The translations under genes and the position numbers were made by a program. The notes under the pieces were generated by a model. The model did not search any database, was not told the DNA's origin, and was given only the letters and a program-made list of their open reading frames with translations. From assembly GCF_030551255.1 (NCBI RefSeq), contig NZ_CP130630.1, positions 1,736,001-1,800,000 of the forward strand: a stretch of 64,000 nucleotides of DNA, given 5' to 3'. The stretch comes from Streptomyces sp. NL15-2K (GTDB lineage Bacteria > Actinomycetota > Actinomycetes > Streptomycetales > Streptomycetaceae). This document shows, piece after piece, positions 1 to 64,000 of this stretch. The stretch's first letter is position 1, and each line of letters starts with the position of its first letter.

Positions 1-129
1 GCCCCGGTGGACCGCGGTCCGTGGACCGGCCTGCTCGCCGTGCGCGACTCCAAGGCCCCGTCCGGACCCGCGCTGCTCTTCTCTCCTGAGAGCTGGGCGG
101 GCTTCACGGCCGCGGTGCACCGCATCTGA
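1..129 (+). CDS. DUF397 domain protein, C-terminal end (partial)
   Basis: The window opens inside a gene; 42 residues and a TGA stop are visible. The segment around VRDSKAP, followed by a phenylalanine-serine-proline-glutamate turn and W-x-x-F-T-x-A-V, is the usual C-terminal signature of DUF397 proteins. These are small Streptomyces proteins normally encoded beside an XRE-type helix-turn-helix regulator, some acting as partner or antagonist of it. The partner gene, if present, lies left of the window. Function beyond the family is not known from this fragment. Confidence 0.75.
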   Translation, partial: APVDRGPWTGLLAVRDSKAPSGPALLFSPESWAGFTAAVHRI

Positions 130-171
130 CCGATTCCCCTCTCGTGCGGCGCTCGGCCGTGTCACGCCGAC

Positions 172-1299
172 TCATGGTCGCGCCCCGCCGATCACTCGTA
201 CAGCGCGTTCGATCTGCCCCTCGGAGAGGTCCGCGCGGGCGGTCAGCCTGAGCCGTGAGATGCCGTCGGGGACGGAAGGAGGACGGAAGCAGCCCACGGC
301 CAGCCCGGCCGCACGGCAGTCGGCCGCCCACCGCACGGCCCCCTCCGGGGACGGCGCGCGCACGGAGACGACCGCGGCGTCCGGACGTACCGCTTCCAGA
401 CCCGCGGCCGTCAGGCGTGCGTGGAGTTCGCTCGCCACCGCGCGCGCTCGCGCCGCCCGCTCCGGCTCGCGGCGCAGCAGCCGCAGGGCCGCCAGGGCCG
501 CGCCCGCCGCCGCGGGGGCGAGGCCCGTGTCGAAGATGAACGTCCGGGCCGCGTTGACCAGGTGGTCGATCACCCGGGTGGGGCCGAGGACGGCTCCGCC
601 CTGGCTGCCGAGCGACTTGGACAGCGTGACCGTGACGACGACGTCGTCGGCGCCCGCGAGCCCCGCCGCGTGCGGGGCTCCGCGGCCGCCGTCGCCGAGG
701 ACGCCGAGCCCGTGGGCGTCGTCGACCACCAGGCCCGCGCCGTGCTCCCGGCCGGCCTCGGCGAGCGCGGCCAGCGGGGCCGCGTCGCCGTCGACCGAGA
801 AGACCGTGTCGGACACGACGACGGCCGGACCGTCGTGCGTCCGCAGCGTCTTGCGTACGGCGTCCGGGTCGGCGTGTCCGACGACCTGTGTGGTGCCCCG
901 CGCCAGGCGGCAGCCGTCGATCAGCGAGGCGTGGTTGCCGGCGTCGGAGACGATCAGCGAGCCGTGCGGCGCCAGCGCGGTGACGGCGGCGAGGTTGGCC
1001 GCGTACCCGGAGGAGAACACCAGCGCCGCCTCGAAGCCGCAGAAGTCGGCCAGTTCGCCCTCCAGCTCGGTGTGGAGCTCGGTGGTGCCGGTGACGAGCC
1101 GTGACCCGGTCGAGCCGCCGCCCCACGTCCGCGCGGCCCGCGCCGCGCCCTCGGTGACCTCCGGGTGGCGGGCCAGGCCCAGGTAGTCGTTGCTCGCGAG
1201 GTCCAGCAGCGGTGTGTCGGCGGGGCGGGGGCGCAGGGTCCGTACGAGTCCGGCCCGGCGGCGCAGCCGCGCCTGCTCGTCGATCCAGCCGAACGCCAT
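172..1299 (-). CDS. bioF: 8-amino-7-oxononanoate synthase (BioF)
   Basis: A 375-residue alpha-oxoamine synthase that condenses pimeloyl-thioester with L-alanine in the first committed step of the biotin ring pathway. The PLP lysine is K228 in [11 protein letters not shown], and the DDAHGLG segment (about 193-199) supplies the cofactor-contacting aspartate. The length is normal for the family. The ATG at 1299 is chosen because GGAGG stands just upstream; the open frame extends further back to 1656 but without homologous sequence. It is transcribed divergently from bioB across a 193-bp gap, so the whole biotin set is present here. No biotin-box operator was recognised by eye. Confidence 0.95.
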
Positions 1300-1492
1300 G
1301 GGTCCTCCGGGGATGGTGGTGGGCGGCACAGCCTCGCGGGCAGCCCCCCGAGCGGGTGCTTTTGTAGGCAGTGCACAGACACTAGCGGGGCGACCAGGCA
1401 CCCAGGATGTGGCAATACCCACACGTCGAAGCCTCTGTGTTGTGCGAACTCTCCTTGGCCCGGGGCGGCTCCGTAGGACAGGATCGGCTCTC

Positions 1493-2638
1493 ATGGACCT
1501 GCTGAACACGCTGGTGGACAAGGGGCTTCGGCGTAAGTCGCCGAGCCGCGAGGAGGCGCTGGCCGTCCTCGCCACTTCCGACGACGACCTGCTCGATGTG
1601 GTGGCCGCGGCCGGCAAGGTGCGCCGGCACTGGTTCGGCCGACGGGTGAAACTCAACTACCTCGTCAACCTCAAGTCGGGCCTGTGCCCGGAGGATTGTT
1701 CGTACTGCTCCCAGCGGCTCGGTTCCCAGGCCGGCATCCTCAAGTACACCTGGCTCAAGCCGGACGAGGCCTCGAAGGCCGCGGCGGCCGGGTTGGCGGG
1801 AGGTGCCAAGCGGGTCTGTCTGGTGGCCAGCGGGCGCGGTCCCACCGACCGGGACGTGGACCGGGTCTCGGACACCATCAAGACGATCAAGGAGCAGAAC
1901 GAGGGCGTCGAGGTGTGCGCCTGCCTCGGTCTGCTCTCCGACGGCCAGGCGGAGCGGCTGCGCGAGGCGGGCGCGGACGCGTACAACCACAACCTCAACA
2001 CGTCCGAGGGGACGTACGCGGACATCACGACCACGCACACGTACGCCGACCGCGTGGAGACCGTGCAGAAGGCGCACGCGGCGGGTCTGTCCGCCTGCTC
2101 GGGGCTGATCGCGGGCATGGGCGAGTCGGACGAGGACCTGGTCGACGTGGTGTTCTCGCTGCGCGAGCTGGACCCCGACTCGGTGCCGGTCAACTTCCTG
2201 ATCCCGTTCGAGGGCACGCCTTTGGCCAAGGAGTGGAACCTCACCCCGCAGCGTTGTCTGCGGATCCTGGCGATGGTGCGGTTCGTGTGCCCGGACGCGG
2301 AGGTGCGCATCGCCGGCGGGCGCGAGGTCCATCTGCGCTCGATGCAGCCCCTCGCCCTGCACCTGGCCAACTCCATCTTCCTGGGCGACTACCTGACCAG
2401 CGAGGGCCAGGCGGGCAAGGCCGACCTGGAGATGATCGCGGACGCCGGGTTCGAGGTGGAGGGCACCGATCAGGTGACGCTGCCGGAGCACCGGGTCTCG
2501 GGGGGCTGTGGCTCCGAGGATGTCTGCGGCTCCGAAGGTGTCTGCGGTTCCGCGGCCCCGTCGGTCAGCGAGCCCCGCACGGACCTGGTCGCCGTACGCC
2601 GCCGGGGCGCCGGAACGGACCTCGCGCCCAATGCCTGA
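1493..2638 (+). CDS. bioB: Biotin synthase (BioB)
   Basis: A 381-residue radical-SAM enzyme that inserts sulfur into dethiobiotin. The [4Fe-4S] motif is C65-x3-C69-x2-C72 ([12 protein letters not shown]). The start is the ATG at 1493; the open frame extends upstream but overlaps the bioF promoter side. The last 60 residues depart from the standard enzyme: a cysteine-containing tandem run ([18 protein letters not shown] at about 343-361) and then a basic tail. The stop overlaps the bioA start by 8 nt, so the two are translationally coupled. The extra cysteines could be an actinobacterial tail or a local repeat expansion. Confidence 0.95.
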
Positions 2639-3911
2639 CCTGTCCGTTCCCCATCTGCTGGAGCTCGACCGGCGACACGTCTGGCACCCGTACGGCCCCA
2701 TGCCCGGCCGCGTCGAACCGCTCGTCGTGGAGTCGGCGAGCGGGGTTCGGCTGAAGATGGCCGACAGCTCGGGCGAGTTGGTCGACGGCATGTCGTCCTG
2801 GTGGTCGGCCATCCACGGCTACAACCACCCGGTGCTGAACGAGGCAGCGCGCGAGCAGCTCGGGCGGATGAGCCATGTGATGTTCGGCGGGCTCACCCAC
2901 GAGCCCGCCGTACGGCTCGCGAAGCTCCTTGTCGACATGTCGCCTGACGGCCTGGAGCATGTCTTCCTCGCCGACTCCGGCTCGGTGTCGGTCGAGGTCG
3001 CGGTCAAGATGTGCCTGCAGTACTGGCGTTCGCTGGGCCGCGCCTCAAAACAGCGTCTGCTGACCTGGCGTGGCGGCTACCACGGGGACACCTGGCAGCC
3101 GATGTCGGTGTGCGACCCCGAGGGCGGGATGCACGAGCTGTGGACCGGGGTGCTGCCGCGCCAGGTGTTCGCGGACCCGCCGCCGGTGGAGTACGAGGAG
3201 TCGTACGCCGACCATCTGCGCACGCTCGTCGCACGACACGCCGACGAACTGGCCGCGGTGATCGTCGAGCCCGTGGTGCAGGGCGCGGGCGGGATGCGGT
3301 TCCACTCCCCCGCGTATCTGCGGGTGCTGCGCGAGGCGTGCGACGCGCACGACGTGCTGCTGGTGTTCGACGAGATCGCGACCGGGTTCGGGCGCACGGG
3401 TGCGCTGTTCGCGGCGGAGCACGCGGCGGTGACGCCGGACGTGATGTGTGTCGGCAAGGCGCTGACCGGCGGCTATCTGACGATGGCGGCGACGCTGTGC
3501 ACGTCGGAGGTGGCCGACGGCATCTCGCGGGGCGAGGTCCCGGTGCTCGCCCACGGCCCCACCTTCATGGGCAACCCGCTGGCGGCCTCCGTCGCCTGCG
3601 CCTCGATCGAGCTGCTGCTGGGCCAGGACTGGCTCGCGGAGGTCAAGCGGATCGAGGCGGGGTTGCGGGAGGGGCTGGCCCCCGCCCGCCAGATGCCGGG
3701 GGTGAGGGACGTACGGGTCCTCGGGGCCATCGGGGTCGTCCAGTTGGACCACGCGGTGGACATGAAGGCGGCCACGGAGGCCGCCGTACGCGAGGGCGTG
3801 TGGCTGCGGCCGTTCCGCGACCTCGTCTACACGATGCCGCCGTACGTCACGGGCGACGCGGACGTGGCACGGATCGCGCGCGCGGTGTGCGCGGCGGCAC
3901 GGGAGGGATGA
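2631..3911 (+). CDS. bioA: Adenosylmethionine-8-amino-7-oxononanoate aminotransferase (BioA)
   Basis: A 426-residue class III PLP aminotransferase that converts KAPA to DAPA using SAM as amino donor. The PLP lysine is K276 in VGKALTGGY, with [11 protein letters not shown] (247-257) as the cofactor aspartate segment. The N-terminal [10 protein letters not shown] and [14 protein letters not shown] stretches are typical of BioA rather than of other class III enzymes. The ATG at 2631 lies inside the end of bioB. The stop is followed after one base by bioD, so bioB-bioA-bioD form an operon. Confidence 0.95.
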
Positions 3912-3912
3912 G

Positions 3913-4629
3913 ATGCCGGTACTCGTGATCACGGGCACGGGCACGGAGGTCGGCAAGACGGTCACGACGGCCGCCATCGCCGCTTCAGCGCTCGCGGCCG
4001 GACGGTCGGTGGCCGTGCTCAAGGCCGCGCAGACGGGCGTACGACAGGACGAGCCCGGGGACGCCGACGAGGTCGCGCGGCTCGCGGGCGCCGTGACGAC
4101 GGCCGAACTCGCCCGCTATCCCGAGCCGTTGGCGCCCGCGACGGCCGCGCGCCGGGCCGCACGGGCGCCGGTGCATCCGCGAGACATCGCCGAGGCGGCC
4201 GCGAAGCTGTCCACCGAGCATGACCTGGTGCTGGTCGAGGGGGCGGGCGGGCTGCTCGTCCGGTTCGACGCGGCGGGCGGGACGCTGGCGGACGCGGCCG
4301 GCCTGCTGGCGGCACCGGTGCTGGTGGTGGTGTCGGCGGGCCTGGGCACGCTGAACACGACCGAGCTGACGGCGCGTGAACTTCGCATACGCGGGGTCGA
4401 CTTGGCCGGAATCGTGATCGGCAGCTGGCCCGAGGCGCCGGATCTGGCCTCGCGTTGCAATCTGGCGGACCTGCCGGACGTCTCCGGGGCGCCACTGCTC
4501 GGCGCCGTGCCCGCCGGGGCGGGGCGGCTCGCTCCCGCCGGCTTCCGTACTGCGGCGCCGGGGTGGCTGGCGCCGCGGCTGTACGGGACGTGGGACGCGG
4601 AGGCGTTCCGGATGCGGGAGGCACCCTAG
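3913..4629 (+). CDS. bioD: Dethiobiotin synthetase (BioD)
   Basis: A 238-residue ATP-dependent carboligase that closes the ureido ring of dethiobiotin from DAPA and CO2. The P-loop GTGTEVGKT is at residues 8-16, and VEGAGGLLV (about 108-116) is the second nucleotide/substrate motif. The start is the ATG at 3913, with a purine-rich GGGAGGG overlapping the bioA stop. The TAG stop at 4627-4629 falls in a CTAG tetranucleotide directly at the left boundary of an insertion element, so the natural last residues may have been replaced, although the catalytic core is complete. Confidence 0.93.
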   Translation: MPVLVITGTGTEVGKTVTTAAIAASALAAGRSVAVLKAAQTGVRQDEPGDADEVARLAGAVTTAELARYPEPLAPATAARRAARAPVHPRDIAEAAAKLSTEHDLVLVEGAGGLLVRFDAAGGTLADAAGLLAAPVLVVVSAGLGTLNTTELTARELRIRGVDLAGIVIGSWPEAPDLASRCNLADLPDVSGAPLLGAVPAGAGRLAPAGFRTAAPGWLAPRLYGTWDAEAFRMREAP

Positions 4630-5579
4630 GTGTATTGCCCTGAGAGGTTAGGGACGCGGCTGGCGGGTGGTTGGCCCTTGAGCGCGGTGTGTCCGCGGTG
4701 GTGATTGTAGGTGTGCAGCCAGCTGGGGAAGGCGTCGCGTCGTTCCTGCTCTGATCGGTAGGGGCGGGCGTAGGCCCATTCGTCGAGCAGGGTGCGGTTG
4801 AAGCGTTCGACCTTGCCGTTCGTCTGCGGCCGGTAGGCGCGGGTTCGCTTGTGCGTGATCCCGGCTGCTGCCAGGGCGTCTCGCCACAGGTGGGATTTGT
4901 AGCAGGAGCCGTTGTCGGTCAGGACGCGTTCGACGGTGATCCCGCAGGTGGCGAAGTACGCCTGGGCGCGACTCCAGAAGCCGACAGCGGTCTCCTTCTT
5001 CTCGTCTGCGTGGATCTCGCTGTAGGCCAGGCGGGAGTGGTCGTCGACGGCGTTGTGGAGGTAGCTGTAGCCGGCGCCGGACCGGGTCTTGCGGCCCGCC
5101 TGGCGTCCGAGGGTCTTGTGGCCGCCGCCGTCGGGGATGTTGCCGAGCTTCTTGATGTCGACGTGGACCAGTTCGCCGGGCTTGGCACGTTCGTAGCGAC
5201 GGATGACGCGCCCAGTGGCCCGGTCGAGGTGGGTCAGGCGGGCCAGGCCGTAGCGGGTCAGCACCCGGTGCACGGTGGACGGCACCAGGCGGAGCAGGCC
5301 TGCGATCCGTGCTGGCCCCCACCTGCGCAGTACGCGGACTTTGATGATCCTGCGCTCGGTACGGGTCGGGGTCCGTCGCGGGCTGGTGCGGGGGCGGCTG
5401 GAGTGGTCGGCCATGCCAGGCTCGCCGAGCCGGCGGTAGCGGTCGGCCCATCGCTGTGCGGTGGTTGGCGAGACTTGGAATCGCTCAGCGGCCCGGCGCA
5501 GGGTCCAGCCGTCCTCGACCACGCAGCGGGCCAGGCGCAGGCGTCCGGTCTCGGTCAGGGGTGCATTACGGTGGGGCAC
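4626..5579 (-). CDS. IS481-family transposase
   Basis: A DDE recombinase of 317 residues if started at the GTG at 5579 (beginning VPHRNAPLTETGR), which is the usual start of this family; an upstream in-frame ATG adds 14 residues. An N-terminal helix-turn-helix is followed by an rve integrase core with candidate catalytic residues in HVDIKK, VLTDNGS and GKVERFNR. Nothing in the frame suggests inactivation. The TAG stop (4626-4628) lies outside the inverted repeat and is supplied by the target CTAG, the same four bases that end bioD on the other strand. Confidence 0.9.
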   Translation of the reverse strand: MPHRNAPLTETGRLRLARCVVEDGWTLRRAAERFQVSPTTAQRWADRYRRLGEPGMADHSSRPRTSPRRTPTRTERRIIKVRVLRRWGPARIAGLLRLVPSTVHRVLTRYGLARLTHLDRATGRVIRRYERAKPGELVHVDIKKLGNIPDGGGHKTLGRQAGRKTRSGAGYSYLHNAVDDHSRLAYSEIHADEKKETAVGFWSRAQAYFATCGITVERVLTDNGSCYKSHLWRDALAAAGITHKRTRAYRPQTNGKVERFNRTLLDEWAYARPYRSEQERRDAFPSWLHTYNHHRGHTALKGQPPASRVPNLSGQYT

Positions 5580-5696
5580 GAGGGCCTTTCTGTCGTCCGG
5601 CGTAGATGTCGCAATCCACACCGAGCCAGAAGGCCCTCACCCATTTCAAGACCACACGTCAGTGATCGCTGTCACCAACCTCCGTGGACAGAACAC
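4630..5696. mobile_element. IS481-family insertion sequence (about 1.07 kb)
   Basis: One transposase gene lies between imperfect terminal inverted repeats. Left end 4630-4655 compared with the reverse complement of 5671-5696 matches at 18 of 26 positions, including GTGT at the tip and an internal GAGGTT block. The left end abuts CTAG, the tetranucleotide at which several IS481 elements are known to insert. The right flank reads CCGGGCGG, so no direct repeat is visible; either the duplication has been lost or the element was rearranged after insertion. Confidence 0.8.
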
Positions 5697-5784
5697 CGGG
5701 CGGACGACCGTCGCCGCGACGGGGGTGCGACCGGCCCGTCCGGGGGACAATCGCGGTAGCGCCCGTCCTGCGAGGGAGGTAGCC

Positions 5785-6474
5785 ATGCCGCTACGGTCCG
5801 CCGGATCCGGCAAGGTGTCACCGGATCCCGTGCACCACCCGCTGTTCGCCCGCTACTACGCCCGGGTCAGCGTCAACGCCGAGACCAGGATGGGTATGGC
5901 CGGGGTCCGCGAGCGGCTGCTCGCCGGGCTGTCCGGGCGGGTGATCGAGATCGGCGCGGGCAACGGCCTGAACTTCGGCCACTACCCTCGTACGGTCTCG
6001 GAGATCGTGGCGATCGAACCGGAGCGCACACTGCGGCAGCTGGCCGTCGAGTCCGCCCTGCGCTCCGGGGTGCCCGTCGACGTGGCGCCGGGTGCGGCGG
6101 AGGCGCTGCCGGTCAAAAGTGAGGCCTTCGACGCGGCGGTGATCTCCCTGGTCCTGTGCAGTGTGCGGGACGTGCCACGCGCCCTCGGGGAGGTACGGCG
6201 GGTGCTGCGGCCCGGTGGCGAGGTGCGGTTCTTCGAGCACGGCAGGGGTGGCGGCCGGGTGATGACCTTCACCCAGCGCGCGCTGGACCGCACGGTGTGG
6301 CCGCCGCTGAACGGCGGCTGCCATCTGGCCCGGGACCCGGTCGCCGCACTGCGGGAGGCCGGGTTCGAACTCGGCCCCTATCGGCGGATGGTGATGCCGG
6401 AGAACGGACCGAGACTGCCCACGTCGTACTGCGTTCTGGGCACCGCGTGGCGGCCCGCGCTCAAGGAGCGCTGA
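5785..6474 (+). CDS. Class I SAM-dependent methyltransferase
   Basis: A 229-residue protein with a Rossmann methyltransferase fold: motif I VIEIGAGNGLNFGHYP (about 53-68), an acidic residue after the second strand (IEPE), the DAAVISLVLCSV motif IV region and a VLRPGGEVRFFEH motif. It resembles the Methyltransf_11/UbiE-like group; the substrate is unknown. The ATG at 5785 follows a good GGGAGGT site. It stands alone between the insertion element and a convergent toxin-antitoxin operon. The 49 bp after the stop hold several degenerate copies of TGATCACGAACTCGG. Confidence 0.85.
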   Translation: MPLRSAGSGKVSPDPVHHPLFARYYARVSVNAETRMGMAGVRERLLAGLSGRVIEIGAGNGLNFGHYPRTVSEIVAIEPERTLRQLAVESALRSGVPVDVAPGAAEALPVKSEAFDAAVISLVLCSVRDVPRALGEVRRVLRPGGEVRFFEHGRGGGRVMTFTQRALDRTVWPPLNGGCHLARDPVAALREAGFELGPYRRMVMPENGPRLPTSYCVLGTAWRPALKER

Positions 6475-6523
6475 TCACGTACTCCGGCCGGTCACGAACT
6501 CGGGTGATCACGAACTCGGCTGA

Positions 6524-6898
6524 TCACAAGCTCCACTGGCGGAGTTCGCGCGCGATGTCGTGCACCGAGGCGTCACCGCTCTTGACCAGCCGGGCGAGGT
6601 CACGGACCTGCTCCGGCGAGGTGGCGACCTTGAGTCCGCTGGCGACCAGGTAGGCGTAGGCGACGGCCGACGCGAACAGAGCGTTGGAACGCTCCAACGC
6701 GGGGACGTGGATGAGGAGTTGGAGCAGCGCGGCGGCACGCGCGTGGGGGGTGTCGTAGACGGGCGCGTCGAATATCTCGGCCTGGTGGCGCGCGACGGCG
6801 GCGACGAGGGCGCCCCAGTCGGTGACCTGGGGGTCTCCGGGGGTCCTCTGTTCGGCGAGCATCAAGAGCCAGGCAAGGTCGATTTTGATGTTGCTCAA
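6524..6898 (-). CDS. Fic/Doc-like toxin of a type II toxin-antitoxin pair
   Basis: A 124-residue all-helical protein matching the small Streptomyces Fic-family toxin component. The segment HVPALERSNALFASAV (about 65-80) sits where Fic/Doc proteins have H-x-F-x-D/A-x-N-K/G-R and retains the leading histidine and an S-N pair, but lacks the canonical acidic residue and G-N-x-R. Catalysis by the usual AMP- or phospho-transfer may therefore be altered or lost. The start is a TTG at 6898, four bases after the antitoxin stop, consistent with coupling. The order antitoxin then toxin is the normal one. Confidence 0.75.
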   Translation of the reverse strand: MSNIKIDLAWLLMLAEQRTPGDPQVTDWGALVAAVARHQAEIFDAPVYDTPHARAAALLQLLIHVPALERSNALFASAVAYAYLVASGLKVATSPEQVRDLARLVKSGDASVHDIARELRQWSL

Positions 6899-6902
6899 CG
6901 GA

Positions 6903-7121
6903 TCAGCGGCGACCTTCGCCGACCTCGTCGGCGAATACCTTCTCGTACTGCTTCATGAAGTCGGCGGCGGCCTCCACGAACGTGTGGCCGACCTCCCCCG
7001 TGTCCTGTCTGACCAGCTCCTCGATGTAGCGGTTGACGCTCATGCCGCGGGCCAGGGCACGTTCGCGGGCGACGCGGGCGGTGTCCTCGTCCACGCGCAC
7101 GTTCAGCTGGGTCTTCGCCAT
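6903..7121 (-). CDS. Ribbon-helix-helix antitoxin
   Basis: A 72-residue protein whose N-terminus (KTQLNVRVDEDTARVARERA) forms the beta strand and first helix of an RHH/CopG DNA-binding domain, with GMSVNRYIEELVR as the second helix. The C-terminal half is the expected toxin-binding tail. It is the first gene of the pair and probably represses its own promoter; CTAG-containing palindromes lie immediately upstream of its ATG (7124-7149). Confidence 0.8.
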   Translation of the reverse strand: MAKTQLNVRVDEDTARVARERALARGMSVNRYIEELVRQDTGEVGHTFVEAAADFMKQYEKVFADEVGEGRR

Positions 7122-7123
7122 AC

Positions 7124-7149
7124 CTAGAAGCTAGCGCGGAATTGCTAGC
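7124..7149 (-). promoter_or_regulatory. Candidate RHH operator (CTAG cluster)
   Basis: Three CTAG tetranucleotides occur in 25 bp directly upstream of the antitoxin start, two of them inside perfect GCTAGC palindromes at 7130-7135 and 7144-7149, spaced 14 bp. CTAG is scarce in Streptomyces DNA, and RHH antitoxins bind short tandem palindromes in their own promoter, so autoregulation is a reasonable inference. The divergent ABC transporter start is 170 bp away. Confidence 0.45.
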
Positions 7150-7318
7150 ACAGGCAAGAGGTCGACCCCCGGGTGGAGCGTGCCCCTTACACGGGTCTCA
7201 GGGGCCCGACCTGCGATGGAGACACCCCGGGACCCAAGAGGGATACCGAGTGTGGTCCGGATCACATTACCCTCGGCCGGGACGGAGAAGTCGTACGTCC
7301 AGGAGCGAGGAGGCAACC

Positions 7319-8194
7319 TTGTCCACCCCTGCTGCTCAGTACGTGCCGGGCCGGGCGTCCGCCGACGGGATCGCGGCCCGCGCCCGCGGCCTGACCAAGG
7401 CGTACGGCTCGGGCGAGACGACGGTGCTGGCCCTGGACTCGGTCGACGTGGACATCGCGCGCGGCCGGTTCACGGCCGTGATGGGGCCGTCCGGCTCCGG
7501 GAAGTCCACGATGATGCACTGTCTGGCGGGGCTCGACACCGTCTCGGCCGGACAGGTGTGGCTCGGCGACACCGAGATCACGGGGCTGAAGGATCGCGAG
7601 CTGACCCGGCTGCGCCGGGACCGGATCGGGTTCATGTTCCAGTCGTTCAACCTCATTCCGACGCTGAACGCGGCCGAGAACATCACCCTGCCCATGGACA
7701 TCGCGGGCAAGAAGCCCGACGAGAAGTGGCTGGACCAGGTCATCGACACGCTCGGGCTGCGGGACCGGCTGAAGCACCGGCCCTCGCAGCTCTCCGGCGG
7801 CCAGCAGCAGCGGGTCGCCTGTGCCCGGGCGCTCGCCTCCCGGCCCGAGCTGATCTTCGCGGACGAGCCGACCGGCAACCTCGACTCGCGGGCGGGCCTG
7901 GAAGTTCTCGGGTTCCTGCGCGACGCCGTGGACCGGCTCGGGCAGACCGTCGTCATGGTGACCCACGACCCGGGCGCCGCCGCCCACTCCGACCTGGTGC
8001 TCTTCCTCGGGGACGGGCGGATCGTCGACGAGATGGAGCGGCCTACGGCGGAGGCGGTCCTGGAGCGCATGCGCCTCTTTACTGGCGGAAACGCCCAGAC
8101 CCCCGGGTTCGACGTGACCCGTGCCCCGTTCGGCGGCGACGGTCCCCCGCCCGGTGCGATCCCCACAGACGGCCCCCGGCGCGACAAGGACTGA
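7319..8194 (+). CDS. ABC transporter ATP-binding protein (MacB/LolD type)
   Basis: A 291-residue ATPase with Walker A GPSGSGKST (56-64), Q-loop FMFQSFNLIPTL, signature LSGGQQQR (158-165) and Walker B LIFADEPTG. The Q-loop and signature forms are those of MacB/LolD/FtsE-like ATPases that pair with FtsX permeases. It has a proline-rich C-terminal tail of about 40 residues. The start is probably the TTG at 7319, five bases after GAGGAGG. The permease follows after 4 bp, so the two form one exporter or mechanotransmitter. Confidence 0.9.
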   Translation: MSTPAAQYVPGRASADGIAARARGLTKAYGSGETTVLALDSVDVDIARGRFTAVMGPSGSGKSTMMHCLAGLDTVSAGQVWLGDTEITGLKDRELTRLRRDRIGFMFQSFNLIPTLNAAENITLPMDIAGKKPDEKWLDQVIDTLGLRDRLKHRPSQLSGGQQQRVACARALASRPELIFADEPTGNLDSRAGLEVLGFLRDAVDRLGQTVVMVTHDPGAAAHSDLVLFLGDGRIVDEMERPTAEAVLERMRLFTGGNAQTPGFDVTRAPFGGDGPPPGAIPTDGPRRDKD

Positions 8195-8198
8195 GACC

Positions 8199-10763
8199 GT
8201 GCTGAAGGCGACGCTGAGGAGCTTTCTCGCGCACAAGGGACGGCTGCTGCTCTCCGCGCTGGCCGTCGTGCTGTCCGTGGCGTTCGTCTCGGGCAGCCTG
8301 ATCTTCTCGGACACGCTCAGCCGGACCTTCGACCGGCTCTTCGCCACGACCGCGCCCGACGTCACCGTCAGCCCCAGGGAGACCCTCGACGAGGCGGTGC
8401 CGTCCGGTAGGACGGCCACCGTGCCTGCCGCGCTCGCGGACCGGGTGGCCCTGGTCGACGGGGTCGCCGCCGCGCGCCCGGACGCCGAGATCGAGAACAT
8501 CACCGTAGTCGACGAGAAGAACGAGTCCGTCAGCCCGACCACCGGCGCCCCCACGATCGGCACCGACTGGAACCCCGACGAGCGCAGCCCCGTCGAACTC
8601 ACCTCCGGCCACGCCCCGCGCGGGGCCGGCCAGGCGATGCTCGACGCGGAGACCGCCGGCCGAAGCGACGTGCGCATCGGCGACACCCTCACGGTCATCG
8701 CGCCGCCGGGCTCGTTCAAGGTCGAGGTCGTCGGCATCGCCACCTTCACCACGACCAACCCCGGCGCCGCGCTGCTCTTCCTCGATCCGCCGACCGCGCA
8801 GACGAAGCTGCTGGGCGACGCGCGGGCGGCCACCAGCATCTCGGTCGACGCCGAGGAGGGCGTGAGCGACGCGCGGGTGAAGCAGAGCGTGGCCGCCGCG
8901 CTCGGTGCGGACACGTACGAGTACCGGACCGCCGACGAGCAGGCGCAGTCGGACGTCGACGAGCTGGGCGGATTCCTCGACGTCATCAAGTACGTGATGC
9001 TCGGATTCGCCGGGATCGCCGTCCTGGTGGGCGTGTTCCTGATCGTCAACACCTTCTCGATGCTGATCGCCCAGCGCACCCGCGAGCTGGGCCTGCTGCG
9101 CGCGCTGGGCGCCGACCGGCGCCAGGTCCGCCGCTCGGTCCTCACCGAGGCGATGCTGCTCGGCCTGGTCGGCTCCACGGTGGGCCTGGCCACGGGCGTC
9201 GGCCTGGCCGCCGGGCTGATCGCGCTCATGAACACGCTGGGCATGAACATCAAGTCCTCCGAGATGGTCATCGGCTGGGGCACGCCCGTGGCGGCGTACG
9301 TCGTCGGTGTCGGCGTCACCTTCGTCGCCGCCTACCTCCCGGCCCGGCGCGCGGCGGGCGTCTCCCCGATGGCGGCCCTCGCGGACGCCGAGGTCGCCGG
9401 GATCGGGCGGCCGCTGAAAGTCCGCGCGATCGTGGGCGGCGGCGTCGGGGCGGCGGGCGCGGCCGCGCTCACGGGATGCGTGGTGTCGTCGGAGACCGGT
9501 TCGGCGGCGTCCCTGCTGGTCCTCGGCATCGTCCTGACGCTGCTCGCCACCGTGATCGCGGGCCCGCTGCTGGTGCGGCCGGTGATCCGGGTGCTCGGCG
9601 GGGCCTTCCCGGCGCTGTTCGGGTCGATCGGCCGGATGAGCCAGCGCAACGCCCTGCGCAATCCCCGCCGTACCGGCGCCACCGCGGCCGCGCTGATGGT
9701 GGGGCTGGCCCTGGTCGGCGGGATGTCGGTGGCGAGCGCCTCGATGACCGAGTCCTTCGACCAGCAGATCGACAAGACGCTGGGCGCCGACTTCGTGGTG
9801 CAGAACGCCAACTTCCAGCCGTTCCCGCAGGAGGTCACGGACGAGATCCGGGACACCGAGGGCGTCGGGCTCGTCGTCCGGTCACGGTTCACCCCGGTCG
9901 CCGTACGGCTGCCGGACGGCGACCGCGTCGAGACGAGCGCCGTGGGGTACGACCCGCAGCTCGACGAGGTCGCCAACATCTCGTACACGGCGGGGAACAC
10001 CGCGGCGGCGCTCGCGGACGGCGGACTCGCCATGAACCAGGACTTCGCGCGGGACCACGGCGTGCGGGTCGGCAGCAGGATCCCCGTCGAGTTCCAAGGG
10101 GGACGTACCACCGAACTGACGGTGGGTGCCCTCGCCGACCAGCAGTCGGAGGGCTTCGGGATGCAGGGCGGGCTGTACTTCGGCCTGGCCACGCTGGAGA
10201 GGTTCGCACCGGGCGGGCAGGACTCCGCGGTGTACGTGAACGCCTCCTCCGGCACGAGCGCCGGCGACCTGCGCGCGAACCTGGAGCGGACGCTCGACCC
10301 GTATCCGCAGGTGCAGGTGCGCGACCTGGACGACTACAAGGAGCTGGTCCACGACCAGATCGCCGTACTGCTCTACCTGGTGTACGCGCTGCTCGGGCTG
10401 GCGATCGTCATCGCGGTGCTCGGCGTGGTCAACACCCTTGCCCTGTCGGTCGTGGAACGGACCCGGGAGATCGGGCTGTTGCGGGCCATCGGGCTCGCCC
10501 GGCGTCAGTTGCGCCGGATGATCCGACTGGAGTCCGTGGTGATCGCGGTGTTCGGCGCGGTGCTGGGGCTCGCGCTGGGGCTGGTGTGGGGGGTGTGCAC
10601 CCAGCAGGTGCTGGCGCTGCAGGGCATGGACGCGCTGGCGATCCCCTGGGGCACGATCGTCGCGGTCGTCGTCGGCTCGGCGGTGGTGGGCGTCGTGGCG
10701 GCGCTGCTGCCCGCGTTGCGTGCATCCCGCATGAATGTGCTGGCGGCCATCGCGCACGAGTGA
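8199..10763 (+). CDS. FtsX-family ABC transporter permease with two FtsX domains
   Basis: An 854-residue permease beginning with a GTG at 8199. A first membrane segment (about 15-37) is followed by a MacB-type periplasmic domain, a first FtsX domain with three to four helices (about 260-400), a linker with two further helices, a second extracytoplasmic domain and a second FtsX domain near the C-terminus. The repeated RTREL/IGLLRALG and RTREIGLLRAIG motifs mark both FtsX domains. Such single-polypeptide permeases work with the upstream ATPase; the cargo (peptide, lipoprotein or antibiotic) cannot be told from sequence. Confidence 0.9.
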   Translation: MLKATLRSFLAHKGRLLLSALAVVLSVAFVSGSLIFSDTLSRTFDRLFATTAPDVTVSPRETLDEAVPSGRTATVPAALADRVALVDGVAAARPDAEIENITVVDEKNESVSPTTGAPTIGTDWNPDERSPVELTSGHAPRGAGQAMLDAETAGRSDVRIGDTLTVIAPPGSFKVEVVGIATFTTTNPGAALLFLDPPTAQTKLLGDARAATSISVDAEEGVSDARVKQSVAAALGADTYEYRTADEQAQSDVDELGGFLDVIKYVMLGFAGIAVLVGVFLIVNTFSMLIAQRTRELGLLRALGADRRQVRRSVLTEAMLLGLVGSTVGLATGVGLAAGLIALMNTLGMNIKSSEMVIGWGTPVAAYVVGVGVTFVAAYLPARRAAGVSPMAALADAEVAGIGRPLKVRAIVGGGVGAAGAAALTGCVVSSETGSAASLLVLGIVLTLLATVIAGPLLVRPVIRVLGGAFPALFGSIGRMSQRNALRNPRRTGATAAALMVGLALVGGMSVASASMTESFDQQIDKTLGADFVVQNANFQPFPQEVTDEIRDTEGVGLVVRSRFTPVAVRLPDGDRVETSAVGYDPQLDEVANISYTAGNTAAALADGGLAMNQDFARDHGVRVGSRIPVEFQGGRTTELTVGALADQQSEGFGMQGGLYFGLATLERFAPGGQDSAVYVNASSGTSAGDLRANLERTLDPYPQVQVRDLDDYKELVHDQIAVLLYLVYALLGLAIVIAVLGVVNTLALSVVERTREIGLLRAIGLARRQLRRMIRLESVVIAVFGAVLGLALGLVWGVCTQQVLALQGMDALAIPWGTIVAVVVGSAVVGVVAALLPALRASRMNVLAAIAHE

Positions 10764-10811
10764 TGGAATCGCGACGGTAGTACTCAAGTCGCCTGCCGCT
10801 GAGGAGAGTTC

Positions 10812-11696
10812 ATGTCACGTCCGTTCCGCTTCGGTGCCAGCATGATCGTCCCTGCCCCGGCCGAGGAATGGCGCGCCAAATGCCGGCGTGCCGAGGAACT
10901 CGGCTACGACGTGATCCTGGTCCCCGACCATCTCGGCATGGTCGCGCCGTTCCCCGCGCTGGTCGCGGCGGCGGAGGCGACCGAGCGGCCGCGGCTGGGC
11001 ACGTTCGTGCTCAACGCCCGGTTCTGGAACCCGGCACTGCTGGCCCGCGAGGTCGCCACGACGGACGCGCTCACCGGCGGGCGGCTGGAGCTGGGCCTGG
11101 GAACCGGATACGTACAGGCGGAGCACGACACGGCCGGGCTGCCGTACGGCTCGCCGGGTGAGCGGGTGGACCATCTGCGGCGAACGATCGAGGAGTTGGG
11201 GCGGCTGCTCGGCTCCCCGGAGCACCAACCACAGCCGGTGCGGAAGGTTCCGCTGATGGTCGGCGGCAACGGCGACCGCATGCTGCGCCTCACCGCCGAG
11301 CACGCCGACATCGCGGCCTTCACCGGCGCCCGCCCGGTGCCGGGAGACACCGCGGGCAGGCTGCTGCCGATCACGCCCGAGGAACTCGACGAGCGTGTGG
11401 CCAGGTACCAGGACCTGGCGAAGGGGCGCGCGGAGCCGGCGGAACTGAACCTCCTCATCCAGCTGGTGGCGATCACCGACGACCCCGAGGCGACCGTCCG
11501 GCCCCTGGTGGAGCGGGTGCCGGACCTGACCGTGCAACAGGCCCTGGAGCTGCCCCTCGTACTGGCCGGCACCCTGGAGCAGATCACCGCGAAGGTGCTG
11601 GCGCAGCGCGAGCGGTACGGCTTCTCGTATCTGACCGTCCTGGAGCCGTACATGGAGGCGTTCGCGCCGGTCGTCGCGGAGTTGCGGGGCCGGTGA
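10812..11696 (+). CDS. LLM-class F420-dependent oxidoreductase
   Basis: A 294-residue luciferase-like TIM-barrel protein. The pattern PDHLGM near 38-43, LGTFVLNARFWNPALLARE and LELGLGTGYVQAEHD is that of actinobacterial F420-dependent oxidoreductases; the MVGGNGDRML segment (about 150-160) contacts cofactor phosphate in relatives. The ATG has GAGGAGAG seven bases upstream. The substrate is unknown. It is convergent with the monooxygenase/kinase pair. Confidence 0.88.
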   Translation: MSRPFRFGASMIVPAPAEEWRAKCRRAEELGYDVILVPDHLGMVAPFPALVAAAEATERPRLGTFVLNARFWNPALLAREVATTDALTGGRLELGLGTGYVQAEHDTAGLPYGSPGERVDHLRRTIEELGRLLGSPEHQPQPVRKVPLMVGGNGDRMLRLTAEHADIAAFTGARPVPGDTAGRLLPITPEELDERVARYQDLAKGRAEPAELNLLIQLVAITDDPEATVRPLVERVPDLTVQQALELPLVLAGTLEQITAKVLAQRERYGFSYLTVLEPYMEAFAPVVAELRGR

Positions 11697-11742
11697 GGGC
11701 CCACCCGCGGTGGGCCGTTCCGCCGCCGGTGCTCAAGGCACG

Positions 11743-12045
11743 TCACGGATGCGTGGCCAGCGGGTCGAGGAAGGTCAGTACGGAGGCGTCCTCCTCGATC
11801 AGCGGGGTGAGGGCGGCGTTGAACGGGGCGCCGTACGGGGCGTTCAGGTGTGCCTTGAAGGCGTCCTCGTCCCGGTAGACCTCGAAGATCCAGTAGGCGC
11901 GGGGGTCGGACGCCTTGGTGTAGACGTCGAAGGCCAGGTTGCCTTCCTCTTCGCGCACCTTCAGGGCGTAGTCCCGGATCAGGCGGGCGACCTCGTCCTC
12001 CGCTCCCTCTCGGGCGGTGAACTCGGCGAGCAGGGTCTTCTTCAC
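11743..12045 (-). CDS. Antibiotic biosynthesis monooxygenase (ABM) family protein
   Basis: A 100-residue dimeric ferredoxin-like-fold protein of the YgiN/ABM family, with the conserved EEGNLAFDVYTKASDPRAYWIF core. Relatives are quinol monooxygenases or sugar-pathway accessory proteins. It lies 15 bp downstream of the sugar kinase and is likely co-transcribed with it, which suggests a role in the carbohydrate pathway of this locus rather than in an antibiotic pathway. Confidence 0.85.
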   Translation of the reverse strand: MKKTLLAEFTAREGAEDEVARLIRDYALKVREEEGNLAFDVYTKASDPRAYWIFEVYRDEDAFKAHLNAPYGAPFNAALTPLIEEDASVLTFLDPLATHP

Positions 12046-12060
12046 GGTTTCGTGTCCTTG

Positions 12061-13047
12061 TCAGTGGGTGGAGTCGAGGTGCCGGACGACGGCCTTGTCC
12101 GTCGCGAACTGCGCCAACTGGTCCTGCCATGGCGGGTTGGGCCCGGCAACCGAGCAGGTCAGGGCCGCGACCTGCGTGGCGAACAGACAAGCTGCCTCGA
12201 CATCGCCGGGACGCAGGTCCGTCAGCCTGCCGCCGAGGAGACCGTGGGTGCCGAGGTGGTGCAGCAGTCCGGCGGTGAAGGAGTCCCCCGCACCGACCGT
12301 GTCGACGACCGGCGTCGCCACCGCGGGCACCCGCACCCGTTCCCCGTCGAGTGAGGCCAGGGCGCCATCGGCGCCGCGCGTGATCACGACGAGCCGCGCT
12401 CCCGCCGCGTGCCAGGTGTCGCACGCCTGCTCGGGCGGAGTCCCGGGCAGGAGGAGATCCAGGTCGTCCTCGCTCAGCCGCAGCACATCCGCGAGACCGC
12501 ACCAGTGCGCCAGCCGGGCGCGGTAGACCTCGGGGTGCACCAGGAGCGGGCGGACATTGGGATCGATGCTGATGGTGGCCCGGGAGGCGGCCGCTGCCAG
12601 GAAGTCCTCCACCACCGCCGCCCCGGGCTTCTTGACCAGGGCCAGCGACCCGCTGTGCAGGCAGGCGGTGTCGGCCAGGTTCACCCCGGCCAGTTCCCCG
12701 CTCGTCCACTGCCAGTCGGCGGTGGCCTGCGCGTGGAAGGAGAACGTGGCCTGGCCCTGATTGTCCAGCTCGGCCACGGCCAGCGTGCTGGGCTCGGCGG
12801 CCTCCACGGCGTGCGACAGGTCCACCCCGGATGCCTCCAGGTGGGCCCGGAAGAGGCGGCCGAACACGTCGCCGGACAGCCGTGCGAGAAAGCGGGCCGG
12901 GGTTCCCAGCCGGGCCAGGGCCACCGCCGTGTTGGCGGGCCCGCCGCCCGGCAGCACCCGCAGGGCGAGTTCGTTCCGGGCACTCGCGGGTTCGGTGAAC
13001 GCGTCGGCGACGCACTCTCCCAGGACGGTGATCTGAGGCAGGGTCAT
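12061..13047 (-). CDS. PfkB-family carbohydrate kinase (fructokinase-like)
   Basis: A 328-residue ribokinase-fold kinase. PfkB signature 1 is GGGPANTAVALARLG near residue 34 and signature 2 is DTVGAGDSFTAG near 247, containing the catalytic aspartate. The ATG at 13047 is preceded by AAGAGAAGAG; the open frame continues upstream without homology. It is divergent from a Frc-like sugar importer, with operator-like repeats between them, so it probably phosphorylates the imported sugar, most likely fructose. Confidence 0.85.
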   Translation of the reverse strand: MTLPQITVLGECVADAFTEPASARNELALRVLPGGGPANTAVALARLGTPARFLARLSGDVFGRLFRAHLEASGVDLSHAVEAAEPSTLAVAELDNQGQATFSFHAQATADWQWTSGELAGVNLADTACLHSGSLALVKKPGAAVVEDFLAAAASRATISIDPNVRPLLVHPEVYRARLAHWCGLADVLRLSEDDLDLLLPGTPPEQACDTWHAAGARLVVITRGADGALASLDGERVRVPAVATPVVDTVGAGDSFTAGLLHHLGTHGLLGGRLTDLRPGDVEAACLFATQVAALTCSVAGPNPPWQDQLAQFATDKAVVRHLDSTH

Positions 13048-13157
13048 GGGCTGCTCTTCTCTTGGAACGCGCCGGCGGAACGGGCACGTCTCGGGCAGCC
13101 GCTGAACCGCTTCGGGCGGGCGACGGCCAAGGGCGTTGCCGATTTGTGACAGGTGCA

Positions 13158-13235
13158 AGGCATTGACGTTGCCTGGAAGCGGAGTCCATCATCCTGGCCA
13201 AGCGGTGTCAACGATGACATAAGTCAACGATGACA
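13158..13235. promoter_or_regulatory. Candidate LacI-type operators between kinase and importer
   Basis: Two near-identical palindromes, TGTCAACGATGACA at 13206-13219 and AGTCAACGATGACA at 13222-13235, have centres 16 bp apart. A third inverted repeat, AGGCA-N7-TGCCT, lies at 13158-13174. They occupy the 246-bp divergent promoter region of the kinase and the sugar-binding protein. The LacI regulator encoded at the end of the importer operon is the obvious binder. Confidence 0.55.
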
Positions 13236-13293
13236 CCTCGGGACGGCATGCCCCGATGCCGGCCGCTCGCCCGCAATCCCGCAGGAGTCGTTC

Positions 13294-14316
13294 ATGTCAC
13301 GCACCTCTCGTCTGCCCTCCTCCTTGCTCAGAGCCGCCGCTTGCACGGGCATCGCGGCCCTCACCCTGACCGCCTGTGGATCCGGATCCGAATCGGGCAC
13401 CGCGAGCACCGGATCGGGCAGCGTCAAGGTCGGTCTGATCACCAAGACCGACACCAACCCGTTCTTCGTCAAGATGAAGGAGGGCGCGGAGAAGGCCGCC
13501 AAGGAGAACGGTGTCGAACTGTCCACCGCGGCGGGCAAGTTCGACGGGGACAACGCCGGTCAGGTCACCGCCATCGAGAACATGGTCGCCGCCGGGGTGA
13601 AGGGCATCCTGATCACGCCGAGCGACTCCAAGGCGATCGTGCCGGCCCTCGAGAAGGCCAAGGCCAAGAGCGTCCTGGTCATCGCCCTCGACACCCCGAC
13701 CGACCCGGAGAGCGCGGTCGACGCCCTCTTCGCCACCGACAACCTCAAGGCGGGCGAGCTGATCGGCGAGTACGCCAAGGCCGCCATGAAGGGCAAGCCG
13801 GCGAAGATAGCCACCCTCGACCTCGCGCCGGGCGTCTCCGTCGGTGTCCAGCGGCACAACGGTTTCCTGAAGGGCTTCGGCGTCAAGGAGGGCGACTCCT
13901 CCATCGCCTGCTCCCAGGACACCGGCGGCGACCAGGCCAAGGGCCAGACCGCGATGGAGAACTGCCTGCAGAAAGCGCCCGACATCAACGTCGTCTACAC
14001 CATCAACGAGCCGGCCGCGCTGGGCGCGTACACCGCGCTGAAGGCCAAGGGCCGGGAGAAGGACGTGCTGATCGTCTCCGTCGACGGCGGCTGCACGGGC
14101 ACCCAGGCCGTCAAGGACGGCAAAATCGCCGCGACTTCGCAGCAGTACCCGCTGAAGATGGCCGCCGAGGGCGTCAAGGCCGTCGCGACGTTCGCCAAGG
14201 ACGGCAAGAAGGCGTCCGGTTACACCGACACCGGCGTCACGCTGATCAGCGACAAGGCGCAGGACGGTGTCACGTCCAAGGACACCGCCTACGGCCTGGA
14301 GAACTGCTGGGGCTGA
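13294..14316 (+). CDS. Sugar ABC transporter substrate-binding lipoprotein (FrcB-like)
   Basis: A 340-residue periplasmic-binding-protein type 1 lipoprotein. The signal peptide ends in a lipobox LTAC with C28 as the lipidated cysteine. The mature start [20 protein letters not shown] is characteristic of FrcB-type fructose/ribose binding proteins. It is the first gene of the importer operon, and a strong hairpin follows its stop, which would favour higher amounts of binding protein than of permease. Confidence 0.88.
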
Positions 14317-14366
14317 GCCGTCGGCGCCCAACTGCCGCCGTAGCTGCCGCCGTTAAAACCCTCAGC

Positions 14367-14408
14367 GGGGCGGCCGTCCCCTCCTCCCCGACCGGGGACG
14401 GCCGCCCC
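14367..14408 (+). terminator. Intra-operon hairpin after the binding-protein gene
   Basis: A perfect 15-bp inverted repeat (14367-14381 with 14394-14408) with a 12-nt loop lies between the binding-protein stop and the permease start. There is no T-run, so it is more likely a processing or partial-termination structure that protects the upstream message than a full terminator. Confidence 0.65.
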
Positions 14409-14470
14409 CTCGTCCTCTTGCCGTCCGACAAGGGCCGACAAGGACTTCTGTCTTCCGACAAGGACCTCGC

Positions 14471-15478
14471 ATGACCGCCACGTCCACGCCACCGTCCACG
14501 CCGTACGCCGAACTCAAGGCACCGACCACGGTCCGCAGACTGCTCACGCAACCGACCACCGGCCCCCTGGTCGCCCTCATCCTGGCCTGCGTCTTCTTCT
14601 CCCTCTCGACCGACCAGTTCCTCACCGGCGGGAACTTCTCGCTGATCGTGCAGCAGGTCATGGTCGTCGGCACCCTCGCCATCGGGCAGACCCTGATCAT
14701 CCTCACGGCGGGCATCGACCTGTCGTGCGGTGCGGTGATGGCGTTCGGCAGCATCGTGATCGCCAAGATGGCGGCCGAGGGTTCCCTGCCACCGCTCGCC
14801 GCGATCGCGCTGGGCCTGGTCGTCTGCGGCGGCTTCGGCCTGCTCAACGGGGCGTTGGTGCAGAAGATCCCGCTGCCGCCGTTCATCGTCACCCTCGGCA
14901 TGCTCAACGTGGCGTTCGCGCTGACGCACATCTACTCCGAGGAGCAGACCGTCACCAACCTGCCGGGCCCGCTGACGGCGCTCGGGCAGACCTTCCCGCT
15001 CGGCAGGACCGACATCACGTACGGCTCGCTGGTCACCATCGCCCTGTTCCTCCTCCTCGCGTACGCGCTGAGCAACACCGGCTGGGGCCGGCACGTCTAC
15101 GCCCTGGGCAACAGCCCGGAAGCGGCCCGGCTGAACGGCATCCGCACCTCCCGCCTGACCATCGGCGTCTACACCGTGGCCGGCATCCTCTACGGCATCG
15201 CCGCCCTGCTGCTCATCTCCCGCACCGGAGTCGGCGACCCGCAGGCCGGGCAGACCGACAACCTGGACAGCATCACGGCCGTGGTCCTCGGCGGCACCAG
15301 CCTCTTCGGCGGGCGCGGTTCGGTCCTGGGCACGTTCATCGGCGTCCTCATCGTCGGCGTGTTCCGCAATGGTCTGCAACTGATGGGCGTCGCCTCGATC
15401 TACCAGACGCTGATCACCGGTGTCCTGGTGATCCTCGCGGTGACCGTCGACCAGCTCTCCCGGAAGAAGGCCCGATGA
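14471..15478 (+). CDS. Sugar ABC transporter permease (FrcC-like)
   Basis: A 335-residue CUT2-type permease with about eight to ten predicted membrane helices. It carries the family motifs LSCGAVMAFGSI, YALGNSPEAARLNGI and the GGTSLFGGRGS EAA-like loop. The ATG at 14471 follows a CAAGGACCTCGC leader. It overlaps the ATPase start by four bases (ATGA), showing tight coupling. Confidence 0.9.
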   Translation: MTATSTPPSTPYAELKAPTTVRRLLTQPTTGPLVALILACVFFSLSTDQFLTGGNFSLIVQQVMVVGTLAIGQTLIILTAGIDLSCGAVMAFGSIVIAKMAAEGSLPPLAAIALGLVVCGGFGLLNGALVQKIPLPPFIVTLGMLNVAFALTHIYSEEQTVTNLPGPLTALGQTFPLGRTDITYGSLVTIALFLLLAYALSNTGWGRHVYALGNSPEAARLNGIRTSRLTIGVYTVAGILYGIAALLLISRTGVGDPQAGQTDNLDSITAVVLGGTSLFGGRGSVLGTFIGVLIVGVFRNGLQLMGVASIYQTLITGVLVILAVTVDQLSRKKAR

Positions 15479-16311
15479 CTGCCACCTCCTCCCCCACGCC
15501 CGTGCTGCAGGCCCGCGGTCTGGTCAAGCGGTACGGCCAGGTCACCGCCATCGACGGTGCCGACTTCGACCTGCTGCCCGGCGAGGTCCTCGCCGTCATC
15601 GGCGACAACGGCGCGGGCAAGACCAGCCTCATCAAGGCCCTCACCGGCGCGGTGACTCCCGACGCGGGAGAGATACGCCTGGGCGGCGAACCCATCACGT
15701 TCTCCGGACCCCAGAGCGCCCGCGCCCACGGCATCGAGACGGTGTACCAGGACCTTGCTGTGGCCGCCTCCATGGACATCGCCTCGAACATGTTCCTCGG
15801 CCGTGAACTGCGCCGCCCCGGCATCCTCGGCAGCACCTTCCGCATGCTCGACAAGAAGCGGATGCGCCAGGAGGCCGCCGAGCACATGGCCGACCTGAAG
15901 ATCGGTCTGCGCTCGCTGACCCAGGCGGTCGAAACCCTCTCCGGCGGACAGCGGCAGGCCGTCGCGGTCGCCCGCGCCGTCGCCTGGGCCCGCAGCGTCG
16001 TCGTCATGGACGAACCCACCGCCGCCCTCGGCGTCAAGGAGTCCGGCCAGGTCCTGGACCTCATCCGCCGGGTCCGTGACAAGGGCATGCCGGTCGTCCT
16101 GATCAGCCACAACATGCCCCACGTCTTCGAGATCGCCGACCGGATCCACGTCCACCGGCTGGGCCGGCGCGCCGCCGTGATCAAGCCCTCCGACTACTCC
16201 ATGGCGGAGGTCGTCGCCATCATGACCGGCGCGCTCAGCGTCGACGCGGCCGGAGATACTGTCGTAGCGGATTCCGCCGCAGCGAAAGCCGCCGGAGTAC
16301 AGGCCACTTGA
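15475..16311 (+). CDS. Sugar ABC transporter ATP-binding protein, single-domain (FrcA-like)
   Basis: A 278-residue ATPase with Walker A GDNGAGKTS, signature LSGGQRQAVAVARA and Walker B VVVMDEPTAAL. Most CUT2 importers use a double-domain ATPase of about 500 residues; a single domain is the hallmark of the fructose importer FrcA type, supporting a fructose-like substrate. The start ATG overlaps the permease stop. The C-terminal 25 residues are Ala-rich and probably disordered. Confidence 0.9.
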   Translation: MTATSSPTPVLQARGLVKRYGQVTAIDGADFDLLPGEVLAVIGDNGAGKTSLIKALTGAVTPDAGEIRLGGEPITFSGPQSARAHGIETVYQDLAVAASMDIASNMFLGRELRRPGILGSTFRMLDKKRMRQEAAEHMADLKIGLRSLTQAVETLSGGQRQAVAVARAVAWARSVVVMDEPTAALGVKESGQVLDLIRRVRDKGMPVVLISHNMPHVFEIADRIHVHRLGRRAAVIKPSDYSMAEVVAIMTGALSVDAAGDTVVADSAAAKAAGVQAT

Positions 16312-16388
16312 CAGCTCAACCCCGCTCTCGCATGTTCCGGCCGAGGCCGCGGCCGGAACCCGGGAGCACTCAGGAGACGGTTTCCTCC

Positions 16389-17411
16389 ATGGCAGCGAGC
16401 CGCCGCCCCACCTTGGCCGACGTAGCCCGAGAAGTAGGTGTCAGCGCGAAGACGGTCTCCCGTGTCCTCAACGAGGACGGACCCGTCTCGGCGCGGACGC
16501 GGGAACAGGTACTCGCCGCAGTGGCCAAGCTGGGCTTCCAGCCCAACCTCATGGCCCGCAACATCCGCGTCGGCGGCCCGGACACCACCATCGGCCTGGT
16601 CATCCCCGACCTCGCCAACCCCTTCTTCGGAGCCGTGGCCCGCGCCATAGAGGACACTGTCGGCGAACGCGGACTGACCCTGCTCATGGGCTCCTCCGCG
16701 GACGACCCCGACCGCGAACGCGCCCTGACGGACAAGTTCCTCGCCCGGCGCGTCAGCATCCTGATCGTGGTGCCGTCCGTCGGCGCCGACCACTCCCACC
16801 TCAAGTCGCACCGCACGGCGGGGCTGCCCATCGTCTTCCTCGACCGGCCAGGAGTCGGCCTGCCCACGGACAGCATCGTCAGCTCCAACCGCGCCGGGGC
16901 CCAGGACGGCGTCGCCCACCTCATCGCCCACGGGCACCGCCGCATCGGCTTCGTCGGCGACCTGCCCGTCAAGCTGTACACCCGCCGCGAACGCCTCGCC
17001 GGATATCGCGCGGCCCTGCAAGAAGCCGACATCCCCTACGACCGCTCGCTCGTCGCCAACGCCCACGACCAACCAGGCGCCGAAGCCGCGACCTCCGCAC
17101 TCCTCGACCTGGCCGATCCCCCCACCGCCCTGTTCGCCGGCAACAACATCATGGCGCTCGGCATCGTCGCCGAACTCGCCCGCGGCAAGCGCAAGGACGT
17201 GGCCGTCGTCGCCTTCGACGACGTATCGCTCGCCGAGGCACTGGAACCGGCCCTGACCGTGGTCGCGCAGGACCCCGAAGAACTCGGCCGCAGCGCCGCG
17301 GCCACGGCCCTGGCCCGCCTCGACGGCGACCGCTCCCGCGCTCGCACCATCACCGTGCCCACCCGGCTGATCGTCCGGGGCTCGGGGGAGCAACCCGCGC
17401 CCAAGCCGTAG
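16389..17411 (+). CDS. LacI-family transcriptional regulator
   Basis: A 340-residue repressor with an N-terminal HTH (PTLADVAREVGVSAKTVSRV, about residues 6-25) and a type 1 periplasmic-binding-like effector domain. The ATG at 16389 has GGAGA 11 bases upstream; in-frame starts at 16308 (TTG) and 16330 (ATG) would add a Pro/Arg-rich stretch with no HTH function. It closes the importer operon and is the expected local regulator acting at the 13.2-kb palindromes. Confidence 0.88.
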   Translation: MAASRRPTLADVAREVGVSAKTVSRVLNEDGPVSARTREQVLAAVAKLGFQPNLMARNIRVGGPDTTIGLVIPDLANPFFGAVARAIEDTVGERGLTLLMGSSADDPDRERALTDKFLARRVSILIVVPSVGADHSHLKSHRTAGLPIVFLDRPGVGLPTDSIVSSNRAGAQDGVAHLIAHGHRRIGFVGDLPVKLYTRRERLAGYRAALQEADIPYDRSLVANAHDQPGAEAATSALLDLADPPTALFAGNNIMALGIVAELARGKRKDVAVVAFDDVSLAEALEPALTVVAQDPEELGRSAAATALARLDGDRSRARTITVPTRLIVRGSGEQPAPKP

Positions 17412-17567
17412 GCGGCTCGGCCCGGACCGCGAGTTCGCCGGCCTCTCCATCGACCGAGCAGGGCGCAAGCACGCCGGCACAACCCGCCGGCTGGTGCGGC
17501 CGAGAGAGTCACGCCGGCCCGCGGCAGGCAGCGGAGCGCTCTGGGTGGCAGGTGAGACATCCCCGGC

Positions 17568-18205
17568 TCAGGCCCGCGCGGCGCCGTCGACCCGTAGGAC
17601 CGTGCCGGTCACGTAGGAGGAGCGGTCGCTGAGGAGCCAGGCGGCGGCCTGCGCGATCTCCTGCGGGTCGGCCGCGCGGCGCAGCGGGGTGTGCGCCGTG
17701 AGTCGCTCTCGCAGACGGGGGGATCCCTTCTCCCAAGTGCGTATCATCTCGGTCGGTGTATGGCCGGGGGCGATGGCGTTGACGCGGATGCCTTCCGGGC
17801 CGTAGGTGACGGCGGCCGACTCGGTGAGGCTGTTGACCGCCCGTTTCATCGCGCCGTAGGCGGGCAGCTCGGGGTTGCCCATCAGGCTGCCGACGGATGA
17901 GTTGTTGACGATGGCGCCCGTCCCGGCGGTGGTTCGGATGGCGGCGATCTCGGCGACCATGGCCAGCCAGACGCCCTTGAGGTTCACGTCGTGGACGTGG
18001 TCGAAGTCGGCCTCCGCATCTGGTGCATCGGGCCGGGCTGCTGGATCGTCGCGCCGTTGTTGAAGGCGATGTCGAGCCGGCCGTACAGGTGCACGGCGCG
18101 GTCCACGGCGGCGCGTACGCCGGCCGCGTCGGCCAGGTCGCAGACCACGTACTCCGCGGTGCCGCCCGCCGCCCGAATCTGCTGGGTCACCGCGTCCCGT
18201 CGCAC
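17568..18205 (-). pseudogene. Short-chain dehydrogenase/reductase, frameshifted and 5'-truncated
   Basis: The C-terminal part (17568-17987) has SDR hallmarks: NNSSVGSLMGNPELPAYGAMK with the Y-x-x-x-K pair, and a VTGTVLRVDGA end. The preceding part (17984-18205) is in another frame and encodes the middle strands (VCDLADAAGVRAAVDRAV, GRLDIAFNNGA). Restoring one base near 18013-18020 joins them into a normal MPEADFDHVHDVNLKGVW run, so this is a single 1-nt deletion. The N-terminal T-G-x3-G-x-G cofactor loop is missing upstream, so the gene is also truncated. Confidence 0.8.
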
Positions 18206-18291
18206 GACGTGGCGGTCACTGATCGCGGAGGTGTCGACTCCGGGCAGGCCGCCGCGGCCCGCACGGAGTCCCCGCCGTCGAGGGCGTCTTG

Positions 18292-18480
18292 CGCGTGGGG
18301 AGGAAGTTCGTGGCCAAACTGGCCATCACCGACTACCAGCTGCGGACCGGCTTCATCGGCACACCGCTGCTGCTGCCCGCAGCGGACGGGGCAGCCGTGT
18401 CCGAGGTCGGGTCGGAGTCCTACAGCTTCGGCGTCGACACCGTCCTCGGCGGCCTCGGCGAAGCCAAGGAGGCAACCCCG
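18292..18480 (+). pseudogene. Remnant of an alpha-L-rhamnosidase (GH78)-like gene
   Basis: About 60 residues resemble the end of a GH78 enzyme: FVAKLAITDYQLRTGFIGTP carries the catalytic-domain R-T-G-F-x-G-T-P pattern, and EVGSESYSFGVD resembles the C-terminal beta-sandwich start. The stretch that normally separates these two is absent, implying an internal deletion. There is no start region or credible end. The assignment is by motif recall only. Confidence 0.45.
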
Positions 18481-18605
18481 CTGACTCAGCGAGGGCCGGA
18501 AGGTCCACTTCGACGTAATAGATCTTTTTATCCGTTGTGCCCTATTGCGTTACGTTGGATGGGAGCAACGTTCGTGAACCTGCTCCGTATCGCGAGGTGA
18601 CTGCC

Positions 18606-19100
18606 ATGTCGGAGACCACGGATCGCACCAACGCCAACGCACCGACGAGATCGCGAAACCAGAAGGGAACCACACTCCAGGGCCGCAGGGGCCCAGACGT
18701 CCCTCCGGGGATGCGTGGAGACGTCACTGTGGCGGACAGGGTCGTAGCTAAGATCGCGGGCATGGCGGCCCGTGAGATCCCTGAGATCCACAAACTCGGC
18801 GGAGGGATGGCCAGGGCCTTCGGGGCCGTGCGAGAACGTGTACCTGGTGGTGGCAGCGACATCACCCAGGGAGTGAGCGTGGAGGTCGGGGAACGCCAGG
18901 CAGCCGTGGACCTGGACCTGGTCGTCGAGTACGGCGCTTCCATCGCCGACACCGCCAGGGACGTGCGCGCCAACGTCATCAACGCCGTTGAACGAATGAC
19001 CGGCCTTGAGGTCGTGGAGGTCAACATCGCGGTCAACGATGTCCATCTACCGGACGAGGGGGAAGAGTCCGAGCAGGGCGGCGGCAGGCGCGTAGCCTGA
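18606..19100 (+). CDS. Asp23/Gls24 family envelope stress protein
   Basis: A 164-residue protein with a disordered basic N-terminus (about 50 residues) followed by an Asp23 domain: VTVADRVVAKIAGMAAREIP, then VSVEVGERQAAVDLDLVVEY and a VVEVNIAVNDVHLP end. The family is membrane-associated and alkaline/cell-wall stress related. The ATG at 18606 has GAGGTGA upstream. The usual neighbours (AmaP and DUF2273 genes) are not present, so this is a lone copy. The AT-richer 80 bp before it probably hold the promoter. Confidence 0.85.
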   Translation: MSETTDRTNANAPTRSRNQKGTTLQGRRGPDVPPGMRGDVTVADRVVAKIAGMAAREIPEIHKLGGGMARAFGAVRERVPGGGSDITQGVSVEVGERQAAVDLDLVVEYGASIADTARDVRANVINAVERMTGLEVVEVNIAVNDVHLPDEGEESEQGGGRRVA

Positions 19101-19656
19101 ACACCGCATCCGCCACCCGGCGGCCGGCGGGCTGGCGGCTGAGTGCACCTGTTCGCCGGGCCGCGGGACCACCGAAGAGCCGCTTCGTTCGGCAACGCAC
19201 TACACCTCCCGCTCGTGCGGGTCGCATACGCACCCCATCCGCAGGAGCTGGGACAACAGGTCGGCACGGCACAGCAGCGGTAGGACCACCTCGCACGTGA
19301 CGTCGACGGGTTCCCCATCGGACTGCCTGCTCCCGGCGGTCACCTCCCCGTGCCTTCGCGAGCACGCGGGGAAGCCGTCTGACTCGTGAGGACGTGCAGC
19401 CATCCCACGTACCTCCTCGTGAAGAGACAAGCCCGGCACTTCCCGCCGGGGCGAGTCACGCAATGGCAGGCGCGCTCGACGGGTGATCGGCATCTGTCCC
19501 TGGGACAGACGGTGTCCGAAAGAAGACGGCTGATCCCCGCCGAGGGTTGTACTGCCGCGCCGAACGGGGCTCGGTTCACGAGAAACAATCTGCGGTGGAC
19601 GGATCGCCCAGGGATACTGGTGCCTTCTCACGACGTGCGACCAGGGGGGCGGATCG
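19101..19656. other. 556-bp gap with no supported gene
   Basis: Open frames here are short or are extensions of neighbouring shadow frames, with no recognisable domain or ribosome-binding site. The right end presumably contains the promoter of the FAD monooxygenase (AGGGGGGCGGA site just before its GTG). The region adjoins other decayed sequence and may be degraded coding DNA. Confidence 0.5.
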
Positions 19657-21081
19657 GTGAACTCTGGCGGAGAAACGGGCCGTTGGGGCGTGGGCGGCGG
19701 CTGGGGCGGGCGGCATGCGGTCGTGGTGGGCGGAAGCCTCGCGGGGCTCCTCGCGGCCCACGTCCTGGCCGGGCACGCCGACCGGGTGACCCTCGTCGAG
19801 CGCGACCGGTTCCCGGACGGCACGAAGCCGCGGCCCGGCGTACCGCAGGGCCGGCATCCGCATGTCCTGCTGGAGGGCGGGCAGGTGGCCCTGGAGTCGC
19901 TGCTGCCGGGCTGCCTGGCGGAGCTGCGGGCGGCGGGGGCGCCGCGGGTGGGCATGCCGTCGGACATGGTGATGTGGCAGACCGGGCGCTGGTTACGGCG
20001 GCTGCCCGCTTCGACGCACATCTACACCGGTTCCCGTGCGCAGCTCGAGGAGCTGGTGCGGCGGCGGGTTCTGGCCAACCCGGTGATCAACGTGGTGGAG
20101 GGGACCGATGTCGTCGGGCTCCTCGGTGACGCCTCGCGCGTGCGGGGCGTGCTGCTGCGGGACCGCTCCGGCGACGCACGCGGGGAGAACCGGTCCCTCG
20201 AGGCCGACCTGGTCGTCGACGCCTCCGGCAGCGGCACGAAGGCCCCGCAGTGGCTCACGGCGATCGGGGCCGAGCACCCGCACGAGGAGACCATCGACAC
20301 CGGGCTCGCGTACGCCTCCCGCGTCTACCGCGGCAGGAGCGGCGTCCTGGACGGCGACACCGTCGGCTACTACGTCTACCCCAGCCCCGACCAGGTCCAC
20401 GGCGGCGGCGCTCTGCCGCTGGAAGACGGCACCCATCTGGTCATCGTCTCGGGGCTGCGCGGCGACGAACCGCCCACGGACGACGGCGAGTTCGTGACAT
20501 ACGCCAAGAGGCTGCCGCATCCGCTCCTGCACCGGTGGCTGGACGAGGCCGAACCGCTCTCGCCGGCGTTCGGCCACCGGCGCACCGCGAATGTCCGCCG
20601 CCGCTACGACCTGCCTGGTCGCCGCCCTGCCGGATTCCTCGCCACCGGCGACGCCCTGTGCACCTTCAACCCGATCTACGGCCAGGGCATGGCCGTCGCC
20701 GCGATGAACGCGGTAGCCCTGCGCGACGCACTGGCCGATCCGCGCCGGATCCCCACGACGCGGCACGTGCAGCGGGCACTCCTTGCGGCGTCCCGGCAGG
20801 CGTGGGACATCTCCGCCGGGGCAGACCGCAAGATGCCGGGCGCGGTCGGCACCGCGGTCGCCGGGGGACCCGCGGACCGCATCGCCGACTGGTACCTGCG
20901 GCGCGTCCAGGAGCACTACCCCGGCGACCCCGTCGTCGGGCGCGCCTTCCGCTCCGTACTGACCCTCTCCGCGCCCGTCACCGCCTTGTTCGCCCCGCCC
21001 GTGGCCCGGGCCGTCCTCTTCCGCCCGCCCGCACCGACGCCCACCGAGCCGCCCACGACACCGGAGGAACCGGGGGGCTGA
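19657..21081 (+). CDS. FAD-dependent oxidoreductase (geranylgeranyl/squalene epoxidase-like)
   Basis: A 474-residue flavoprotein. The dinucleotide-binding loop is VVVGGSLAGLLAAHVL (about 22-37), and the second FAD motif GDALCTFNPIYGQGMAVA lies near residues 328-345. The PGVPQGRHPHVLL segment is typical of the Streptomyces group annotated as FAD-dependent monooxygenases related to epoxidases. It starts with GTG after AGGGGGG. Codon 113 is a TTA, so translation may depend on the bldA tRNA. The extreme C-terminus is Pro/Thr-rich. The substrate is unknown. Confidence 0.85.
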   Translation: MNSGGETGRWGVGGGWGGRHAVVVGGSLAGLLAAHVLAGHADRVTLVERDRFPDGTKPRPGVPQGRHPHVLLEGGQVALESLLPGCLAELRAAGAPRVGMPSDMVMWQTGRWLRRLPASTHIYTGSRAQLEELVRRRVLANPVINVVEGTDVVGLLGDASRVRGVLLRDRSGDARGENRSLEADLVVDASGSGTKAPQWLTAIGAEHPHEETIDTGLAYASRVYRGRSGVLDGDTVGYYVYPSPDQVHGGGALPLEDGTHLVIVSGLRGDEPPTDDGEFVTYAKRLPHPLLHRWLDEAEPLSPAFGHRRTANVRRRYDLPGRRPAGFLATGDALCTFNPIYGQGMAVAAMNAVALRDALADPRRIPTTRHVQRALLAASRQAWDISAGADRKMPGAVGTAVAGGPADRIADWYLRRVQEHYPGDPVVGRAFRSVLTLSAPVTALFAPPVARAVLFRPPAPTPTEPPTTPEEPGG

Positions 21082-21165
21082 GCGAGGCCGGCCGCGGACG
21101 ACGTCTTTTCAAGCTCCACCAGCTTGCTCTGTCGCCCTGGTCAGAATGAGATTCTGCTGGGGCCT

Positions 21166-21440
21166 CTAAGGCCGATGGAATCGCACTTCCGGGAAGCGTG
21201 CCGAGGGGCCGTCCAGCAGCGGGATGTCCCTTCCGCGTAGGTGCGTGTCGACGAACGCGCCGACATAGGCCCGGGTGATGGCATCGACGCGGTCACCGTC
21301 CAGGACTTGGAGCGGCATGCCGAGCTGCTCGGCCAGGGGCGCCAGGTCGGTGAAGGAGAGGTGCTCGGTGTCGTCGACGCTCAACCAGCGCTTCCAGCCG
21401 GTCAGTTCGGTCCAGGTCTCGTCCCAGGTCAGGTCGGGCC
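21166..21440 (-). pseudogene. C-terminal remnant of an alpha/beta-hydrolase (PAF-acetylhydrolase-like)
   Basis: About 90 residues ending at a stop match the C-terminus of Streptomyces lipase/PAF-acetylhydrolase-like proteins: GWKRWLSVDDTEHLSFTD carries the catalytic-histidine region, followed by AITRAYVGAFVDTHLRG and the ARFPEVRFH end. The nucleophile elbow and acid residue are absent; sequence upstream in the same frame is not recognisable. It is a 5'-truncated relic. Confidence 0.65.
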
Positions 21441-21621
21441 CGGCCGGTACGTGGCTGGGCTGGCCCAGCTTTCCGTCTGTCGGTGTCCCAACGGGCCCGT
21501 CGCGGGCCGTTGCGTCGACGCTACGGATGGTGGCCGCGTCTGCCATCAGCCTGTGGATCCACGTCCGGTGAGGCATGGAAACGGGTCGCCCGACAGGCGA
21601 GCGCTCTGCTTGGCTCACCCC

Positions 21622-22041
21622 ATGAGCGATCTTCATATCCGCCACGCCACCCTCTCGGACATCGACACCGTGCTGCGGTTCTGGCGCGACGCCGCGGAAG
21701 GAACCAGCATCAGCGACGACCACGACGGAGTGGCCCGACTCATCACACGAGATCCCGAAGCCCTGCTGCTCGCAGAGCGCGACGGCATCCTCACCGGAAC
21801 CGTCATAGCCGGCTTCGACGGATGGCGATGCTCCGCCTACCGACTGGCCGTACACCCCGACCACCGCCGGCAAGGCATCGCCACCGCCCTCCTGGAAGCC
21901 GTCGAGCAACGCTTCGCAGCCCTCGGCGGGCGACGCGTCGACGCCATGGTCCTGGAAGCCAACGAACGGGCACACCACACCTGGGCAGCGGCTGGCTACC
22001 ATCGCGAAGACCACTGGCGACGCTGGGTCAAGCCCCTGTAG
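21622..22041 (+). CDS. GNAT-family N-acetyltransferase
   Basis: A 139-residue GNAT protein with the acetyl-CoA pyrophosphate loop RLAVHPDHRRQGIATALL (about 74-91) and a final strand VLEANERAHHTWAAAGY. The length is normal. The ATG at 21622 has only a weak ribosome-binding site. A partial copy of its C-terminus follows 20 bp downstream (22062-22139), so a paralogous gene once stood here or this one was partly duplicated. Confidence 0.85.
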   Translation: MSDLHIRHATLSDIDTVLRFWRDAAEGTSISDDHDGVARLITRDPEALLLAERDGILTGTVIAGFDGWRCSAYRLAVHPDHRRQGIATALLEAVEQRFAALGGRRVDAMVLEANERAHHTWAAAGYHREDHWRRWVKPL

Positions 22042-22061
22042 AACGGGCAGCGTGCTGGACG

Positions 22062-22139
22062 GCCCACCACGCGTGGTGGGCCGCCGGGTACGCTCCCGAG
22101 GAGCACTGGCGGCGCTGGGTGAAACCCCTCGCCGGGTGG
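22062..22139 (+). pseudogene. C-terminal GNAT remnant, partial duplicate of the preceding gene
   Basis: Twenty-six codons encode HHAWWAAGYAPEEHWRRWV and then KPLAGW, nearly the same as the end of the intact GNAT (HHTWAAAGYHREDHWRRWV, KPL). It has no start and no N-terminal domain. The DNA also contains the perfect 18-bp palindrome CCCACCACGCGTGGTGGG at 22063-22080. Confidence 0.6.
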
Positions 22140-22182
22140 TGCAGGCCCCGCCGACCGCACTATTTTGCCGATCCTTTACCAT

Positions 22183-22204
22183 TGGAGGGCCACTCGGTCC
22201 TCCA
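22183..22204 (+). promoter_or_regulatory. Stem-loop in the leader of the CNNM operon
   Basis: A 9-bp stem (one G-T pair) with a 4-nt ACTC loop, about 95 bp upstream of the first CNNM start, is followed by the palindrome CGCCCATGGGCG near 22222-22233. The stretch before it is AT-rich for this genome and probably holds the promoter. Metal-transport genes of this family often carry regulatory leaders, but I recognise no known riboswitch core. Confidence 0.35.
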
Positions 22205-22297
22205 TGAAAGGTGTGAGCGTCCGCCCATGGGCGAGCCTCCCAGTACGCGACATCGCGCGTCTCCCTGCCCTGTCCGATCCTGGGAGGGGGTGAACCG

Positions 22298-23752
22298 ATG
22301 ACCGAAGTGCTGTTGTTGCTGGTGGCCATCCTCCTCTCGCTCGCCTGCGGCGCCTTCGTCGCGGCGGAGTTCTCCTTGACCACCGTCGAGCGCGGCGAGC
22401 TGGAGCGGGCCGTGGAGCGCGGCGAGCGGGGTGCCGCCGGGGCCTTGAAGGCCGTACGGAACCTGACCTTCCAGCTGTCCGGCGCCCAGCTCGGCATCAC
22501 GGTCACCAACCTGGTGGTCGGCATGCTCGCCGAGCCCTCGATCGCCGCGCTGATCGCCGGCCCGCTGGAGTCGCTGGGCGTGTCCCGCTCGACGGCGAGC
22601 TCCCTCGCGCTGGTGCTGGGTACGGCCCTGTCGACGGTGTTCCTGATGGTCGTCGGCGAGCTGGTGCCCAAGAACTGGGCGATCTCGTCGCCGCTGGCCG
22701 TCGCCAAGACCGTGGGCAACGCGCAGCGCTGGTTCAGCGCCGCGTTCCGTCCCTTCATCACGCACCTGAACAACACCGCCAACCACGCGGTGCGCCGCTT
22801 CGGCCTGGAGCCCGCCGAGGAGCTGGCCTCCGCGCGCGGGCCGCAGGAGCTGGCGGCGTTGGCCCGGCACTCCGCCCGGGAGGGCGCGCTGGAGGCGGAC
22901 ACCGCCGAACTGTTCGTACGGACCCTGAACCTCGCCGACCTGACCGCCGAGAACGTGATGACACCGCGCGTGCAGGTCATCGCCCTGGACGCCCAGGCGA
23001 CCTGCGAGGACGTGGCGAACGCGACCCGGGCGACGGGGCTGTCCCGGTTCCCGGTCTACCGCGGCAACCTCGACTCGGTCGTGGGTACCGCGCACATCAA
23101 GGACGTTCTGGCGGTGCCCGCCCATCGCCGGCTCCGCGTCCCCGTCTCCGAGTTGATGCGCGAACCGCTCCTGGTCCCGGAGTCGCTCACCGTGGACCGG
23201 CTGCTCGACCGGCTGTCCGGCAAGCGCACGATGGCCGTCGTCATCGACGAGTACGGCGGCACTGCGGGCGTGGCCACGCTGGAGGACATCGTCGAGGAGG
23301 TCGTCGGCGAGGTGCGCGACGAGCACGACCCGCACGAGACACCCGACCTGGCCCCGGCGGGCAGTGACGACGACGGCCACGCCCTGTACTCGGCGGACGG
23401 CTCCGCCCGCACCGACCAGCTCGCACGCGTCGGCCTGAGGGTGCCCGAGGGGCCGTACGAGACGCTGGCCGGCCTGGTCGCGACGGAGCTGGGCCGCATA
23501 CCCGCCGTCGGTGACCGCGTCGAGGTCTCGGGCTGGAGGCTGGACGTGGTGGACGCGTCGGGCCACAGGGCCGCGCGTCTGCTGCTGCGCGCGCCGCTCG
23601 ACGACGAGAAGGACGAGAAGGACGAGAGGGACGAGAAGGGCCAGAGGGACGCGCGGGACCAGAAGGGCCAGAGGGACGCGCGGGACCAGAAGGGCCAGAG
23701 GGACGCGCGGGACGAGAAGACGATTGACGACAAGAGGGGAGAGAGCCGGTGA
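22298..23752 (+). CDS. CNNM/CorC-type transporter with CBS pair and CorC_HlyC domain
   Basis: A 484-residue inner-membrane protein: N-terminal CNNM (DUF21) domain with about three to four helices (residues 1-170), a CBS pair (about 205-330) containing VMTPRVQVIALDAQ and VIDEYGGTAGVATLEDIVEE, then a CorC_HlyC domain. Relatives affect Mg/Co homeostasis or efflux. The tail (about 430-484) is an unusual charged repeat, three copies of KGQRDARDQ encoded by 27-bp tandem repeats. It overlaps the next CNNM gene by four bases. Confidence 0.9.
   Translation: MTEVLLLLVAILLSLACGAFVAAEFSLTTVERGELERAVERGERGAAGALKAVRNLTFQLSGAQLGITVTNLVVGMLAEPSIAALIAGPLESLGVSRSTASSLALVLGTALSTVFLMVVGELVPKNWAISSPLAVAKTVGNAQRWFSAAFRPFITHLNNTANHAVRRFGLEPAEELASARGPQELAALARHSAREGALEADTAELFVRTLNLADLTAENVMTPRVQVIALDAQATCEDVANATRATGLSRFPVYRGNLDSVVGTAHIKDVLAVPAHRRLRVPVSELMREPLLVPESLTVDRLLDRLSGKRTMAVVIDEYGGTAGVATLEDIVEEVVGEVRDEHDPHETPDLAPAGSDDDGHALYSADGSARTDQLARVGLRVPEGPYETLAGLVATELGRIPAVGDRVEVSGWRLDVVDASGHRAARLLLRAPLDDEKDEKDERDEKGQRDARDQKGQRDARDQKGQRDARDEKTIDDKRGESR
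23636..23716 (+). repeat. 27-bp tandem repeat, three copies, in the CNNM tail
   Basis: Units lie at 23636-23662, 23663-23689 and 23690-23716 and are identical except for the last codon. The period is a multiple of three, so copy number can change without breaking the frame. It encodes alternating acidic and basic residues at the cytoplasmic C-terminus. Confidence 0.9.
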
Positions 23753-24771
23753 CCGCCGTCCAGTTGCTGATCGGTCTGGCGACCCTCGTCGTCAACGCCT
23801 TCTTCGTGGGCGCCGAGTTCGCGCTGATCTCCGTGCGCCGCAGCCAGATCGAGCAGTACGTCGAAACAGGGGCCGAGGGCGACCGGCGCGCGAAGAGCGT
23901 GCTGTGGGGTCTGGAGCACGTCTCGGCGCTGATGGCGGCCGCACAGCTCGGCATCACCCTGTGCACGCTGGTGCTGGGTGTGGTCGCGGAGCCGGCGATC
24001 GAGCATCTGCTGCAGCCGGTGTTCCACGCGGTGGGCGTGCCGGAGGGTGCGGGCCACGCGGTGTCCTTCGTGATCGCGCTGACCCTGGCGACGTATCTGC
24101 ACATGCTGCTCGGCGAGATGGTGCCGAAGAACATCGCGCTCGCCGAGCCGGTGCGCAGTGCGCTGCTGCTCGGCCCGCCGCTGGTCGCCCTGTCCCGGGC
24201 GCTGCGCCCGGTGATCTTCACGATCAACGCCTTCGCGAACGCCCTGCTGAAGCTGCTGAGGGTCGAGACCAGGAACGAAGTCGCGGCCACCTTCTCGGAC
24301 GCCGAGCTGGCCCGGATCGTGCGGGACTCCGGCGAGGCGGGCCTGATCGACGAGCGCGCGCGTGAGCGGCTGCACGACGCGCTGAAGCTGGGGCGCCGGC
24401 CCGTGCGGGACGTGGTGCTTCCGCTGGACCGGGTGGCGTACGTGACTCTGGGCGTCACGCCCGAGCAGTTGGAGGCGCTGTCGGCGGAGTCCGGCTACTC
24501 CCGCTTCCCCGTGGTGGACGAGGGGCGCCGCATCATCGGCTATCTGCACGTCAAGGACGCGCTGGACCAGACCCCGCGGGACCTGCCGTTCCGGTTGAAG
24601 GACATGCGGCCGATCGCCCGGGTGCGGGAGAGCACACCGCTGGACGACGTGCTCACGGCGATGCGCGGCAGCCGCACGCATGTGGCGGCCGTGCTGTGCG
24701 CGGACGGGCGGTTGACGGGTCTGGTGACCATGGAGGACGTGCTGCGGGAGCTGTTCGCGCAGCGGGCGTGA
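23749..24771 (+). CDS. CNNM/CorC-type transporter with CBS pair, second copy
   Basis: A 340-residue paralogue of the preceding protein with the N-terminal DUF21 membrane domain (EFALISVRRSQIEQ, LGEMVPKNIAL) and a CBS pair, but no C-terminal CorC_HlyC domain or charged tail. GTG start overlaps the previous stop (GTGA). The tandem pair of one long and one short CNNM protein is common in actinobacteria and suggests a heteromeric complex. Confidence 0.9.
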   Translation: MTAVQLLIGLATLVVNAFFVGAEFALISVRRSQIEQYVETGAEGDRRAKSVLWGLEHVSALMAAAQLGITLCTLVLGVVAEPAIEHLLQPVFHAVGVPEGAGHAVSFVIALTLATYLHMLLGEMVPKNIALAEPVRSALLLGPPLVALSRALRPVIFTINAFANALLKLLRVETRNEVAATFSDAELARIVRDSGEAGLIDERARERLHDALKLGRRPVRDVVLPLDRVAYVTLGVTPEQLEALSAESGYSRFPVVDEGRRIIGYLHVKDALDQTPRDLPFRLKDMRPIARVRESTPLDDVLTAMRGSRTHVAAVLCADGRLTGLVTMEDVLRELFAQRA

Positions 24772-24837
24772 GCCGCGTGGGAGACCTCCGGGCCGACCGA
24801 CCGGGGGGTATGGAACCGGGTTACCATCTCTGTCGCC

Positions 24838-25620
24838 ATGCAGACGAATCCCACTCACACCAGCCTGGTCGCGGTCGGCGACTCCTTCACCGAGGGCATG
24901 TCGGACCTGCTGCCGGACGGCACCTACCGGGGCTGGGCCGACCTGCTAGCCGGGCGGATGGCGGCCCACTCCCCCGGCTTCCGGTACGCGAACCTCGCGG
25001 TGCGCGGCAAGCTGATCGGGCAGATCGTCGCCGAGCAGGTCGAGGTGGCGGCGTCCCTGGAAGCCGATGTGATCACGCTCGTGGGCGGGCTCAACGACAC
25101 GCTCCGTCCCAAGTGCGACATGGGCCGGGTGCGCGGGCTGCTGACGGAGGCCGTCGAGCGGCTCGCACCGTCCTGCAAGCAACTGGTGCTGATGCGCAGC
25201 CCGGGCCGCCAGGGTCCGGTCCTGGAGCGCTTCCGGCCGCGCATGGAGGAGCTGTTCGCCTGCGTCGACGAGCTGGCCGAGCGGCACGGGGCGGTGGTCG
25301 TCGATCTGTACGGAGCGCCCTCGCTCGGCGATCCCCGGCTCTGGGACGTGGACCGGCTGCATCTGACGGCCGAGGGCCACCGGCGCGTCGCGGAGGCGGT
25401 GTGGCAGGGCCTGGGCTACGAGCCCGAGGACACCGAGTGGCGCACGCCGCCGCCCCTCACGCCGCCGCCCGGCTGGGTCGCTCGCCGGGTCGCGGACGTC
25501 CGGTTCGCCCGGCAGCACCTGCTGCCCTGGATCGGCCGACGCCTGACCGGCCGCTCGTCGGGCGACGGCCTGTCGCCGAAGCGGCCGGAGCTGCTGCCGT
25601 ACGAAGGACCGACGGTGTAA
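24838..25620 (+). CDS. SGNH/GDSL hydrolase
   Basis: A 260-residue esterase-fold protein with block I VAVGDSFTEGM (nucleophile serine about 16), the GLND block III near 85 and the D-x-x-H block V VDRLHLTAEGH near 175. There is no signal peptide, so it is probably cytoplasmic. The C-terminal 70 residues are proline-rich and basic. A TACCAT hexamer ends 10 bp before the ATG, and no ribosome-binding site is evident, so the transcript may have a very short leader. Substrate unknown. Confidence 0.87.
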   Translation: MQTNPTHTSLVAVGDSFTEGMSDLLPDGTYRGWADLLAGRMAAHSPGFRYANLAVRGKLIGQIVAEQVEVAASLEADVITLVGGLNDTLRPKCDMGRVRGLLTEAVERLAPSCKQLVLMRSPGRQGPVLERFRPRMEELFACVDELAERHGAVVVDLYGAPSLGDPRLWDVDRLHLTAEGHRRVAEAVWQGLGYEPEDTEWRTPPPLTPPPGWVARRVADVRFARQHLLPWIGRRLTGRSSGDGLSPKRPELLPYEGPTV

Positions 25621-25626
25621 TCCGTC

Positions 25627-25971
25627 ATGACGGCGACGCGGGTGGTCAATGTCAGGGGCCGACTCCACCAGTACGGCCCTCGGCTGGAGCACGCCCCCGA
25701 GGACCTCGTCTACGTCGGCCGGCGCTGGACGATGGGCGGCTGGGACCTGCCCCGGCACCCGCTGTACAACCCCTTCGCCTACGACACCCCGGCGAAGAGG
25801 CGCGACGGGACGCGGGCGGAGGTCATGGCGAAGTACCGGGCGTATCTGCTGGAGCGGCCGGAGCTGCTGGACCTGGTGCCTTCGTTGCGCGGGAAAGCGC
25901 TGGCCTGCTGGTGTGCGCCCGAGCTGTGCCATGCGGAGGTGCTGGCGGAGCTCGCGGAGACACTCGCGTAG
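25627..25971 (+). CDS. DUF4326 domain protein
   Basis: A 114-residue protein with the DUF4326 pattern: VVNVRGR at the start, YVGR and NPF in the middle, and the terminal GKALACWCAPELCHAEVLAEL with paired cysteines. The domain is found in bacteria and phages and has no established function. It lies six bases after the SGNH gene and is probably co-transcribed. Confidence 0.8.
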   Translation: MTATRVVNVRGRLHQYGPRLEHAPEDLVYVGRRWTMGGWDLPRHPLYNPFAYDTPAKRRDGTRAEVMAKYRAYLLERPELLDLVPSLRGKALACWCAPELCHAEVLAELAETLA

Positions 25972-26071
25972 GCCTGTCCTAGGCCTCCCGTCGGTCTCCC
26001 GTGGGGCTCGCGTGGGCCTCTTGTAGGTTCCGACGAAGACACCCGCGGCGCTGGCCTGCACAAACCGCCAG

Positions 26072-26077
26072 TAGAAT
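26072..26077 (+). promoter_or_regulatory. Candidate -10 box of purB
   Basis: TAGAAT lies eight bases upstream of the GTG start of purB, with no Shine-Dalgarno sequence between. At this spacing transcription would begin at or next to the start codon, giving a leaderless mRNA, a frequent arrangement in Streptomyces. No good -35 was found. Confidence 0.4.
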
Positions 26078-26085
26078 CCGTACAC

Positions 26086-27528
26086 GTGACTTCCGCTCCC
26101 GCCAAGCCCCGCATCCCGAACGTCCTCGCCGGACGCTACGCCTCCGCCGAGCTCGCCACGCTCTGGTCGCCCGAGCAGAAGGTGAAGCTGGAGCGGCAAC
26201 TCTGGCTCGCCGTCCTGCGGGCCCAGAAGGACCTCGGGATCGAGGTGCCGGACGCGGCGATCTCCGACTACGAGCGTGTCCTCGACCAGGTCGACCTGGC
26301 GTCCATCGCCGAGCGCGAGAAGGTCACGCGGCACGATGTGAAGGCGCGGATCGAGGAGTTCAACGACCTCGCCGGGCACGAGCACGTCCACAAGGGCATG
26401 ACCTCCCGCGACCTGACGGAGAACGTCGAACAGCTGCAGATCCGGCTCTCCCTGCAGCTGATGCGCGACCGTGCGGTGGCCGTGCTGGCCCGGCTCGGGA
26501 AGCTCGCGGGCGAGTACGGCGAGCTGGTCATGGCCGGCCGCTCCCACAACGTCGCCGCGCAGGCCACCACCCTCGGCAAGCGCTTCGCCACCGCGGCCGA
26601 CGAGCTGCTCGTGGCGTACGGCAGGGTCGAGGAGCTCCTCGCCCGCTACCCGCTGCGCGGCATCAAGGGCCCGGTCGGCACGGCTCAGGACATGCTGGAC
26701 CTGCTCGGCGGGGACGCCGCGAAGCTGGCCGATCTGGAGGGCCGGATCGCGCGGCACCTCGGCTTCTCGCAGGCATTCACCTCCGTCGGCCAGGTCTACC
26801 CGCGCTCGCTGGACTACGAGGTCGTGACCGCGCTGGTGCAGCTGGCGGCGGCGCCGTCCTCGCTGGCGAAGACGATCCGGCTGATGGCGGGCCACGAGCT
26901 GGTGACCGAGGGCTTCAAGCCCGGCCAGGTCGGCTCCTCCGCGATGCCGCACAAGATGAACACCCGCTCCTGCGAGCGCGTCAACGGCCTCATGGTCATC
27001 CTGCGTGGCTATGCCTCGATGACCGGCGAGCTGGCCGGTGACCAGTGGAACGAGGGCGACGTGTCGTGCTCGGTGGTGCGCCGGGTGGCCCTTCCCGATG
27101 CGTTCTTCGCCCTGGACGGCCTGCTGGAGACGTTCCTGACGGTGCTCGACGAGTTCGGCGCGTTCCCGGCGGTCGTGGCCCGCGAGCTGGACCGCTACCT
27201 GCCGTTCCTCGCCACCACCAAGGTGCTGATGGGCGCCGTGCGCGCGGGCGTCGGGCGTGAGCTGGCGCACGAGGCGATCAAGGAGAACGCCGTCGCCTCC
27301 GCGCTCGCGATGCGTGAGCAGGGCGCCGAGCGCAACGAGCTCCTCGACAAGCTGGCCGCCGACGAGCGCATCCCGCTCGACCGCGCCCAGCTGGACGTGC
27401 TGATGGCCGACAAGCTGTCCTTCACGGGCGCCGCGGCCGACCAGGTCACCTCGGTCGTCGGCCGGATCGAGGAGATCGTGAAGCAGCACCCCGAGGCCGC
27501 GGGCTACACCCCCGGAGCGATCCTCTGA
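26086..27528 (+). CDS. purB: Adenylosuccinate lyase (PurB)
   Basis: A 480-residue fumarase/aspartase-superfamily enzyme that acts twice in purine synthesis, cleaving SAICAR and adenylosuccinate. The family signature GSSAMPHKMN lies near residues 284-293, HKGMTSRDLTEN near 103 and SHNVAAQATTLGK near 153. Starts with GTG, probably leaderless. Its stop overlaps the start region of the glycosylase gene. Confidence 0.95.
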   Translation: MTSAPAKPRIPNVLAGRYASAELATLWSPEQKVKLERQLWLAVLRAQKDLGIEVPDAAISDYERVLDQVDLASIAEREKVTRHDVKARIEEFNDLAGHEHVHKGMTSRDLTENVEQLQIRLSLQLMRDRAVAVLARLGKLAGEYGELVMAGRSHNVAAQATTLGKRFATAADELLVAYGRVEELLARYPLRGIKGPVGTAQDMLDLLGGDAAKLADLEGRIARHLGFSQAFTSVGQVYPRSLDYEVVTALVQLAAAPSSLAKTIRLMAGHELVTEGFKPGQVGSSAMPHKMNTRSCERVNGLMVILRGYASMTGELAGDQWNEGDVSCSVVRRVALPDAFFALDGLLETFLTVLDEFGAFPAVVARELDRYLPFLATTKVLMGAVRAGVGRELAHEAIKENAVASALAMREQGAERNELLDKLAADERIPLDRAQLDVLMADKLSFTGAAADQVTSVVGRIEEIVKQHPEAAGYTPGAIL

Positions 27529-28070
27529 CGCGCTTCACCCCGCAGGAGTTGGAGGCCGCCCGCGACCGTCTCGTGCCGGACGTGGCCGCGGACGGTCTCC
27601 GCGTGCTGTTCTGCGGTATCAATCCGGGTCTGATGACGGCCGCGACGGGCCATCACTTCGCCCGTCCCGGCAACCGGTTCTGGCCGGTGCTGCATCTGTC
27701 CGGGTTCACGCCGAGGCTCATGAAGCCGTCGGAGCAGCGGGAGTTGCTCTCGTACGGGCTCGGCATCACCAACGTCGTGGCGCGGGCGAGCGCGCGGGCC
27801 GACGAGCTGAGCGCGGAGGAGTACCGGGAGGGCGGGCGGGTGCTCGCCTCGAAAGTGGCGCGGCTGCGTCCGCGCTGGCTGGCCGTGGTGGGCATCACCG
27901 CCTACCGGGCCGCCTTCGACGACCGCAAGGCCCAGGTGGGGCCGCAGGAGGGGACGATCGGGGACACGCGCGTGTGGGTGCTGCCCAATCCGAGCGGGCT
28001 CAACGCCCACTGGACCGCGCAGACGATGGCGGAGGAGTTCGCGCGGTTGCGGGTGGCGGCGGAGGCCTGA
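27525..28070 (+). CDS. mug: G/U mismatch-specific DNA glycosylase
   Basis: A uracil-DNA-glycosylase-superfamily protein with motif 1 LFCGINPGL, followed by HHFARPGNRFWPVLHLSGF, and motif 2 LPNPSGLNAHW; together these identify the Mug/TDG group that removes U or T mispaired with G. Starting at the CTG at 27525 gives 181 residues with GGAG seven bases upstream and the purB overlap (CTGA) typical of coupled genes. The alternative TTG at 27549 is directly abutted by its only purine run and would drop eight conserved-looking residues. Confidence 0.85.
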   Translation: MTRFTPQELEAARDRLVPDVAADGLRVLFCGINPGLMTAATGHHFARPGNRFWPVLHLSGFTPRLMKPSEQRELLSYGLGITNVVARASARADELSAEEYREGGRVLASKVARLRPRWLAVVGITAYRAAFDDRKAQVGPQEGTIGDTRVWVLPNPSGLNAHWTAQTMAEEFARLRVAAEA

Positions 28071-28074
28071 CGGG

Positions 28075-28515
28075 TCACACCGGGTCGGTCTCCGTGACGA
28101 CGGCCAGGAGTTGGACCTCGTCCGTCTCGTCCCGGTCGGCGACGGTTACGGCCACCCAGCGGCCGGTCCCCTCCGCCTCCCAGAGGTAGGCCACGCGTGC
28201 GCGTGCGCTGAGCATGGCCCACGGCTGGGGTATCTCCTCCATCTCGGTGCGCAGGAGGACCGTTTGCAGGTTCCAGGGGTCCGTGTGACCCCAGCGTGAT
28301 GCGAGGCGTTCGTAGAGGGCGTCCCGGTACTTCTCGTACTGGTCCACCACGACCGCTCGTTCCGCGGGGTCTCCGCCCCGCAGCCCATGGCTGCCCTCTA
28401 ACGCGGCGACGTGGTAACCGGGTCCCCCGATGCCGACGTCCGACGGGCCGTGCTCCGCGGGAAAAGGGCGGAAGCACAGCTCGTCGATGAGGGCGATGTG
28501 CCGCGCGATGTTCAT
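28075..28515 (-). CDS. Conserved hypothetical protein
   Basis: A 146-residue soluble protein beginning MNIARHIALIDELCFRPFP; an upstream in-frame GTG at 28545 would add 10 residues. It has a mid-helical section with an EKYRDALYERLASRWG helix and a C-terminal sheet ending in ELQLL/VVTETDP-like strands. I recognise no domain. It is convergent with the glycosylase gene. Confidence 0.7.
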   Translation of the reverse strand: MNIARHIALIDELCFRPFPAEHGPSDVGIGGPGYHVAALEGSHGLRGGDPAERAVVVDQYEKYRDALYERLASRWGHTDPWNLQTVLLRTEMEEIPQPWAMLSARARVAYLWEAEGTGRWVAVTVADRDETDEVQLLAVVTETDPV

Positions 28516-28579
28516 GAGATCCAGTAAACCCGCACGGACTGACAATTGGCGGGGGGTCAGCAGGCCCCCGACATCGCGC

Positions 28580-29305
28580 TCATGCGTCCCGGCAGCGCAC
28601 GCTCCACGCCCCCGCCGCCAGGGCCGCCACCGTCCACAGCGCGGTCACCGCGAGCCCCGCCCACGGACCGAGCGTCCCGTCGTGCGACTCGTACAGAACC
28701 ACCTGTCCCGCCTTGTCGGGCAGGAAGTCGGTGAGACCGCCGACCGCGTCCCCGACCACGAACGAGACGACCAGGAGGAACGGGATCAGGATGGACAGCG
28801 TGGCCACCCCGCTGCGCAGCAGTGCCGCGAGGCCGGCCGCGAGCAACGCCATGAGGGTGAGATAGATCCCGCAGCCCACGACACCACGCGCCTGCTCGCC
28901 CACGCTGAGGCCGCTCGCCGCGTCATCGAGTCCCGCCCGGGCCGCGACAAGCGCGGCGAGGGAGGTCACCAGGCCGACGACCAGGGCGGGTGCGGCGATG
29001 GCCGCCAGCTTGGCCACGTACCACCGTCCGCGCTGCGGAACAGCGGCGAGCGACAGCCGGAGTCCACCCCCGTGGAACTCCGACGACACGGCCATGGCGC
29101 CGAAGGCGACGGCGGCGATCTGACCGGGAACGGCACCGGACAGCGCCATGTACAGCGGATCGAACTCGGGGTCGGACGTCTCGGAGACGCCCGCGATGGC
29201 GGAGAACGCCGTGGTCGCGGCGAACAGCGCGAACAGCGCCCCGCACAGCGAGCGCAGCGTGCGGATCTTCAGCCACTCGGAGTGGAGCGCGGGTGCGAAC
29301 GTCAT
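28580..29305 (-). CDS. ABC transporter permease
   Basis: A 241-residue integral membrane protein with about six helices, starting with the cytoplasmic LHSEWLKIRTLRS helix typical of ABC-2 type permeases of bacitracin/lantibiotic-type exporters. Its start is one base from the stop of the ATPase gene. Probably one half of a drug or peptide exporter controlled by the divergent two-component system. Confidence 0.85.
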   Translation of the reverse strand: MTFAPALHSEWLKIRTLRSLCGALFALFAATTAFSAIAGVSETSDPEFDPLYMALSGAVPGQIAAVAFGAMAVSSEFHGGGLRLSLAAVPQRGRWYVAKLAAIAAPALVVGLVTSLAALVAARAGLDDAASGLSVGEQARGVVGCGIYLTLMALLAAGLAALLRSGVATLSILIPFLLVVSFVVGDAVGGLTDFLPDKAGQVVLYESHDGTLGPWAGLAVTALWTVAALAAGAWSVRCRDA

Positions 29306-29306
29306 C

Positions 29307-30242
29307 TCAGGCCTCCTGCGGCTGCGTCACGGACGGCTGGGCGGTGAACTCGGTCTCGGCGGCGGTCAGATCGAGGTACGCCTGCTCCAACGTGGCCTCC
29401 TGGGAGGCCAGTTCGAGGATCGGCACGCCCGCGGCGGAGGCGAGACGGCCGATGTCCTCCACGCGCGCGTGGTGCACGGTCCAGTACCCGTCGGGGTGCT
29501 CCTCGGCGTCGTGACCGTGCCCGGCGAGGACGCTCTTGAGCGCGGTGGGGTCCGTCGTACGGATCCGTACGCTCGGCTGCACGCGCGCGTGGATGAACTC
29601 CCGCATCGGCGTGTCCGCCAGCAGGCGCCCCTTGCCGAGGACCACGAGGTGGTCGGCGAAGGACGCGGTCTCGTTCATGAGGTGGCTGGAGACCAGGACC
29701 GTGCGCCCCTGACCCGCCAGCCGGCGCAGCAACTCGCGGATCCAGATGATGCCTTCGGGGTCGAGGCCGTTCGAGGGCTCGTCCAGCATGACCACTTCGG
29801 GATCGCCCAGCAGGGCGGCGGCGATGCCGAGGCGTTGGCGCATGCCCAGGGAGTACGTCTTCACCCGCCGCCGCGCGACCGACGCGAGCCCTGTCTCCTC
29901 CAACACCTCGTCGACGCGGCTGTCCGGGATGCGGTTGCTCGCCGCCAGGGTGCGCACGTGGTCGCGGCCGGTGCGGGAGCCGTGGGCCGCCTGCGCGTCG
30001 AGCAGGGCGCCCACCTGCCGCAGGGGTTCGCGGAGCGTGGCGTAGGCGCGGCCGCCGATCGTGGCGGAGCCCGAGGTCGGCCGGTCGAGGCCTAGCACGA
30101 GCCGCATGGTGGTGGACTTTCCGGCGCCGTTGGGGCCGAGGAAGCCGGTGACGCGGCCGGGGAGGACGCGGAAGGTGAGGTGGTCCACGGCGCGCCGGGT
30201 GCCGTACTCCTTGGTGAGGGCTTGGACGTCGATGCTGGTCAT
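29307..30242 (-). CDS. ABC transporter ATP-binding protein (drug-exporter type)
   Basis: A 311-residue ATPase with Walker A GPNGAGKSTT (about 40-49), signature YSLGMRQRLGIA and Walker B VVMLDEPSNGLDP, the pattern of BcrA/DrrA-like exporters. The C-terminal part is the extra domain of this group. The ATG at 30242 faces the histidine-kinase gene across 109 bp. Confidence 0.9.
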   Translation of the reverse strand: MTSIDVQALTKEYGTRRAVDHLTFRVLPGRVTGFLGPNGAGKSTTMRLVLGLDRPTSGSATIGGRAYATLREPLRQVGALLDAQAAHGSRTGRDHVRTLAASNRIPDSRVDEVLEETGLASVARRRVKTYSLGMRQRLGIAAALLGDPEVVMLDEPSNGLDPEGIIWIRELLRRLAGQGRTVLVSSHLMNETASFADHLVVLGKGRLLADTPMREFIHARVQPSVRIRTTDPTALKSVLAGHGHDAEEHPDGYWTVHHARVEDIGRLASAAGVPILELASQEATLEQAYLDLTAAETEFTAQPSVTQPQEA

Positions 30243-30299
30243 GGAAGCAAGCCTCGCGGCCGGAGCGTGCCTGGGGCCTCCCCCGGCGGTGGAGATCGT

Positions 30300-30317
30300 C
30301 TCCCCCGTGCGGGGGAG
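30300..30317. promoter_or_regulatory. Hairpin in the ABC/kinase divergent region
   Basis: CTCCCCC and GGGGGAG separated by GTGC form a perfect 7-bp inverted repeat 35 bp upstream of the kinase ATG. It may be an operator for the cognate response regulator or an mRNA leader structure; no poly-T follows. Confidence 0.35.
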
Positions 30318-30351
30318 GTCTGTTGTCAGTGGTGGCTGGCACGATGACGGA

Positions 30352-31521
30352 ATGGTCCGCTTGTTGCGCCCGTTCGGCCGGGCGGTGACGTACACACGAT
30401 GGCTGCACCTCTTCATGGCCGTCGTGTGGCCGGCCATGTGGTGGTACGTCTTCGACCCGTTGTGGGCCTGGTTCACGGCTGTCGTGCTGCTCGCGTTCGC
30501 GGGACTCGTGCCCGCGATGCGGACGGTCGAAGGGTTGCAGGCCAGGCTGTTACTCCTGGGCCAGCGGCACGACAGCCGAAGTGCGGAGATCGTCACCGCT
30601 CCGTCCGTCACCTGGGGCGACCGCGGGCGAACCACGCTGTGGTTGATGACCCGGCTGGCCGTGGGCTGTGCTGTCTCCTTCCTCACGATCCACCTCCCCA
30701 TGCTCACCGACGATCTGGTGCGCACAGCTCAGGGGGGCAGTCCGGACCCGGCCACATTCATCCAGGTTCCAGGCCATCACTGGTGGTACACGCTGCTCAC
30801 GCCGCTCCCCCCGATCGCACTGGCCGCCGTGGTGGTCGCCTCCGGACAACTGATCACCGGTATCGCCCAGCGCCTGCTCGGCCCCTCCCCCACCGAGCGC
30901 CTCGCCGCCCTGGAGGAGCGCACCGAGCAGCTGCTGGAACGCACGCGCATCGCCCGCGAACTGCACGACTCCATCGGCCACGCGCTGACCGTCGCCGTCG
31001 TGCAGGCCGGCGCCGCGCGGGCGGCCGGCGATCCCGCGTTCACCGACCGGGCGCTGAGCGCGATCGAGGAGACCGGCCGGGCCGCCCTGGAGGATCTGGA
31101 ACGCGTGCTCGGGGTGCTGCGCGAGTCGGAGAAGCCCGTCAGCGGCCGGCCGACGCTCACGGACGCCGACCGGCTGCTGGAGTCCGCCCGTGCCGCCGGA
31201 GCGAAGGTCGACGCCGAACTGACCGGACCGTTGGACACCGTGCCGGGCCCGGTCTCCCGAGAGGGCTACCGCATCCTTCAGGAGTCGCTGACCAATGTGC
31301 TGCGGCACGCGGGAGCCGTCCCCGTCCAGGTGCGTGTGAAGGTCGCGGACCGCTCCCTCGACCTGGAGGTGCGCAATCCGCTCGCCGCCGGGATACCGGG
31401 GCCCGGGCGCGGCAGCGGTCTTCGCGGGATACGCGAGCGTGCGGCCCTGCTCGGGGGCCGCGCGCGGACCGGACCGGACGCGGGTGACTGGCAGGTGCAT
31501 GTCGAGTTGCCGCTGCGCTGA
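30352..31521 (+). CDS. Sensor histidine kinase (NarL-type, HisKA_3)
   Basis: A 389-residue kinase with about four membrane segments in the first 175 residues, a short coiled section, and the HisKA_3 motif IARELHDSIGHALT with H205 as phospho-acceptor. A compact HATPase domain follows, with YRILQESLTNVLRHA and GSGLRGIRERAALLGG. Codon 67 is TTA, hinting at bldA-dependent, late expression. The response regulator follows after 28 bp, and the divergent ABC exporter is the probable target. Confidence 0.9.
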   Translation: MVRLLRPFGRAVTYTRWLHLFMAVVWPAMWWYVFDPLWAWFTAVVLLAFAGLVPAMRTVEGLQARLLLLGQRHDSRSAEIVTAPSVTWGDRGRTTLWLMTRLAVGCAVSFLTIHLPMLTDDLVRTAQGGSPDPATFIQVPGHHWWYTLLTPLPPIALAAVVVASGQLITGIAQRLLGPSPTERLAALEERTEQLLERTRIARELHDSIGHALTVAVVQAGAARAAGDPAFTDRALSAIEETGRAALEDLERVLGVLRESEKPVSGRPTLTDADRLLESARAAGAKVDAELTGPLDTVPGPVSREGYRILQESLTNVLRHAGAVPVQVRVKVADRSLDLEVRNPLAAGIPGPGRGSGLRGIRERAALLGGRARTGPDAGDWQVHVELPLR

Positions 31522-31549
31522 TCTAGTGCCCCAGCACTAGGCTGGCCGG

Positions 31550-32212
31550 ATGCCGGTCACCGTTCTCCTCGTCGATGACGAACCCCTGGTCCGCGCCGGT
31601 CTGCGGGCCGTGCTGGAGGCGCAGCCCGATATCGAGGTCGTCGGGGAGGCGGCCGACGGGGCGGCGGTGATTCCGCTGGTGCGGCAGCTGCGGCCGGACG
31701 TGGTCGCCATGGACGTGCGGATGCCCCTGCTGGACGGCATCGAGGCCACGCGGGCGGTGCTGCGGACGGTCGAGGAGCCGCCGAAGATCCTCGTGGTGAC
31801 GACGTTCGAAAACGACGAGTACGTGTACGAGGCGCTGCGGGCCGGCGCCGATGGGTTCCTGCTGAAGCGGGCCCGGCCCGCCGAGATCGTGCACGCGGTG
31901 CGGCTGGTCGCCGAGGGTGAGTCGCTGCTGTTCCCTGCCTCGGTGCGGCAGCTGGCCGCCGAGTACGGCGACGGCGGCGGCAACCGCGCGGCGCGGCAGG
32001 TGCTGGAGCGGGCCCGGCTGACCGAGCGGGAGGCCGAGGTGCTGCGGCTGATGGCCCGCGGACTGTCGAACGCGGAGATCGCCGCCCGGCTGATCGTCGG
32101 GACGGAGACGGTGAAGTCGCACGTCAGCGCCGTACTGGCGAAGCTGGGCGCGCGGGACCGTACGCAGGCCGTGATCACGGCGTACGAGTCGGGGTTCGTG
32201 GCGCCCGGCTGA
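31550..32212 (+). CDS. LuxR/NarL-family response regulator
   Basis: A 220-residue regulator with receiver acidic residues DDEP near 9-12 and phospho-acceptor D55 in VAMDVRMP, then a linker and a C-terminal LuxR HTH (LTEREAEVLRLMARGLSNAE, VKSHVSAVLAKLGARDR). It pairs with the upstream kinase. Confidence 0.92.
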   Translation: MPVTVLLVDDEPLVRAGLRAVLEAQPDIEVVGEAADGAAVIPLVRQLRPDVVAMDVRMPLLDGIEATRAVLRTVEEPPKILVVTTFENDEYVYEALRAGADGFLLKRARPAEIVHAVRLVAEGESLLFPASVRQLAAEYGDGGGNRAARQVLERARLTEREAEVLRLMARGLSNAEIAARLIVGTETVKSHVSAVLAKLGARDRTQAVITAYESGFVAPG

Positions 32213-32324
32213 GCGGTGCCGGAGCGCGGCGACGGTTCGGTGGCCTGTGGGTTCCGGCACTCGCCGGGGTTCGCCGCGCCGAGTACGATCCGGCCAACAC
32301 GCGCACGAGCTGGGAGGACGGACG

Positions 32325-33482
32325 GTGGGGCGGCTGACCGGCGGGGATCCCTCGCTGCTGCGGAGGATCAACTCCGCGGTGGTGCTGCACGCGCTGCGTG
32401 CCACGGACTGCGCCACGCTCACCGAGATCACCCGGGTGACCGGACTGTCCCGGCCGACCGTCGAGGGCGTCGTCGAGGGGCTCATCGAGGCGGGGTACGT
32501 CGTCGAGAAGGCCGCCGACGAGAGCGTCGTACGGCGGCAGGGGCGGCCCGCGCGGCGGTTCCGGTTCCGGGCCGAGGCCGGACATCTGCTGGGCGTGGAG
32601 ATCGGGGCGCACCGCGTCGCCGTGCTCCTCGCCGACCTGGACGGCCGGGTGATCGGCGCGCAGACCAAGGACGTCGACGAGACGGCGTCGGCGGACGAGC
32701 GCCTGGAGCGGCTGCGCACCGCGGTGGCCGAACTGCTGCGACGGGCCGGTGTCGCGCGCGGCTCCCTGCGGGCCGTGGGGGTCGCCACGCCAGGGATCGT
32801 GGAGGCGGACGGCACGGTACGGCTGGGCACCGCCCTGCCTCAGTGGACGGGGCTGCGGCTGGGCGAGCGGCTGAGCCGCTCCTTCAAGTGCCCGGTCCTG
32901 GTCGAGAACGACGCCAACGCCGCGGCGGTCGCCGAGCACTGGAAGGGCGCCGCGACCGAGTCCGACGACGTCGTGTTCGTCCTGGCCGGGCTCAGTCCGG
33001 GGGCCGGTTCGCTGATCGGCGGGCGGCTGCACCGGGGGTACGGCGGGGCGGCCGGGGAGATCGGCGCGCTGCATCTGCTGGGCCGGGAGGCGACGCCGGA
33101 GACGCTGCTGTCCACCACGGACGAGCCCCTGCACCCGCTGGACGAGCAGGCGGTCGCCAAGGTCTTCACGCAGGCCCGCGAGGGCGACCAGCGGGCCCGC
33201 GCGGCCGTCGACCGCTTCATCCAGCGGCTGGTGCACGACGTGGCGGCGCTCGTGCTGGCCCTCGACCCGGAACTGGTCGTCATCGGCGGCTGGGCGGTCG
33301 GCCTGGACGGCGTACTGGACCCGCTGCGGCGGGAGTTGGCGCGCTACTGTCTGCGGCCCCCGAAGGTGGCTCTGTCACTCCTGGGTGAGGCGGCCGTCGC
33401 GACGGGTGCGCTGCGGCTGGCGCTCGATCATGTGGAGGAGCAGCTGTTCGCGGTGGAGGGCACGGTGACCGCCCGCCGCTGA
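32325..33482 (+). CDS. ROK-family transcriptional regulator
   Basis: A 385-residue protein with an N-terminal MarR-like HTH (TLTEITRVTGLSRPTVEGVV) and a ROK sugar-kinase-like domain containing VENDANAAAVAEHW and VIGGWAVGLDG. The DxGxT-like phosphate loop at the start of the ROK domain (VEIGAHRVAVLLADLDG) is degenerate, and the canonical zinc-binding CxCGxxGC motif is replaced, so it is a regulator and not a kinase. The GTG at 32325 has GGGAGGA upstream. It is convergent with a GntR regulator. Confidence 0.85.
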   Translation: MGRLTGGDPSLLRRINSAVVLHALRATDCATLTEITRVTGLSRPTVEGVVEGLIEAGYVVEKAADESVVRRQGRPARRFRFRAEAGHLLGVEIGAHRVAVLLADLDGRVIGAQTKDVDETASADERLERLRTAVAELLRRAGVARGSLRAVGVATPGIVEADGTVRLGTALPQWTGLRLGERLSRSFKCPVLVENDANAAAVAEHWKGAATESDDVVFVLAGLSPGAGSLIGGRLHRGYGGAAGEIGALHLLGREATPETLLSTTDEPLHPLDEQAVAKVFTQAREGDQRARAAVDRFIQRLVHDVAALVLALDPELVVIGGWAVGLDGVLDPLRRELARYCLRPPKVALSLLGEAAVATGALRLALDHVEEQLFAVEGTVTARR

Positions 33483-33514
33483 CGGGCGGCGCCCCGGAAA
33501 GGGGCGCCGCCCGT
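33482..33514. terminator. Bidirectional terminator hairpin
   Basis: A perfect 14-bp GC-rich inverted repeat (33482-33495 with 33501-33514) with the 5-nt loop GGAAA lies between the converging ROK and GntR genes. No U-tract on either side; it is still a strong stable hairpin in the expected place. Confidence 0.75.
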
Positions 33515-33527
33515 ACGGCGGTGTCGC

Positions 33528-34289
33528 TCAGGACGCCCGGCTCTCCGGCCCCGAGTGGATCTCCACGCCGCCGGAGTCCCCGAAGGTCAGCCGACACGTG
33601 TCAGCGCGGTACGTCGCGACGGAGAGTGCCGCGAGGCGTCCCTCGGCGAAGTAGCGGGTGGTGACGACGAGGACGGGCGCCCCGGGCAGCCGGTCCAGCT
33701 GCTTGGCGTCGTCCGCGCGGGCGGAGCCGAGCTCCACGGCGTTCTCCTGGCCCTCCAGCTCCAGCCGCTGCAGCTCGCGCAGCACCGCACGCGCGCGTGC
33801 CGCGCCGGACGGCGCGTCTATGGCGGAGAGCTCGGGCACCGACGTCCGCGTGATGTAGAGCAGCTCGGCGGCGACCGGCTGGCCGTGGGTCGTACGGGAG
33901 CGGCGGACCGTGTGCACGGGCTGCTCGTGGCCCGTCTCCAGGGCTGCGGCGACAGCCGCGGGCGGCACCTCCAGGGTGCAGTCGACGGGCTGCCAGACAT
34001 CTCCGGCCGCGCCCGGCCACTCGTGTTGCTCCGTGCCGACGGCCACACCCATGCGCGGCGGGGCGACGGTCGTACCGACTCCTCGGCGGCGCTGGAGCCT
34101 GCCTTCCAGTTCGAGCTGCTCCAGGGCCTGGCGGAGCGTGGCGCGGGCCACGCCGAAGCGGGCAGCGAGGTCGCGCTCGTTGGGCAGGATCTCACCCACC
34201 GTGAACTCGGAGTCCAGTGCCTCACTGAGCACGGTCTTTAGATGCCAGTACTTCGGTTCCGGCACCGATTCCAGCTGCGTGGTCCCCAC
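33528..34289 (-). CDS. GntR-family (HutC/DasR subgroup) transcriptional regulator
   Basis: A 253-residue regulator with winged HTH (PNERDLAARFGVARATLRQALEQLELEGRL region, about residues 36-66) and a UTRA ligand domain. Starts with GTG after GGAGG. A DasR-box-like palindrome about 100 bp upstream (34386-34401) suggests autoregulation or control by DasR; the neighbour ROK gene is consistent with amino-sugar or sugar control. The ligand is unknown. Confidence 0.88.
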   Translation of the reverse strand: MGTTQLESVPEPKYWHLKTVLSEALDSEFTVGEILPNERDLAARFGVARATLRQALEQLELEGRLQRRRGVGTTVAPPRMGVAVGTEQHEWPGAAGDVWQPVDCTLEVPPAAVAAALETGHEQPVHTVRRSRTTHGQPVAAELLYITRTSVPELSAIDAPSGAARARAVLRELQRLELEGQENAVELGSARADDAKQLDRLPGAPVLVVTTRYFAEGRLAALSVATYRADTCRLTFGDSGGVEIHSGPESRAS

Positions 34290-34385
34290 CCTGTCCTCCG
34301 CAATCGCCGTGGTCCGGCGGCGTTTTAGCGCCCTTGTTTATTAAAGGTTGTTGCACTTCTCTGCGACCATAGGACGGCCCTCACC

Positions 34386-34401
34386 CTTGGTCAAGACCAA
34401 T
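34386..34401. promoter_or_regulatory. DasR-responsive-element-like palindrome
   Basis: CTTGGTCAAGACCAAT contains TGGTC-AA-GACCA, differing by one central base from the well-known dre core TGGTCTAGACCA. It lies in the AT-rich 142-bp region upstream of the GntR gene and downstream of the sigma-factor gene. Confidence 0.5.
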
Positions 34402-34431
34402 CAAACGGAGGCCTCGGAGGCGGCCGGGACG

Positions 34432-35319
34432 TCAGACGGAGGCCAGGGACCGCAGCTTGTCGGGGTTGCGGATGATGTAGATGGACTGGATGCGGCCCTC
34501 CAAGACGTCCAGCTGGAAGACGGAGTCCGGCTTCTCCCCCGACAGCACCAGCAGCGCGGGACCTCCGTTGAGCTCCAGGAAGCGGAAGGACAGGTCCGGG
34601 GCAGCGCCCTTCTGGGCGGCACCGTGGACGAAGCGGCCCACCTTGTCCGCCGTCTCCAGGACCCGCAGCGGCGCCTTGGACTTGCCACCACTGTCGCCGA
34701 CCAGGCGGACGTCCGGGGCCAGCAGGGACATCAGCCCTTCGAGGTCTCCCCCGTCGGCGGCGGCGAGGAACCGCTCGGTGAGGTCGCGGCGCTGGACGGG
34801 GTCGACCTCGTAGCGGGGGCGGCGTTCCTCGACGTGCTTGCGGGCCCGCCCGGCGAGCTGGCGCACCGCCGGCTCACCGCGCTCCAGCATGGCGGCGATC
34901 TCGGCGTACGGGTAGCCGAAGGCCTCCCTGAGGACGAACACCGCGCGCTCCAGGGGCGACAGCGACTCCAGGACGACGAGGACGGCGAGCGAGACGGTGT
35001 CGGCGAGCACCGCCCGCTCCGCGGTGTCGGGCACGGTGTCCCCGAAGTCGGTGACGTACGGCTCCGGCAGCCACGGGCCGACGTACGTCTCGCCGCGCGC
35101 CTTGACCTGCCGCAGCCGGTCGATGGCCAGGCGGGTGGTGATGCGGACCAGATAGCCGCGCGGTTCACGCACCTCGCCCCGGTCGGCGGCCGACCAGCGC
35201 AGCCATGCCTCCTGCACCACGTCCTCCGCGTCGGCCACGCGTCCCAGCATGCGGTAGGCGACACCCAGGAGGACGGGTCGGTGCTGTTCGAAGACGTCGG
35301 TCGCGGTGTCGGTGGTCAC
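34432..35319 (-). CDS. ECF41-type RNA polymerase sigma factor (SigJ-like)
   Basis: A 295-residue ECF sigma factor: region 2 with RMLGRVADAEDVVQEAWLRW, region 4 with ERAVFVLREAFGYPYAEIA, and a C-terminal SnoaL-like extension of about 100 residues that carries the ECF41 marker motifs DSGGK (variant of DGGGK) and NPDKL near the end. In this group the extension acts as a built-in anti-sigma element. GTG at 35319 is the probable start. The usual ECF41 partner (a carboxymuconolactone decarboxylase or oxidoreductase) is not adjacent; the divergent gene is a hydrolase. Confidence 0.9.
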   Translation of the reverse strand: MTTDTATDVFEQHRPVLLGVAYRMLGRVADAEDVVQEAWLRWSAADRGEVREPRGYLVRITTRLAIDRLRQVKARGETYVGPWLPEPYVTDFGDTVPDTAERAVLADTVSLAVLVVLESLSPLERAVFVLREAFGYPYAEIAAMLERGEPAVRQLAGRARKHVEERRPRYEVDPVQRRDLTERFLAAADGGDLEGLMSLLAPDVRLVGDSGGKSKAPLRVLETADKVGRFVHGAAQKGAAPDLSFRFLELNGGPALLVLSGEKPDSVFQLDVLEGRIQSIYIIRNPDKLRSLASV

Positions 35320-35334
35320 GGCTCCATCCCAGCC

Positions 35335-35361
35335 GACGCAAACGATCGTGTCCAGGCGACA
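35335..35361 (-). promoter_or_regulatory. Candidate ECF41 promoter of the sigma-factor gene
   Basis: On the minus strand TGTCGCC (35361-35355) is followed after exactly 16 bases by CGTC (35338-35335). The published ECF41 consensus is TGTCACA, 16-base spacer, CGTC. The -10 element ends about 15 bp before the GTG start, so autoregulation is likely. Confidence 0.6.
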
Positions 35362-35461
35362 GGACGTCGTGTCCCGACGACAGAACCACCCGCCACCGCA
35401 AGAGGCCGCCCGAACCACACGCACTGCAAGGTGCTGCTCGAACCACGCGCCAACACAAGGG

Positions 35462-35484
35462 GCTACCCGCCGGTAGCAATTGCT
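35462..35484. promoter_or_regulatory. Overlapping palindromes upstream of the hydrolase gene
   Basis: GCTACC-CGCC-GGTAGC (35462-35477) overlaps AGCAATTGCT (35475-35484), about 60-80 bp before the hydrolase start. This is an operator-like arrangement with unknown binder. Confidence 0.35.
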
Positions 35485-35543
35485 GACAAGCTGTCTACGC
35501 CGCGGTCGTCCAGTCGTCCATGAGTCCGTCGAGGAGCAGCCCC

Positions 35544-36374
35544 ATGTCCGCCACCGTCTCCTTCAAAGTGCCCTCCGCCCGGGGCGCCCAGCCGGTCACC
35601 GTCTCCTACACGCGCGCGGGCAGAGGTGAACCACTGCTCCTGCTGCACGGCATAGGTCACCACCGGCAGGCCTGGGATCCGATAGTGGACATCCTGGCGA
35701 CCGAGCGCGACGTGATCGCCGTGGACCTCCCCGGGTTCGGCGTGTCCCCCGGCCTGCCGGAGGGCCTCGCCTACGACCTGCCGACGACCACCACGGTGTT
35801 CGGGGCCTTCTGCGAGGCGCTGGAGATCGACCGGCCACACGTGGCGGGCAACTCGCTCGGTGGTCTGCTCGCCCTGGAGCTCGGCCGCGAGAACCTGGTG
35901 CGGTCGGTGACGGCCCTGTCCCCGGCCGGATTCTGGACGCAGGCCGAGCGGCGCTACGCCTTCGGCGTGCTCATCGGGATGCGGCGCATGGCCGAGCGGA
36001 TACCCCTCCCGCTGGTCGAGCGGATGGCGCGCACGGCGGCCGGTCGCGTGGCCCTGACCAGCACCATCTACGCCCGCCCGACCCGCCGTTTGCCCGAGGC
36101 CGTCGTCGCCGAGACGCTCGCGCTGGCGAAGGCCACGGGCTTCGCCGAGACCCTCAGGGCCGGCACCGCCGTCCAGTTCACCGACGACGTCCCCGGCATC
36201 CCGGTCACCGTCGCCTGGGGCACGAGGGACAGACTGCTCGTACGGCGCCAGGGCGTGCGCGCCAAGCAGATCATCCCCCGGGCGCGGCTGGTGCGGCTGC
36301 CCGGCTGCGGCCACTGTCCGATGAACGACGACCCGGCGCTGGTCTCGCGGGTCATCCTCGACGGCAGCCGCTGA
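35544..36374 (+). CDS. Alpha/beta-fold hydrolase
   Basis: A 276-residue hydrolase: oxyanion HGIGHHRQ near 34, nucleophile elbow GNSLGG with serine near 103, acid residue region TRDRLLV and catalytic histidine in LPGCGHCPMNDDP. The ATG at 35544 is preferred over that at 35520 because GAGGAG stands eight bases upstream of it. Substrate unknown. Confidence 0.85.
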   Translation: MSATVSFKVPSARGAQPVTVSYTRAGRGEPLLLLHGIGHHRQAWDPIVDILATERDVIAVDLPGFGVSPGLPEGLAYDLPTTTTVFGAFCEALEIDRPHVAGNSLGGLLALELGRENLVRSVTALSPAGFWTQAERRYAFGVLIGMRRMAERIPLPLVERMARTAAGRVALTSTIYARPTRRLPEAVVAETLALAKATGFAETLRAGTAVQFTDDVPGIPVTVAWGTRDRLLVRRQGVRAKQIIPRARLVRLPGCGHCPMNDDPALVSRVILDGSR

Positions 36375-36403
36375 GGGGCAGCCCCAGACGGCTCGCCCGC
36401 GGC

Positions 36404-37273
36404 TCAGGAGCCGAGAGCTTTGAGGACCTCCTTCAGGACCGTGGGGTTGTAGGGCATGGCGGCGTGCGCGGTGTGGTCGTCGGGGGCGAGATCCTGAAGG
36501 ACGATGTTCGTGACGTGGTGGCCCTCGGTCTCGGCCAGCAGGCACGAGGTGTACGGGGTGACCACGTCGTCGTACCGGGTGGCGATGACGGTGTAGCGGA
36601 CGCCCTCCACGGTTTCGCCGAGGTCGGCGAGTTCACGCTGGAAGGGGTCGTCGTGCTGCAACTGGACCCAGGCCGGCACGGTCACCTCGACGGCGCCGTG
36701 CTCGACGAGTTCCCGCGCGCCCGGGATCTGGCGGGCGAGGTTCACCAGACCCTGGGCGGTGATGCCGTGGTTGCTGGGGGCGATGCCGACGAGGTGGTGC
36801 ACGTTCGGGGCGCCGCCCAGCTCGCTGAGGTAGTAGCGCGGCATCATGCCGCCCTGGGAGAAGCCGACCAGGTCCACCTGCCGTGCTCCCGTGCGGCGCA
36901 GTACCTCGTCGACGAAGGCTCCGAGCTGCCTGGCGGACTCCTTGATGTCGCCGAGGCCGAAGAGGACGGGGTTGAGATGGTGGCCGTAGTCCGGGCGGAA
37001 GACCCGGTAGCCGTGCTGCCGCAGTAAGGGCGCGGCCTGGGTCCAGGTGTAGCCGCGGTTGCCGAAGGTGCCGTGCACGAGCACGACGGGGCGTGGGTGT
37101 TCTTCGGTCAGGGGGAGGTTCCAGTCGTCCTCTCCCGCCTCCACGTCGACGGTGGCGATGATCTGGGCGGCGCCGGCCTGGGCGAGTCCGCCCACGCGGT
37201 GGGGCGCCTCGGTGATGTCGGTGACGATGTCGTCCGTATTGATTCCAGGAATGCGAGGGTTCGGGAAGCTCAT
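36404..37273 (-). CDS. Lipase/esterase (class 2 lipase-like, EstB/LipA-type)
   Basis: A 289-residue alpha/beta hydrolase with oxyanion segment VLVHGTFGNRGYTW, nucleophile elbow GFSQGG and a lid-less arrangement as in actinobacterial triacylglycerol lipases of the cutinase-like/lipase 2 group. The catalytic Asp and His are probably in RYDDVVTPY and DDHTAHAAMP. No signal peptide precedes the chosen ATG (37273), so location is uncertain. The preceding 120 bp hold palindromes. Confidence 0.82.
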   Translation of the reverse strand: MSFPNPRIPGINTDDIVTDITEAPHRVGGLAQAGAAQIIATVDVEAGEDDWNLPLTEEHPRPVVLVHGTFGNRGYTWTQAAPLLRQHGYRVFRPDYGHHLNPVLFGLGDIKESARQLGAFVDEVLRRTGARQVDLVGFSQGGMMPRYYLSELGGAPNVHHLVGIAPSNHGITAQGLVNLARQIPGARELVEHGAVEVTVPAWVQLQHDDPFQRELADLGETVEGVRYTVIATRYDDVVTPYTSCLLAETEGHHVTNIVLQDLAPDDHTAHAAMPYNPTVLKEVLKALGS

Positions 37274-37310
37274 GTTTCTCAGTCTCGCGTCCACGAAAAG
37301 CGGCAACGAT

Positions 37311-37337
37311 CCCTCGATCGAGGGAAAGAATTCCCTC
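37311..37337. promoter_or_regulatory. Overlapping operator-like palindromes upstream of the lipase gene
   Basis: The perfect 14-bp palindrome CCCTCGATCGAGGG (37311-37324) overlaps GAGGGAA-AGAA-TTCCCTC (37320-37337). They lie 38-64 bp before the lipase start, next to a TATATA stretch that could be the -10 region. Confidence 0.4.
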
Positions 37338-37355
37338 CATGGCGTATATAGGGCA

Positions 37356-37371
37356 CGCATTTTCGAATGCG
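37356..37371 (-). terminator. Short hairpin after the SRPBCC gene
   Basis: CGCATT-TTCG-AATGCG is a 6-bp stem with a UUCG-type tetraloop, 22 bases downstream of the SRPBCC stop on the minus strand. Likely a weak terminator or 3'-end stabiliser before the lipase promoter. Confidence 0.4.
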
Positions 37372-37392
37372 TTGCCGTACGGGCGAGGGGAG

Positions 37393-37899
37393 TCACACGG
37401 CCCATCGCGGCGCCAGTCGGGCGGTCGCCGCACGCAGCAGTCGCACGTACCGGCTCCATCTGACCGGGCGGGCCACCCGGCCGGTCAGGGCCCGCTCGGC
37501 GCAGTCCAGGCTGTGCTGGAACGCCGCGTCGTGCAGGGGGCGGAAGAACAGCAGCCAGCCCAGCCAGCGCACCCCTTGCGGACGCAGGACCAGCGTGTTG
37601 CGCAGGACCGTACGTCCCTGGTCGAGGCGTTCGACACTGAATTCGTGGAAGCCCCTGAAGCCCCGGGGGCCGGTGAACCGGAAGCGCACCCAGTGACCGG
37701 GCACGTAGTGGCTCACCACGTACCGCACCGGTCCGTGCCCGCCACGGACGCCGACGGCCAGCGGCCGTTCGAAGCGGACGGGAGGCCAGTCGGGCGGCCA
37801 GAGGCGGTCGTTGTCGCAGCCGAGGGAGTCGATCAGGGCGCCGACAGCCTCCTGCGGGGCAGGGAGCGTGCGTTCATGGACGTTGAGTACGGCGATCAC
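37393..37899 (-). CDS. SRPBCC-family protein
   Basis: A 168-residue START/Bet v1-fold protein starting with GTG at 37899. The DRLWPPDWPPVRFERPL opening and the VSHYVPGHWVRFRF and FHEFSVERL strands are typical of stand-alone Streptomyces SRPBCC proteins that bind small hydrophobic ligands. Role unknown. It is divergent from the HD-domain gene and may mark the left limit of the biosynthetic region. Confidence 0.75.
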   Translation of the reverse strand: MIAVLNVHERTLPAPQEAVGALIDSLGCDNDRLWPPDWPPVRFERPLAVGVRGGHGPVRYVVSHYVPGHWVRFRFTGPRGFRGFHEFSVERLDQGRTVLRNTLVLRPQGVRWLGWLLFFRPLHDAAFQHSLDCAERALTGRVARPVRWSRYVRLLRAATARLAPRWAV

Positions 37900-38146
37900 A
37901 AGTTGGTGGCTGCCCGTCGGGACTGACCGATAAGCGTCGCTGCGGAGAGGAAAAGGATCTTCCGCTTCAACTGCCTTTCGGCGGGCCTGCCTTGTACTGC
38001 CGTATTCATGCGCGAGGCCCTGGAGGGTCGAAGATCGGCCAAGGTTGATGCGACCGGCGAAACGCGGAGGGGGAAACGGAACCCGAGCGTAAAGAGAGAT
38101 GAGATAGGCGCAACAAGCCAGACGAATATGCGAGGGGGAGCAGGAC

Positions 38147-38743
38147 ATGGCCGCAAGACGCGGTGTTCCACGGGAGGCGCTGGCGGGTCCATGGCGCCCG
38201 CTGCTCGTCCAGCCTCCGCTGGCGGAGTTGCTCGGTGACCCCCTGGTGGACGCGGCGCTGGTGGAGATGGGCCGGGTCCTTCCGCCGCGCATCGCGCTGC
38301 ATTCGCTGCGGACGTTCCTGCTGGCCGACGCCGGCGCGCGGGTGCGGGGGATCGGCTACGACCGGACCGGTCTGCTCGCCGCCGCGGTGTTCCACGACAC
38401 CGGGCTGACGGGGGGCGCGGTGCGGGTGCGGGGTGGATTCCCCTGCCGTTCGGCCGAGTTGCTCGACCGCTTCCTGGCCGGACACGGGGTGGACGACGGG
38501 CGGCGCGGGACGCTGACCCGCGCGGTCCGCGAGCACATGCGCCCCGTCCCCGCGCGGGACGCCGGCCCCGAGGCGCGGCTGCTGCACTTCGGGGCCTGGC
38601 TGGACGTCACCGGTCGTGGTTTCCGCCAAGTCCCCGGCGAGCGGCGGCGGTTGACCGAGCTCGCGCCCACGCCCTGGTTCGCCGTCTCGTTCTCCGCGCG
38701 GGTGGCCGCCTGCGCGGTGCGGCGGGCGCTGCCGGCCCGATGA
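38147..38743 (+). CDS. HD-domain protein
   Basis: A 198-residue protein with the HD metal-binding signature: H52 in LHSLRTF, H83-D84 in AVFHDTGL and a later H130 in AVREHM. Such proteins are phosphohydrolases, hydratases (cyanamide hydratase-like) or, less often, mixed-valent diiron oxygenases. It is the first gene of the plus-strand arm next to the flavoenzyme, 51 bp away. Its location in a cluster that otherwise lacks a diiron oxygenase makes the oxygenase possibility worth noting, but it is inference only. Confidence 0.75.
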   Translation: MAARRGVPREALAGPWRPLLVQPPLAELLGDPLVDAALVEMGRVLPPRIALHSLRTFLLADAGARVRGIGYDRTGLLAAAVFHDTGLTGGAVRVRGGFPCRSAELLDRFLAGHGVDDGRRGTLTRAVREHMRPVPARDAGPEARLLHFGAWLDVTGRGFRQVPGERRRLTELAPTPWFAVSFSARVAACAVRRALPAR

Positions 38744-38794
38744 CCACCCGCACGCCCGGCCACCCGTTCCTCCCGTCCTGAAAGGACCGCAGAC

Positions 38795-40585
38795 ATGCAA
38801 GACGACCAGCGTGTTTTCGATGTCGCCATCGTCGGAGGCGGCATCGGCGGGACGATGCTGGGGGCGATCCTCGCGCGCCACGGCGTGCGCGTGCTGCTTC
38901 TGGAAGGAAGCGGTCACCCCCGGTTCGCCATCGGAGAGTCCACCGTTCCGGAGACCACCTTCGGCCTCAGGGTCCTGGCCCGCCGCTACGACGTCCCGGA
39001 GATCGAGCACCTGGCGACCAACGGGGCGCTGCGCCGCCACGTGTCGTCGAACTGCGGAATCAAGCGGAACTTCAGCTTCGTCTATCACCGCGAGGGGGAG
39101 CCCACCCGCGCCGCGGAATGCACCCAGTACCCGACCTGGGGCCCGCCGCTCGGGCCCGACTCGCACTACCTCCGGCAGGACGTGGACGCCTACATGTTCC
39201 ACGTCGCCGTCTCGTACGGCGCGACCGCCCACACCCACACCGTCGTCGACGACGTGAAGTTCGACGAGGACGGCGTCACGCTCGTCACCCGGGAACGGGG
39301 TACCTTCCAGGCGTCGTACCTGGTCGACGCCGGAGGGATGCGGGCCGTCCTGCCCGAACGCCTGGGGCTGAGGCAGGAACCGCCGTACCGCACGCGGTCG
39401 CGCACCATCTTCACCCACATGGTGAACGTCAAGCCCTTCGACACCGTGGCGCCCCCGCGCGAACAGCACAAGATGCCGAGCCCGTTCAGCCAGGGCACCC
39501 TGCACCACCTCTTCCAGGGCGGCTGGTTCTGGGTGATCCCGTTCGACAACCACACGTCGAGCACCAGCGAGCTGTGCAGCGTCGGCGTCAATCTCGACCT
39601 CGACCGGTATCCGCGCCCCGAGGGGGTCTCCGCGGAGGAGGAGTTCTGGAACCATGTACGGCGGTTCCCCAGCGTCGCCCGGCAGTTCGAGCGGGCGCGG
39701 TCGGTACGGCCGTACGTCTCGACCGACCGCACCCAGTTCTCCTCGCGGTCGGTGGTCGGCGACCGGTGGTGTCTGCTGCCGCACGCCGGCGAGTTCATCG
39801 ACCCGCTGTTCTCCAGCGGACTCGCGGTCACCGTGATGGCGCTCAACGCGCTGAGCCACCGGCTGATCGACGCGGTGCGGCAGGACGACTTCGACACCGC
39901 CCGGTTCTCCTACCTGGAGCACTGGATCAAGCGGATGTTCCGGTTCTACGACGACCTGGTGTCCTGCAGCTATCTGTCCTTCGACGACTTCGAGTTGTGG
40001 AACGCCTGGAACCGCGTGTGGACCATCACCACGCTCTACGGGACCAACGCCCAGAACCAGGCCGCCGTGACCTTCGAGAAGACCCACGATCCGACCTGCT
40101 TCGACGCGCTGGAGACGCCTCCCTACCGGGGTCTTCAGGGCGTCGACAACCCGTGGGTCGAGCGGCTCTTCGACCAGGCGCGCGACGCCGTACTGGCGTA
40201 CGGCGCCGGTGAACTGACGAAAGATCAGGCGATCGCCCGCATCTACGACCTGCTGCGCGAGAGCGAGCTGTGCCCGGCGGTGTGGGGGACCCTCGACCCC
40301 GAAGACCGCTGCCCCGCCGGGGTGTTCACCCTCTGGCCGCTGATGAAGATCCTGCTGTGGGGCAAGTTCCGCTCACCACGGCACGTCCGGGGCGCCTACT
40401 TCACCGGCGGTGCGCGGCTCGTGGGCAAGGAGGCGGTGCAGGCCTACGGCACCGAGCTGCGGCGCAGCACGTCCCAGGTGCACCAGACCGTGCGGGACAT
40501 GTGGTTCAACTGGAACCGCGACTGGGCGCGGCGGCCGGCGCCCCGCCCGGAGAATCCCGGCGGGGAGCTTCATATGCAGAAATGA
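38795..40585 (+). CDS. FAD-dependent monooxygenase/halogenase-like flavoprotein
   Basis: A 596-residue flavoprotein of the tryptophan-halogenase superfamily. FAD loop VGGGIGG at 13-19, halogenase-type motif GWFWVIP at 243-249 and a second FAD motif GEFIDPLFSSGLAVT. K90 in GIKRNFSF could correspond to the catalytic lysine of flavin-dependent halogenases. The C-terminal 200 residues are a helical extension as in the CmlS/CndH variants. It would need reduced flavin, which the reductase at 47967-48638 could supply. It may halogenate, hydroxylate or oxidise; motif presence alone does not decide. Confidence 0.8.
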   Translation: MQDDQRVFDVAIVGGGIGGTMLGAILARHGVRVLLLEGSGHPRFAIGESTVPETTFGLRVLARRYDVPEIEHLATNGALRRHVSSNCGIKRNFSFVYHREGEPTRAAECTQYPTWGPPLGPDSHYLRQDVDAYMFHVAVSYGATAHTHTVVDDVKFDEDGVTLVTRERGTFQASYLVDAGGMRAVLPERLGLRQEPPYRTRSRTIFTHMVNVKPFDTVAPPREQHKMPSPFSQGTLHHLFQGGWFWVIPFDNHTSSTSELCSVGVNLDLDRYPRPEGVSAEEEFWNHVRRFPSVARQFERARSVRPYVSTDRTQFSSRSVVGDRWCLLPHAGEFIDPLFSSGLAVTVMALNALSHRLIDAVRQDDFDTARFSYLEHWIKRMFRFYDDLVSCSYLSFDDFELWNAWNRVWTITTLYGTNAQNQAAVTFEKTHDPTCFDALETPPYRGLQGVDNPWVERLFDQARDAVLAYGAGELTKDQAIARIYDLLRESELCPAVWGTLDPEDRCPAGVFTLWPLMKILLWGKFRSPRHVRGAYFTGGARLVGKEAVQAYGTELRRSTSQVHQTVRDMWFNWNRDWARRPAPRPENPGGELHMQK

Positions 40586-40734
40586 CAACGAAAGGAAAAA
40601 CATTCCTGCGCCATTCATAATGGAAAAGTCGCGGTTTGCCGCCGCAGCACCTCGGGTAAGAAAACCATACGGCCGAGAGATAAATTCCGGTCCGGTCCCC
40701 TTGCTTATCCGAGAGACAACGGGCTGCTATCCAT

Positions 40735-41265
40735 ATGGCGCAACATTCCACCTGCCCATCGCCCGCCCCATGCTCCTGGGAAGAGATTTTCCAGCACCAG
40801 GACCGCCTGATGCGGCTGGTTCGCCGAAGACTCCCGAGTTATCAGGACGCCGAGGACTGCGTCCAGGAAACGATGGCACGCGCGGCCTCGCACGCCGCGC
40901 TGGACAGAAACCGGCTCGGCCCCTTCCTCACCTCCGTGGCACTCCGCCTGTGCATCGACTACTACCGCGACATGGAGCGCCGTAGCCGCCTCTTACAGCG
41001 CGCGGCGCTCCTGGACGATCCCGGGACCACCGAGGAGGACGTCTGTGACGAGGACTTCGGCCGGTGGCTCATGGACCAGGTCCAACTCCTGCGCGGCCGG
41101 GAACAGGAAGTGATACTCGCCCGCGTCGCCGGGATTTCCACCGCGGAATTCGCCCGCATAAACAACATCTCCATCAAGGCGGCCGAGGCCGCTTTCACCA
41201 GAGGTCGGGCGCGCCTGAAAACGGTTTGCGCAAAAGCCATGGAAGGCCGCACGGGACAGCCGTAA
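40735..41265 (+). CDS. ECF-type sigma-70 factor with a TTA codon
   Basis: A 176-residue sigma factor: region 2 DAEDCVQETMARA, and region 4 LLRGREQEVILARVAGISTAEFA with a KAAEAAFTRGRARL recognition-helix region. Codon 87 (40993-40995) is TTA, read by the bldA tRNA that appears late in development. The gene follows a 149-bp AT-richer gap containing CCATT-CAT-AATGG. No anti-sigma gene is adjacent. It is a plausible activator of the surrounding cluster. Confidence 0.85.
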   Translation: MAQHSTCPSPAPCSWEEIFQHQDRLMRLVRRRLPSYQDAEDCVQETMARAASHAALDRNRLGPFLTSVALRLCIDYYRDMERRSRLLQRAALLDDPGTTEEDVCDEDFGRWLMDQVQLLRGREQEVILARVAGISTAEFARINNISIKAAEAAFTRGRARLKTVCAKAMEGRTGQP

Positions 41266-41310
41266 TCGGCGTCCGCACACATCACGCACTCACCGAAAGG
41301 AAACCGGTTC

Positions 41311-41934
41311 ATGGCCAGCAACAAGAACATGCAGGATATCCTCAAGGACCTCGTGGGCAATATGGCCGACAGCAGCAAGGAGGCCTTCGACGACATTCTC
41401 AACCGGCCGGAGAAGTCGACGTCGTCCGGCTCCGGGAATCCCGTCGAGACGCTGGCCGGTCTGCCCGCGAACGCGCTCGGCGCCCTCGCCGGGGTGGTCA
41501 ATCCGGCGGCGGCGCTCGCGGGCGCCGCGAACCCGCTGGCGGCGCTCACCGGCGCCGCGGGCGCGGCCAATCCGCTGGCCGCACTCACCGGAGCGGCGGG
41601 GGCAGTGAATCCGCTCGCCGCGCTCACCGGCGCGGCTGGCGCCGCCAATCCACTGGCCGCACTCTCGGGAGCGGCCGGGGCGGCCAACCCGCTGGCGGCT
41701 CTCGGTGGTGCCACCGCCCCGCTCGCCGCGCTCGGCGGTGCCGCGAGCGCGGCCGGCGGGCTCGGCCAACTGGCCGGGGGCGTCGGCCAGTTGGCCGGAG
41801 GGGTCGGGCATGCCGCGGAGGGTGTGGGTGATCTGCTGTCGCTGCCGGCGCAGCTCACCCAGTTGCTGGAGCTGCTCCCGAAGCTCATCCAGGCGCTGCA
41901 GAGCCAGGCCGGCAACCAGTCCGCCGCCGGCTGA
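41311..41934 (+). CDS. Ala/Gly-rich repeat protein of unknown function
   Basis: A 207-residue low-complexity protein. An N-terminal charged helix (about 1-35: KNMQDILKDLVGNMADSSKE) is followed by 13-residue repeats of the form L-T-G-A-A-G-A-A-N-P-L-A-A between about 60 and 135, then a Gly/Val-rich repeat (QLAGGVGQLAGGVG) and a leucine-rich amphipathic C-terminus (TQLLELLPKLIQALQSQ). No cysteines, aromatics or catalytic motifs. It has a good AAAGGAAAC site before the ATG. It could be a phasin- or lipid-body-coating protein or a scaffold; I do not recognise a family. Confidence 0.75.
   Translation: MASNKNMQDILKDLVGNMADSSKEAFDDILNRPEKSTSSGSGNPVETLAGLPANALGALAGVVNPAAALAGAANPLAALTGAAGAANPLAALTGAAGAVNPLAALTGAAGAANPLAALSGAAGAANPLAALGGATAPLAALGGAASAAGGLGQLAGGVGQLAGGVGHAAEGVGDLLSLPAQLTQLLELLPKLIQALQSQAGNQSAAG
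41542..41697 (+). repeat. 39-bp tandem repeat, four full units
   Basis: Units at 41542, 41581, 41620 and 41659 each encode A-L-T/S-G-A-A-G-A-A/V-N-P-L-A. They differ mainly at third codon positions, so the repeat is maintained at the protein level and is not a very recent expansion. Partial units flank both sides. Confidence 0.9.
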
Positions 41935-42007
41935 CCGACCGTGCGTCCGTCCCGCTCGACCTGTTCCGCCGCGCGCATCCGCCGGCGCCCCCGGACCCGG
42001 ATCCCGG

Positions 42008-42049
42008 CCTGGGGCCTGGGGCCTGGGGCCTGGGGCCTGGGGCCTGGGG
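42008..42049 (+). repeat. Heptanucleotide microsatellite CCTGGGG x6
   Basis: Six perfect CCTGGGG units plus a partial seventh in the non-coding gap after the repeat-protein gene; the last unit runs into the left arm of the MITE-like element. A 7-bp period outside coding sequence is free to vary in number. Confidence 0.9.
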
Positions 42050-42292
42050 CCTGTCAGGCGGATCAGGTCGCAGGACATCGGCTGTGCTCCGTCAACGCCG
42101 GTGAGCGGGGCGACGGGGGTGGCCCCCGCGCGAGAGTGTTCGAGCGTGGGGGAGCCTCCAGTTGCAAGGCGGAGGAGGGAGCCGACGTGGTGCGTCGGCG
42201 AGTGACGACAACGCCGCAGATGGGCGCCCGCCGCGGAGCGGCCGGTGTCACTGCGACCCCGCGTCCGCGGCCTGATCCGCCGGACAGGCCCT
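42047..42292. mobile_element. MITE-like palindromic-ended intergenic element (about 246 bp)
   Basis: The left arm (42047-42077, GGGCCTGTCAGGCGGATCAG...) and the reverse complement of the right arm (42261-42292, GGGCCTGTCCGGCGGATCAG...) match over about 22 of the first 23 bases. The interior has no supported gene. The same arm sequence, back to back and without the interior, recurs at 57661-57700 in this window, so it belongs to a dispersed family. The right arm ends immediately before the GAGGAGG ribosome-binding site of the UbiB-like gene. Confidence 0.65.
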
Positions 42293-42309
42293 GAGGAGGC
42301 TCACACACG

Positions 42310-43866
42310 ATGGCGTCCGTCGTCGGCGATCGGTTGCGGCTCGTGGTCAAGGTCCTGGGAAGCCTCGTCGCCGACGAGGTGGGCCAGGCCACACGGCTGC
42401 GCAGACACTCGAAACGGGGCGAACCACCGCACCCGGCGGAGGCCGCCGAGGCCTCCGCCGGGGCCGAACGCAGGCGGGCCAAGGCGGTGCGCCACGCGCT
42501 GGAGAGCCTCGGCCCCTTCTATGTGAAGCTGGGTCAGATCCTGTCCACCCGGCCCGACATGGTGCCCCAGTCCATCAGGGACGAACTGCAGAACCTGCAC
42601 GACCAGGTCGACGTCCAGCCCTTCTCGGTCTTCGAGCCCGTGCTGGCGGGCGACCTCGGGCCGGACTGGAAGCTGCGGTTCGACGACATCGACACCGTCG
42701 CCCCGCTCGGGGCGGCCTCCCTCGCCCAGGTCTACCGGGTGACGCTGCCCGGCGGCCGGCCGGCCGTGGTCAAGATCCAGCGGCCCGGCATCCGCGAGGG
42801 GGTGCTCGCGGACATGGCGCTGATGCGCCGGGCCTCCCGGATCGTGGCCCGCGTGGCACCCCGGTTCAACGAGGTCATCGACATCGAGGCGATGCTCGGC
42901 TCCGTCTTCGACGCCATGGAACCGGAGCTGGACTTCACCGGCGAGGCCCGCAACATGGACGAGGCCCGGGAGAACATCCGGCCCTTCCGTACACTGGAAG
43001 TGCCCCGCGTGCTGTACGCCGGTCCGCGGGTCCTGGTCCAGTCGCTGGCTGGGGGCACGTCGGTACGGCACATCGACCGCGCCCACTTCACCGACGACGA
43101 GCGCATCGAGATCGGCAAGGACCTGCTGCGGTTCATGTACCACGGGTACTTCGTCCACCGCATGTTCCACGCCGATCCGCACGCGGGCAACGTCTTCGCG
43201 GTCCCCGGCGGACCCGCGACGCTGATCGACTGGGGCATGGTCGGCCGTCTCGACCGCCGTACCAGTCTCCAACTGCTGCCCCTTTTCATGACGTTGGCGC
43301 AGAACGACGGAGCCGGCCTGGCGCACCACTGGGCGGAGATGGGGCGGATGACGGCGTGGTCCAACATGCCGGCGTTCGCCGCGGACATGGCCGCGTTCGT
43401 GCCGAAGGTCTCCCATCTGTCCCTGGAGGACATGAACTTCGGCGTCTCGCTCACCACCGTGCTGGCGAAGGCGACCAAGCGGGGCATCGGGTCACCGCCG
43501 GCGGTCTCCCTGCTCGGCAAGTCGTTCGCCAACCTCGACGGCTCCGTGCGCTGCCTGGCGCCGGAGATCACGCTGCCGGAGGTGTTCCAGGGCGAGGTGC
43601 CGAAGATCCTCTTCGCGCTGGGCCGCGAGTTCCTCGGCCGCCATCAGTTCGCCCGCAACTCCATGGAGTTGATGCTCGCCGCCGTCACCAGCCCCGAGCA
43701 GCTGCGCGGGGTCCTCGGCGACCTGGCCAACCGCCAGTTCGCCCTCAACGTCCACGAGCCCCGCACACCCACCGCGATGGGCGGCCAGCGGCCCGTCCGC
43801 CCCTCCGGCGGCCTGCTGGCCCTCGGTGCGCTGGCGTACCTGCTCGGCCGTCGCAGCTCCGGCTGA
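42310..43866 (+). CDS. UbiB/AarF (ABC1, ADCK-like) family atypical kinase
   Basis: A 518-residue protein with the family hallmarks: KxGQ motif K73-L-G-Q76 (YVKLGQILSTRPD), Ala-rich nucleotide loop GAASLAQV (133-140), VVKIQRPG with the invariant lysine, and HADPHAGN catalytic loop (286-293) followed by LIDWGMVG. The C-terminus ends in a hydrophobic, probably membrane-anchoring segment (about 499-512). The family is linked to quinone and lipid biosynthesis as an ATPase rather than a protein kinase. Its position in this cluster suggests handling of a hydrophobic intermediate. Confidence 0.9.
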   Translation: MASVVGDRLRLVVKVLGSLVADEVGQATRLRRHSKRGEPPHPAEAAEASAGAERRRAKAVRHALESLGPFYVKLGQILSTRPDMVPQSIRDELQNLHDQVDVQPFSVFEPVLAGDLGPDWKLRFDDIDTVAPLGAASLAQVYRVTLPGGRPAVVKIQRPGIREGVLADMALMRRASRIVARVAPRFNEVIDIEAMLGSVFDAMEPELDFTGEARNMDEARENIRPFRTLEVPRVLYAGPRVLVQSLAGGTSVRHIDRAHFTDDERIEIGKDLLRFMYHGYFVHRMFHADPHAGNVFAVPGGPATLIDWGMVGRLDRRTSLQLLPLFMTLAQNDGAGLAHHWAEMGRMTAWSNMPAFAADMAAFVPKVSHLSLEDMNFGVSLTTVLAKATKRGIGSPPAVSLLGKSFANLDGSVRCLAPEITLPEVFQGEVPKILFALGREFLGRHQFARNSMELMLAAVTSPEQLRGVLGDLANRQFALNVHEPRTPTAMGGQRPVRPSGGLLALGALAYLLGRRSSG

Positions 43867-43905
43867 ACCGCGAAAACGCACCACGACCACACACGGAGGT
43901 CCCCC

Positions 43906-44781
43906 ATGCCCGACATCGCACGCCCGAAGTCACCACCCGCACCGGACAGCTCGCTGCCGGACGGCATGTCGCAGGTCGCGCTCTGGACGGCGGCCGCGCA
44001 CGCCGCGGAGTGCCACCGGGACTCGCCCTACGTCCTCGACCCGTGGGCGGCCGACTTCCTCCACGCGGCCGGCTTCACGTCGGGCCCGCCGGGCGACGGC
44101 CCGCTGCAACGGCTGCTGCCCGACTGGGCGGTGGTGCGCACCCGCTTCTTCGACGAGCACCTCAGTGACGCGGCCCGCTCCGGCTGCCGCCAGGTCGTGC
44201 TGCTCGGCGCCGGGCTCGACACCCGTGCCTTCCGGCTGGAGTGGCCGACGGGGGTGCATGTCTTCGAGGTCGAGGATCCCGCCGTACTCGCCTTCAAGGA
44301 CCACGTGCTGGACTGGAGCCCGCCCTCCTGCGGACGCCGTAGCGTCGTCGGCGTCGACCCGGCGACCGGTGCCTGGGGCGACGAACTGCTCGCCGCGGGA
44401 TTCGACCCCCGGCGGCCCACCGCCTGGCTCTGCGAGACGCTCCTCTACCACCTCCAGCCGCACACGGTGGAGTCCGTCGTCGGCACGATGACCGAACTCT
44501 CCGCCCCGGGCAGCACCTTCGGCGCCGAGTGCGTGAACGCCGAGGCCGCTTCCTCGTCGTTCGTGGCGCCCTTCCTGGAGGCCCTGTCCGCGACCGGCAT
44601 CGCCTGGCACTGGCAGCTCGCCGAGCCGCAACGCTGGTGGGCGGAGCACGGCTGGGACGCGCGGGTGGCCGACCTGTTCACCCTGCCGTACGTCGTCCAG
44701 CGTCTGTCCCCCTACCTGCCGCTGCTCACCGAGGCCGCCGCGAAGTGCGTGTTCCTGACCACGGGGACGCTGCGCGGCTGA
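43906..44781 (+). CDS. Class I SAM-dependent methyltransferase, LCMT/PPM-like
   Basis: A 291-residue methyltransferase with motif VLLGAGLDTRAFRLEWP (about 97-113), characteristic of the leucine-carboxyl-methyltransferase/TIGR00027 group, and an acidic residue in FEVEDPAV. These enzymes often methylate carboxylates to esters. It starts 39 bp after the UbiB-like gene, with GGAGG seven bases before the ATG. A methyl-ester-forming step would fit azodyrecin-like products, which is inference. Confidence 0.85.
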   Translation: MPDIARPKSPPAPDSSLPDGMSQVALWTAAAHAAECHRDSPYVLDPWAADFLHAAGFTSGPPGDGPLQRLLPDWAVVRTRFFDEHLSDAARSGCRQVVLLGAGLDTRAFRLEWPTGVHVFEVEDPAVLAFKDHVLDWSPPSCGRRSVVGVDPATGAWGDELLAAGFDPRRPTAWLCETLLYHLQPHTVESVVGTMTELSAPGSTFGAECVNAEAASSSFVAPFLEALSATGIAWHWQLAEPQRWWAEHGWDARVADLFTLPYVVQRLSPYLPLLTEAAAKCVFLTTGTLRG

Positions 44782-44792
44782 CCGTACGCAGA

Positions 44793-44830
44793 GGGGAGCC
44801 CCGGGCCGTACGGCTCGGGGCTCCCCTTTT
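44793..44830. terminator. Rho-independent terminator between converging arms
   Basis: GGGGAGCCCC (44793-44802) pairs with GGGGCTCCCC (44817-44826), with an inner GCCGTACGGC palindrome extending the stem, followed by TTTT. It separates the methyltransferase gene from the converging WS/DGAT-like gene and probably stops transcription from the left. Confidence 0.85.
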
Positions 44831-44840
44831 GCTGGTGCGG

Positions 44841-46085
44841 CTACCCCCGCTCCAGTTCCAGCAGCGCTGCGAGCCACAGGTCGGGCAGTTCGTCGGCGGC
44901 CGTCAGGGCCTCGTCGTGGACCACGGTCAGGCAGGCCACGTCGTGCTGGCTCGTCAGTGTCGTCAGGCACCGGATCCCGGCCGCGGGGGCCGTGAAGACG
45001 ACGGAGCGGCGGGCCGCGCTCCCCTGGTGGACGAGGGCCTGGCCGAAGTTCACGCCGCTGGCCGGGGCGGCGACGACCGCGCCGTTGACCATCCGCGTGC
45101 CCACCCGGGCTCCGATCGCCCGCGGAGTGGCGGCGAGCAGCAGGCTGAGGGCGTCGCGCTGCCGGCTCGCGCGCAGCCGGGCTGTGCTGGCCGCGACGCG
45201 GGCCAGGGCCGCCTGGGGTGACGCCTCGTCACACGGCAGCAGCACCCGGGCGACGACCATACGGTTGCCGGGCGCGCACTCCTCCCCCGGTGCCCGTACG
45301 GACATCGGAACCGCCACCGGCAGCGGCGGATGGAGCGAACCGGTGGCCTTCAGGTGCCAGGCGCGCACGGCGTGGGAGAGAGCGGCGAGGTAGACGTCGT
45401 TCACCGTCCCGCCGTGGGCGCGGCCGATCGCCCGCAACCTGGCCAACGGCGCGTCCGCATGGCATACGGCTGTCCTCCCGCTGCCGGGTACGTCGAAGGC
45501 CGGCTTGGCCGTCGGGGCGCGGAAGGAGGCCACCACGTCGGCTACGGCACCGGCCAGGCCCTGGGCGGTCGGCCGGGCGCGATGGTGCGGTGCGGGTCCT
45601 CCCGCGGGGTGGTCGTCGAGAAGGGCGCGGGCGGTGTGGGCGGCGCCGACGCCGTCCTGGAAGGTGTGGTCGGTGCGGTAGCACAGGGTGTGGTCGCCGG
45701 CCGGGCCGTGGACCAGCCACACGTCCCAGGGCGGCCGCTCGGCGGGGCTCATGGGCCGCGTCAGCATCAGCCGCCCGGCTCCCGAACCGTCGGCGTCGTC
45801 CTCGGACAGCCACGCCTCGTGCACGTGCTGCTCGACCGCGATCCGGTCGACAAGCAGGAACACCCTGCGGTCGGGCGCGATGCGGTAGCGCAACGACGGG
45901 ATGCGGTGGGCACGTTCGGCCACGCGCGCGCGTACGGCGTCCAGGGTCGGCGCCGGGCCGCCGAACCGGAACGCGAACACGACCGGCAATGGCCTGCCGC
46001 GCATGGCCAGGTGATAGGCGACGTCCGGGGTTCCCATGGGCAGGGACGGCGGCAGGCTGCCGTCGGTGCCGAGGTGGGGGCGCAT
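44841..46085 (-). CDS. WS/DGAT-like acyltransferase
   Basis: A 414-residue protein of the wax-ester-synthase/diacylglycerol-acyltransferase (condensation-like) family. The active-site motif normally H-H-x3-D-G reads DHTFQDG (139-145): the first histidine is aspartate, the second and the D-G are kept. A second conserved region is TVNDVYLAALSHAVRAW (about 215-231), and VNFGQALVHQG lies near 350. It may acylate an alcohol or amine of the pathway. ATG at 46085 has AGGAAGG upstream. It is the last gene of the minus-strand operon, separated from the oxidase gene by a 562-bp repeat-filled gap. Confidence 0.82.
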   Translation of the reverse strand: MRPHLGTDGSLPPSLPMGTPDVAYHLAMRGRPLPVVFAFRFGGPAPTLDAVRARVAERAHRIPSLRYRIAPDRRVFLLVDRIAVEQHVHEAWLSEDDADGSGAGRLMLTRPMSPAERPPWDVWLVHGPAGDHTLCYRTDHTFQDGVGAAHTARALLDDHPAGGPAPHHRARPTAQGLAGAVADVVASFRAPTAKPAFDVPGSGRTAVCHADAPLARLRAIGRAHGGTVNDVYLAALSHAVRAWHLKATGSLHPPLPVAVPMSVRAPGEECAPGNRMVVARVLLPCDEASPQAALARVAASTARLRASRQRDALSLLLAATPRAIGARVGTRMVNGAVVAAPASGVNFGQALVHQGSAARRSVVFTAPAAGIRCLTTLTSQHDVACLTVVHDEALTAADELPDLWLAALLELERG

Positions 46086-46647
46086 GGTGGAACCTTCCTG
46101 TCGGGTGTGAGGGATCGCGGCGGGGTGGGTCGATGGCGGGCTGGGCGATGAGGCGGCCTGGGCCATGCAGTCGGCCCGGGCGACGGGGCCGGGCTGGGCG
46201 ACAGGACCGGGCTGAGCAACGGGCCAGGCTGACCAACGGGGCCAGAGCGGGCCGCGGGCCGAAGGGCCGACCGAGCCCAGGCAGCCGAGGCAGGCCGTGC
46301 GGAGCGGCCGGACGGGCGTGGGCAGCTGAGGCACACCGACCCCAACCCCCGACCGGCCCCAGACAGCCACGCCACACCGATCCGAACCACCCGACCGACT
46401 CCAGACAGCCACGCCACACCGACCCCAACCACCCAACCGACTCCAGACAGCCACGCCACACCGACCCCAACCACCCAACCGACTCCAGACAGCCACGCCA
46501 CACCGACCCCAACCACCCAACCGACTCCAGACAGCCACGCCACACCGACCCCAACCACCCAACCGACTCCGGGCCGACGCGGACACGGGCCCGAGCCGGC
46601 GCACCGGCGCACCGGCGCACCGGCGCCCGAGCGGACCCCGTCGCCCG
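46086..46647. other. 562-bp repeat-filled gap inside the operon
   Basis: No gene is supported. It contains degenerate 17-18-bp CCGGGCTGGGCGACA-like repeats near 46160-46240, the 42-bp minisatellite (46324-46574) and three GGCGCACC 9-bp repeats near 46600-46625. Because the periods are multiples of three and stop codons are absent, long spurious frames run through it on both strands. Confidence 0.7.
46324..46574. repeat. 42-bp minisatellite, about six units
   Basis: Units begin at 46407, 46449, 46491 and 46533 and are nearly perfect (the fourth diverges at its end); 46365-46406 is a divergent copy and 46324-46364 a more degenerate one. It lies between the oxidase and the WS/DGAT-like gene. 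Identical central units imply recent expansion. Confidence 0.9.
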
Positions 46648-47970
46648 TCAGCACGAACGGCGCGTGGAGCGGCCGAGCGCCTCCACATACCCCCGGATCA
46701 GGCGGCGGGTCGGCCCCCGGACGGGCAGCCGTGGGGCGCTCGAACGGTGCCAGGGCAGTGGGTCCCCGGGTTCCGGCTCCCCCATCAGGGCTGCGGCGAC
46801 GTACGCGCCGTGCGCCACGGACATCGCCAGGCCGTGCCCGCAGCAGCCGCCGATGTACCAGACGTCGGGGAAGCCGTGGACCGGCCCGACCACCGGCAGG
46901 TCGTCGAGCGTCATGCCGATACGGCCCGACCAGCGGTGGGTGACGCGTACGTCGGACAGGTCGGGGTGCAGGGAACGCAGCCAGCGGTCCAGCCAGGTCC
47001 AGGCCCGCTCGCGGAGGGCCTGGAGCCCGGGCGCGTCGAGTCCGGCGGGGGCGGTCACGGTTCCGCCGCCCGCCACCAGTCCCCCGTCCGGGAGCAGCCG
47101 GAAGTACGGCGCCATCGGTGCCGCGTCCACGACGGCGTACCCCGCGCGCCCGCCCAGGGCCTCGTACGCCGCCCGGCGGACGGGCGCGGTGGCCACGGCG
47201 TACACCTCCAGCGGCAGGATCGTGCCGACCGGCAGGCCCACCCCTTGCGCGGCGGAGTTGACGGCCAGTACCGCCTGCCCGGCGTAGAGCCTGCCGTGCG
47301 GGAAGACCAGTTCGGGTCCGACCAGGTCCCCGGTGTGTACGGCCCGCAGGGCGCTGTTCCCGTAGAAGCGCACGCCCTTGGCGGCGCAGGCGCGGGCGAG
47401 GGCGCCTGTCAGTGCGGCCGGGTCCAGGGTGGCCGCGGTGCGGTGGAGAAGCCCGGCCTTGTAGGGCACGCCGACCCGGGTGCGGACGGCGGCCCCGGAC
47501 AGGACCGGCACGTCCAGGCCGAGCGCCCGGTAGGCCTTCGCCTGTCGGGACAGGGCCGTCAGGTGCGCGGTCGAGCGCGTCGCCATGATCTGCTCGCCGC
47601 GCCGCAGCCCGCAGCCCACGTCGAGGCCGGCGCACAGTTCGAGGACGCTTTCGACGGCCCGCACGCTCGCCAGGTGCATCCGGCGTGCGGTGCCCGGGCC
47701 GAAGCGGCGTACCGCGCGGTCGATGGGCGGGCCGGCCCGGGGGCCCAGCAGGCCGGTGCCCCGGCCGCTGGCCCCGGCGGCCGGCCGCTCGGCGTCGACC
47801 ACGGCGATGTCGAGGCCGGGGGCGCGTTCCGCGAGGTGGTAGGCGCAGGCGAGGCCGGCGAGACCAGCTCCGACCACGGCCACGTCCGCGGTGACCACGC
47901 CGTGCAGCGGGGGCTGCGACGGCAACTCCGCCGGCTCCCAGGCGGGGGATCCGGCCGGTGACCGGGTCAT
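46648..47970 (-). CDS. FAD-dependent amine/amino-acid oxidase (DadA/glycine-oxidase-like)
   Basis: A 440-residue DAO-fold flavoprotein with FAD loop VAVVGAGLAGLACAYHLAE (about 28-46), acidic residue in VVDAERPAAGASGRGTG and C-terminal FAD segment DVWYIGGCCGHGLAMS. The family oxidises C-N bonds of amines and amino acids. In a pathway with an N-N bond it could oxidise a hydrazine to an azo or hydrazone, which is inference. ATG start overlaps the flavin reductase stop by four bases (ATGA). Confidence 0.85.
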   Translation of the reverse strand: MTRSPAGSPAWEPAELPSQPPLHGVVTADVAVVGAGLAGLACAYHLAERAPGLDIAVVDAERPAAGASGRGTGLLGPRAGPPIDRAVRRFGPGTARRMHLASVRAVESVLELCAGLDVGCGLRRGEQIMATRSTAHLTALSRQAKAYRALGLDVPVLSGAAVRTRVGVPYKAGLLHRTAATLDPAALTGALARACAAKGVRFYGNSALRAVHTGDLVGPELVFPHGRLYAGQAVLAVNSAAQGVGLPVGTILPLEVYAVATAPVRRAAYEALGGRAGYAVVDAAPMAPYFRLLPDGGLVAGGGTVTAPAGLDAPGLQALRERAWTWLDRWLRSLHPDLSDVRVTHRWSGRIGMTLDDLPVVGPVHGFPDVWYIGGCCGHGLAMSVAHGAYVAAALMGEPEPGDPLPWHRSSAPRLPVRGPTRRLIRGYVEALGRSTRRSC

Positions 47971-48638
47971 CGGACGCCGTCCGGCGCAGGCGCCGGCACC
48001 GGCTCGGGCACAGGCGCGGACTCGGGCACAGGCACGGGCCCGGACTCGCGCACAGGCACAGGCCCGGACTCGCGCACAGGCACAGGCCCGGACTCGTCGA
48101 GAGTCCGGAACCGTCGGTCGTGCCACAGCAGCGGGCGCCCGCCGCCCACGTGTACGGCCGCCACCCGTCCGACGACGAGGTGGTGGTCGCCGTAGCGGCG
48201 TACGTCCTCCACCAGGCACACCGACCAGGCGAGCGCTCCGCCGAGCACCGGGACGCCGAGTACCTGCCGGGTGTCGGTACCGGCGAAGCGCTGGAGCGCG
48301 GTCGTCGTCGGGGACGCGAACCGGGCGGCCAGGCCGTGCTGTTCCTCCCGGAGCAGATGGACCGCGAAGACGCCGTGCGCGCGGACCGCGGTGAGCGTGC
48401 GGGAGCCGTCGCGCAGGCAGGCCAGGAGCAGCGGCGGCCGGGCCGACAGGGAGGTGACCGCGGAGACCGTCATGCCGAGCGGGCCGTCCGCGCCCCGGGC
48501 CGTCACGACGGTCACGCCGGCGGCCAGCTTGGCGTACAGCCCCAGGCAGCGGGCGGCTCCGGGGCCCGGCTCGTCGCCCAGGGGGTCCGCGGTCGGCGGG
48601 GACGTGGGCTCAGCCGCGAGCCGCGGCGGCGCACTCAT
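47967..48638 (-). CDS. Flavin reductase (FMN-binding split-barrel)
   Basis: A 223-residue flavin reductase-like protein: AAGVTVVTARGADGPLGMTV followed by SAVTSLSARPPLLLACL is the FMN-binding split-barrel signature of HpaC/VlmR/ActVB-type enzymes. It supplies reduced flavin to two-component monooxygenases, here most likely the acyl-CoA-dehydrogenase-like enzyme and the halogenase-like enzyme. The C-terminal about 45 residues are Pro/Glu/Val repeats (ESGPVPVR, three copies) of 24-bp DNA units, absent from typical relatives. It overlaps the SRPBCC gene by 29 bp. Confidence 0.88.
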   Translation of the reverse strand: MSAPPRLAAEPTSPPTADPLGDEPGPGAARCLGLYAKLAAGVTVVTARGADGPLGMTVSAVTSLSARPPLLLACLRDGSRTLTAVRAHGVFAVHLLREEQHGLAARFASPTTTALQRFAGTDTRQVLGVPVLGGALAWSVCLVEDVRRYGDHHLVVGRVAAVHVGGGRPLLWHDRRFRTLDESGPVPVRESGPVPVRESGPVPVPESAPVPEPVPAPAPDGVR

Positions 48639-49077
48639 CGATCACCTCCGCGCCCACCAGGCCGACGAGGATGCGGGCGATGTTGGTCCGCAGTGTGGAC
48701 TCGGCCACCGGGTCGAGGATCTCCGCGAGGGTCGGGATGCCGAGGTCGAACGAGGCGGTGAAGACGATCAGCGTGCCGCCGTCGCGCGGTTCGCAGCGCC
48801 AGCTTCCCTCGAAGGTCTGGAAGTCGCCGCTGAGCTGCTCGAAGGTCAGGGAGAGCGTCTCCGGCGAGAACAGGTCGCGTTCCCGCCAGCGCATGAGCCC
48901 GCCCCGGAACGTCACGGTCCACTCCGACACCAGCGAGCCGTCGGCCAGCGGGTCGTCCACGCGGACCTCGCGCACGGTGTCGGTGAGTTCGGGATAGCGG
49001 CGGAAGTCGGTGATGCGTCGGTAGGCGTCGGCCGGTTCCAGGCCGCCGGCGAGCGCGTGCAGGACCACGTGGCGCAT
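48610..49077 (-). CDS. SRPBCC-family (polyketide cyclase/COQ10-like) protein
   Basis: A 155-residue Bet v1-fold protein with the pattern DAYRRITDFRRYPELTDTVR, WTVTFRGGLMRWRERD and IPTLAEILDPVAESTLR. Relatives are aromatase/cyclases or hydrophobic-ligand carriers. A clear GGAAAGGAAAC site precedes the ATG. In this operon it could bind a lipid-like intermediate. Confidence 0.82.
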   Translation of the reverse strand: MRHVVLHALAGGLEPADAYRRITDFRRYPELTDTVREVRVDDPLADGSLVSEWTVTFRGGLMRWRERDLFSPETLSLTFEQLSGDFQTFEGSWRCEPRDGGTLIVFTASFDLGIPTLAEILDPVAESTLRTNIARILVGLVGAEVIDECAAAARG

Positions 49078-49113
49078 GGTTTTTGTTTCCTTTCCGGTTG
49101 CCGGACGGTGGTG

Positions 49114-50397
49114 TCAGCCGGTCATGCGAAGGGCTGTGGTGTGCAGGGCCTCGGCGAGCGTGATGAAGAACCGGTCGAGCGCCTCGTCGTCCACCACCGC
49201 GGGCGGGGTCAGCCGCAGCACCCGGGTGGAGTTGAGGGAGTGGTTGACGAGCACGTTCCGGGCGATGAGCTCCAGCAGCAGTTCGCCGACCGCCTGTTCC
49301 TCGGTGAATTCGATCCCGATCAGCAGCCCGCGGCCGCGCACGTCGTGGACCAGCACCTCCTGGTACGGCGCGCACACGGCCCGCACGCCGGCGAGGATGC
49401 GCGCGCCGAGCGTCGCCGCCCGCGCCACGGTGTCCTCCCGTTCCATCGTCTCGACGGTGGCGAGGGCGGCGGCGCAGGCGATCGGGGAGGCGCCGAAGGT
49501 GGAGGTGTGCAGGTAGGGGTCGCGGCTGAAGGGGGCGTACGCCTGCTCGGTGGCGGCCATCGCGGCGATCGGCACCACTCCCCCGCTGAGCCCCTTGCCC
49601 ACCAGCAGGATGTCCGGGCGGACGCCTTCCGCGTCCACTCCCCACCAGGTGCCCAGCCGGCCCATCCCGGTCTGGATCTCGTCCACGACGAGCAGCGCGC
49701 CGAACTCCTCGCACAACGCGGCCACTTCACGGAGGTAGCCGGGCTCCGGGATGCGCACCCCGCCCTCGCCCTGGACCGGCTCGATGATGACGCAGGCCCG
49801 GTCGCGGCGGGCGGCCAGCGCCTGCTTCAGCCCGGCCGGGTCGCCGTAGTTGACCTGTGTGGTGTCGGGGAGCAAGGGCTGGAACGGCCGCTGGTAGGTG
49901 GCGTTGGCGGTGACGCTCAGCGCGCCCAGGGTCTTGCCGTGGAAGCCCTTGCGTGTGGTGATGACCGCGTTGCGTCCGTGGGCGCGGGCGAGTTTCAGGG
50001 CGGCTTCGGTCGCCTCGGCGCCGGAGTTGACGAAGTGGACGTAGTCGAGGCCCGGTGGGGTGTGCGCGGCGAGCGCCTGGGCGGCTCGGGCGGCGACCGG
50101 TTCGAGGAAGACGCGGCTGGCGAGCGGATGGGTGTCGATCTGGCGGTGCACGGCCTCGACGACGGCCGGGTGCCGGTGGCCGAGGAGGAAGACGCCGTAG
50201 CCGCCGAAGTCGAGGAAGCGGCGGCCGTCGTCGGTGTGGATCCAGGGTCCCTCGGAGCGCACTTCGGCCATGCCGCCCATGACCCGGCCCATGACCGCTC
50301 GGCCGGAGCCGATGTGCTTCAGGTACAGCTCGACGAGTTCCGTGCCGCCGGGCAGGGGTGCGGCCAGGTTGACGGGTGCGGGGGGCGAGATCGTCAT
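49114..50397 (-). CDS. Class III PLP aminotransferase (putrescine/ornithine type)
   Basis: A 427-residue aminotransferase with PLP lysine K268 in LLVGKGLSGGVVP, cofactor segment LLVVDEIQTGMGR (235-247) and FVNSGAEATEAALKLAR. The close resemblance to putrescine/ornithine aminotransferases implies an aldehyde/terminal amine substrate. The start overlaps the stop of the acyl reductase-like gene by four bases, suggesting that the two act in sequence: acyl thioester to aldehyde to alkylamine. Confidence 0.9.
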   Translation of the reverse strand: MTISPPAPVNLAAPLPGGTELVELYLKHIGSGRAVMGRVMGGMAEVRSEGPWIHTDDGRRFLDFGGYGVFLLGHRHPAVVEAVHRQIDTHPLASRVFLEPVAARAAQALAAHTPPGLDYVHFVNSGAEATEAALKLARAHGRNAVITTRKGFHGKTLGALSVTANATYQRPFQPLLPDTTQVNYGDPAGLKQALAARRDRACVIIEPVQGEGGVRIPEPGYLREVAALCEEFGALLVVDEIQTGMGRLGTWWGVDAEGVRPDILLVGKGLSGGVVPIAAMAATEQAYAPFSRDPYLHTSTFGASPIACAAALATVETMEREDTVARAATLGARILAGVRAVCAPYQEVLVHDVRGRGLLIGIEFTEEQAVGELLLELIARNVLVNHSLNSTRVLRLTPPAVVDDEALDRFFITLAEALHTTALRMTG

Positions 50398-51494
50398 GAG
50401 GCCAGCTCCTTCGGGGTCGTGGCGGCGGGCCGGGCCGCGCGGTGTCGCCTGAGCAGTCCGGCCCGGCCTTCGGCCCAGCTCTCCAGGTTCCGTACGAGGG
50501 CGGCGCGGATGTCGGTGTGGGTCAGGGGCGGGCCGCAGTCGGGGTCGCCGAGGGAGGAGGCGAAGGGCAGCTCGCGCTGGAAGACCAGGAGCAGTTCCGC
50601 GTAGTGCTGGAGGCGCTGGCGTACCGAGGCGGGCATCGAGGTGCCCTCCAGCATGGGCAGCAGCAGCCGGTGCACCGCTTCGACCGGGATGAGCCGGGGC
50701 CGGTGCGGTTCGGGCAGGCCGTGGCGGACGGCGAACTCCGCGCAGGTGTCGGAGATCTCCCGCAGCAGCGGCGCCTCCTTGCCTGCGGTCAGCCAGTATT
50801 CGCCGTCGCGCACGCCGCCCCGGATCAGGTCGCCGACGGCGCGGGTGACGAAGTCCTGCGGGACCATGTCGATCCGGGCCTCGGGGGCGCCGGGCAGCAC
50901 CGGCACCTGCCCGAGCACCATCGAGCCGAGCGTCTTGGTCAGGCCCTGCTGTCCGGCGATCCGCCCGGTGACGGAGTCGCCCATCACGACGGAGGGGCGC
51001 ACGAGGGCGCCGGGCAGGCCGGCCTCGCGCACCATCTGTTCGGCCGCGGTCTTGGAGGCGAGGTAGGCGGCGGCGCCCGGGAAGCGCCGCTTGTCCTCGG
51101 CGGCCGGGATGCTCGCCACGAACGCGGTGCTCACCAGGTAGAGGGGTGCGTCGGCCCGGGCTGCCAGGTCGAGCATGACCCGGGTGCCGGAGGTGTTGGT
51201 CCGCACGATGTCCTCGGGCGGGGTGCGCCAGTTGGTCTCGGCGGCCGAGTGCAGTACGACGTCCACCTCGTCGGCGAGTCGCTGCCAGGCCTCTGGAGCC
51301 AGGCCCAGGCGGGGCGAGAGGAGGTCGCCCTGGAGCTCGCGCACCCGGGGGTCGCTCAGGGGCCTGTTCCGGCGCAGGCAGACCAGGTCGAAGTCGGGTG
51401 ACAGCTCGTCGATCAGGGCCCGCCCGAGCACCCCGGAGCCGCCGGTGAGCAGCAGGGTGGGGCGATCGGTGGGACTCGGGATGTGTGGCGGCAT
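50394..51494 (-). CDS. NAD(P)-dependent thioester/fatty-acyl reductase-like SDR
   Basis: A 366-residue extended SDR with cofactor loop TGGSGVLGR (17-25), Y144-x3-K148 (YLASK) and the substrate-domain pattern of the NAD_binding_4 (fatty-acyl-CoA or carrier-protein thioester reductase) group: HSAAETNWRTPPEDIVRTNT. It would release an acyl chain as an aldehyde for the aminotransferase. The stand-alone form, without adenylation or carrier domains, points to an acyl-CoA or ACP substrate made elsewhere. Confidence 0.82.
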   Translation of the reverse strand: MPPHIPSPTDRPTLLLTGGSGVLGRALIDELSPDFDLVCLRRNRPLSDPRVRELQGDLLSPRLGLAPEAWQRLADEVDVVLHSAAETNWRTPPEDIVRTNTSGTRVMLDLAARADAPLYLVSTAFVASIPAAEDKRRFPGAAAYLASKTAAEQMVREAGLPGALVRPSVVMGDSVTGRIAGQQGLTKTLGSMVLGQVPVLPGAPEARIDMVPQDFVTRAVGDLIRGGVRDGEYWLTAGKEAPLLREISDTCAEFAVRHGLPEPHRPRLIPVEAVHRLLLPMLEGTSMPASVRQRLQHYAELLLVFQRELPFASSLGDPDCGPPLTHTDIRAALVRNLESWAEGRAGLLRRHRAARPAATTPKELAS

Positions 51495-51510
51495 GGGTGT
51501 GTTCCCCCAA

Positions 51511-51592
51511 CGGGACTCGGCTGCCGGGATATCAGTGGGCGTACAACAGCTGGGCTTCGGTCGGCCTACGGTGCCTCGGGACTCGGCTGCCG
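51511..51592. repeat. 16-bp direct repeat between operon genes
   Basis: CGGGACTCGGCTGCCG occurs at 51511-51526 and 51577-51592 in the 114-bp gap before the SDR gene. It is the only sizeable non-coding gap in the front part of the operon and may hold an internal promoter or be repeat debris. Confidence 0.6.
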
Positions 51593-51608
51593 TACGACGA
51601 CCGGGCTG

Positions 51609-52799
51609 TCAGGCGATGGTCAGTGGCTGGTCGGCGAGGTAGCCGGAGAGCGGGCCGGTCATCCGCGGCCGGGACGGCGGGTGCAGGGAGAGGCCGTTGG
51701 CGCAGGCGGCCAGGTGGCCGACCTCGTCGGACGTCATGAAGTTGAGCCCGCCGAGGAGTTCGACCGCGCGCGGGACGACCCGGGCGAGGGTGTCCTGGAC
51801 GCCGTAGCGCGTGCAGAGCGACTGGACGAGCGCGGACTCGCCGAGGTCGCCTGCGTCCACGCGGCGGGCGATGCCCTCGGCGGCGGCCATGGCGGCCTCG
51901 GTGTCGACGTACAGCCGTACGCGCTCGTGCTCGGGGATCCGGTCGTTGAGCAGCACGCGTTCCACCAGGGCGCTCGCGGCACCGAGGTAGCTGCCCGTCA
52001 TCAGCAGCTGGAACCAGATCAGCCCGGCCGTCTGGAGCTCGTCGAGGCTGTGCCCGGCGGGGGCGGCGGTGCGCAGCAGGAGTTCCGGCGGTACCAGGAC
52101 GTCGGTGAGGGTGACCTGTTCGCTCTCCGCTCCGGCGAGGAAGGCGCTGGACCAGAAGCCGCTGACGCTCAGGCCCTCGCTCTCGGCGGGCACCAGCGCC
52201 ACCGCGAGCTCGTCGCCCTGCCCGTCCTCGCGGGGGATCATCACGCTGGCGGTGAGCACGTCCATGGAGCGGGCCAGGCTGCACGGGCGTTTGACGCCGT
52301 TGAGCCGTACGCCGTCCTCGGTGACCGTGGCGGTCATCGACGGCTCCAGGATGCCGGCGCCGCTGCGGCCCTCCGCGAAGCCGGAGGCGATGACGCGGTT
52401 GGTGGAGGCCACGCCCTCGATCAGCATCCATTCCAGGCCGTCGGCCTGGCCGCCGAGGTGGCCGAGGCCGACCAGGGTGGCCATGGAGAAGTGGTGCATG
52501 GTGGTCGCCACGGCCAGGGACGGCGAGCGGCTGCCGATGGCCCGCTGCACGCGCAGCGCGTCCAGCGCGCTCGCTCCCCGGCCCTGGTGGGATTCGGGCA
52601 CCAGGAGCCCCGGCCCGCCGCTGTCCCGGAACAGCCGGATGCCGGGGCTGCCGGGCCGCTCCAGCTCCATCAGCGGGGTTTCCCGGAGGGCCGGGTCGAG
52701 GTCCGGCAGCAGCTTGGCCAGCGTGGTGCGTTCACGTTCGAGGAATCTCATGGACGTGCGGTCCTCCAGGGTGCGATGGGGTACGCGCTGGTCGGTCAT
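51609..52799 (-). CDS. Acyl-CoA-dehydrogenase-like flavoenzyme (possible amine N-hydroxylase)
   Basis: A 396-residue ACAD-fold protein with GVKRPCSLARSMDVLTASVM (mid-domain beta region), LGAASALVERVL helices and a typical C-terminal four-helix bundle. ACAD-fold members include the flavin-dependent isobutylamine N-hydroxylase VlmH, which works with a separate flavin reductase like the one encoded here. The coupled ATG at 52799 overlaps the upstream stop; a second ATG at 52751 has GGAGG 11 bases ahead and would give 380 residues. True dehydrogenase activity remains the alternative. Confidence 0.8.
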   Translation of the reverse strand: MTDQRVPHRTLEDRTSMRFLERERTTLAKLLPDLDPALRETPLMELERPGSPGIRLFRDSGGPGLLVPESHQGRGASALDALRVQRAIGSRSPSLAVATTMHHFSMATLVGLGHLGGQADGLEWMLIEGVASTNRVIASGFAEGRSGAGILEPSMTATVTEDGVRLNGVKRPCSLARSMDVLTASVMIPREDGQGDELAVALVPAESEGLSVSGFWSSAFLAGAESEQVTLTDVLVPPELLLRTAAPAGHSLDELQTAGLIWFQLLMTGSYLGAASALVERVLLNDRIPEHERVRLYVDTEAAMAAAEGIARRVDAGDLGESALVQSLCTRYGVQDTLARVVPRAVELLGGLNFMTSDEVGHLAACANGLSLHPPSRPRMTGPLSGYLADQPLTIA

Positions 52800-53758
52800 A
52801 CGGCGTTGGTGGCGCGCAGCAGCCGCCATACGGCGCCGATGCGGGGCCTGCCGAGGAAGGCGATGTACTCCGGGAGGACCGCGTGCGGGGCCCATTTCTC
52901 CTTGTATTCGAGCTGGGAGGCCGCGGGGTAGATCGCCTGGCCGCGGTCCGCCAGCAGCCGGGCGAACCGGGTGAACGTGCGGCTGGCGTCCGGCAGTTCG
53001 TGTTGGTCGTCGAGCCCGGTGAAGGGGGTGAACCCGAAGTGCAGCCAGTCGGCGCCGTCGGCGACGAACCGTTCCATGGCGGTGGCGTTGAGCGCCTCCA
53101 TCACCCCGGGCGGGGCGTCGGGCAGCCGCCGGCTCAGGTCGTGCAGCCAGCCGGGGCGGCTGCCGTAGACCGGCGAGTAGGTGATGTAGCCGACGGCCGT
53201 GCCGTCGATGCGGCCGACGAACAGCCGTCGGTGGCGTTGCAGCGGCCCGGTCCGCTGGCCGACGAGGAAGCGGAGCTCCTTGACGTGCCGGCCCTTGTCC
53301 CGCAGCCAGGTGTCGTCGAGCCGGTCCAGCTCGGAGCAGTCGTCGTCGTGCTGGACCTCGGCCACCTCCAGACCCGCCCGCCGGGCCCTCGAGATCTTGT
53401 TCCGCAGCCGTACGAAGCGGGAGCCGCGCAGGGTGAACCGGGACAGGTCGACGGCGTACGAGGCTCCGATCTGGTTGACCGTGAAGCCGTGCGCGGCGTA
53501 CAACTCGGCGTCCGCGCGCTGGAGTTGCACGGCGACCAGGCGGGGTCCGGTCTCCTTCACGAAGGAGTCCAGCAGACGCGCCCGGTGTTCGGGGGCGGTG
53601 AAGGGCCCGCCGAACTGGAAGACGTAACGTCCTGATCGGCGATAGGCGCAGGCACCGTCGAACCGGTCGTCGCGGAAGTATTCGTTGCCGCTGTTCAGTG
53701 CGAGAAATGAGCTGGGGTTGTCGCTGTGCTCGGCGAGCGTGTCAAGCACGGACGGCAT
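52796..53758 (-). CDS. DUF2156 (lysylphosphatidylglycerol-synthase C-terminal) aminoacyl-transferase-like protein
   Basis: A 320-residue soluble protein of two GNAT-like folds, as in the C-terminal domain of MprF. Recognisable stretches are FLALNSGNEYFRDDRF at the start, RLRNKISRARRAGLEV (about 117-132) and DWLHFGFTPFTGL (about 232-244). The family includes VlmA, which moves serine from seryl-tRNA onto a hydroxylamine. No membrane domain is present, so phosphatidylglycerol modification is unlikely. It overlaps the membrane-protein gene by 17 bp and the next by four. Confidence 0.8.
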   Translation of the reverse strand: MPSVLDTLAEHSDNPSSFLALNSGNEYFRDDRFDGACAYRRSGRYVFQFGGPFTAPEHRARLLDSFVKETGPRLVAVQLQRADAELYAAHGFTVNQIGASYAVDLSRFTLRGSRFVRLRNKISRARRAGLEVAEVQHDDDCSELDRLDDTWLRDKGRHVKELRFLVGQRTGPLQRHRRLFVGRIDGTAVGYITYSPVYGSRPGWLHDLSRRLPDAPPGVMEALNATAMERFVADGADWLHFGFTPFTGLDDQHELPDASRTFTRFARLLADRGQAIYPAASQLEYKEKWAPHAVLPEYIAFLGRPRIGAVWRLLRATNAV

Positions 53759-54236
53759 GCGTGCCCTCCAGGGAAGTCTGTGGTCCGTCGGCGGTCCTGG
53801 AGCGATATTTCTGCTCGAACTCCCGGTAGGCCGGGTTCGTTTCCGGTTCGAAGGTGACTCCGAAGGGTTTCAGGGAATTCCCGAAGAGCGCCCGGTCGCC
53901 CATGAGATGGATGGGAAGGGCGAGCAGGGCCCATTCCGGCTCGACGAACAGCGCCCACGCCCCGGCCAGCACACCGGCCGTGATCAGGCTGTGCATCACG
54001 TTGTAGGCCACGTAGTAGCCGCGTGCGACGCGCCGGTCGGGGCTGCGCCGGAAGGCGAGCGCCCCGGGAAGGTAGCCGATGACATCGATCACCGCGAAGA
54101 ACGCGACGAAGACGCCCCACCGAATCTCGGAAAGATGCTGGAAGGCGAGCACGAGCGAAACGACCAGAATGGCCAGCCATTCGAGTCGGACGAGCACGAA
54201 GGTGGTTTGCGTCTCGAATCGGTTCTTGGCGTCCAC
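53742..54236 (-). CDS. Small integral membrane protein, candidate VlmO-like N-N bond-forming enzyme
   Basis: A 164-residue protein with about four predicted membrane segments (approximately 14-32, 40-60, 74-96 and 100-115) and a soluble C-terminal tail of 45 residues. Polar and charged residues inside or beside the helices (RLEW, DVIGYLP, YYVAYNVMHS, HLMGDRALFGNS) suggest an enzyme rather than a simple anchor; histidines could bind metal. It is the first gene of the operon, GTG start with GGAG upstream. I link it to VlmO by size, membrane nature and gene company, not by alignment. Confidence 0.65.
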   Translation of the reverse strand: MDAKNRFETQTTFVLVRLEWLAILVVSLVLAFQHLSEIRWGVFVAFFAVIDVIGYLPGALAFRRSPDRRVARGYYVAYNVMHSLITAGVLAGAWALFVEPEWALLALPIHLMGDRALFGNSLKPFGVTFEPETNPAYREFEQKYRSRTADGPQTSLEGTHAVRA

Positions 54237-54429
54237 GGGCGCTCCAGGATTGCGCGTACGATGCCGGGGCCCGGCGTCGGCCTGCCCCCTCGCTGCGGCC
54301 TTTCACTCCTGATTACGCGCCAGCGGGTGCGACCCCTCGTAAATGCGGGCGCACCCGGGCTCCCGCTCACCGCGGGCGGTTGCGCGGCTCGCGCCTCGCA
54401 CACCGGTTCCCCCGCACCCGCGGTCAGTT

Positions 54430-54451
54430 GTTCACTTGTGGTTTGCGTGTG
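54430..54451 (+). promoter_or_regulatory. Candidate PHO box upstream of phoD
   Basis: GTTCACTTGTG (54430-54440) fits the Streptomyces PhoP 11-nt direct-repeat consensus at 10 of 11 positions and is followed directly by the weaker unit GTTTGCGTGTG (54441-54451). It lies 66 bp before the phosphatase start. Confidence 0.55.
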
Positions 54452-54516
54452 CGCTGCGGCGCACCAGTAGTTGTGGCACTGCACACTGGCCGGATCCCGT
54501 CCCTGGAGGCGCATCC

Positions 54517-56091
54517 ATGTCACACCGTCCGTTCCCCGGTCGCCGCAGCGTCCTGCGCGGCTCGCTCGCCGCGTCGGCGGCCCTGACCCTGCCGTCCGCC
54601 CTCGGCGCGGCGCCGGCCTTCGCCCTGTCGGGTCGACCCGAGGCGGGCTGGGGCGTGCAGACGGGAGACGTGACCTGCGACTCCGGGCTGGTCTGGGCGC
54701 GGTCCGACCGGCCGGCCAGGATGATCGTCGAGACGTCCGCGACCGAGTCGTTCCGCAACCCGCGCAGATGGCACGGCCCCCTGCTCGGCAAGGGCACGGA
54801 CTTCACCGGCACCACCCAGCTGCGCGGGCTGCCGTCGGGCGAGCGGATCCACTACCGCGTGCTGCTGGCCGACCCGGACGACCCGCGCCGTACCGGCGAG
54901 CCGGTGAGCGGCACCTTCCGTACGGCGTCCGCCCGGCGGCGCGACGGCGTGCGGTTCGTCTGGTCCGGCGACCTGGCCGGGCAGGGCTGGGGCATCAACC
55001 CGGAGTTCGGCGGCTACCGGATCTACGACGCGATGGCCGCGCTCGACCCGGACTTCTTCATCTGCAGCGGTGACAACATCTACGCCGACGGCCCGATCAG
55101 TGAGACCGTGGCCCTGCCCGACGGGCGGACCTGGCGGAACATCACCACAGAGGAGAAGGCGAAGGTCGCCGAGACGCTGGCGGAGTTCCGCGGCAACTTC
55201 CGCTACAACCTGCTGGACGAGAACCTGCGCGCCTTCAACGCCCAGGTCCCCTCCATCGTCCAGTGGGACGACCACGAGGTCACCAACAACTGGTTCCCGG
55301 GCGAGATCCTCGCCGACAGCCGGTACACCGAGAAGAACGTCGACGTGCTGGCCGCCCGCGCCCGGCAGGCGTTCTCCGAGTACTTCCCGATCTCGACACT
55401 GCGCCGCCCCGACGGCCGGGTCTACCGGGTGCAGAATTACGGCCCGCTCCTCGACGTCTTCGTCCTGGACATGCGCACCTACCGCAACGCGAACTCGCCG
55501 GACGACCAGACCACCGACCCGCAGGGCATCCTCGGCCGGGAGCAGCTGGAGTGGCTCAAGCGCGAGCTGGCCCGCTCCCGTGCGGTGTGGAAGGTGATCG
55601 CCTCCGACATGCCGCTCGGCCTGGTCGTCCCGGACACCGGGGACGGCAAGCCGAACATCGAGGCGGTCGCGCAGGGCGACCCCGGCGCGCCGCTCGGCCG
55701 TGAGCTCCAGATCGCCGAGCTGCTGCGGTTCGTCAAGCACCGGCGGATCACCGGCACGGTGTGGCTGACGGCCGACGTCCACTACACCTCGGCCCAGCAC
55801 TACGACCCGTCGCGGGCCGCGTTCAAGGACTTCGCGCCGTTCTGGGAGTTCGTCTCCGGGCCGCTCAACGCGGGCGCCTTCCCGGCGAACGCGCTGGACG
55901 GCACCTTCGGCCCTGACCGCGTCTTCGTCAAGGCGCCCACCACGGCCAACGTCTCACCCGCCGGCGGCTACCAGTTCTTCGGCGAGGTCGACATCGACGG
56001 CGACAGCGGGGAGCTGACGGTGCGGCTGCGCGAGCAGGACGGCACGGTGCTCTTCACTCAGGTGCTGCAACCGGGCCGTGTCGGTCAGTAG
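54517..56091 (+). CDS. phoD: Alkaline phosphatase D (PhoD), Tat-exported
   Basis: A 524-residue PhoD-type phosphodiesterase/phosphatase. The Tat signal has twin arginines in GRRSVLRGSLAASAAL and cleaves near APAFA (about residue 35). An N-terminal Ig-like PhoD_N domain is followed by a metallophosphatase domain with metal motifs SGDNIYADG, WDDHEVTNNW and TADVHYT. It acts outside the cell on organic phosphate. GGAGG precedes the ATG, and a PHO-box-like repeat lies upstream. Confidence 0.93.
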   Translation: MSHRPFPGRRSVLRGSLAASAALTLPSALGAAPAFALSGRPEAGWGVQTGDVTCDSGLVWARSDRPARMIVETSATESFRNPRRWHGPLLGKGTDFTGTTQLRGLPSGERIHYRVLLADPDDPRRTGEPVSGTFRTASARRRDGVRFVWSGDLAGQGWGINPEFGGYRIYDAMAALDPDFFICSGDNIYADGPISETVALPDGRTWRNITTEEKAKVAETLAEFRGNFRYNLLDENLRAFNAQVPSIVQWDDHEVTNNWFPGEILADSRYTEKNVDVLAARARQAFSEYFPISTLRRPDGRVYRVQNYGPLLDVFVLDMRTYRNANSPDDQTTDPQGILGREQLEWLKRELARSRAVWKVIASDMPLGLVVPDTGDGKPNIEAVAQGDPGAPLGRELQIAELLRFVKHRRITGTVWLTADVHYTSAQHYDPSRAAFKDFAPFWEFVSGPLNAGAFPANALDGTFGPDRVFVKAPTTANVSPAGGYQFFGEVDIDGDSGELTVRLREQDGTVLFTQVLQPGRVGQ

Positions 56092-56211
56092 TCGCACTCA
56101 ACTGTCACACCCGTAATCATTAAAAGAACAACAAAAGGCACAGAACCACACTTTACCGCTCAGTCACAAAGCGTTCGTGATCACGCAACACCTTTCCTTC
56201 ACAGTGGCTGC

Positions 56212-57663
56212 ATGACTCGAAAAGTGTCTGATGTGACGCGTACCAAAAACGGTCGCCCCGTCCACCACTGGCGGCGCGACGTGGTCGAACTCGCCGCCCT
56301 CTTCACAGCGGTCGCCGTGGCGGACTCCGTGGCGAACCTGGTCGGGCACGGCCCCGACGGCCCGGCGCTGCTGGTGATCTCCGCGGTCGCGCTGATCGCC
56401 ACGGCCGGGTTCCACACGTGGTGGTCACGCCGCCACGGTCACGCCCCGCCGACGGGTGATACCGGTGCCCGGCCGCTGCCGACCGTGCAGCAGGCCGGGC
56501 CGTCCGACCAGCCCGCGGTGACGGCGGATCCGGTGTCCGGGGAGAGCACGCTGTGGCGGATGCGGACCACGGTGAAGGACGAGCCGGGCTCACTCGCCGC
56601 CCTGTGCGTGGCCCTCGCCGGACACCGGGTCGACATCCTCAGCCTGCAGACCCATCCGCTGGCCGACGGCACGGTGGACGAGTTCCTGCTGCGCGCTCCT
56701 TCCGAGCTCGCGGCCACGGACGTCACCCGTGCGGTCGCGCTGGCCGGCGGAGCCGACACCTGGATCGAACGGGCGGACGCCCACGATCTGGTGGACGCGC
56801 CGACCCGGGTCCTGGGCCTCGCCGCCCGCACCGCGCTGGACGCGGCGGAACTGCCGCTGGCGCTGCGGCAGTTGCTGGGCCGGTGCACGATCCGTTCGCT
56901 GCCCGCCGCGCCTGCCGGTGGCGGCCGGGGACCGGACGCCGTGCCGGTCGAAGGGGTGCTGGAGGACACCGTGATGCGGCTGCGGGCGCCGGAGGGCGGA
57001 GTGATCACCGTCGAGCGGCCGTATCTGCCGTTCACGCCGACGGAGTTCGCCCGGGCGCGGGCGCTGGTGGAGCTGGACGCACGGCTCGGTCCGCGGGTGC
57101 CGCGCGCCCAGGACGTGCTGACGCTGCCCGAGGGCAAGGACATCACCGTACGCCGGGCCGACACGGGCGACCTTCAGGCCGCGAAGGAGATGCACGAGCG
57201 GTGCTCGGCGCGGACCCTCGGCATGCGCTACCACGGCCCCGTCGGTGACGCCGACCGCTACCTCGGCCATCTGCTGAGCCCGCGCTTCGGCCGGACGCTC
57301 GCCGTGCACACCGCCTCCGGGCGCATCGTCGGACTCGGTCATCTACTGTGGGACGGGGACGAGACGGAGGTCGCGCTGCTCGTCGAGGACGCCTGGCAGC
57401 GGCGCGGCATCGGCGGCGAACTCCTCGGCCGGCTGGTGGCGATGGCGGTCGAGGCCGGCTGCGCGAGCGTGTACGCCGTGACGCAGTCGTCCAACACCGG
57501 CATGGTCGCCGCGATGCGCGGCCTCGGCCTCCCCCTCGACTACCAGATCGAGGAGGGAACCCTGGTCATCACGGCGCGGCTGGATGCGGCCTCGGTCGCC
57601 TCGGGATCGCCTTACGAGGGGCCTCAGGAGCGCGAGTTCGAGGAGCGGATCGTCCAGGACTAG
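56212..57663 (+). CDS. ACT-domain GNAT-family protein with an N-terminal membrane anchor
   Basis: A 483-residue protein: basic N-terminus, one or two hydrophobic segments (about 25-65), an ACT-like domain near residues 115-165 (VKDEPGSLAALCVALAGHRV), a middle helical part and a C-terminal GNAT domain with LLVEDAWQRRGIGGELLGRL as the acetyl-CoA loop. The ACT domain suggests amino-acid-controlled acetylation. Its TAG stop is part of a palindromic repeat element. The AT-rich 120 bp upstream are the promoter region. Confidence 0.82.
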   Translation: MTRKVSDVTRTKNGRPVHHWRRDVVELAALFTAVAVADSVANLVGHGPDGPALLVISAVALIATAGFHTWWSRRHGHAPPTGDTGARPLPTVQQAGPSDQPAVTADPVSGESTLWRMRTTVKDEPGSLAALCVALAGHRVDILSLQTHPLADGTVDEFLLRAPSELAATDVTRAVALAGGADTWIERADAHDLVDAPTRVLGLAARTALDAAELPLALRQLLGRCTIRSLPAAPAGGGRGPDAVPVEGVLEDTVMRLRAPEGGVITVERPYLPFTPTEFARARALVELDARLGPRVPRAQDVLTLPEGKDITVRRADTGDLQAAKEMHERCSARTLGMRYHGPVGDADRYLGHLLSPRFGRTLAVHTASGRIVGLGHLLWDGDETEVALLVEDAWQRRGIGGELLGRLVAMAVEAGCASVYAVTQSSNTGMVAAMRGLGLPLDYQIEEGTLVITARLDAASVASGSPYEGPQEREFEERIVQD

Positions 57664-57700
57664 GGCCTGTCCGGCGGATCAGGTCGCAGGACAGCCCCTA
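57661..57700. repeat. Palindromic repeat element at the ACT-GNAT stop codon
   Basis: TAGGGCCTGTCC (57661-57672) and GGACAGCCCCTA (57689-57700) pair at 11 of 12 positions around a 16-nt loop. The left arm and loop match the ends of the 246-bp element at 42047-42292. The stop codon of the gene is the first three bases of the arm. Confidence 0.7.
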
Positions 57701-57725
57701 AAGGCCGACGCAACCCGGAAGCGGA

Positions 57726-57754
57726 AACGGCCCGGCGGGCTTCGCCGGGCCGTT
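57726..57754 (+). terminator. Terminator hairpin after the ACT-GNAT gene
   Basis: AACGGCCCGGCG and CGCCGGGCCGTT form a perfect 12-bp stem with the 5-nt loop GGCTT; GATCTTCC follows. Good position for termination before the DUF885 gene. Confidence 0.75.
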
Positions 57755-57853
57755 GATCTTCCTGCAGCGGGACTGCGGACCCCTGCTGCCCTCGGATACG
57801 CCCTCGGCGCAATCCGGGTGACGTGCGGCGACCCCCGTATGAGGATGGTCCGC

Positions 57854-59545
57854 ATGTCTGAGACCAAGAGCCCGCTGCCCCGCGAGGTCGCCGACACGTA
57901 CGTCGACGATCTCATCGCCCTCGACCCGGTCACCGGTACCTATCTCGGCGTGCCGGAGAGTTCGAGCCGCCTGCCCGATCTCTCGCCCGCGGGCCAGGAG
58001 GCGCTCGCGGAACTCCAGCGGACCACGCTCGCGCGGCTCGACGAGGCCGAGCGGCAGCCCGGCGCGGACAGTGACATCGAGCGCCGGTGCGCGCGCCTGC
58101 TGCGCGAGCGGCTCACCGCGGAGCTCGCCGTGCACGAGGCCGACGAGGGCCTGCGCACGGTCGGTAACATGGCCACGCCCGCGCACTCGGTGCGCGATAT
58201 CTTCACCGTCACGCCGACGGAGTCGGACGAGGACTGGGCGCGGATCGCCGAGCGGCTGCGCGCGGTGCCGGCCGCGCTGGCGGGCTACCGCGAGTCCCTC
58301 GCGCTCGGTCTGGAACGCAAGCTGTACGCGGCCCCGCGCCCGACGGCCACCTTCGTCGAGCAGCTGACCGAGTGGGCGGACACGGACGGCAAGGGACGCG
58401 GCTGGTTCGAGGACTTCGCGTCGGCCGGCCCCGAGGCGCTGCGCACGGAGCTGGACGAGGCCGCCCGCGCCGCGACGGCGGCGGTCGCCGGGCTGCGGGA
58501 CTGGATGCGGGAGGTGTACGCGCCGGCGATCGAGGGCGCCCCGAACACGGTGGGCCGTGAGCGCTACGCCCGCTGGGCGCGCTACTTCAACGGCACGGAC
58601 CTCGACCTGGACGAGGCGTACGCGTACGGCTGGTCCGAGTACCACCGGCTGCTCGGCGAGATGAAGCAGGAGGCCGAGAAGATCCTGCCCGGCGCTCAGA
58701 CGCCGTGGGTGGCGCTCGCGCACCTCGACGAGCACGGCAAGCACATCGAGGGCGTCGACGAGGTCCGCGACTGGCTGCAGGGCCTGATGGACCAGGCGAT
58801 CGACACCCTCGACGGCACGCACTTCGAACTCGCCGAGCGGGTACGGCGGGTGGAGTCGCGCATCGCCCCGCCCGGCGGCGCGGCGGCCCCGTACTACACG
58901 CCCCCGTCGGAGGACTTCTCGCGCCCGGGCCGCACCTGGCTGCCGACGATGGGCCAGACCCGTTTCCCGGTCTACGACCTCGTCTCGACCTGGTACCACG
59001 AGGGCGTCCCCGGTCATCATCTCCAGCTCGCGCAGTGGGTGCACGTCGCCGGGAGCCTCTCCCGCTACCAGGCCTCCGTCGGCATGGTCAGCGCCAACGC
59101 GGAGGGCTGGGCGCTGTACGCGGAGCGCCTGATGGACGAGCTGGGCTTCCTCACGGACGCGGAACAGCGGCTCGGCTACCTGGACGCGCAGATGATGCGG
59201 GCCGCCCGGGTCATCGTCGACATCGGCATGCACCTGGAGCTGGAGATCCCGGCGGATTCCCCCTTCCACCCGGGCGAGCGCTGGACGCCGGAGCTGGCCC
59301 AGGAGTTCTTCGGCGCGCACAGCAGCCGCCCGGCGGACTTCGTGGAGAGCGAGCTGACCCGCTACCTGACGATTCCCGGCCAGGCGATCGGCTACAAGCT
59401 CGGCGAGCGAGCCTGGCTGCTGGGCCGCGAGAACGCGCGCAAGCGGCATGGTGACGCCTTCGACCTCAAGGCCTGGCACATGGCGGCCCTGTCGCAGGGC
59501 TCGCTGGGCCTGGACGGTCTGGTGGACGAGCTGTCGGCGCTGTGA
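57854..59545 (+). CDS. DUF885 family metallopeptidase-like protein
   Basis: A 563-residue, mainly helical protein of the DUF885 family, with the metal-binding motif STWYHEGVPGHHLQ (about 380-393) and a downstream glutamate in NAEGWALYAE, resembling the H-E-x-x-H gluzincin arrangement of M3/M32-like peptidases. No signal peptide. GAGGA nine bases before the ATG at 57854 supports that start. Confidence 0.87.
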   Translation: MSETKSPLPREVADTYVDDLIALDPVTGTYLGVPESSSRLPDLSPAGQEALAELQRTTLARLDEAERQPGADSDIERRCARLLRERLTAELAVHEADEGLRTVGNMATPAHSVRDIFTVTPTESDEDWARIAERLRAVPAALAGYRESLALGLERKLYAAPRPTATFVEQLTEWADTDGKGRGWFEDFASAGPEALRTELDEAARAATAAVAGLRDWMREVYAPAIEGAPNTVGRERYARWARYFNGTDLDLDEAYAYGWSEYHRLLGEMKQEAEKILPGAQTPWVALAHLDEHGKHIEGVDEVRDWLQGLMDQAIDTLDGTHFELAERVRRVESRIAPPGGAAAPYYTPPSEDFSRPGRTWLPTMGQTRFPVYDLVSTWYHEGVPGHHLQLAQWVHVAGSLSRYQASVGMVSANAEGWALYAERLMDELGFLTDAEQRLGYLDAQMMRAARVIVDIGMHLELEIPADSPFHPGERWTPELAQEFFGAHSSRPADFVESELTRYLTIPGQAIGYKLGERAWLLGRENARKRHGDAFDLKAWHMAALSQGSLGLDGLVDELSAL

Positions 59546-60400
59546 TCAGCGCTGGAAGCCGCCCTCGGAGTTGATCACCTGACCGGTGACCCAGTCCGCC
59601 TCGTCCGTCGCCAGCCAGGCGAGGAGGCGGGCCGGGTCGTCGGGCATGCCCCAGCGGCCGGCGGGGAACATCGCGGCGACGGTGTCGTACGCCTCACCGC
59701 TCATGTAATCCGTGTCCACCGGGCCGGGGTTGACCGTGTTCACGGTGACCGCGTGCTCGGCGAGCGTGTTCGACAGGGAGCGGGTGATCGAGGCGAGGGC
59801 GCCCTTCTGGAGGGCGTACGCCATCTCGCCGGGCATGCCGCCCGCGATGTCCTGTCCGGAGGTCATCATCATCACGCGGCCGCCGGGTGTCCGTGGCGGC
59901 AGTCCGGCCCGCAGCCGCGCGTACGCCTGCACGAGCAGCAGCACCGAGCGGGTGTCGATCGCCCAGTGCGCGTCGAGCATCGCGGCGTCGATGGTGTCGA
60001 GGGTGCCGTCGGAGCCGCTGAGGGCGTGGTTGGCGACGAGGATGTCGAGCCGTCCGCCGAGCGCCGAAGCGGCGGTGGCGATCAGCTCCGCGGGTACGGC
60101 CGGATCGGACAGGTCACCGGGGCCCGTCACGACCCGGGCGTCCGGGTCGCCGAGCGCGGCGCGCACGGAGGCGGCGACCTCCTCGGGCCGGTCGGCGCCC
60201 CAGGGCATCCGCTCGTCGTGCGGGACGTGGTGGTGCAGATAGACGCTCGCCCCGTACGCGGCGAGCCGCCGGGCCACCGCGTGCCCGATGCCGGCTCTTC
60301 TGCTCGCCCCGGTCACCAGGGCGGTCCTGCCGCGCAGGGGCAGGGGGTCGCGGCGCAGCTCTTCGGGGGTGGGGTGCGGGAGTAGGGGCATGCGGATCAT
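59546..60400 (-). CDS. Short-chain dehydrogenase/reductase
   Basis: A 284-residue SDR with cofactor loop TGASRRAGIGHAVARRL, an N-terminal 25-residue extension (PHPTPEELRRDPLPL), NHAL in place of N-N-A-G, and the Y-A-L-Q-K active-site pair preceded by TSGQDIAGGMPG. GTG at 60424 and ATG at 60391 are alternative starts. Its stop is directly next to the DUF885 stop, so the genes converge with no spacer. Substrate unknown. Confidence 0.85.
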   Translation of the reverse strand: MIRMPLLPHPTPEELRRDPLPLRGRTALVTGASRRAGIGHAVARRLAAYGASVYLHHHVPHDERMPWGADRPEEVAASVRAALGDPDARVVTGPGDLSDPAVPAELIATAASALGGRLDILVANHALSGSDGTLDTIDAAMLDAHWAIDTRSVLLLVQAYARLRAGLPPRTPGGRVMMMTSGQDIAGGMPGEMAYALQKGALASITRSLSNTLAEHAVTVNTVNPGPVDTDYMSGEAYDTVAAMFPAGRWGMPDDPARLLAWLATDEADWVTGQVINSEGGFQR

Positions 60401-60449
60401 GATGGGCGGAGGCCGGGTTGTCACGCACGTGGATTTTCAGCCGCGGGGT

Positions 60450-60498
60450 CTAGGCCCTGTCGTCAAATTCCCGCCTGCCGCGCGACGCCAGGCCCTAG
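60450..60498. repeat. Short palindrome-ended intergenic repeat
   Basis: A 49-bp stretch bounded by CTAGGCCCTG and CCAGGCCCTAG, imperfect inverted repeats, with an AT-richer GTCGTCAAATTC core. It resembles short dispersed elements I have seen in other Streptomyces intergenic regions; only one copy occurs in this window. Confidence 0.45.
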
Positions 60499-60501
60499 CG
60501 G

Positions 60502-60990
60502 TCAGTTCGGCAGCCGCCGTAGCTGTACGAGGCCGAGCCAGGTCTCCGGTCCAGGTTGCACATGGGCCGCGCGGACGGCGTACCGGCCGGGATCCAGGGC
60601 GACTCTGACGTGATCGGTGCGCGTGGAGTCCGTTCCGGGCCACGCCGCGTCGAACAGCAGCACCGCGCCGGGCACGTCCCAGCGCACCTCCGGCTCCCAC
60701 GTCGCCGCGTCGAGCGCCGTCGGCACCTCCGCGAGCAGCGCGGCCTCGGAGTCGGCCGCGGACCACCGTACGAAGGTTCCGTGGTCCGGCAGATACGTGG
60801 TGGAGGCGGGCTCGTCGCCGAACACCAGCGCGGCACTGTCGCCGACGGGCAACAGCCCGATGAACCCGTCCACTTCGCACGCCCGGTCGTAGTCCGACGC
60901 CGTCTCGTCCCCGTCGGCTCCGGCCCAGAACGGCAGGACCGTCTCCGGGACCGCTATGAGGGGCCCGCCGCCCGACTCCACCCACTTCAC
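60502..60990 (-). CDS. Immunity 21 family protein
   Basis: A 162-residue protein when started at the GTG at 60990, eight bases after GGAGG; an ATG at 61017 would add nine residues. The VKWVESGGGPLIAVPETVL start, DYDRACEVDGFIGLLPVG and DVPGAVLLFDAAWPG segments are those of the Imm21 group predicted as immunity proteins of polymorphic toxins. No toxin gene is adjacent, so it is an orphan, as often in Streptomyces. Confidence 0.75.
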   Translation of the reverse strand: MKWVESGGGPLIAVPETVLPFWAGADGDETASDYDRACEVDGFIGLLPVGDSAALVFGDEPASTTYLPDHGTFVRWSAADSEAALLAEVPTALDAATWEPEVRWDVPGAVLLFDAAWPGTDSTRTDHVRVALDPGRYAVRAAHVQPGPETWLGLVQLRRLPN

Positions 60991-61061
60991 CGCGCCCGCC
61001 TCCGCGTATCGCTCCATGCGCCAGAACCTACACGCATGCAAACCCCGCCGGGACCCTGCGG

Positions 61062-61535
61062 TCAGCAGCCGCAGTCCGCCGCGTCCACCGGAGCGGTCAG
61101 CCGGTCGGCGGCCCGGCGTTCGCGGCCCTCCCAGGTCTCGAACTCGAAGCCCTCGCGCGCCCAGTACTCGAAGCCGCCGAGCATCTCCTTGACCTGGTAG
61201 CCGAGTTCGGCGAGGGCGAGGGCGGCACGCGTGGCGCCGTTGCAGCCGGGACCCCAGCAATACGTCACGACCGGCACGGACTTGTCGAGGAGTTGCTCGG
61301 CCTGCTCGGGGATGAGCGCGGTGGGCAGGTGGATCGCACCCGGGATGTGGCCCTGGTTCCAGGACTCGGTGGAGCGGGAGTCGAGGACGACGAAGCCGGG
61401 GTCCCCCTCGGCGGCGAGCGCGGCGGCCACGTCGGACACGTCCGCGTGGAAGGCGAGGCTCGCGCGGAAGTAGGCGGCGGCCGCGGCCGGGGCGGCGGGA
61501 GCGACGCGCAGCACGGGATGGACGGTGGTGGTCAT
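61062..61535 (-). CDS. Rhodanese-like domain protein
   Basis: A 157-residue single rhodanese domain with VVLDSRSTESWNQGHIPGAI and the active-site loop YCWGPGCNGATR, where the cysteine of CNGATR is the expected persulfide carrier. It probably transfers sulfur in the cytoplasm. It is divergent from an Lrp-type regulator with a shared palindrome between, so it is a likely target. Confidence 0.87.
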   Translation of the reverse strand: MTTTVHPVLRVAPAAPAAAAAYFRASLAFHADVSDVAAALAAEGDPGFVVLDSRSTESWNQGHIPGAIHLPTALIPEQAEQLLDKSVPVVTYCWGPGCNGATRAALALAELGYQVKEMLGGFEYWAREGFEFETWEGRERRAADRLTAPVDAADCGC

Positions 61536-61554
61536 GTTCTGGCCCCTCCCTGGG

Positions 61555-61568
61555 GGTTGTCGACAACC
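61555..61568. promoter_or_regulatory. Operator-like palindrome between rhodanese and Lrp genes
   Basis: GGTTGTCGACAACC is a perfect 14-bp palindrome 20 bp upstream of the rhodanese start in the 123-bp divergent region. Lrp/AsnC regulators commonly bind such sites and control the neighbouring gene. Confidence 0.5.
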
Positions 61569-61658
61569 AGAAATCTACGGTCGCCGACCCACACCTTGAA
61601 GTGGCATTCCCCGGCGAACCCCTTGCTCGGCCGGTGTTTTCCCTGCTATTCCTCGGTC

Positions 61659-62105
61659 ATGACCGTGTATTCCCCGGACGCCACCGACTGGCGCATCCTC
61701 GACGTCCTCCAGCGGGAGGGCCGGGCCAGCTTCGCGGAGCTCGCCCGGGCCGTGTCCATGTCCGCGAGCGCGGTCACCGAGCGGGTGCGGCGGCTGGAGG
61801 AGGCGGGGGTCATCCAGGGGTACGCGGCGGTCGTGGACCCCGAGCGGCTCGGCCTGCCGATCCTGGCGTTCGTCCGCCTCCGCTACCCCAACGGCAACTA
61901 CAAGCCCTTCCACGATCTCGTCGCGGTGACCCCGGAGATCCTCGAGGCCCACCATGTGACCGGCGACGACTGCTTCGTGATCAAGGTCGCGGTGCGCTCG
62001 ATGCGGCACCTGGAGGAGGTGTCGGGCAAGATCGGCACGCTGGGCTCGATCACCACCAGCGTCGTCTACTCCTCACCGCTGCCCCGGCGTCCGCTGGGCC
62101 ACTGA
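61659..62105 (+). CDS. Lrp/AsnC-family transcriptional regulator
   Basis: A 148-residue regulator with an N-terminal HTH (DVLQREGRASFAELARAVSM, SASAVTERVRRLEEAGVI) and a C-terminal RAM/ligand domain ending GSITTSVVYSSP. The length is standard. It presumably controls the divergent rhodanese gene. Confidence 0.92.
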   Translation: MTVYSPDATDWRILDVLQREGRASFAELARAVSMSASAVTERVRRLEEAGVIQGYAAVVDPERLGLPILAFVRLRYPNGNYKPFHDLVAVTPEILEAHHVTGDDCFVIKVAVRSMRHLEEVSGKIGTLGSITTSVVYSSPLPRRPLGH

Positions 62106-62107
62106 CC

Positions 62108-64000
62108 TCACCCCACGCCGCGCTGCCGCAGCACCGAACCGGACCTCCCCTTCACGACCTCCAACTGCGCGTGGATCCGCCGCCGCAGATCGGGGACGTG
62201 GCTGACGATGCCGACGCTGCGGTCGCGTTCGCGCAGGGAGTCGAGGACGTCGAGGACCTCGTCGAGGGTCTGGTCGTCGAGGCTGCCGAAGCCCTCGTCG
62301 ATGAAGAGGGTGTCCAGCCGGACCCCGCCGGCCTCGTCCGTGACCACGTCGGCGAGGCCGAGGGCGAGCGCGAGGGAGGCGAAGAAGGTCTCGCCGCCGG
62401 ACAGGGTGGCCGTGTCCCGCTCGCGGCCGGTCCAGGCGTCGACTACGTGCAGCCCGAGCCCGCTGCGGCCGCGTCCGCTGCGGTCGTCGGAGTGGACGAG
62501 GGTGTAGCGGCCGGACGACATGCGTCGCAGCCGTACGGTCGCGGCGGCGGCCACCTGTTCCAGCCGGGCCGCCAGGACGTACGACTCCAGGCGCATCCGG
62601 CGTTCGTTGTCCGCCGAGGTGCCCGCGGCGAGTCCGGCCAGCCGGGCCACGCGGTCGTACTCCTCGCGCAGCGGCGCCAGCCGCCGTACCCCCGCGGACG
62701 CTCGCAGGGACAGCCGGTCGAGTTCGGCGCAGCGGCGGTCGGCGGCGTCGCGGGCGGAGGCGGCGTCGCGCAGCCGCTGGGCCGCGAGAGCCGCGGCCCG
62801 CTCCGCCGCGGTGAGGTCGGCGGGCGGCTGCTGGGCGGCGGCCGCGGTGTCGGTCTCGGCGAGGAGGGCGCGTACGGCGGCCTCCTCGGACTGCCAGGCG
62901 TCCAGCCGGTGCTGGAGTTCGCGGTGGGCCGCGTCGTCCAGGAGTGCGGCGGCCGCGGCCTGCGGTGTGTCGAAGCCGGCCCGGAAGGCGGCGTCGGCGA
63001 GGCGGGCGTCGGCGTCCTTGAGGCGCTGGGCGGTGTCCTCGGCGGCACGGGCGGCGTCGGCGGCCTCGGTGAGCAGCGCGACCCGCCGCTCCAGCTGCGC
63101 GGCCCGCGCGGCCACGCTCTCGGCGGCGCCGCGCGCCTGGGCCAACTCCGCCTCCAGCGTGGCCTTCTCGCGGTCCAGGCGCTCGCGGCGACCGACCCGG
63201 GAGGCCGCCCGCACCGCCGTCTGCTGGTGGGCGGCGGTGCGCCGCTCGTGTTCGTCCTCGGCCCGGCGCAGCTCCTCGTGCGCGGGGTGCAGGGCGGAGG
63301 CGTCCCTGCGGGCCTGCGCGTACAGCCGCTCCAACTCGTCGGCGGCTTCGGCGAGTTGGTTCGTCGGCGTGTCCCCGGCCTCGGCGGTGGCGGCGGCCAG
63401 GGCTTCCCGTACGACGCCCAGGCGCCGTTCCTGCTCGGCGTGCTGTTCCTCCGCCTGCTGGTACGCCGCCAGCGCCCGCTCCTCCGCCTCCCGGTCGACG
63501 TGTCCGGCGTCCTTGCGCGCGGGTGCGGGGTGGTCGGTGGCGCCGCAGACGGCACAGGGCTCGCCGTCCGTGAGCTGGGCGGCGAGTTCGGCGGCGATGC
63601 CGTTCAGTCGCTGTTCCTTCACGTCCAGCCAGTGCGCCTTGGCCTTCAGCGCCTGCTCTCGCGCGAGACCGGCCTGTTCGGCGGCCGTGTCCGTGTCGCC
63701 GGCCAGTTGGTCGCGCATCCGGGCGGCGGCGAGCCGCTGCCGGGCGGGCTCGCGCCGCACGGCGAGTTGCTCGGCGCGGGTCGCGGCCTCCTGGGCGGAC
63801 TCGATACGGGCCTGAAGACCCGCCCGGGTCGCCTCCCACCCGGCGAGCCAGGTCTCCGCCTCCAGACGGACGTCCTCGTCGGCCCGCTCCTGACGGTCCA
63901 GGTCGACGCGCTCGGCGACGAGTTCGGCGAGCCGCTGCTCGGCACGACGGGCCGACTCCAGCCCGCCCAGCTCCTCGGTGGCCCGGCGCGCGGCGGTGGC
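62108..64000 (-). CDS. sbcC: Nuclease SbcCD subunit C (SbcC), C-terminal part (partial)
   Basis: The reading frame is open from its stop at 62108 to the right edge (631 codons), so the N-terminal ATPase half lies outside the window. Visible parts are long Ala/Glu/Arg-rich coiled coils around a zinc-hook C-x-x-C (EPCAVCGATDHP), and the C-terminal ATPase lobe with signature LSGGETFFASLALALGLADV, Walker B TLFIDEGFGSLD and a switch histidine in IVSHVPDLR. With SbcD it trims hairpins and double-strand ends. It is two bases from the converging Lrp gene. Confidence 0.92.
   Translation of the reverse strand, partial: ATAARRATEELGGLESARRAEQRLAELVAERVDLDRQERADEDVRLEAETWLAGWEATRAGLQARIESAQEAATRAEQLAVRREPARQRLAAARMRDQLAGDTDTAAEQAGLAREQALKAKAHWLDVKEQRLNGIAAELAAQLTDGEPCAVCGATDHPAPARKDAGHVDREAEERALAAYQQAEEQHAEQERRLGVVREALAAATAEAGDTPTNQLAEAADELERLYAQARRDASALHPAHEELRRAEDEHERRTAAHQQTAVRAASRVGRRERLDREKATLEAELAQARGAAESVAARAAQLERRVALLTEAADAARAAEDTAQRLKDADARLADAAFRAGFDTPQAAAAALLDDAAHRELQHRLDAWQSEEAAVRALLAETDTAAAAQQPPADLTAAERAAALAAQRLRDAASARDAADRRCAELDRLSLRASAGVRRLAPLREEYDRVARLAGLAAGTSADNERRMRLESYVLAARLEQVAAAATVRLRRMSSGRYTLVHSDDRSGRGRSGLGLHVVDAWTGRERDTATLSGGETFFASLALALGLADVVTDEAGGVRLDTLFIDEGFGSLDDQTLDEVLDVLDSLRERDRSVGIVSHVPDLRRRIHAQLEVVKGRSGSVLRQRGVG

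Follow-up and report, generated by a model that had tools for sequence, protein, structure and literature searches.

A predicted VlmO-type nitrogen-nitrogen bond lipid cluster in Streptomyces sp. NL15-2K with a DAO-family oxidase in place of VlmB

What kind of lipid would be made by a Streptomyces locus that resembles the valanimycin and azodyrecin clusters? The locus lies in a 64,000-nucleotide stretch of the genome of Streptomyces sp. NL15-2K (the window), and the sequence-only reading had proposed that it makes an alkyl azoxy or hydrazine lipid, possibly methyl-esterified, from a minus-strand operon (54236->44841) accompanied by extra genes on a plus arm. The genes of both arms were found where that reading had placed them (Table 1). 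Those it had listed as operon members are indeed there, but the list was incomplete, as the SRPBCC, DAO and WS genes had been omitted. The four overlapping gene joints it described were borne out (O/A, 17 nt; TR/AT, 4 nt; SRPBCC/R, 29 nt; R/DAO, 4 nt), and a fifth, of 4 nt between A and H, depends on H starting at 52799 and not at 52751.

Table 1. Genes of the two-armed unit, in positions of the window
Gene	Position	Strand	Assignment and evidence
O	53742..54236	-	VlmO-like (DUF4260-like), 164 aa; proposed hydrazine (N-N) synthase; weak PF14079, below cut-off
A	52796..53758	-	VlmA-like LPG_synthase_C (DUF2156), candidate aminoacyl-tRNA transferase, 320 aa; PF09924, E 9e-63
H	51609..52799	-	ACAD-fold flavoenzyme, candidate VlmH-like amine N-hydroxylase; Acyl-CoA_dh_M below cut-off; start 52799 or 52751
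TR	50394..51494	-	Thioester-reductase-like SDR; PF07993, plus TIGR01746 below cut-off; predicted fatty acyl to aldehyde
AT	49114..50397	-	Class III aminotransferase; PF00202, E 1e-92; predicted aldehyde to alkylamine
SRPBCC	48610..49077	-	Polyketide-cyclase-like protein; PF03364
R	47967..48638	-	Flavin reductase, VlmR-like; PF01613
DAO	46648..47970	-	FAD oxidase with the glycine-oxidase fold, 440 aa; occurs in loci that lack VlmB
WS	44841..46085	-	WS/DGAT-like acyltransferase; PF03007, plus TIGR02946 below cut-off
MT	43906..44781	+	PF04072/TIGR00027 methyltransferase, Ady1-like
ABC1	42310..43866	+	ABC1/UbiB-like kinase-fold protein; PF03109; kept in 8/8 relatives
pPro	41311..41934	+	Ala/Gly-rich protein with 39-nt repeats; kept in 8/8 relatives
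sigma	40735..41265	+	Sigma-70 family (ECF-type) sigma factor, candidate regulator; PF04542; kept in 8/8 relatives
Hal	38795..40585	+	Flavin-dependent halogenase-like, 596 aa; tetracycline 7-halogenase 458 bits, PltM 343 bits
p198	38147..38743	+	Very weak HD-domain resemblance, E 0.17; kept in 8/8 relatives

The cluster is not a chance occurrence, since 760 of 916 candidate proteins match the membrane protein O at E<=1e-3, 83 genomes of the genus, out of 392, contain the O gene, and a comparison with the loci of relatives shows the same gene order again. In the nearest locus (L001, Streptomyces sp. SA15) O is 92% identical, and A, H, TR, AT, SRPBCC and R are 94-98% identical. Positions 38147-54236 form one conserved 16-kb biosynthetic unit with two arms. 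Decayed forms, in which only pieces of O (and A) lie between both conserved flanks, occur in L067/L133 (one genome) and in L181; the unit can therefore be lost whole. Two repeat tracts lie within it, a 42-bp unit repeated 5.7 times (95% match) in the gap that separates DAO from WS (46332-46570) and the 39-bp repeats inside pPro (41510-41703). The conserved flank outside the unit holds a sigma factor with a C-terminal SnoaL-like domain (34432-35424). A sigma-70 promoter scan found no promoter.

VlmO forms the hydrazine in valanimycin biosynthesis, and its residues D51, H82, H110 and D114 are reported to be essential (PMC11705231; here and below, the accessible part of that text). The O protein of the window carries all four at the same residue numbers, and they are invariant in an alignment of 35 rows, window included, drawn from loci with a VlmB-family gene (VlmB-type) as well as from loci with the DAO oxidase (DAO-type). 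A Foldseek search with a VlmO-like model (pLDDT 76.9) found nothing, the best E value being 3.4. We propose that O is a VlmO-type N-N-forming membrane protein, i.e., a predicted hydrazine synthase. The nearest PDB sequences to A are of the LpiA/MprF type and those to H are DszC; A is found together with O across loci. By family-level matches plus linkage, the window holds a VlmA-like and VlmH-like pair. H is present in 46 of 51 DAO-type and 83 of 84 VlmB-type loci, and both A and H in 45 of 51 and 60 of 84, respectively (distinct O genes, within the stretch examined). With O and its four essential residues, A, the ACAD-fold H, R, and TR with AT, the assignment to an N-N-bond lipid cluster of the valanimycin/azodyrecin kind, which had been put forward from the sequence alone, is well supported at the level of gene content.

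The azoxy product fared differently. In valanimycin biosynthesis VlmB acts after VlmO and takes the hydrazine to the azoxy compound (PMC11705231). We identified the VlmB family as a family of ~320-370 residues near O in 30 of 80 named loci; a search with the family profile gave a full-length match of 518 bits to the PDB entry 'Putative VlmB homolog', while only a weak match to Pfam AurF was seen, in 2 of 3 members. A search with the VlmB model gave no match in the window and none in the genome of the window. The same model found VlmB in all four control genomes with a VlmB-type locus (G086, G040, G109 and G125) and in none of the three genomes with only a DAO-type locus (that of the window, G118 and G207). 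The positive controls and the 518-bit match make the absence of VlmB firmer, not the chemistry. Neither p198 nor any other unassigned gene of the window could be taken for VlmB, as none matched. Because VlmB is absent from window and genome, where a DAO-family oxidase is present instead, the azoxy reading is not supported.

The two enzymes exclude each other. Among 149 distinct O genes, from 166 loci with the window included, 84 have VlmB only, 51 have DAO only, none has both and 14 have neither. The 80 named loci, which were chosen for likeness to the window, comprise 41 with DAO, 30 with VlmB, none with both and 9 with neither; an even sample of the genus (85 loci) gave 21 with DAO, rising to 25 after follow-up, 56 with VlmB, none with both and 8 with neither. 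Five of the 14 loci with neither enzyme were later traced to a DAO by means of longer stretches and protein lists, and their classification as 'neither' was dropped: in L048/L119 the gene lies just past the first stretch (630 bits), in L126 it is cut by the contig end (65 bits), in L129 the genome holds it on another contig (548 bits), and protein listings place one in the strains of L047 and L049, for L047 on a contig equal in length to that of the locus and for L049 by strain name. The remaining nine were set aside: L006/L106, L007, L010 and L021 lie on short contigs, L072 is cut, L138 is a second locus of which only part is present, and L067/L133, L179 and L181 are remnants or fragments. 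L006/L106 belongs to genome G001, which holds DAO on another contig. Among the 51 DAO-type loci, L001 scores 85 bits for a gene at the end of its contig, and L122 scores 321 bits where its stretch stops, a value that rises to 628 bits on extension. Across 246 genomes, DAO at >=384 bits was found in 19, all of which hold O, and O itself was found in 52; the next-best DAO scored 263 bits and the remainder lower. Single genomes may hold one locus of each type, as seen in G086 (L109 and L117) and in Streptomyces violens (L008 and L045).

The exclusion is strong in counts, not in independent events. Fisher's test gives a p of 2e-27 but ignores relatedness, and was set aside. On a quick O+A tree of 120 loci, with SH-aLRT support only and with long branches that include L062 and L071, the fewest DAO/VlmB changes is six. 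Two of the swaps, each confined to one locus, depend on DAOs that are distant (L062, 321 bits; L071, 369 bits). Relatedness weakens the count because only four independent pairs fall on supported branches, all in the expected direction but too few for significance (sign test, p 0.125). The DAO/VlmB swap nevertheless recurs while the upstream genes stay. An azoxy lipid would still require an oxygen from another source: the flavoenzyme could help by taking the hydrazine to the azo compound, to which H/R or another enzyme would add the oxygen. The remaining azoxy-cluster functions are present, the methyltransferase is Ady1-like, and a survey from 2022 takes a VlmA/VlmH pair as the mark of a potential azoxy producer (PMC9379638; here and below, the accessible part of that text). 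VlmB, however, is missing here and was never found with DAO in any locus, and we consider an azoxy product improbable.

DAO has fold matches to glycine oxidase, L-proline dehydrogenase, iminodiacetate oxidase, opine dehydrogenase and MnmC, which oxidise amino acids or secondary amines beside the nitrogen. FAD oxidases of the DAO superfamily act on hydrazines in other pathways (PMC11705231). The analogy to the hydrazine-cleaving oxidases (Spb39, Apy10 and Tri27) is limited to the superfamily, because the DAO matches, found in 8 of 20 MetRS-like loci, score only 26-51 bits, compared with >=200 bits for ordinary paralogues; a MetRS-like neighbour beside a DAO was confirmed only for L188 and L191. 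On these distant scores, the close relationship of DAO to Spb39 or Apy10 that had first been assumed was scaled down to the superfamily analogy. The overlap of the R and DAO genes in the window and a 576-aa fusion of a DAO oxidase with a flavin reductase domain (Pfam; P0214, on a 2,717-bp contig) both count in favour of the reading set out below. DAO could act elsewhere in the pathway, serving a step other than that of the N-N intermediate, in which case the product would be a bare hydrazine or something further from it. Relatives of its fold do oxidise many amines, but DAO exchanges places with VlmB, an enzyme that acts after VlmO, while the upstream genes stay, and we regard such a role as very doubtful.

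We return to the reading that we favour and hold to be probable: the pathway leads to a hydrazine lipid by VlmO-type chemistry, DAO stands in for VlmB, and the product would be a hydrazone, azo or hydrazine compound. Each reaction in this strain, the amino acid used and the oxidation state of the product are predictions from sequence. TR would reduce a fatty acyl thioester to the aldehyde, which AT would aminate to the alkylamine, and H with R would hydroxylate the amine nitrogen. A may then transfer an aminoacyl group from a charged tRNA to the hydroxylamine oxygen, and O would rearrange the ester to an alkyl hydrazine carrying the amino acid. At this point the route would branch from that to azoxy compounds, with DAO predicted to carry out a two-electron oxidation of the hydrazine beside the carbon of the amino acid. 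As the most likely product we expect an alpha-hydrazono (or azo) acid, retained as such and converted to its methyl ester by MT; in the main alternative, hydrolysis would give a terminal alkylhydrazine. The product may also be acylated by WS and halogenated by Hal.

TR is found in 41 of 51 DAO-type versus 11 of 84 VlmB-type loci, WS in 32 versus none, and MT in 32 versus 7, two of the latter being weak matches (L030, 56 bits; L040, 70 bits); these counts are lower bounds, as stretches of ~10 kb on each side miss genes further out. SRPBCC is present in 49 of 51 DAO-type and 70 of 84 VlmB-type loci. The motif of WS reads DHTFQDG at the position where WS/DGAT-like acyltransferases usually have HHxxxDG. 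Five DAO-type loci (L034, L035, L037, L038 and L039) have O, A, SRPBCC, R and DAO and no H, AT or TR within ~10 kb; another N-hydroxylase or amine source may serve in these.

The methyltransferase bears on the fate of the amino-acid carboxylate. Ady1 methylates the carboxylic acid of azodyrecin, i.e., the amino-acid carboxylate (PMC9379638), and the PF04072 methyltransferase linked to this VlmO-type cluster is Ady1-like by family and context. It is 55-56% identical to the methyltransferases near O in five loci that we call azodyrecin-like by gene content (L170, L172 and L175-L177), whereas its sole paralogue in its own genome is 40% identical. Across 246 genomes, the 19 matches at E<=1e-50 comprise 14 in the subtype of the window, four adjoining O in azodyrecin-like loci (55-57% identity) and one elsewhere (50%). 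The methyl ester that had been suggested from the sequence is accordingly a likely feature. By analogy, the product probably keeps its amino-acid carboxylate, because MT is Ady1-like and Ady1 methylates a carboxylate; this would in turn disfavour cleavage of the C(alpha)-N bond.

Such cleavage is the basis of the alkylhydrazide alternative, which was our favoured product until MT proved Ady1-like and which we now think rather unlikely. DAO would here cleave the hydrazine at C(alpha)-N like Apy10, and WS would N-acylate the free long-chain alkylhydrazine to an alkylhydrazide of the hydrazidomycin/geralcin type. Apy10 and Spb39 do cleave hydrazine C-N bonds (PMC11705231), the proteins that DAO resembles in fold include amine oxidases that cleave, such as MnmC and iminodiacetate oxidase, and WS is confined to DAO-type loci; hydrazidomycin D is an N-acetyl, N'-fatty-acyl, N'-alkenyl hydrazide (PMC6344404, accessible part). 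The carboxylate that Ady1 targets (PMC9379638), however, would be lost on cleavage, and the linked MT resembles those of the azodyrecin-like loci. Streptomyces atratus, named as a hydrazidomycin species in the available part of PMC11212599, is also absent among the 120 of 129 DAO relatives listed, many of them without a species name.

The plus arm had been suggested to define a new variant, and its linkage bears this out, Hal, MT and the other genes occurring in fixed order with the subtype. Its membership was doubted at one stage, as most of the first loci ended before reaching it; the gene order in relatives and the distribution of Hal favoured membership. The region beyond WS was examined in eight of the 17 other genomes of the genus sample that have the subtype; all eight show MT, ABC1, pPro, sigma, Hal and p198 after WS, arranged as in the window. 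Hal at >=85% identity occurs in 18 of 392 genomes, window's included, and these are exactly the 18 with the O-DAO subtype; in one of them (G001) the unit is split over contigs and Hal has one internal stop. The next-best Hal in the genus sample is 46% identical; Hal forms a cluster-specific clade. The protein has GGWFWVIP from residue 242 and a lysine at K90, and its lysine and WxWxIP motif align with those of tetracycline 7-halogenase and PltM. A WxWxIP motif with an aligned lysine is a feature of flavin-dependent halogenases, and Hal is a candidate enzyme of this kind.

Most DAO-type loci bear the label Streptomyces; one each is labelled Kitasatospora, Catellatospora and Rhodococcus, and two are labelled Paraburkholderia. 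In the latter (L051 and L073) a VlmO-like gene lies with DAO, A and H. A VlmO-like gene of 38% identity was also seen on a Pseudoalteromonas plasmid.

Compared with known systems, the unit shares O, A, H, R, AT, TR, SRPBCC and the PF04072 methyltransferase with the azodyrecin-like loci; where these carry VlmB, the unit carries DAO and WS, and it has the halogenase arm in addition. With the valanimycin (vlm) cluster it has in common the VlmO/VlmA/VlmH/VlmR-like set and the four VlmO residues, but it lacks VlmB, would obtain its alkylamine through TR/AT and has no seryl-tRNA synthetase among the called genes of the block. The hydrazinoacetic acid (Spb39) and actinopyridazinone (Apy10) pathways likewise use a DAO-superfamily FAD oxidase after hydrazine formation (PMC11705231), although there the N-N bond comes from a MetRS/cupin enzyme. 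A survey of VlmA/VlmH pairs called VlmB/O/R highly conserved and noted halogenase-like and PF04072 genes near some VlmA groups (PMC9379638); the subtype is probably already inside that survey. In the literature covered (the accessible parts of PMC9379638 and PMC11705231, together with search listings), we found neither a description of another oxidase standing in for VlmB nor a gene cluster for alkylhydrazides. antiSMASH 8 has an azoxy rule, according to the available part of its description. The Synteruptor paper on S. ambofaciens was rejected as relevant, since its accessible part concerns another cluster.

Enzymes that form N-N bonds are a current topic. The cluster would bring a halogenase into N-N chemistry, and alkylhydrazide genes may be reached by way of it. 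We see an even chance that a second VlmO branch is common in Streptomyces, in which a glycine-oxidase-fold flavoenzyme stands in for the diiron oxygenase and the pathways end in alpha-hydrazono, azo or free alkylhydrazine lipids, acylated, methyl-esterified and halogenated in the subtype described here. These lipids would form an undescribed N-N class, from clusters so far counted as azoxy. Should the choice between VlmB and DAO determine how far the product is oxidised, a sizeable share of VlmO loci, 21 of the 85 in the even sample of the genus (25 after follow-up), would make something other than an azoxy compound, and the swap would provide a simple genomic rule by which VlmO loci can be sorted.
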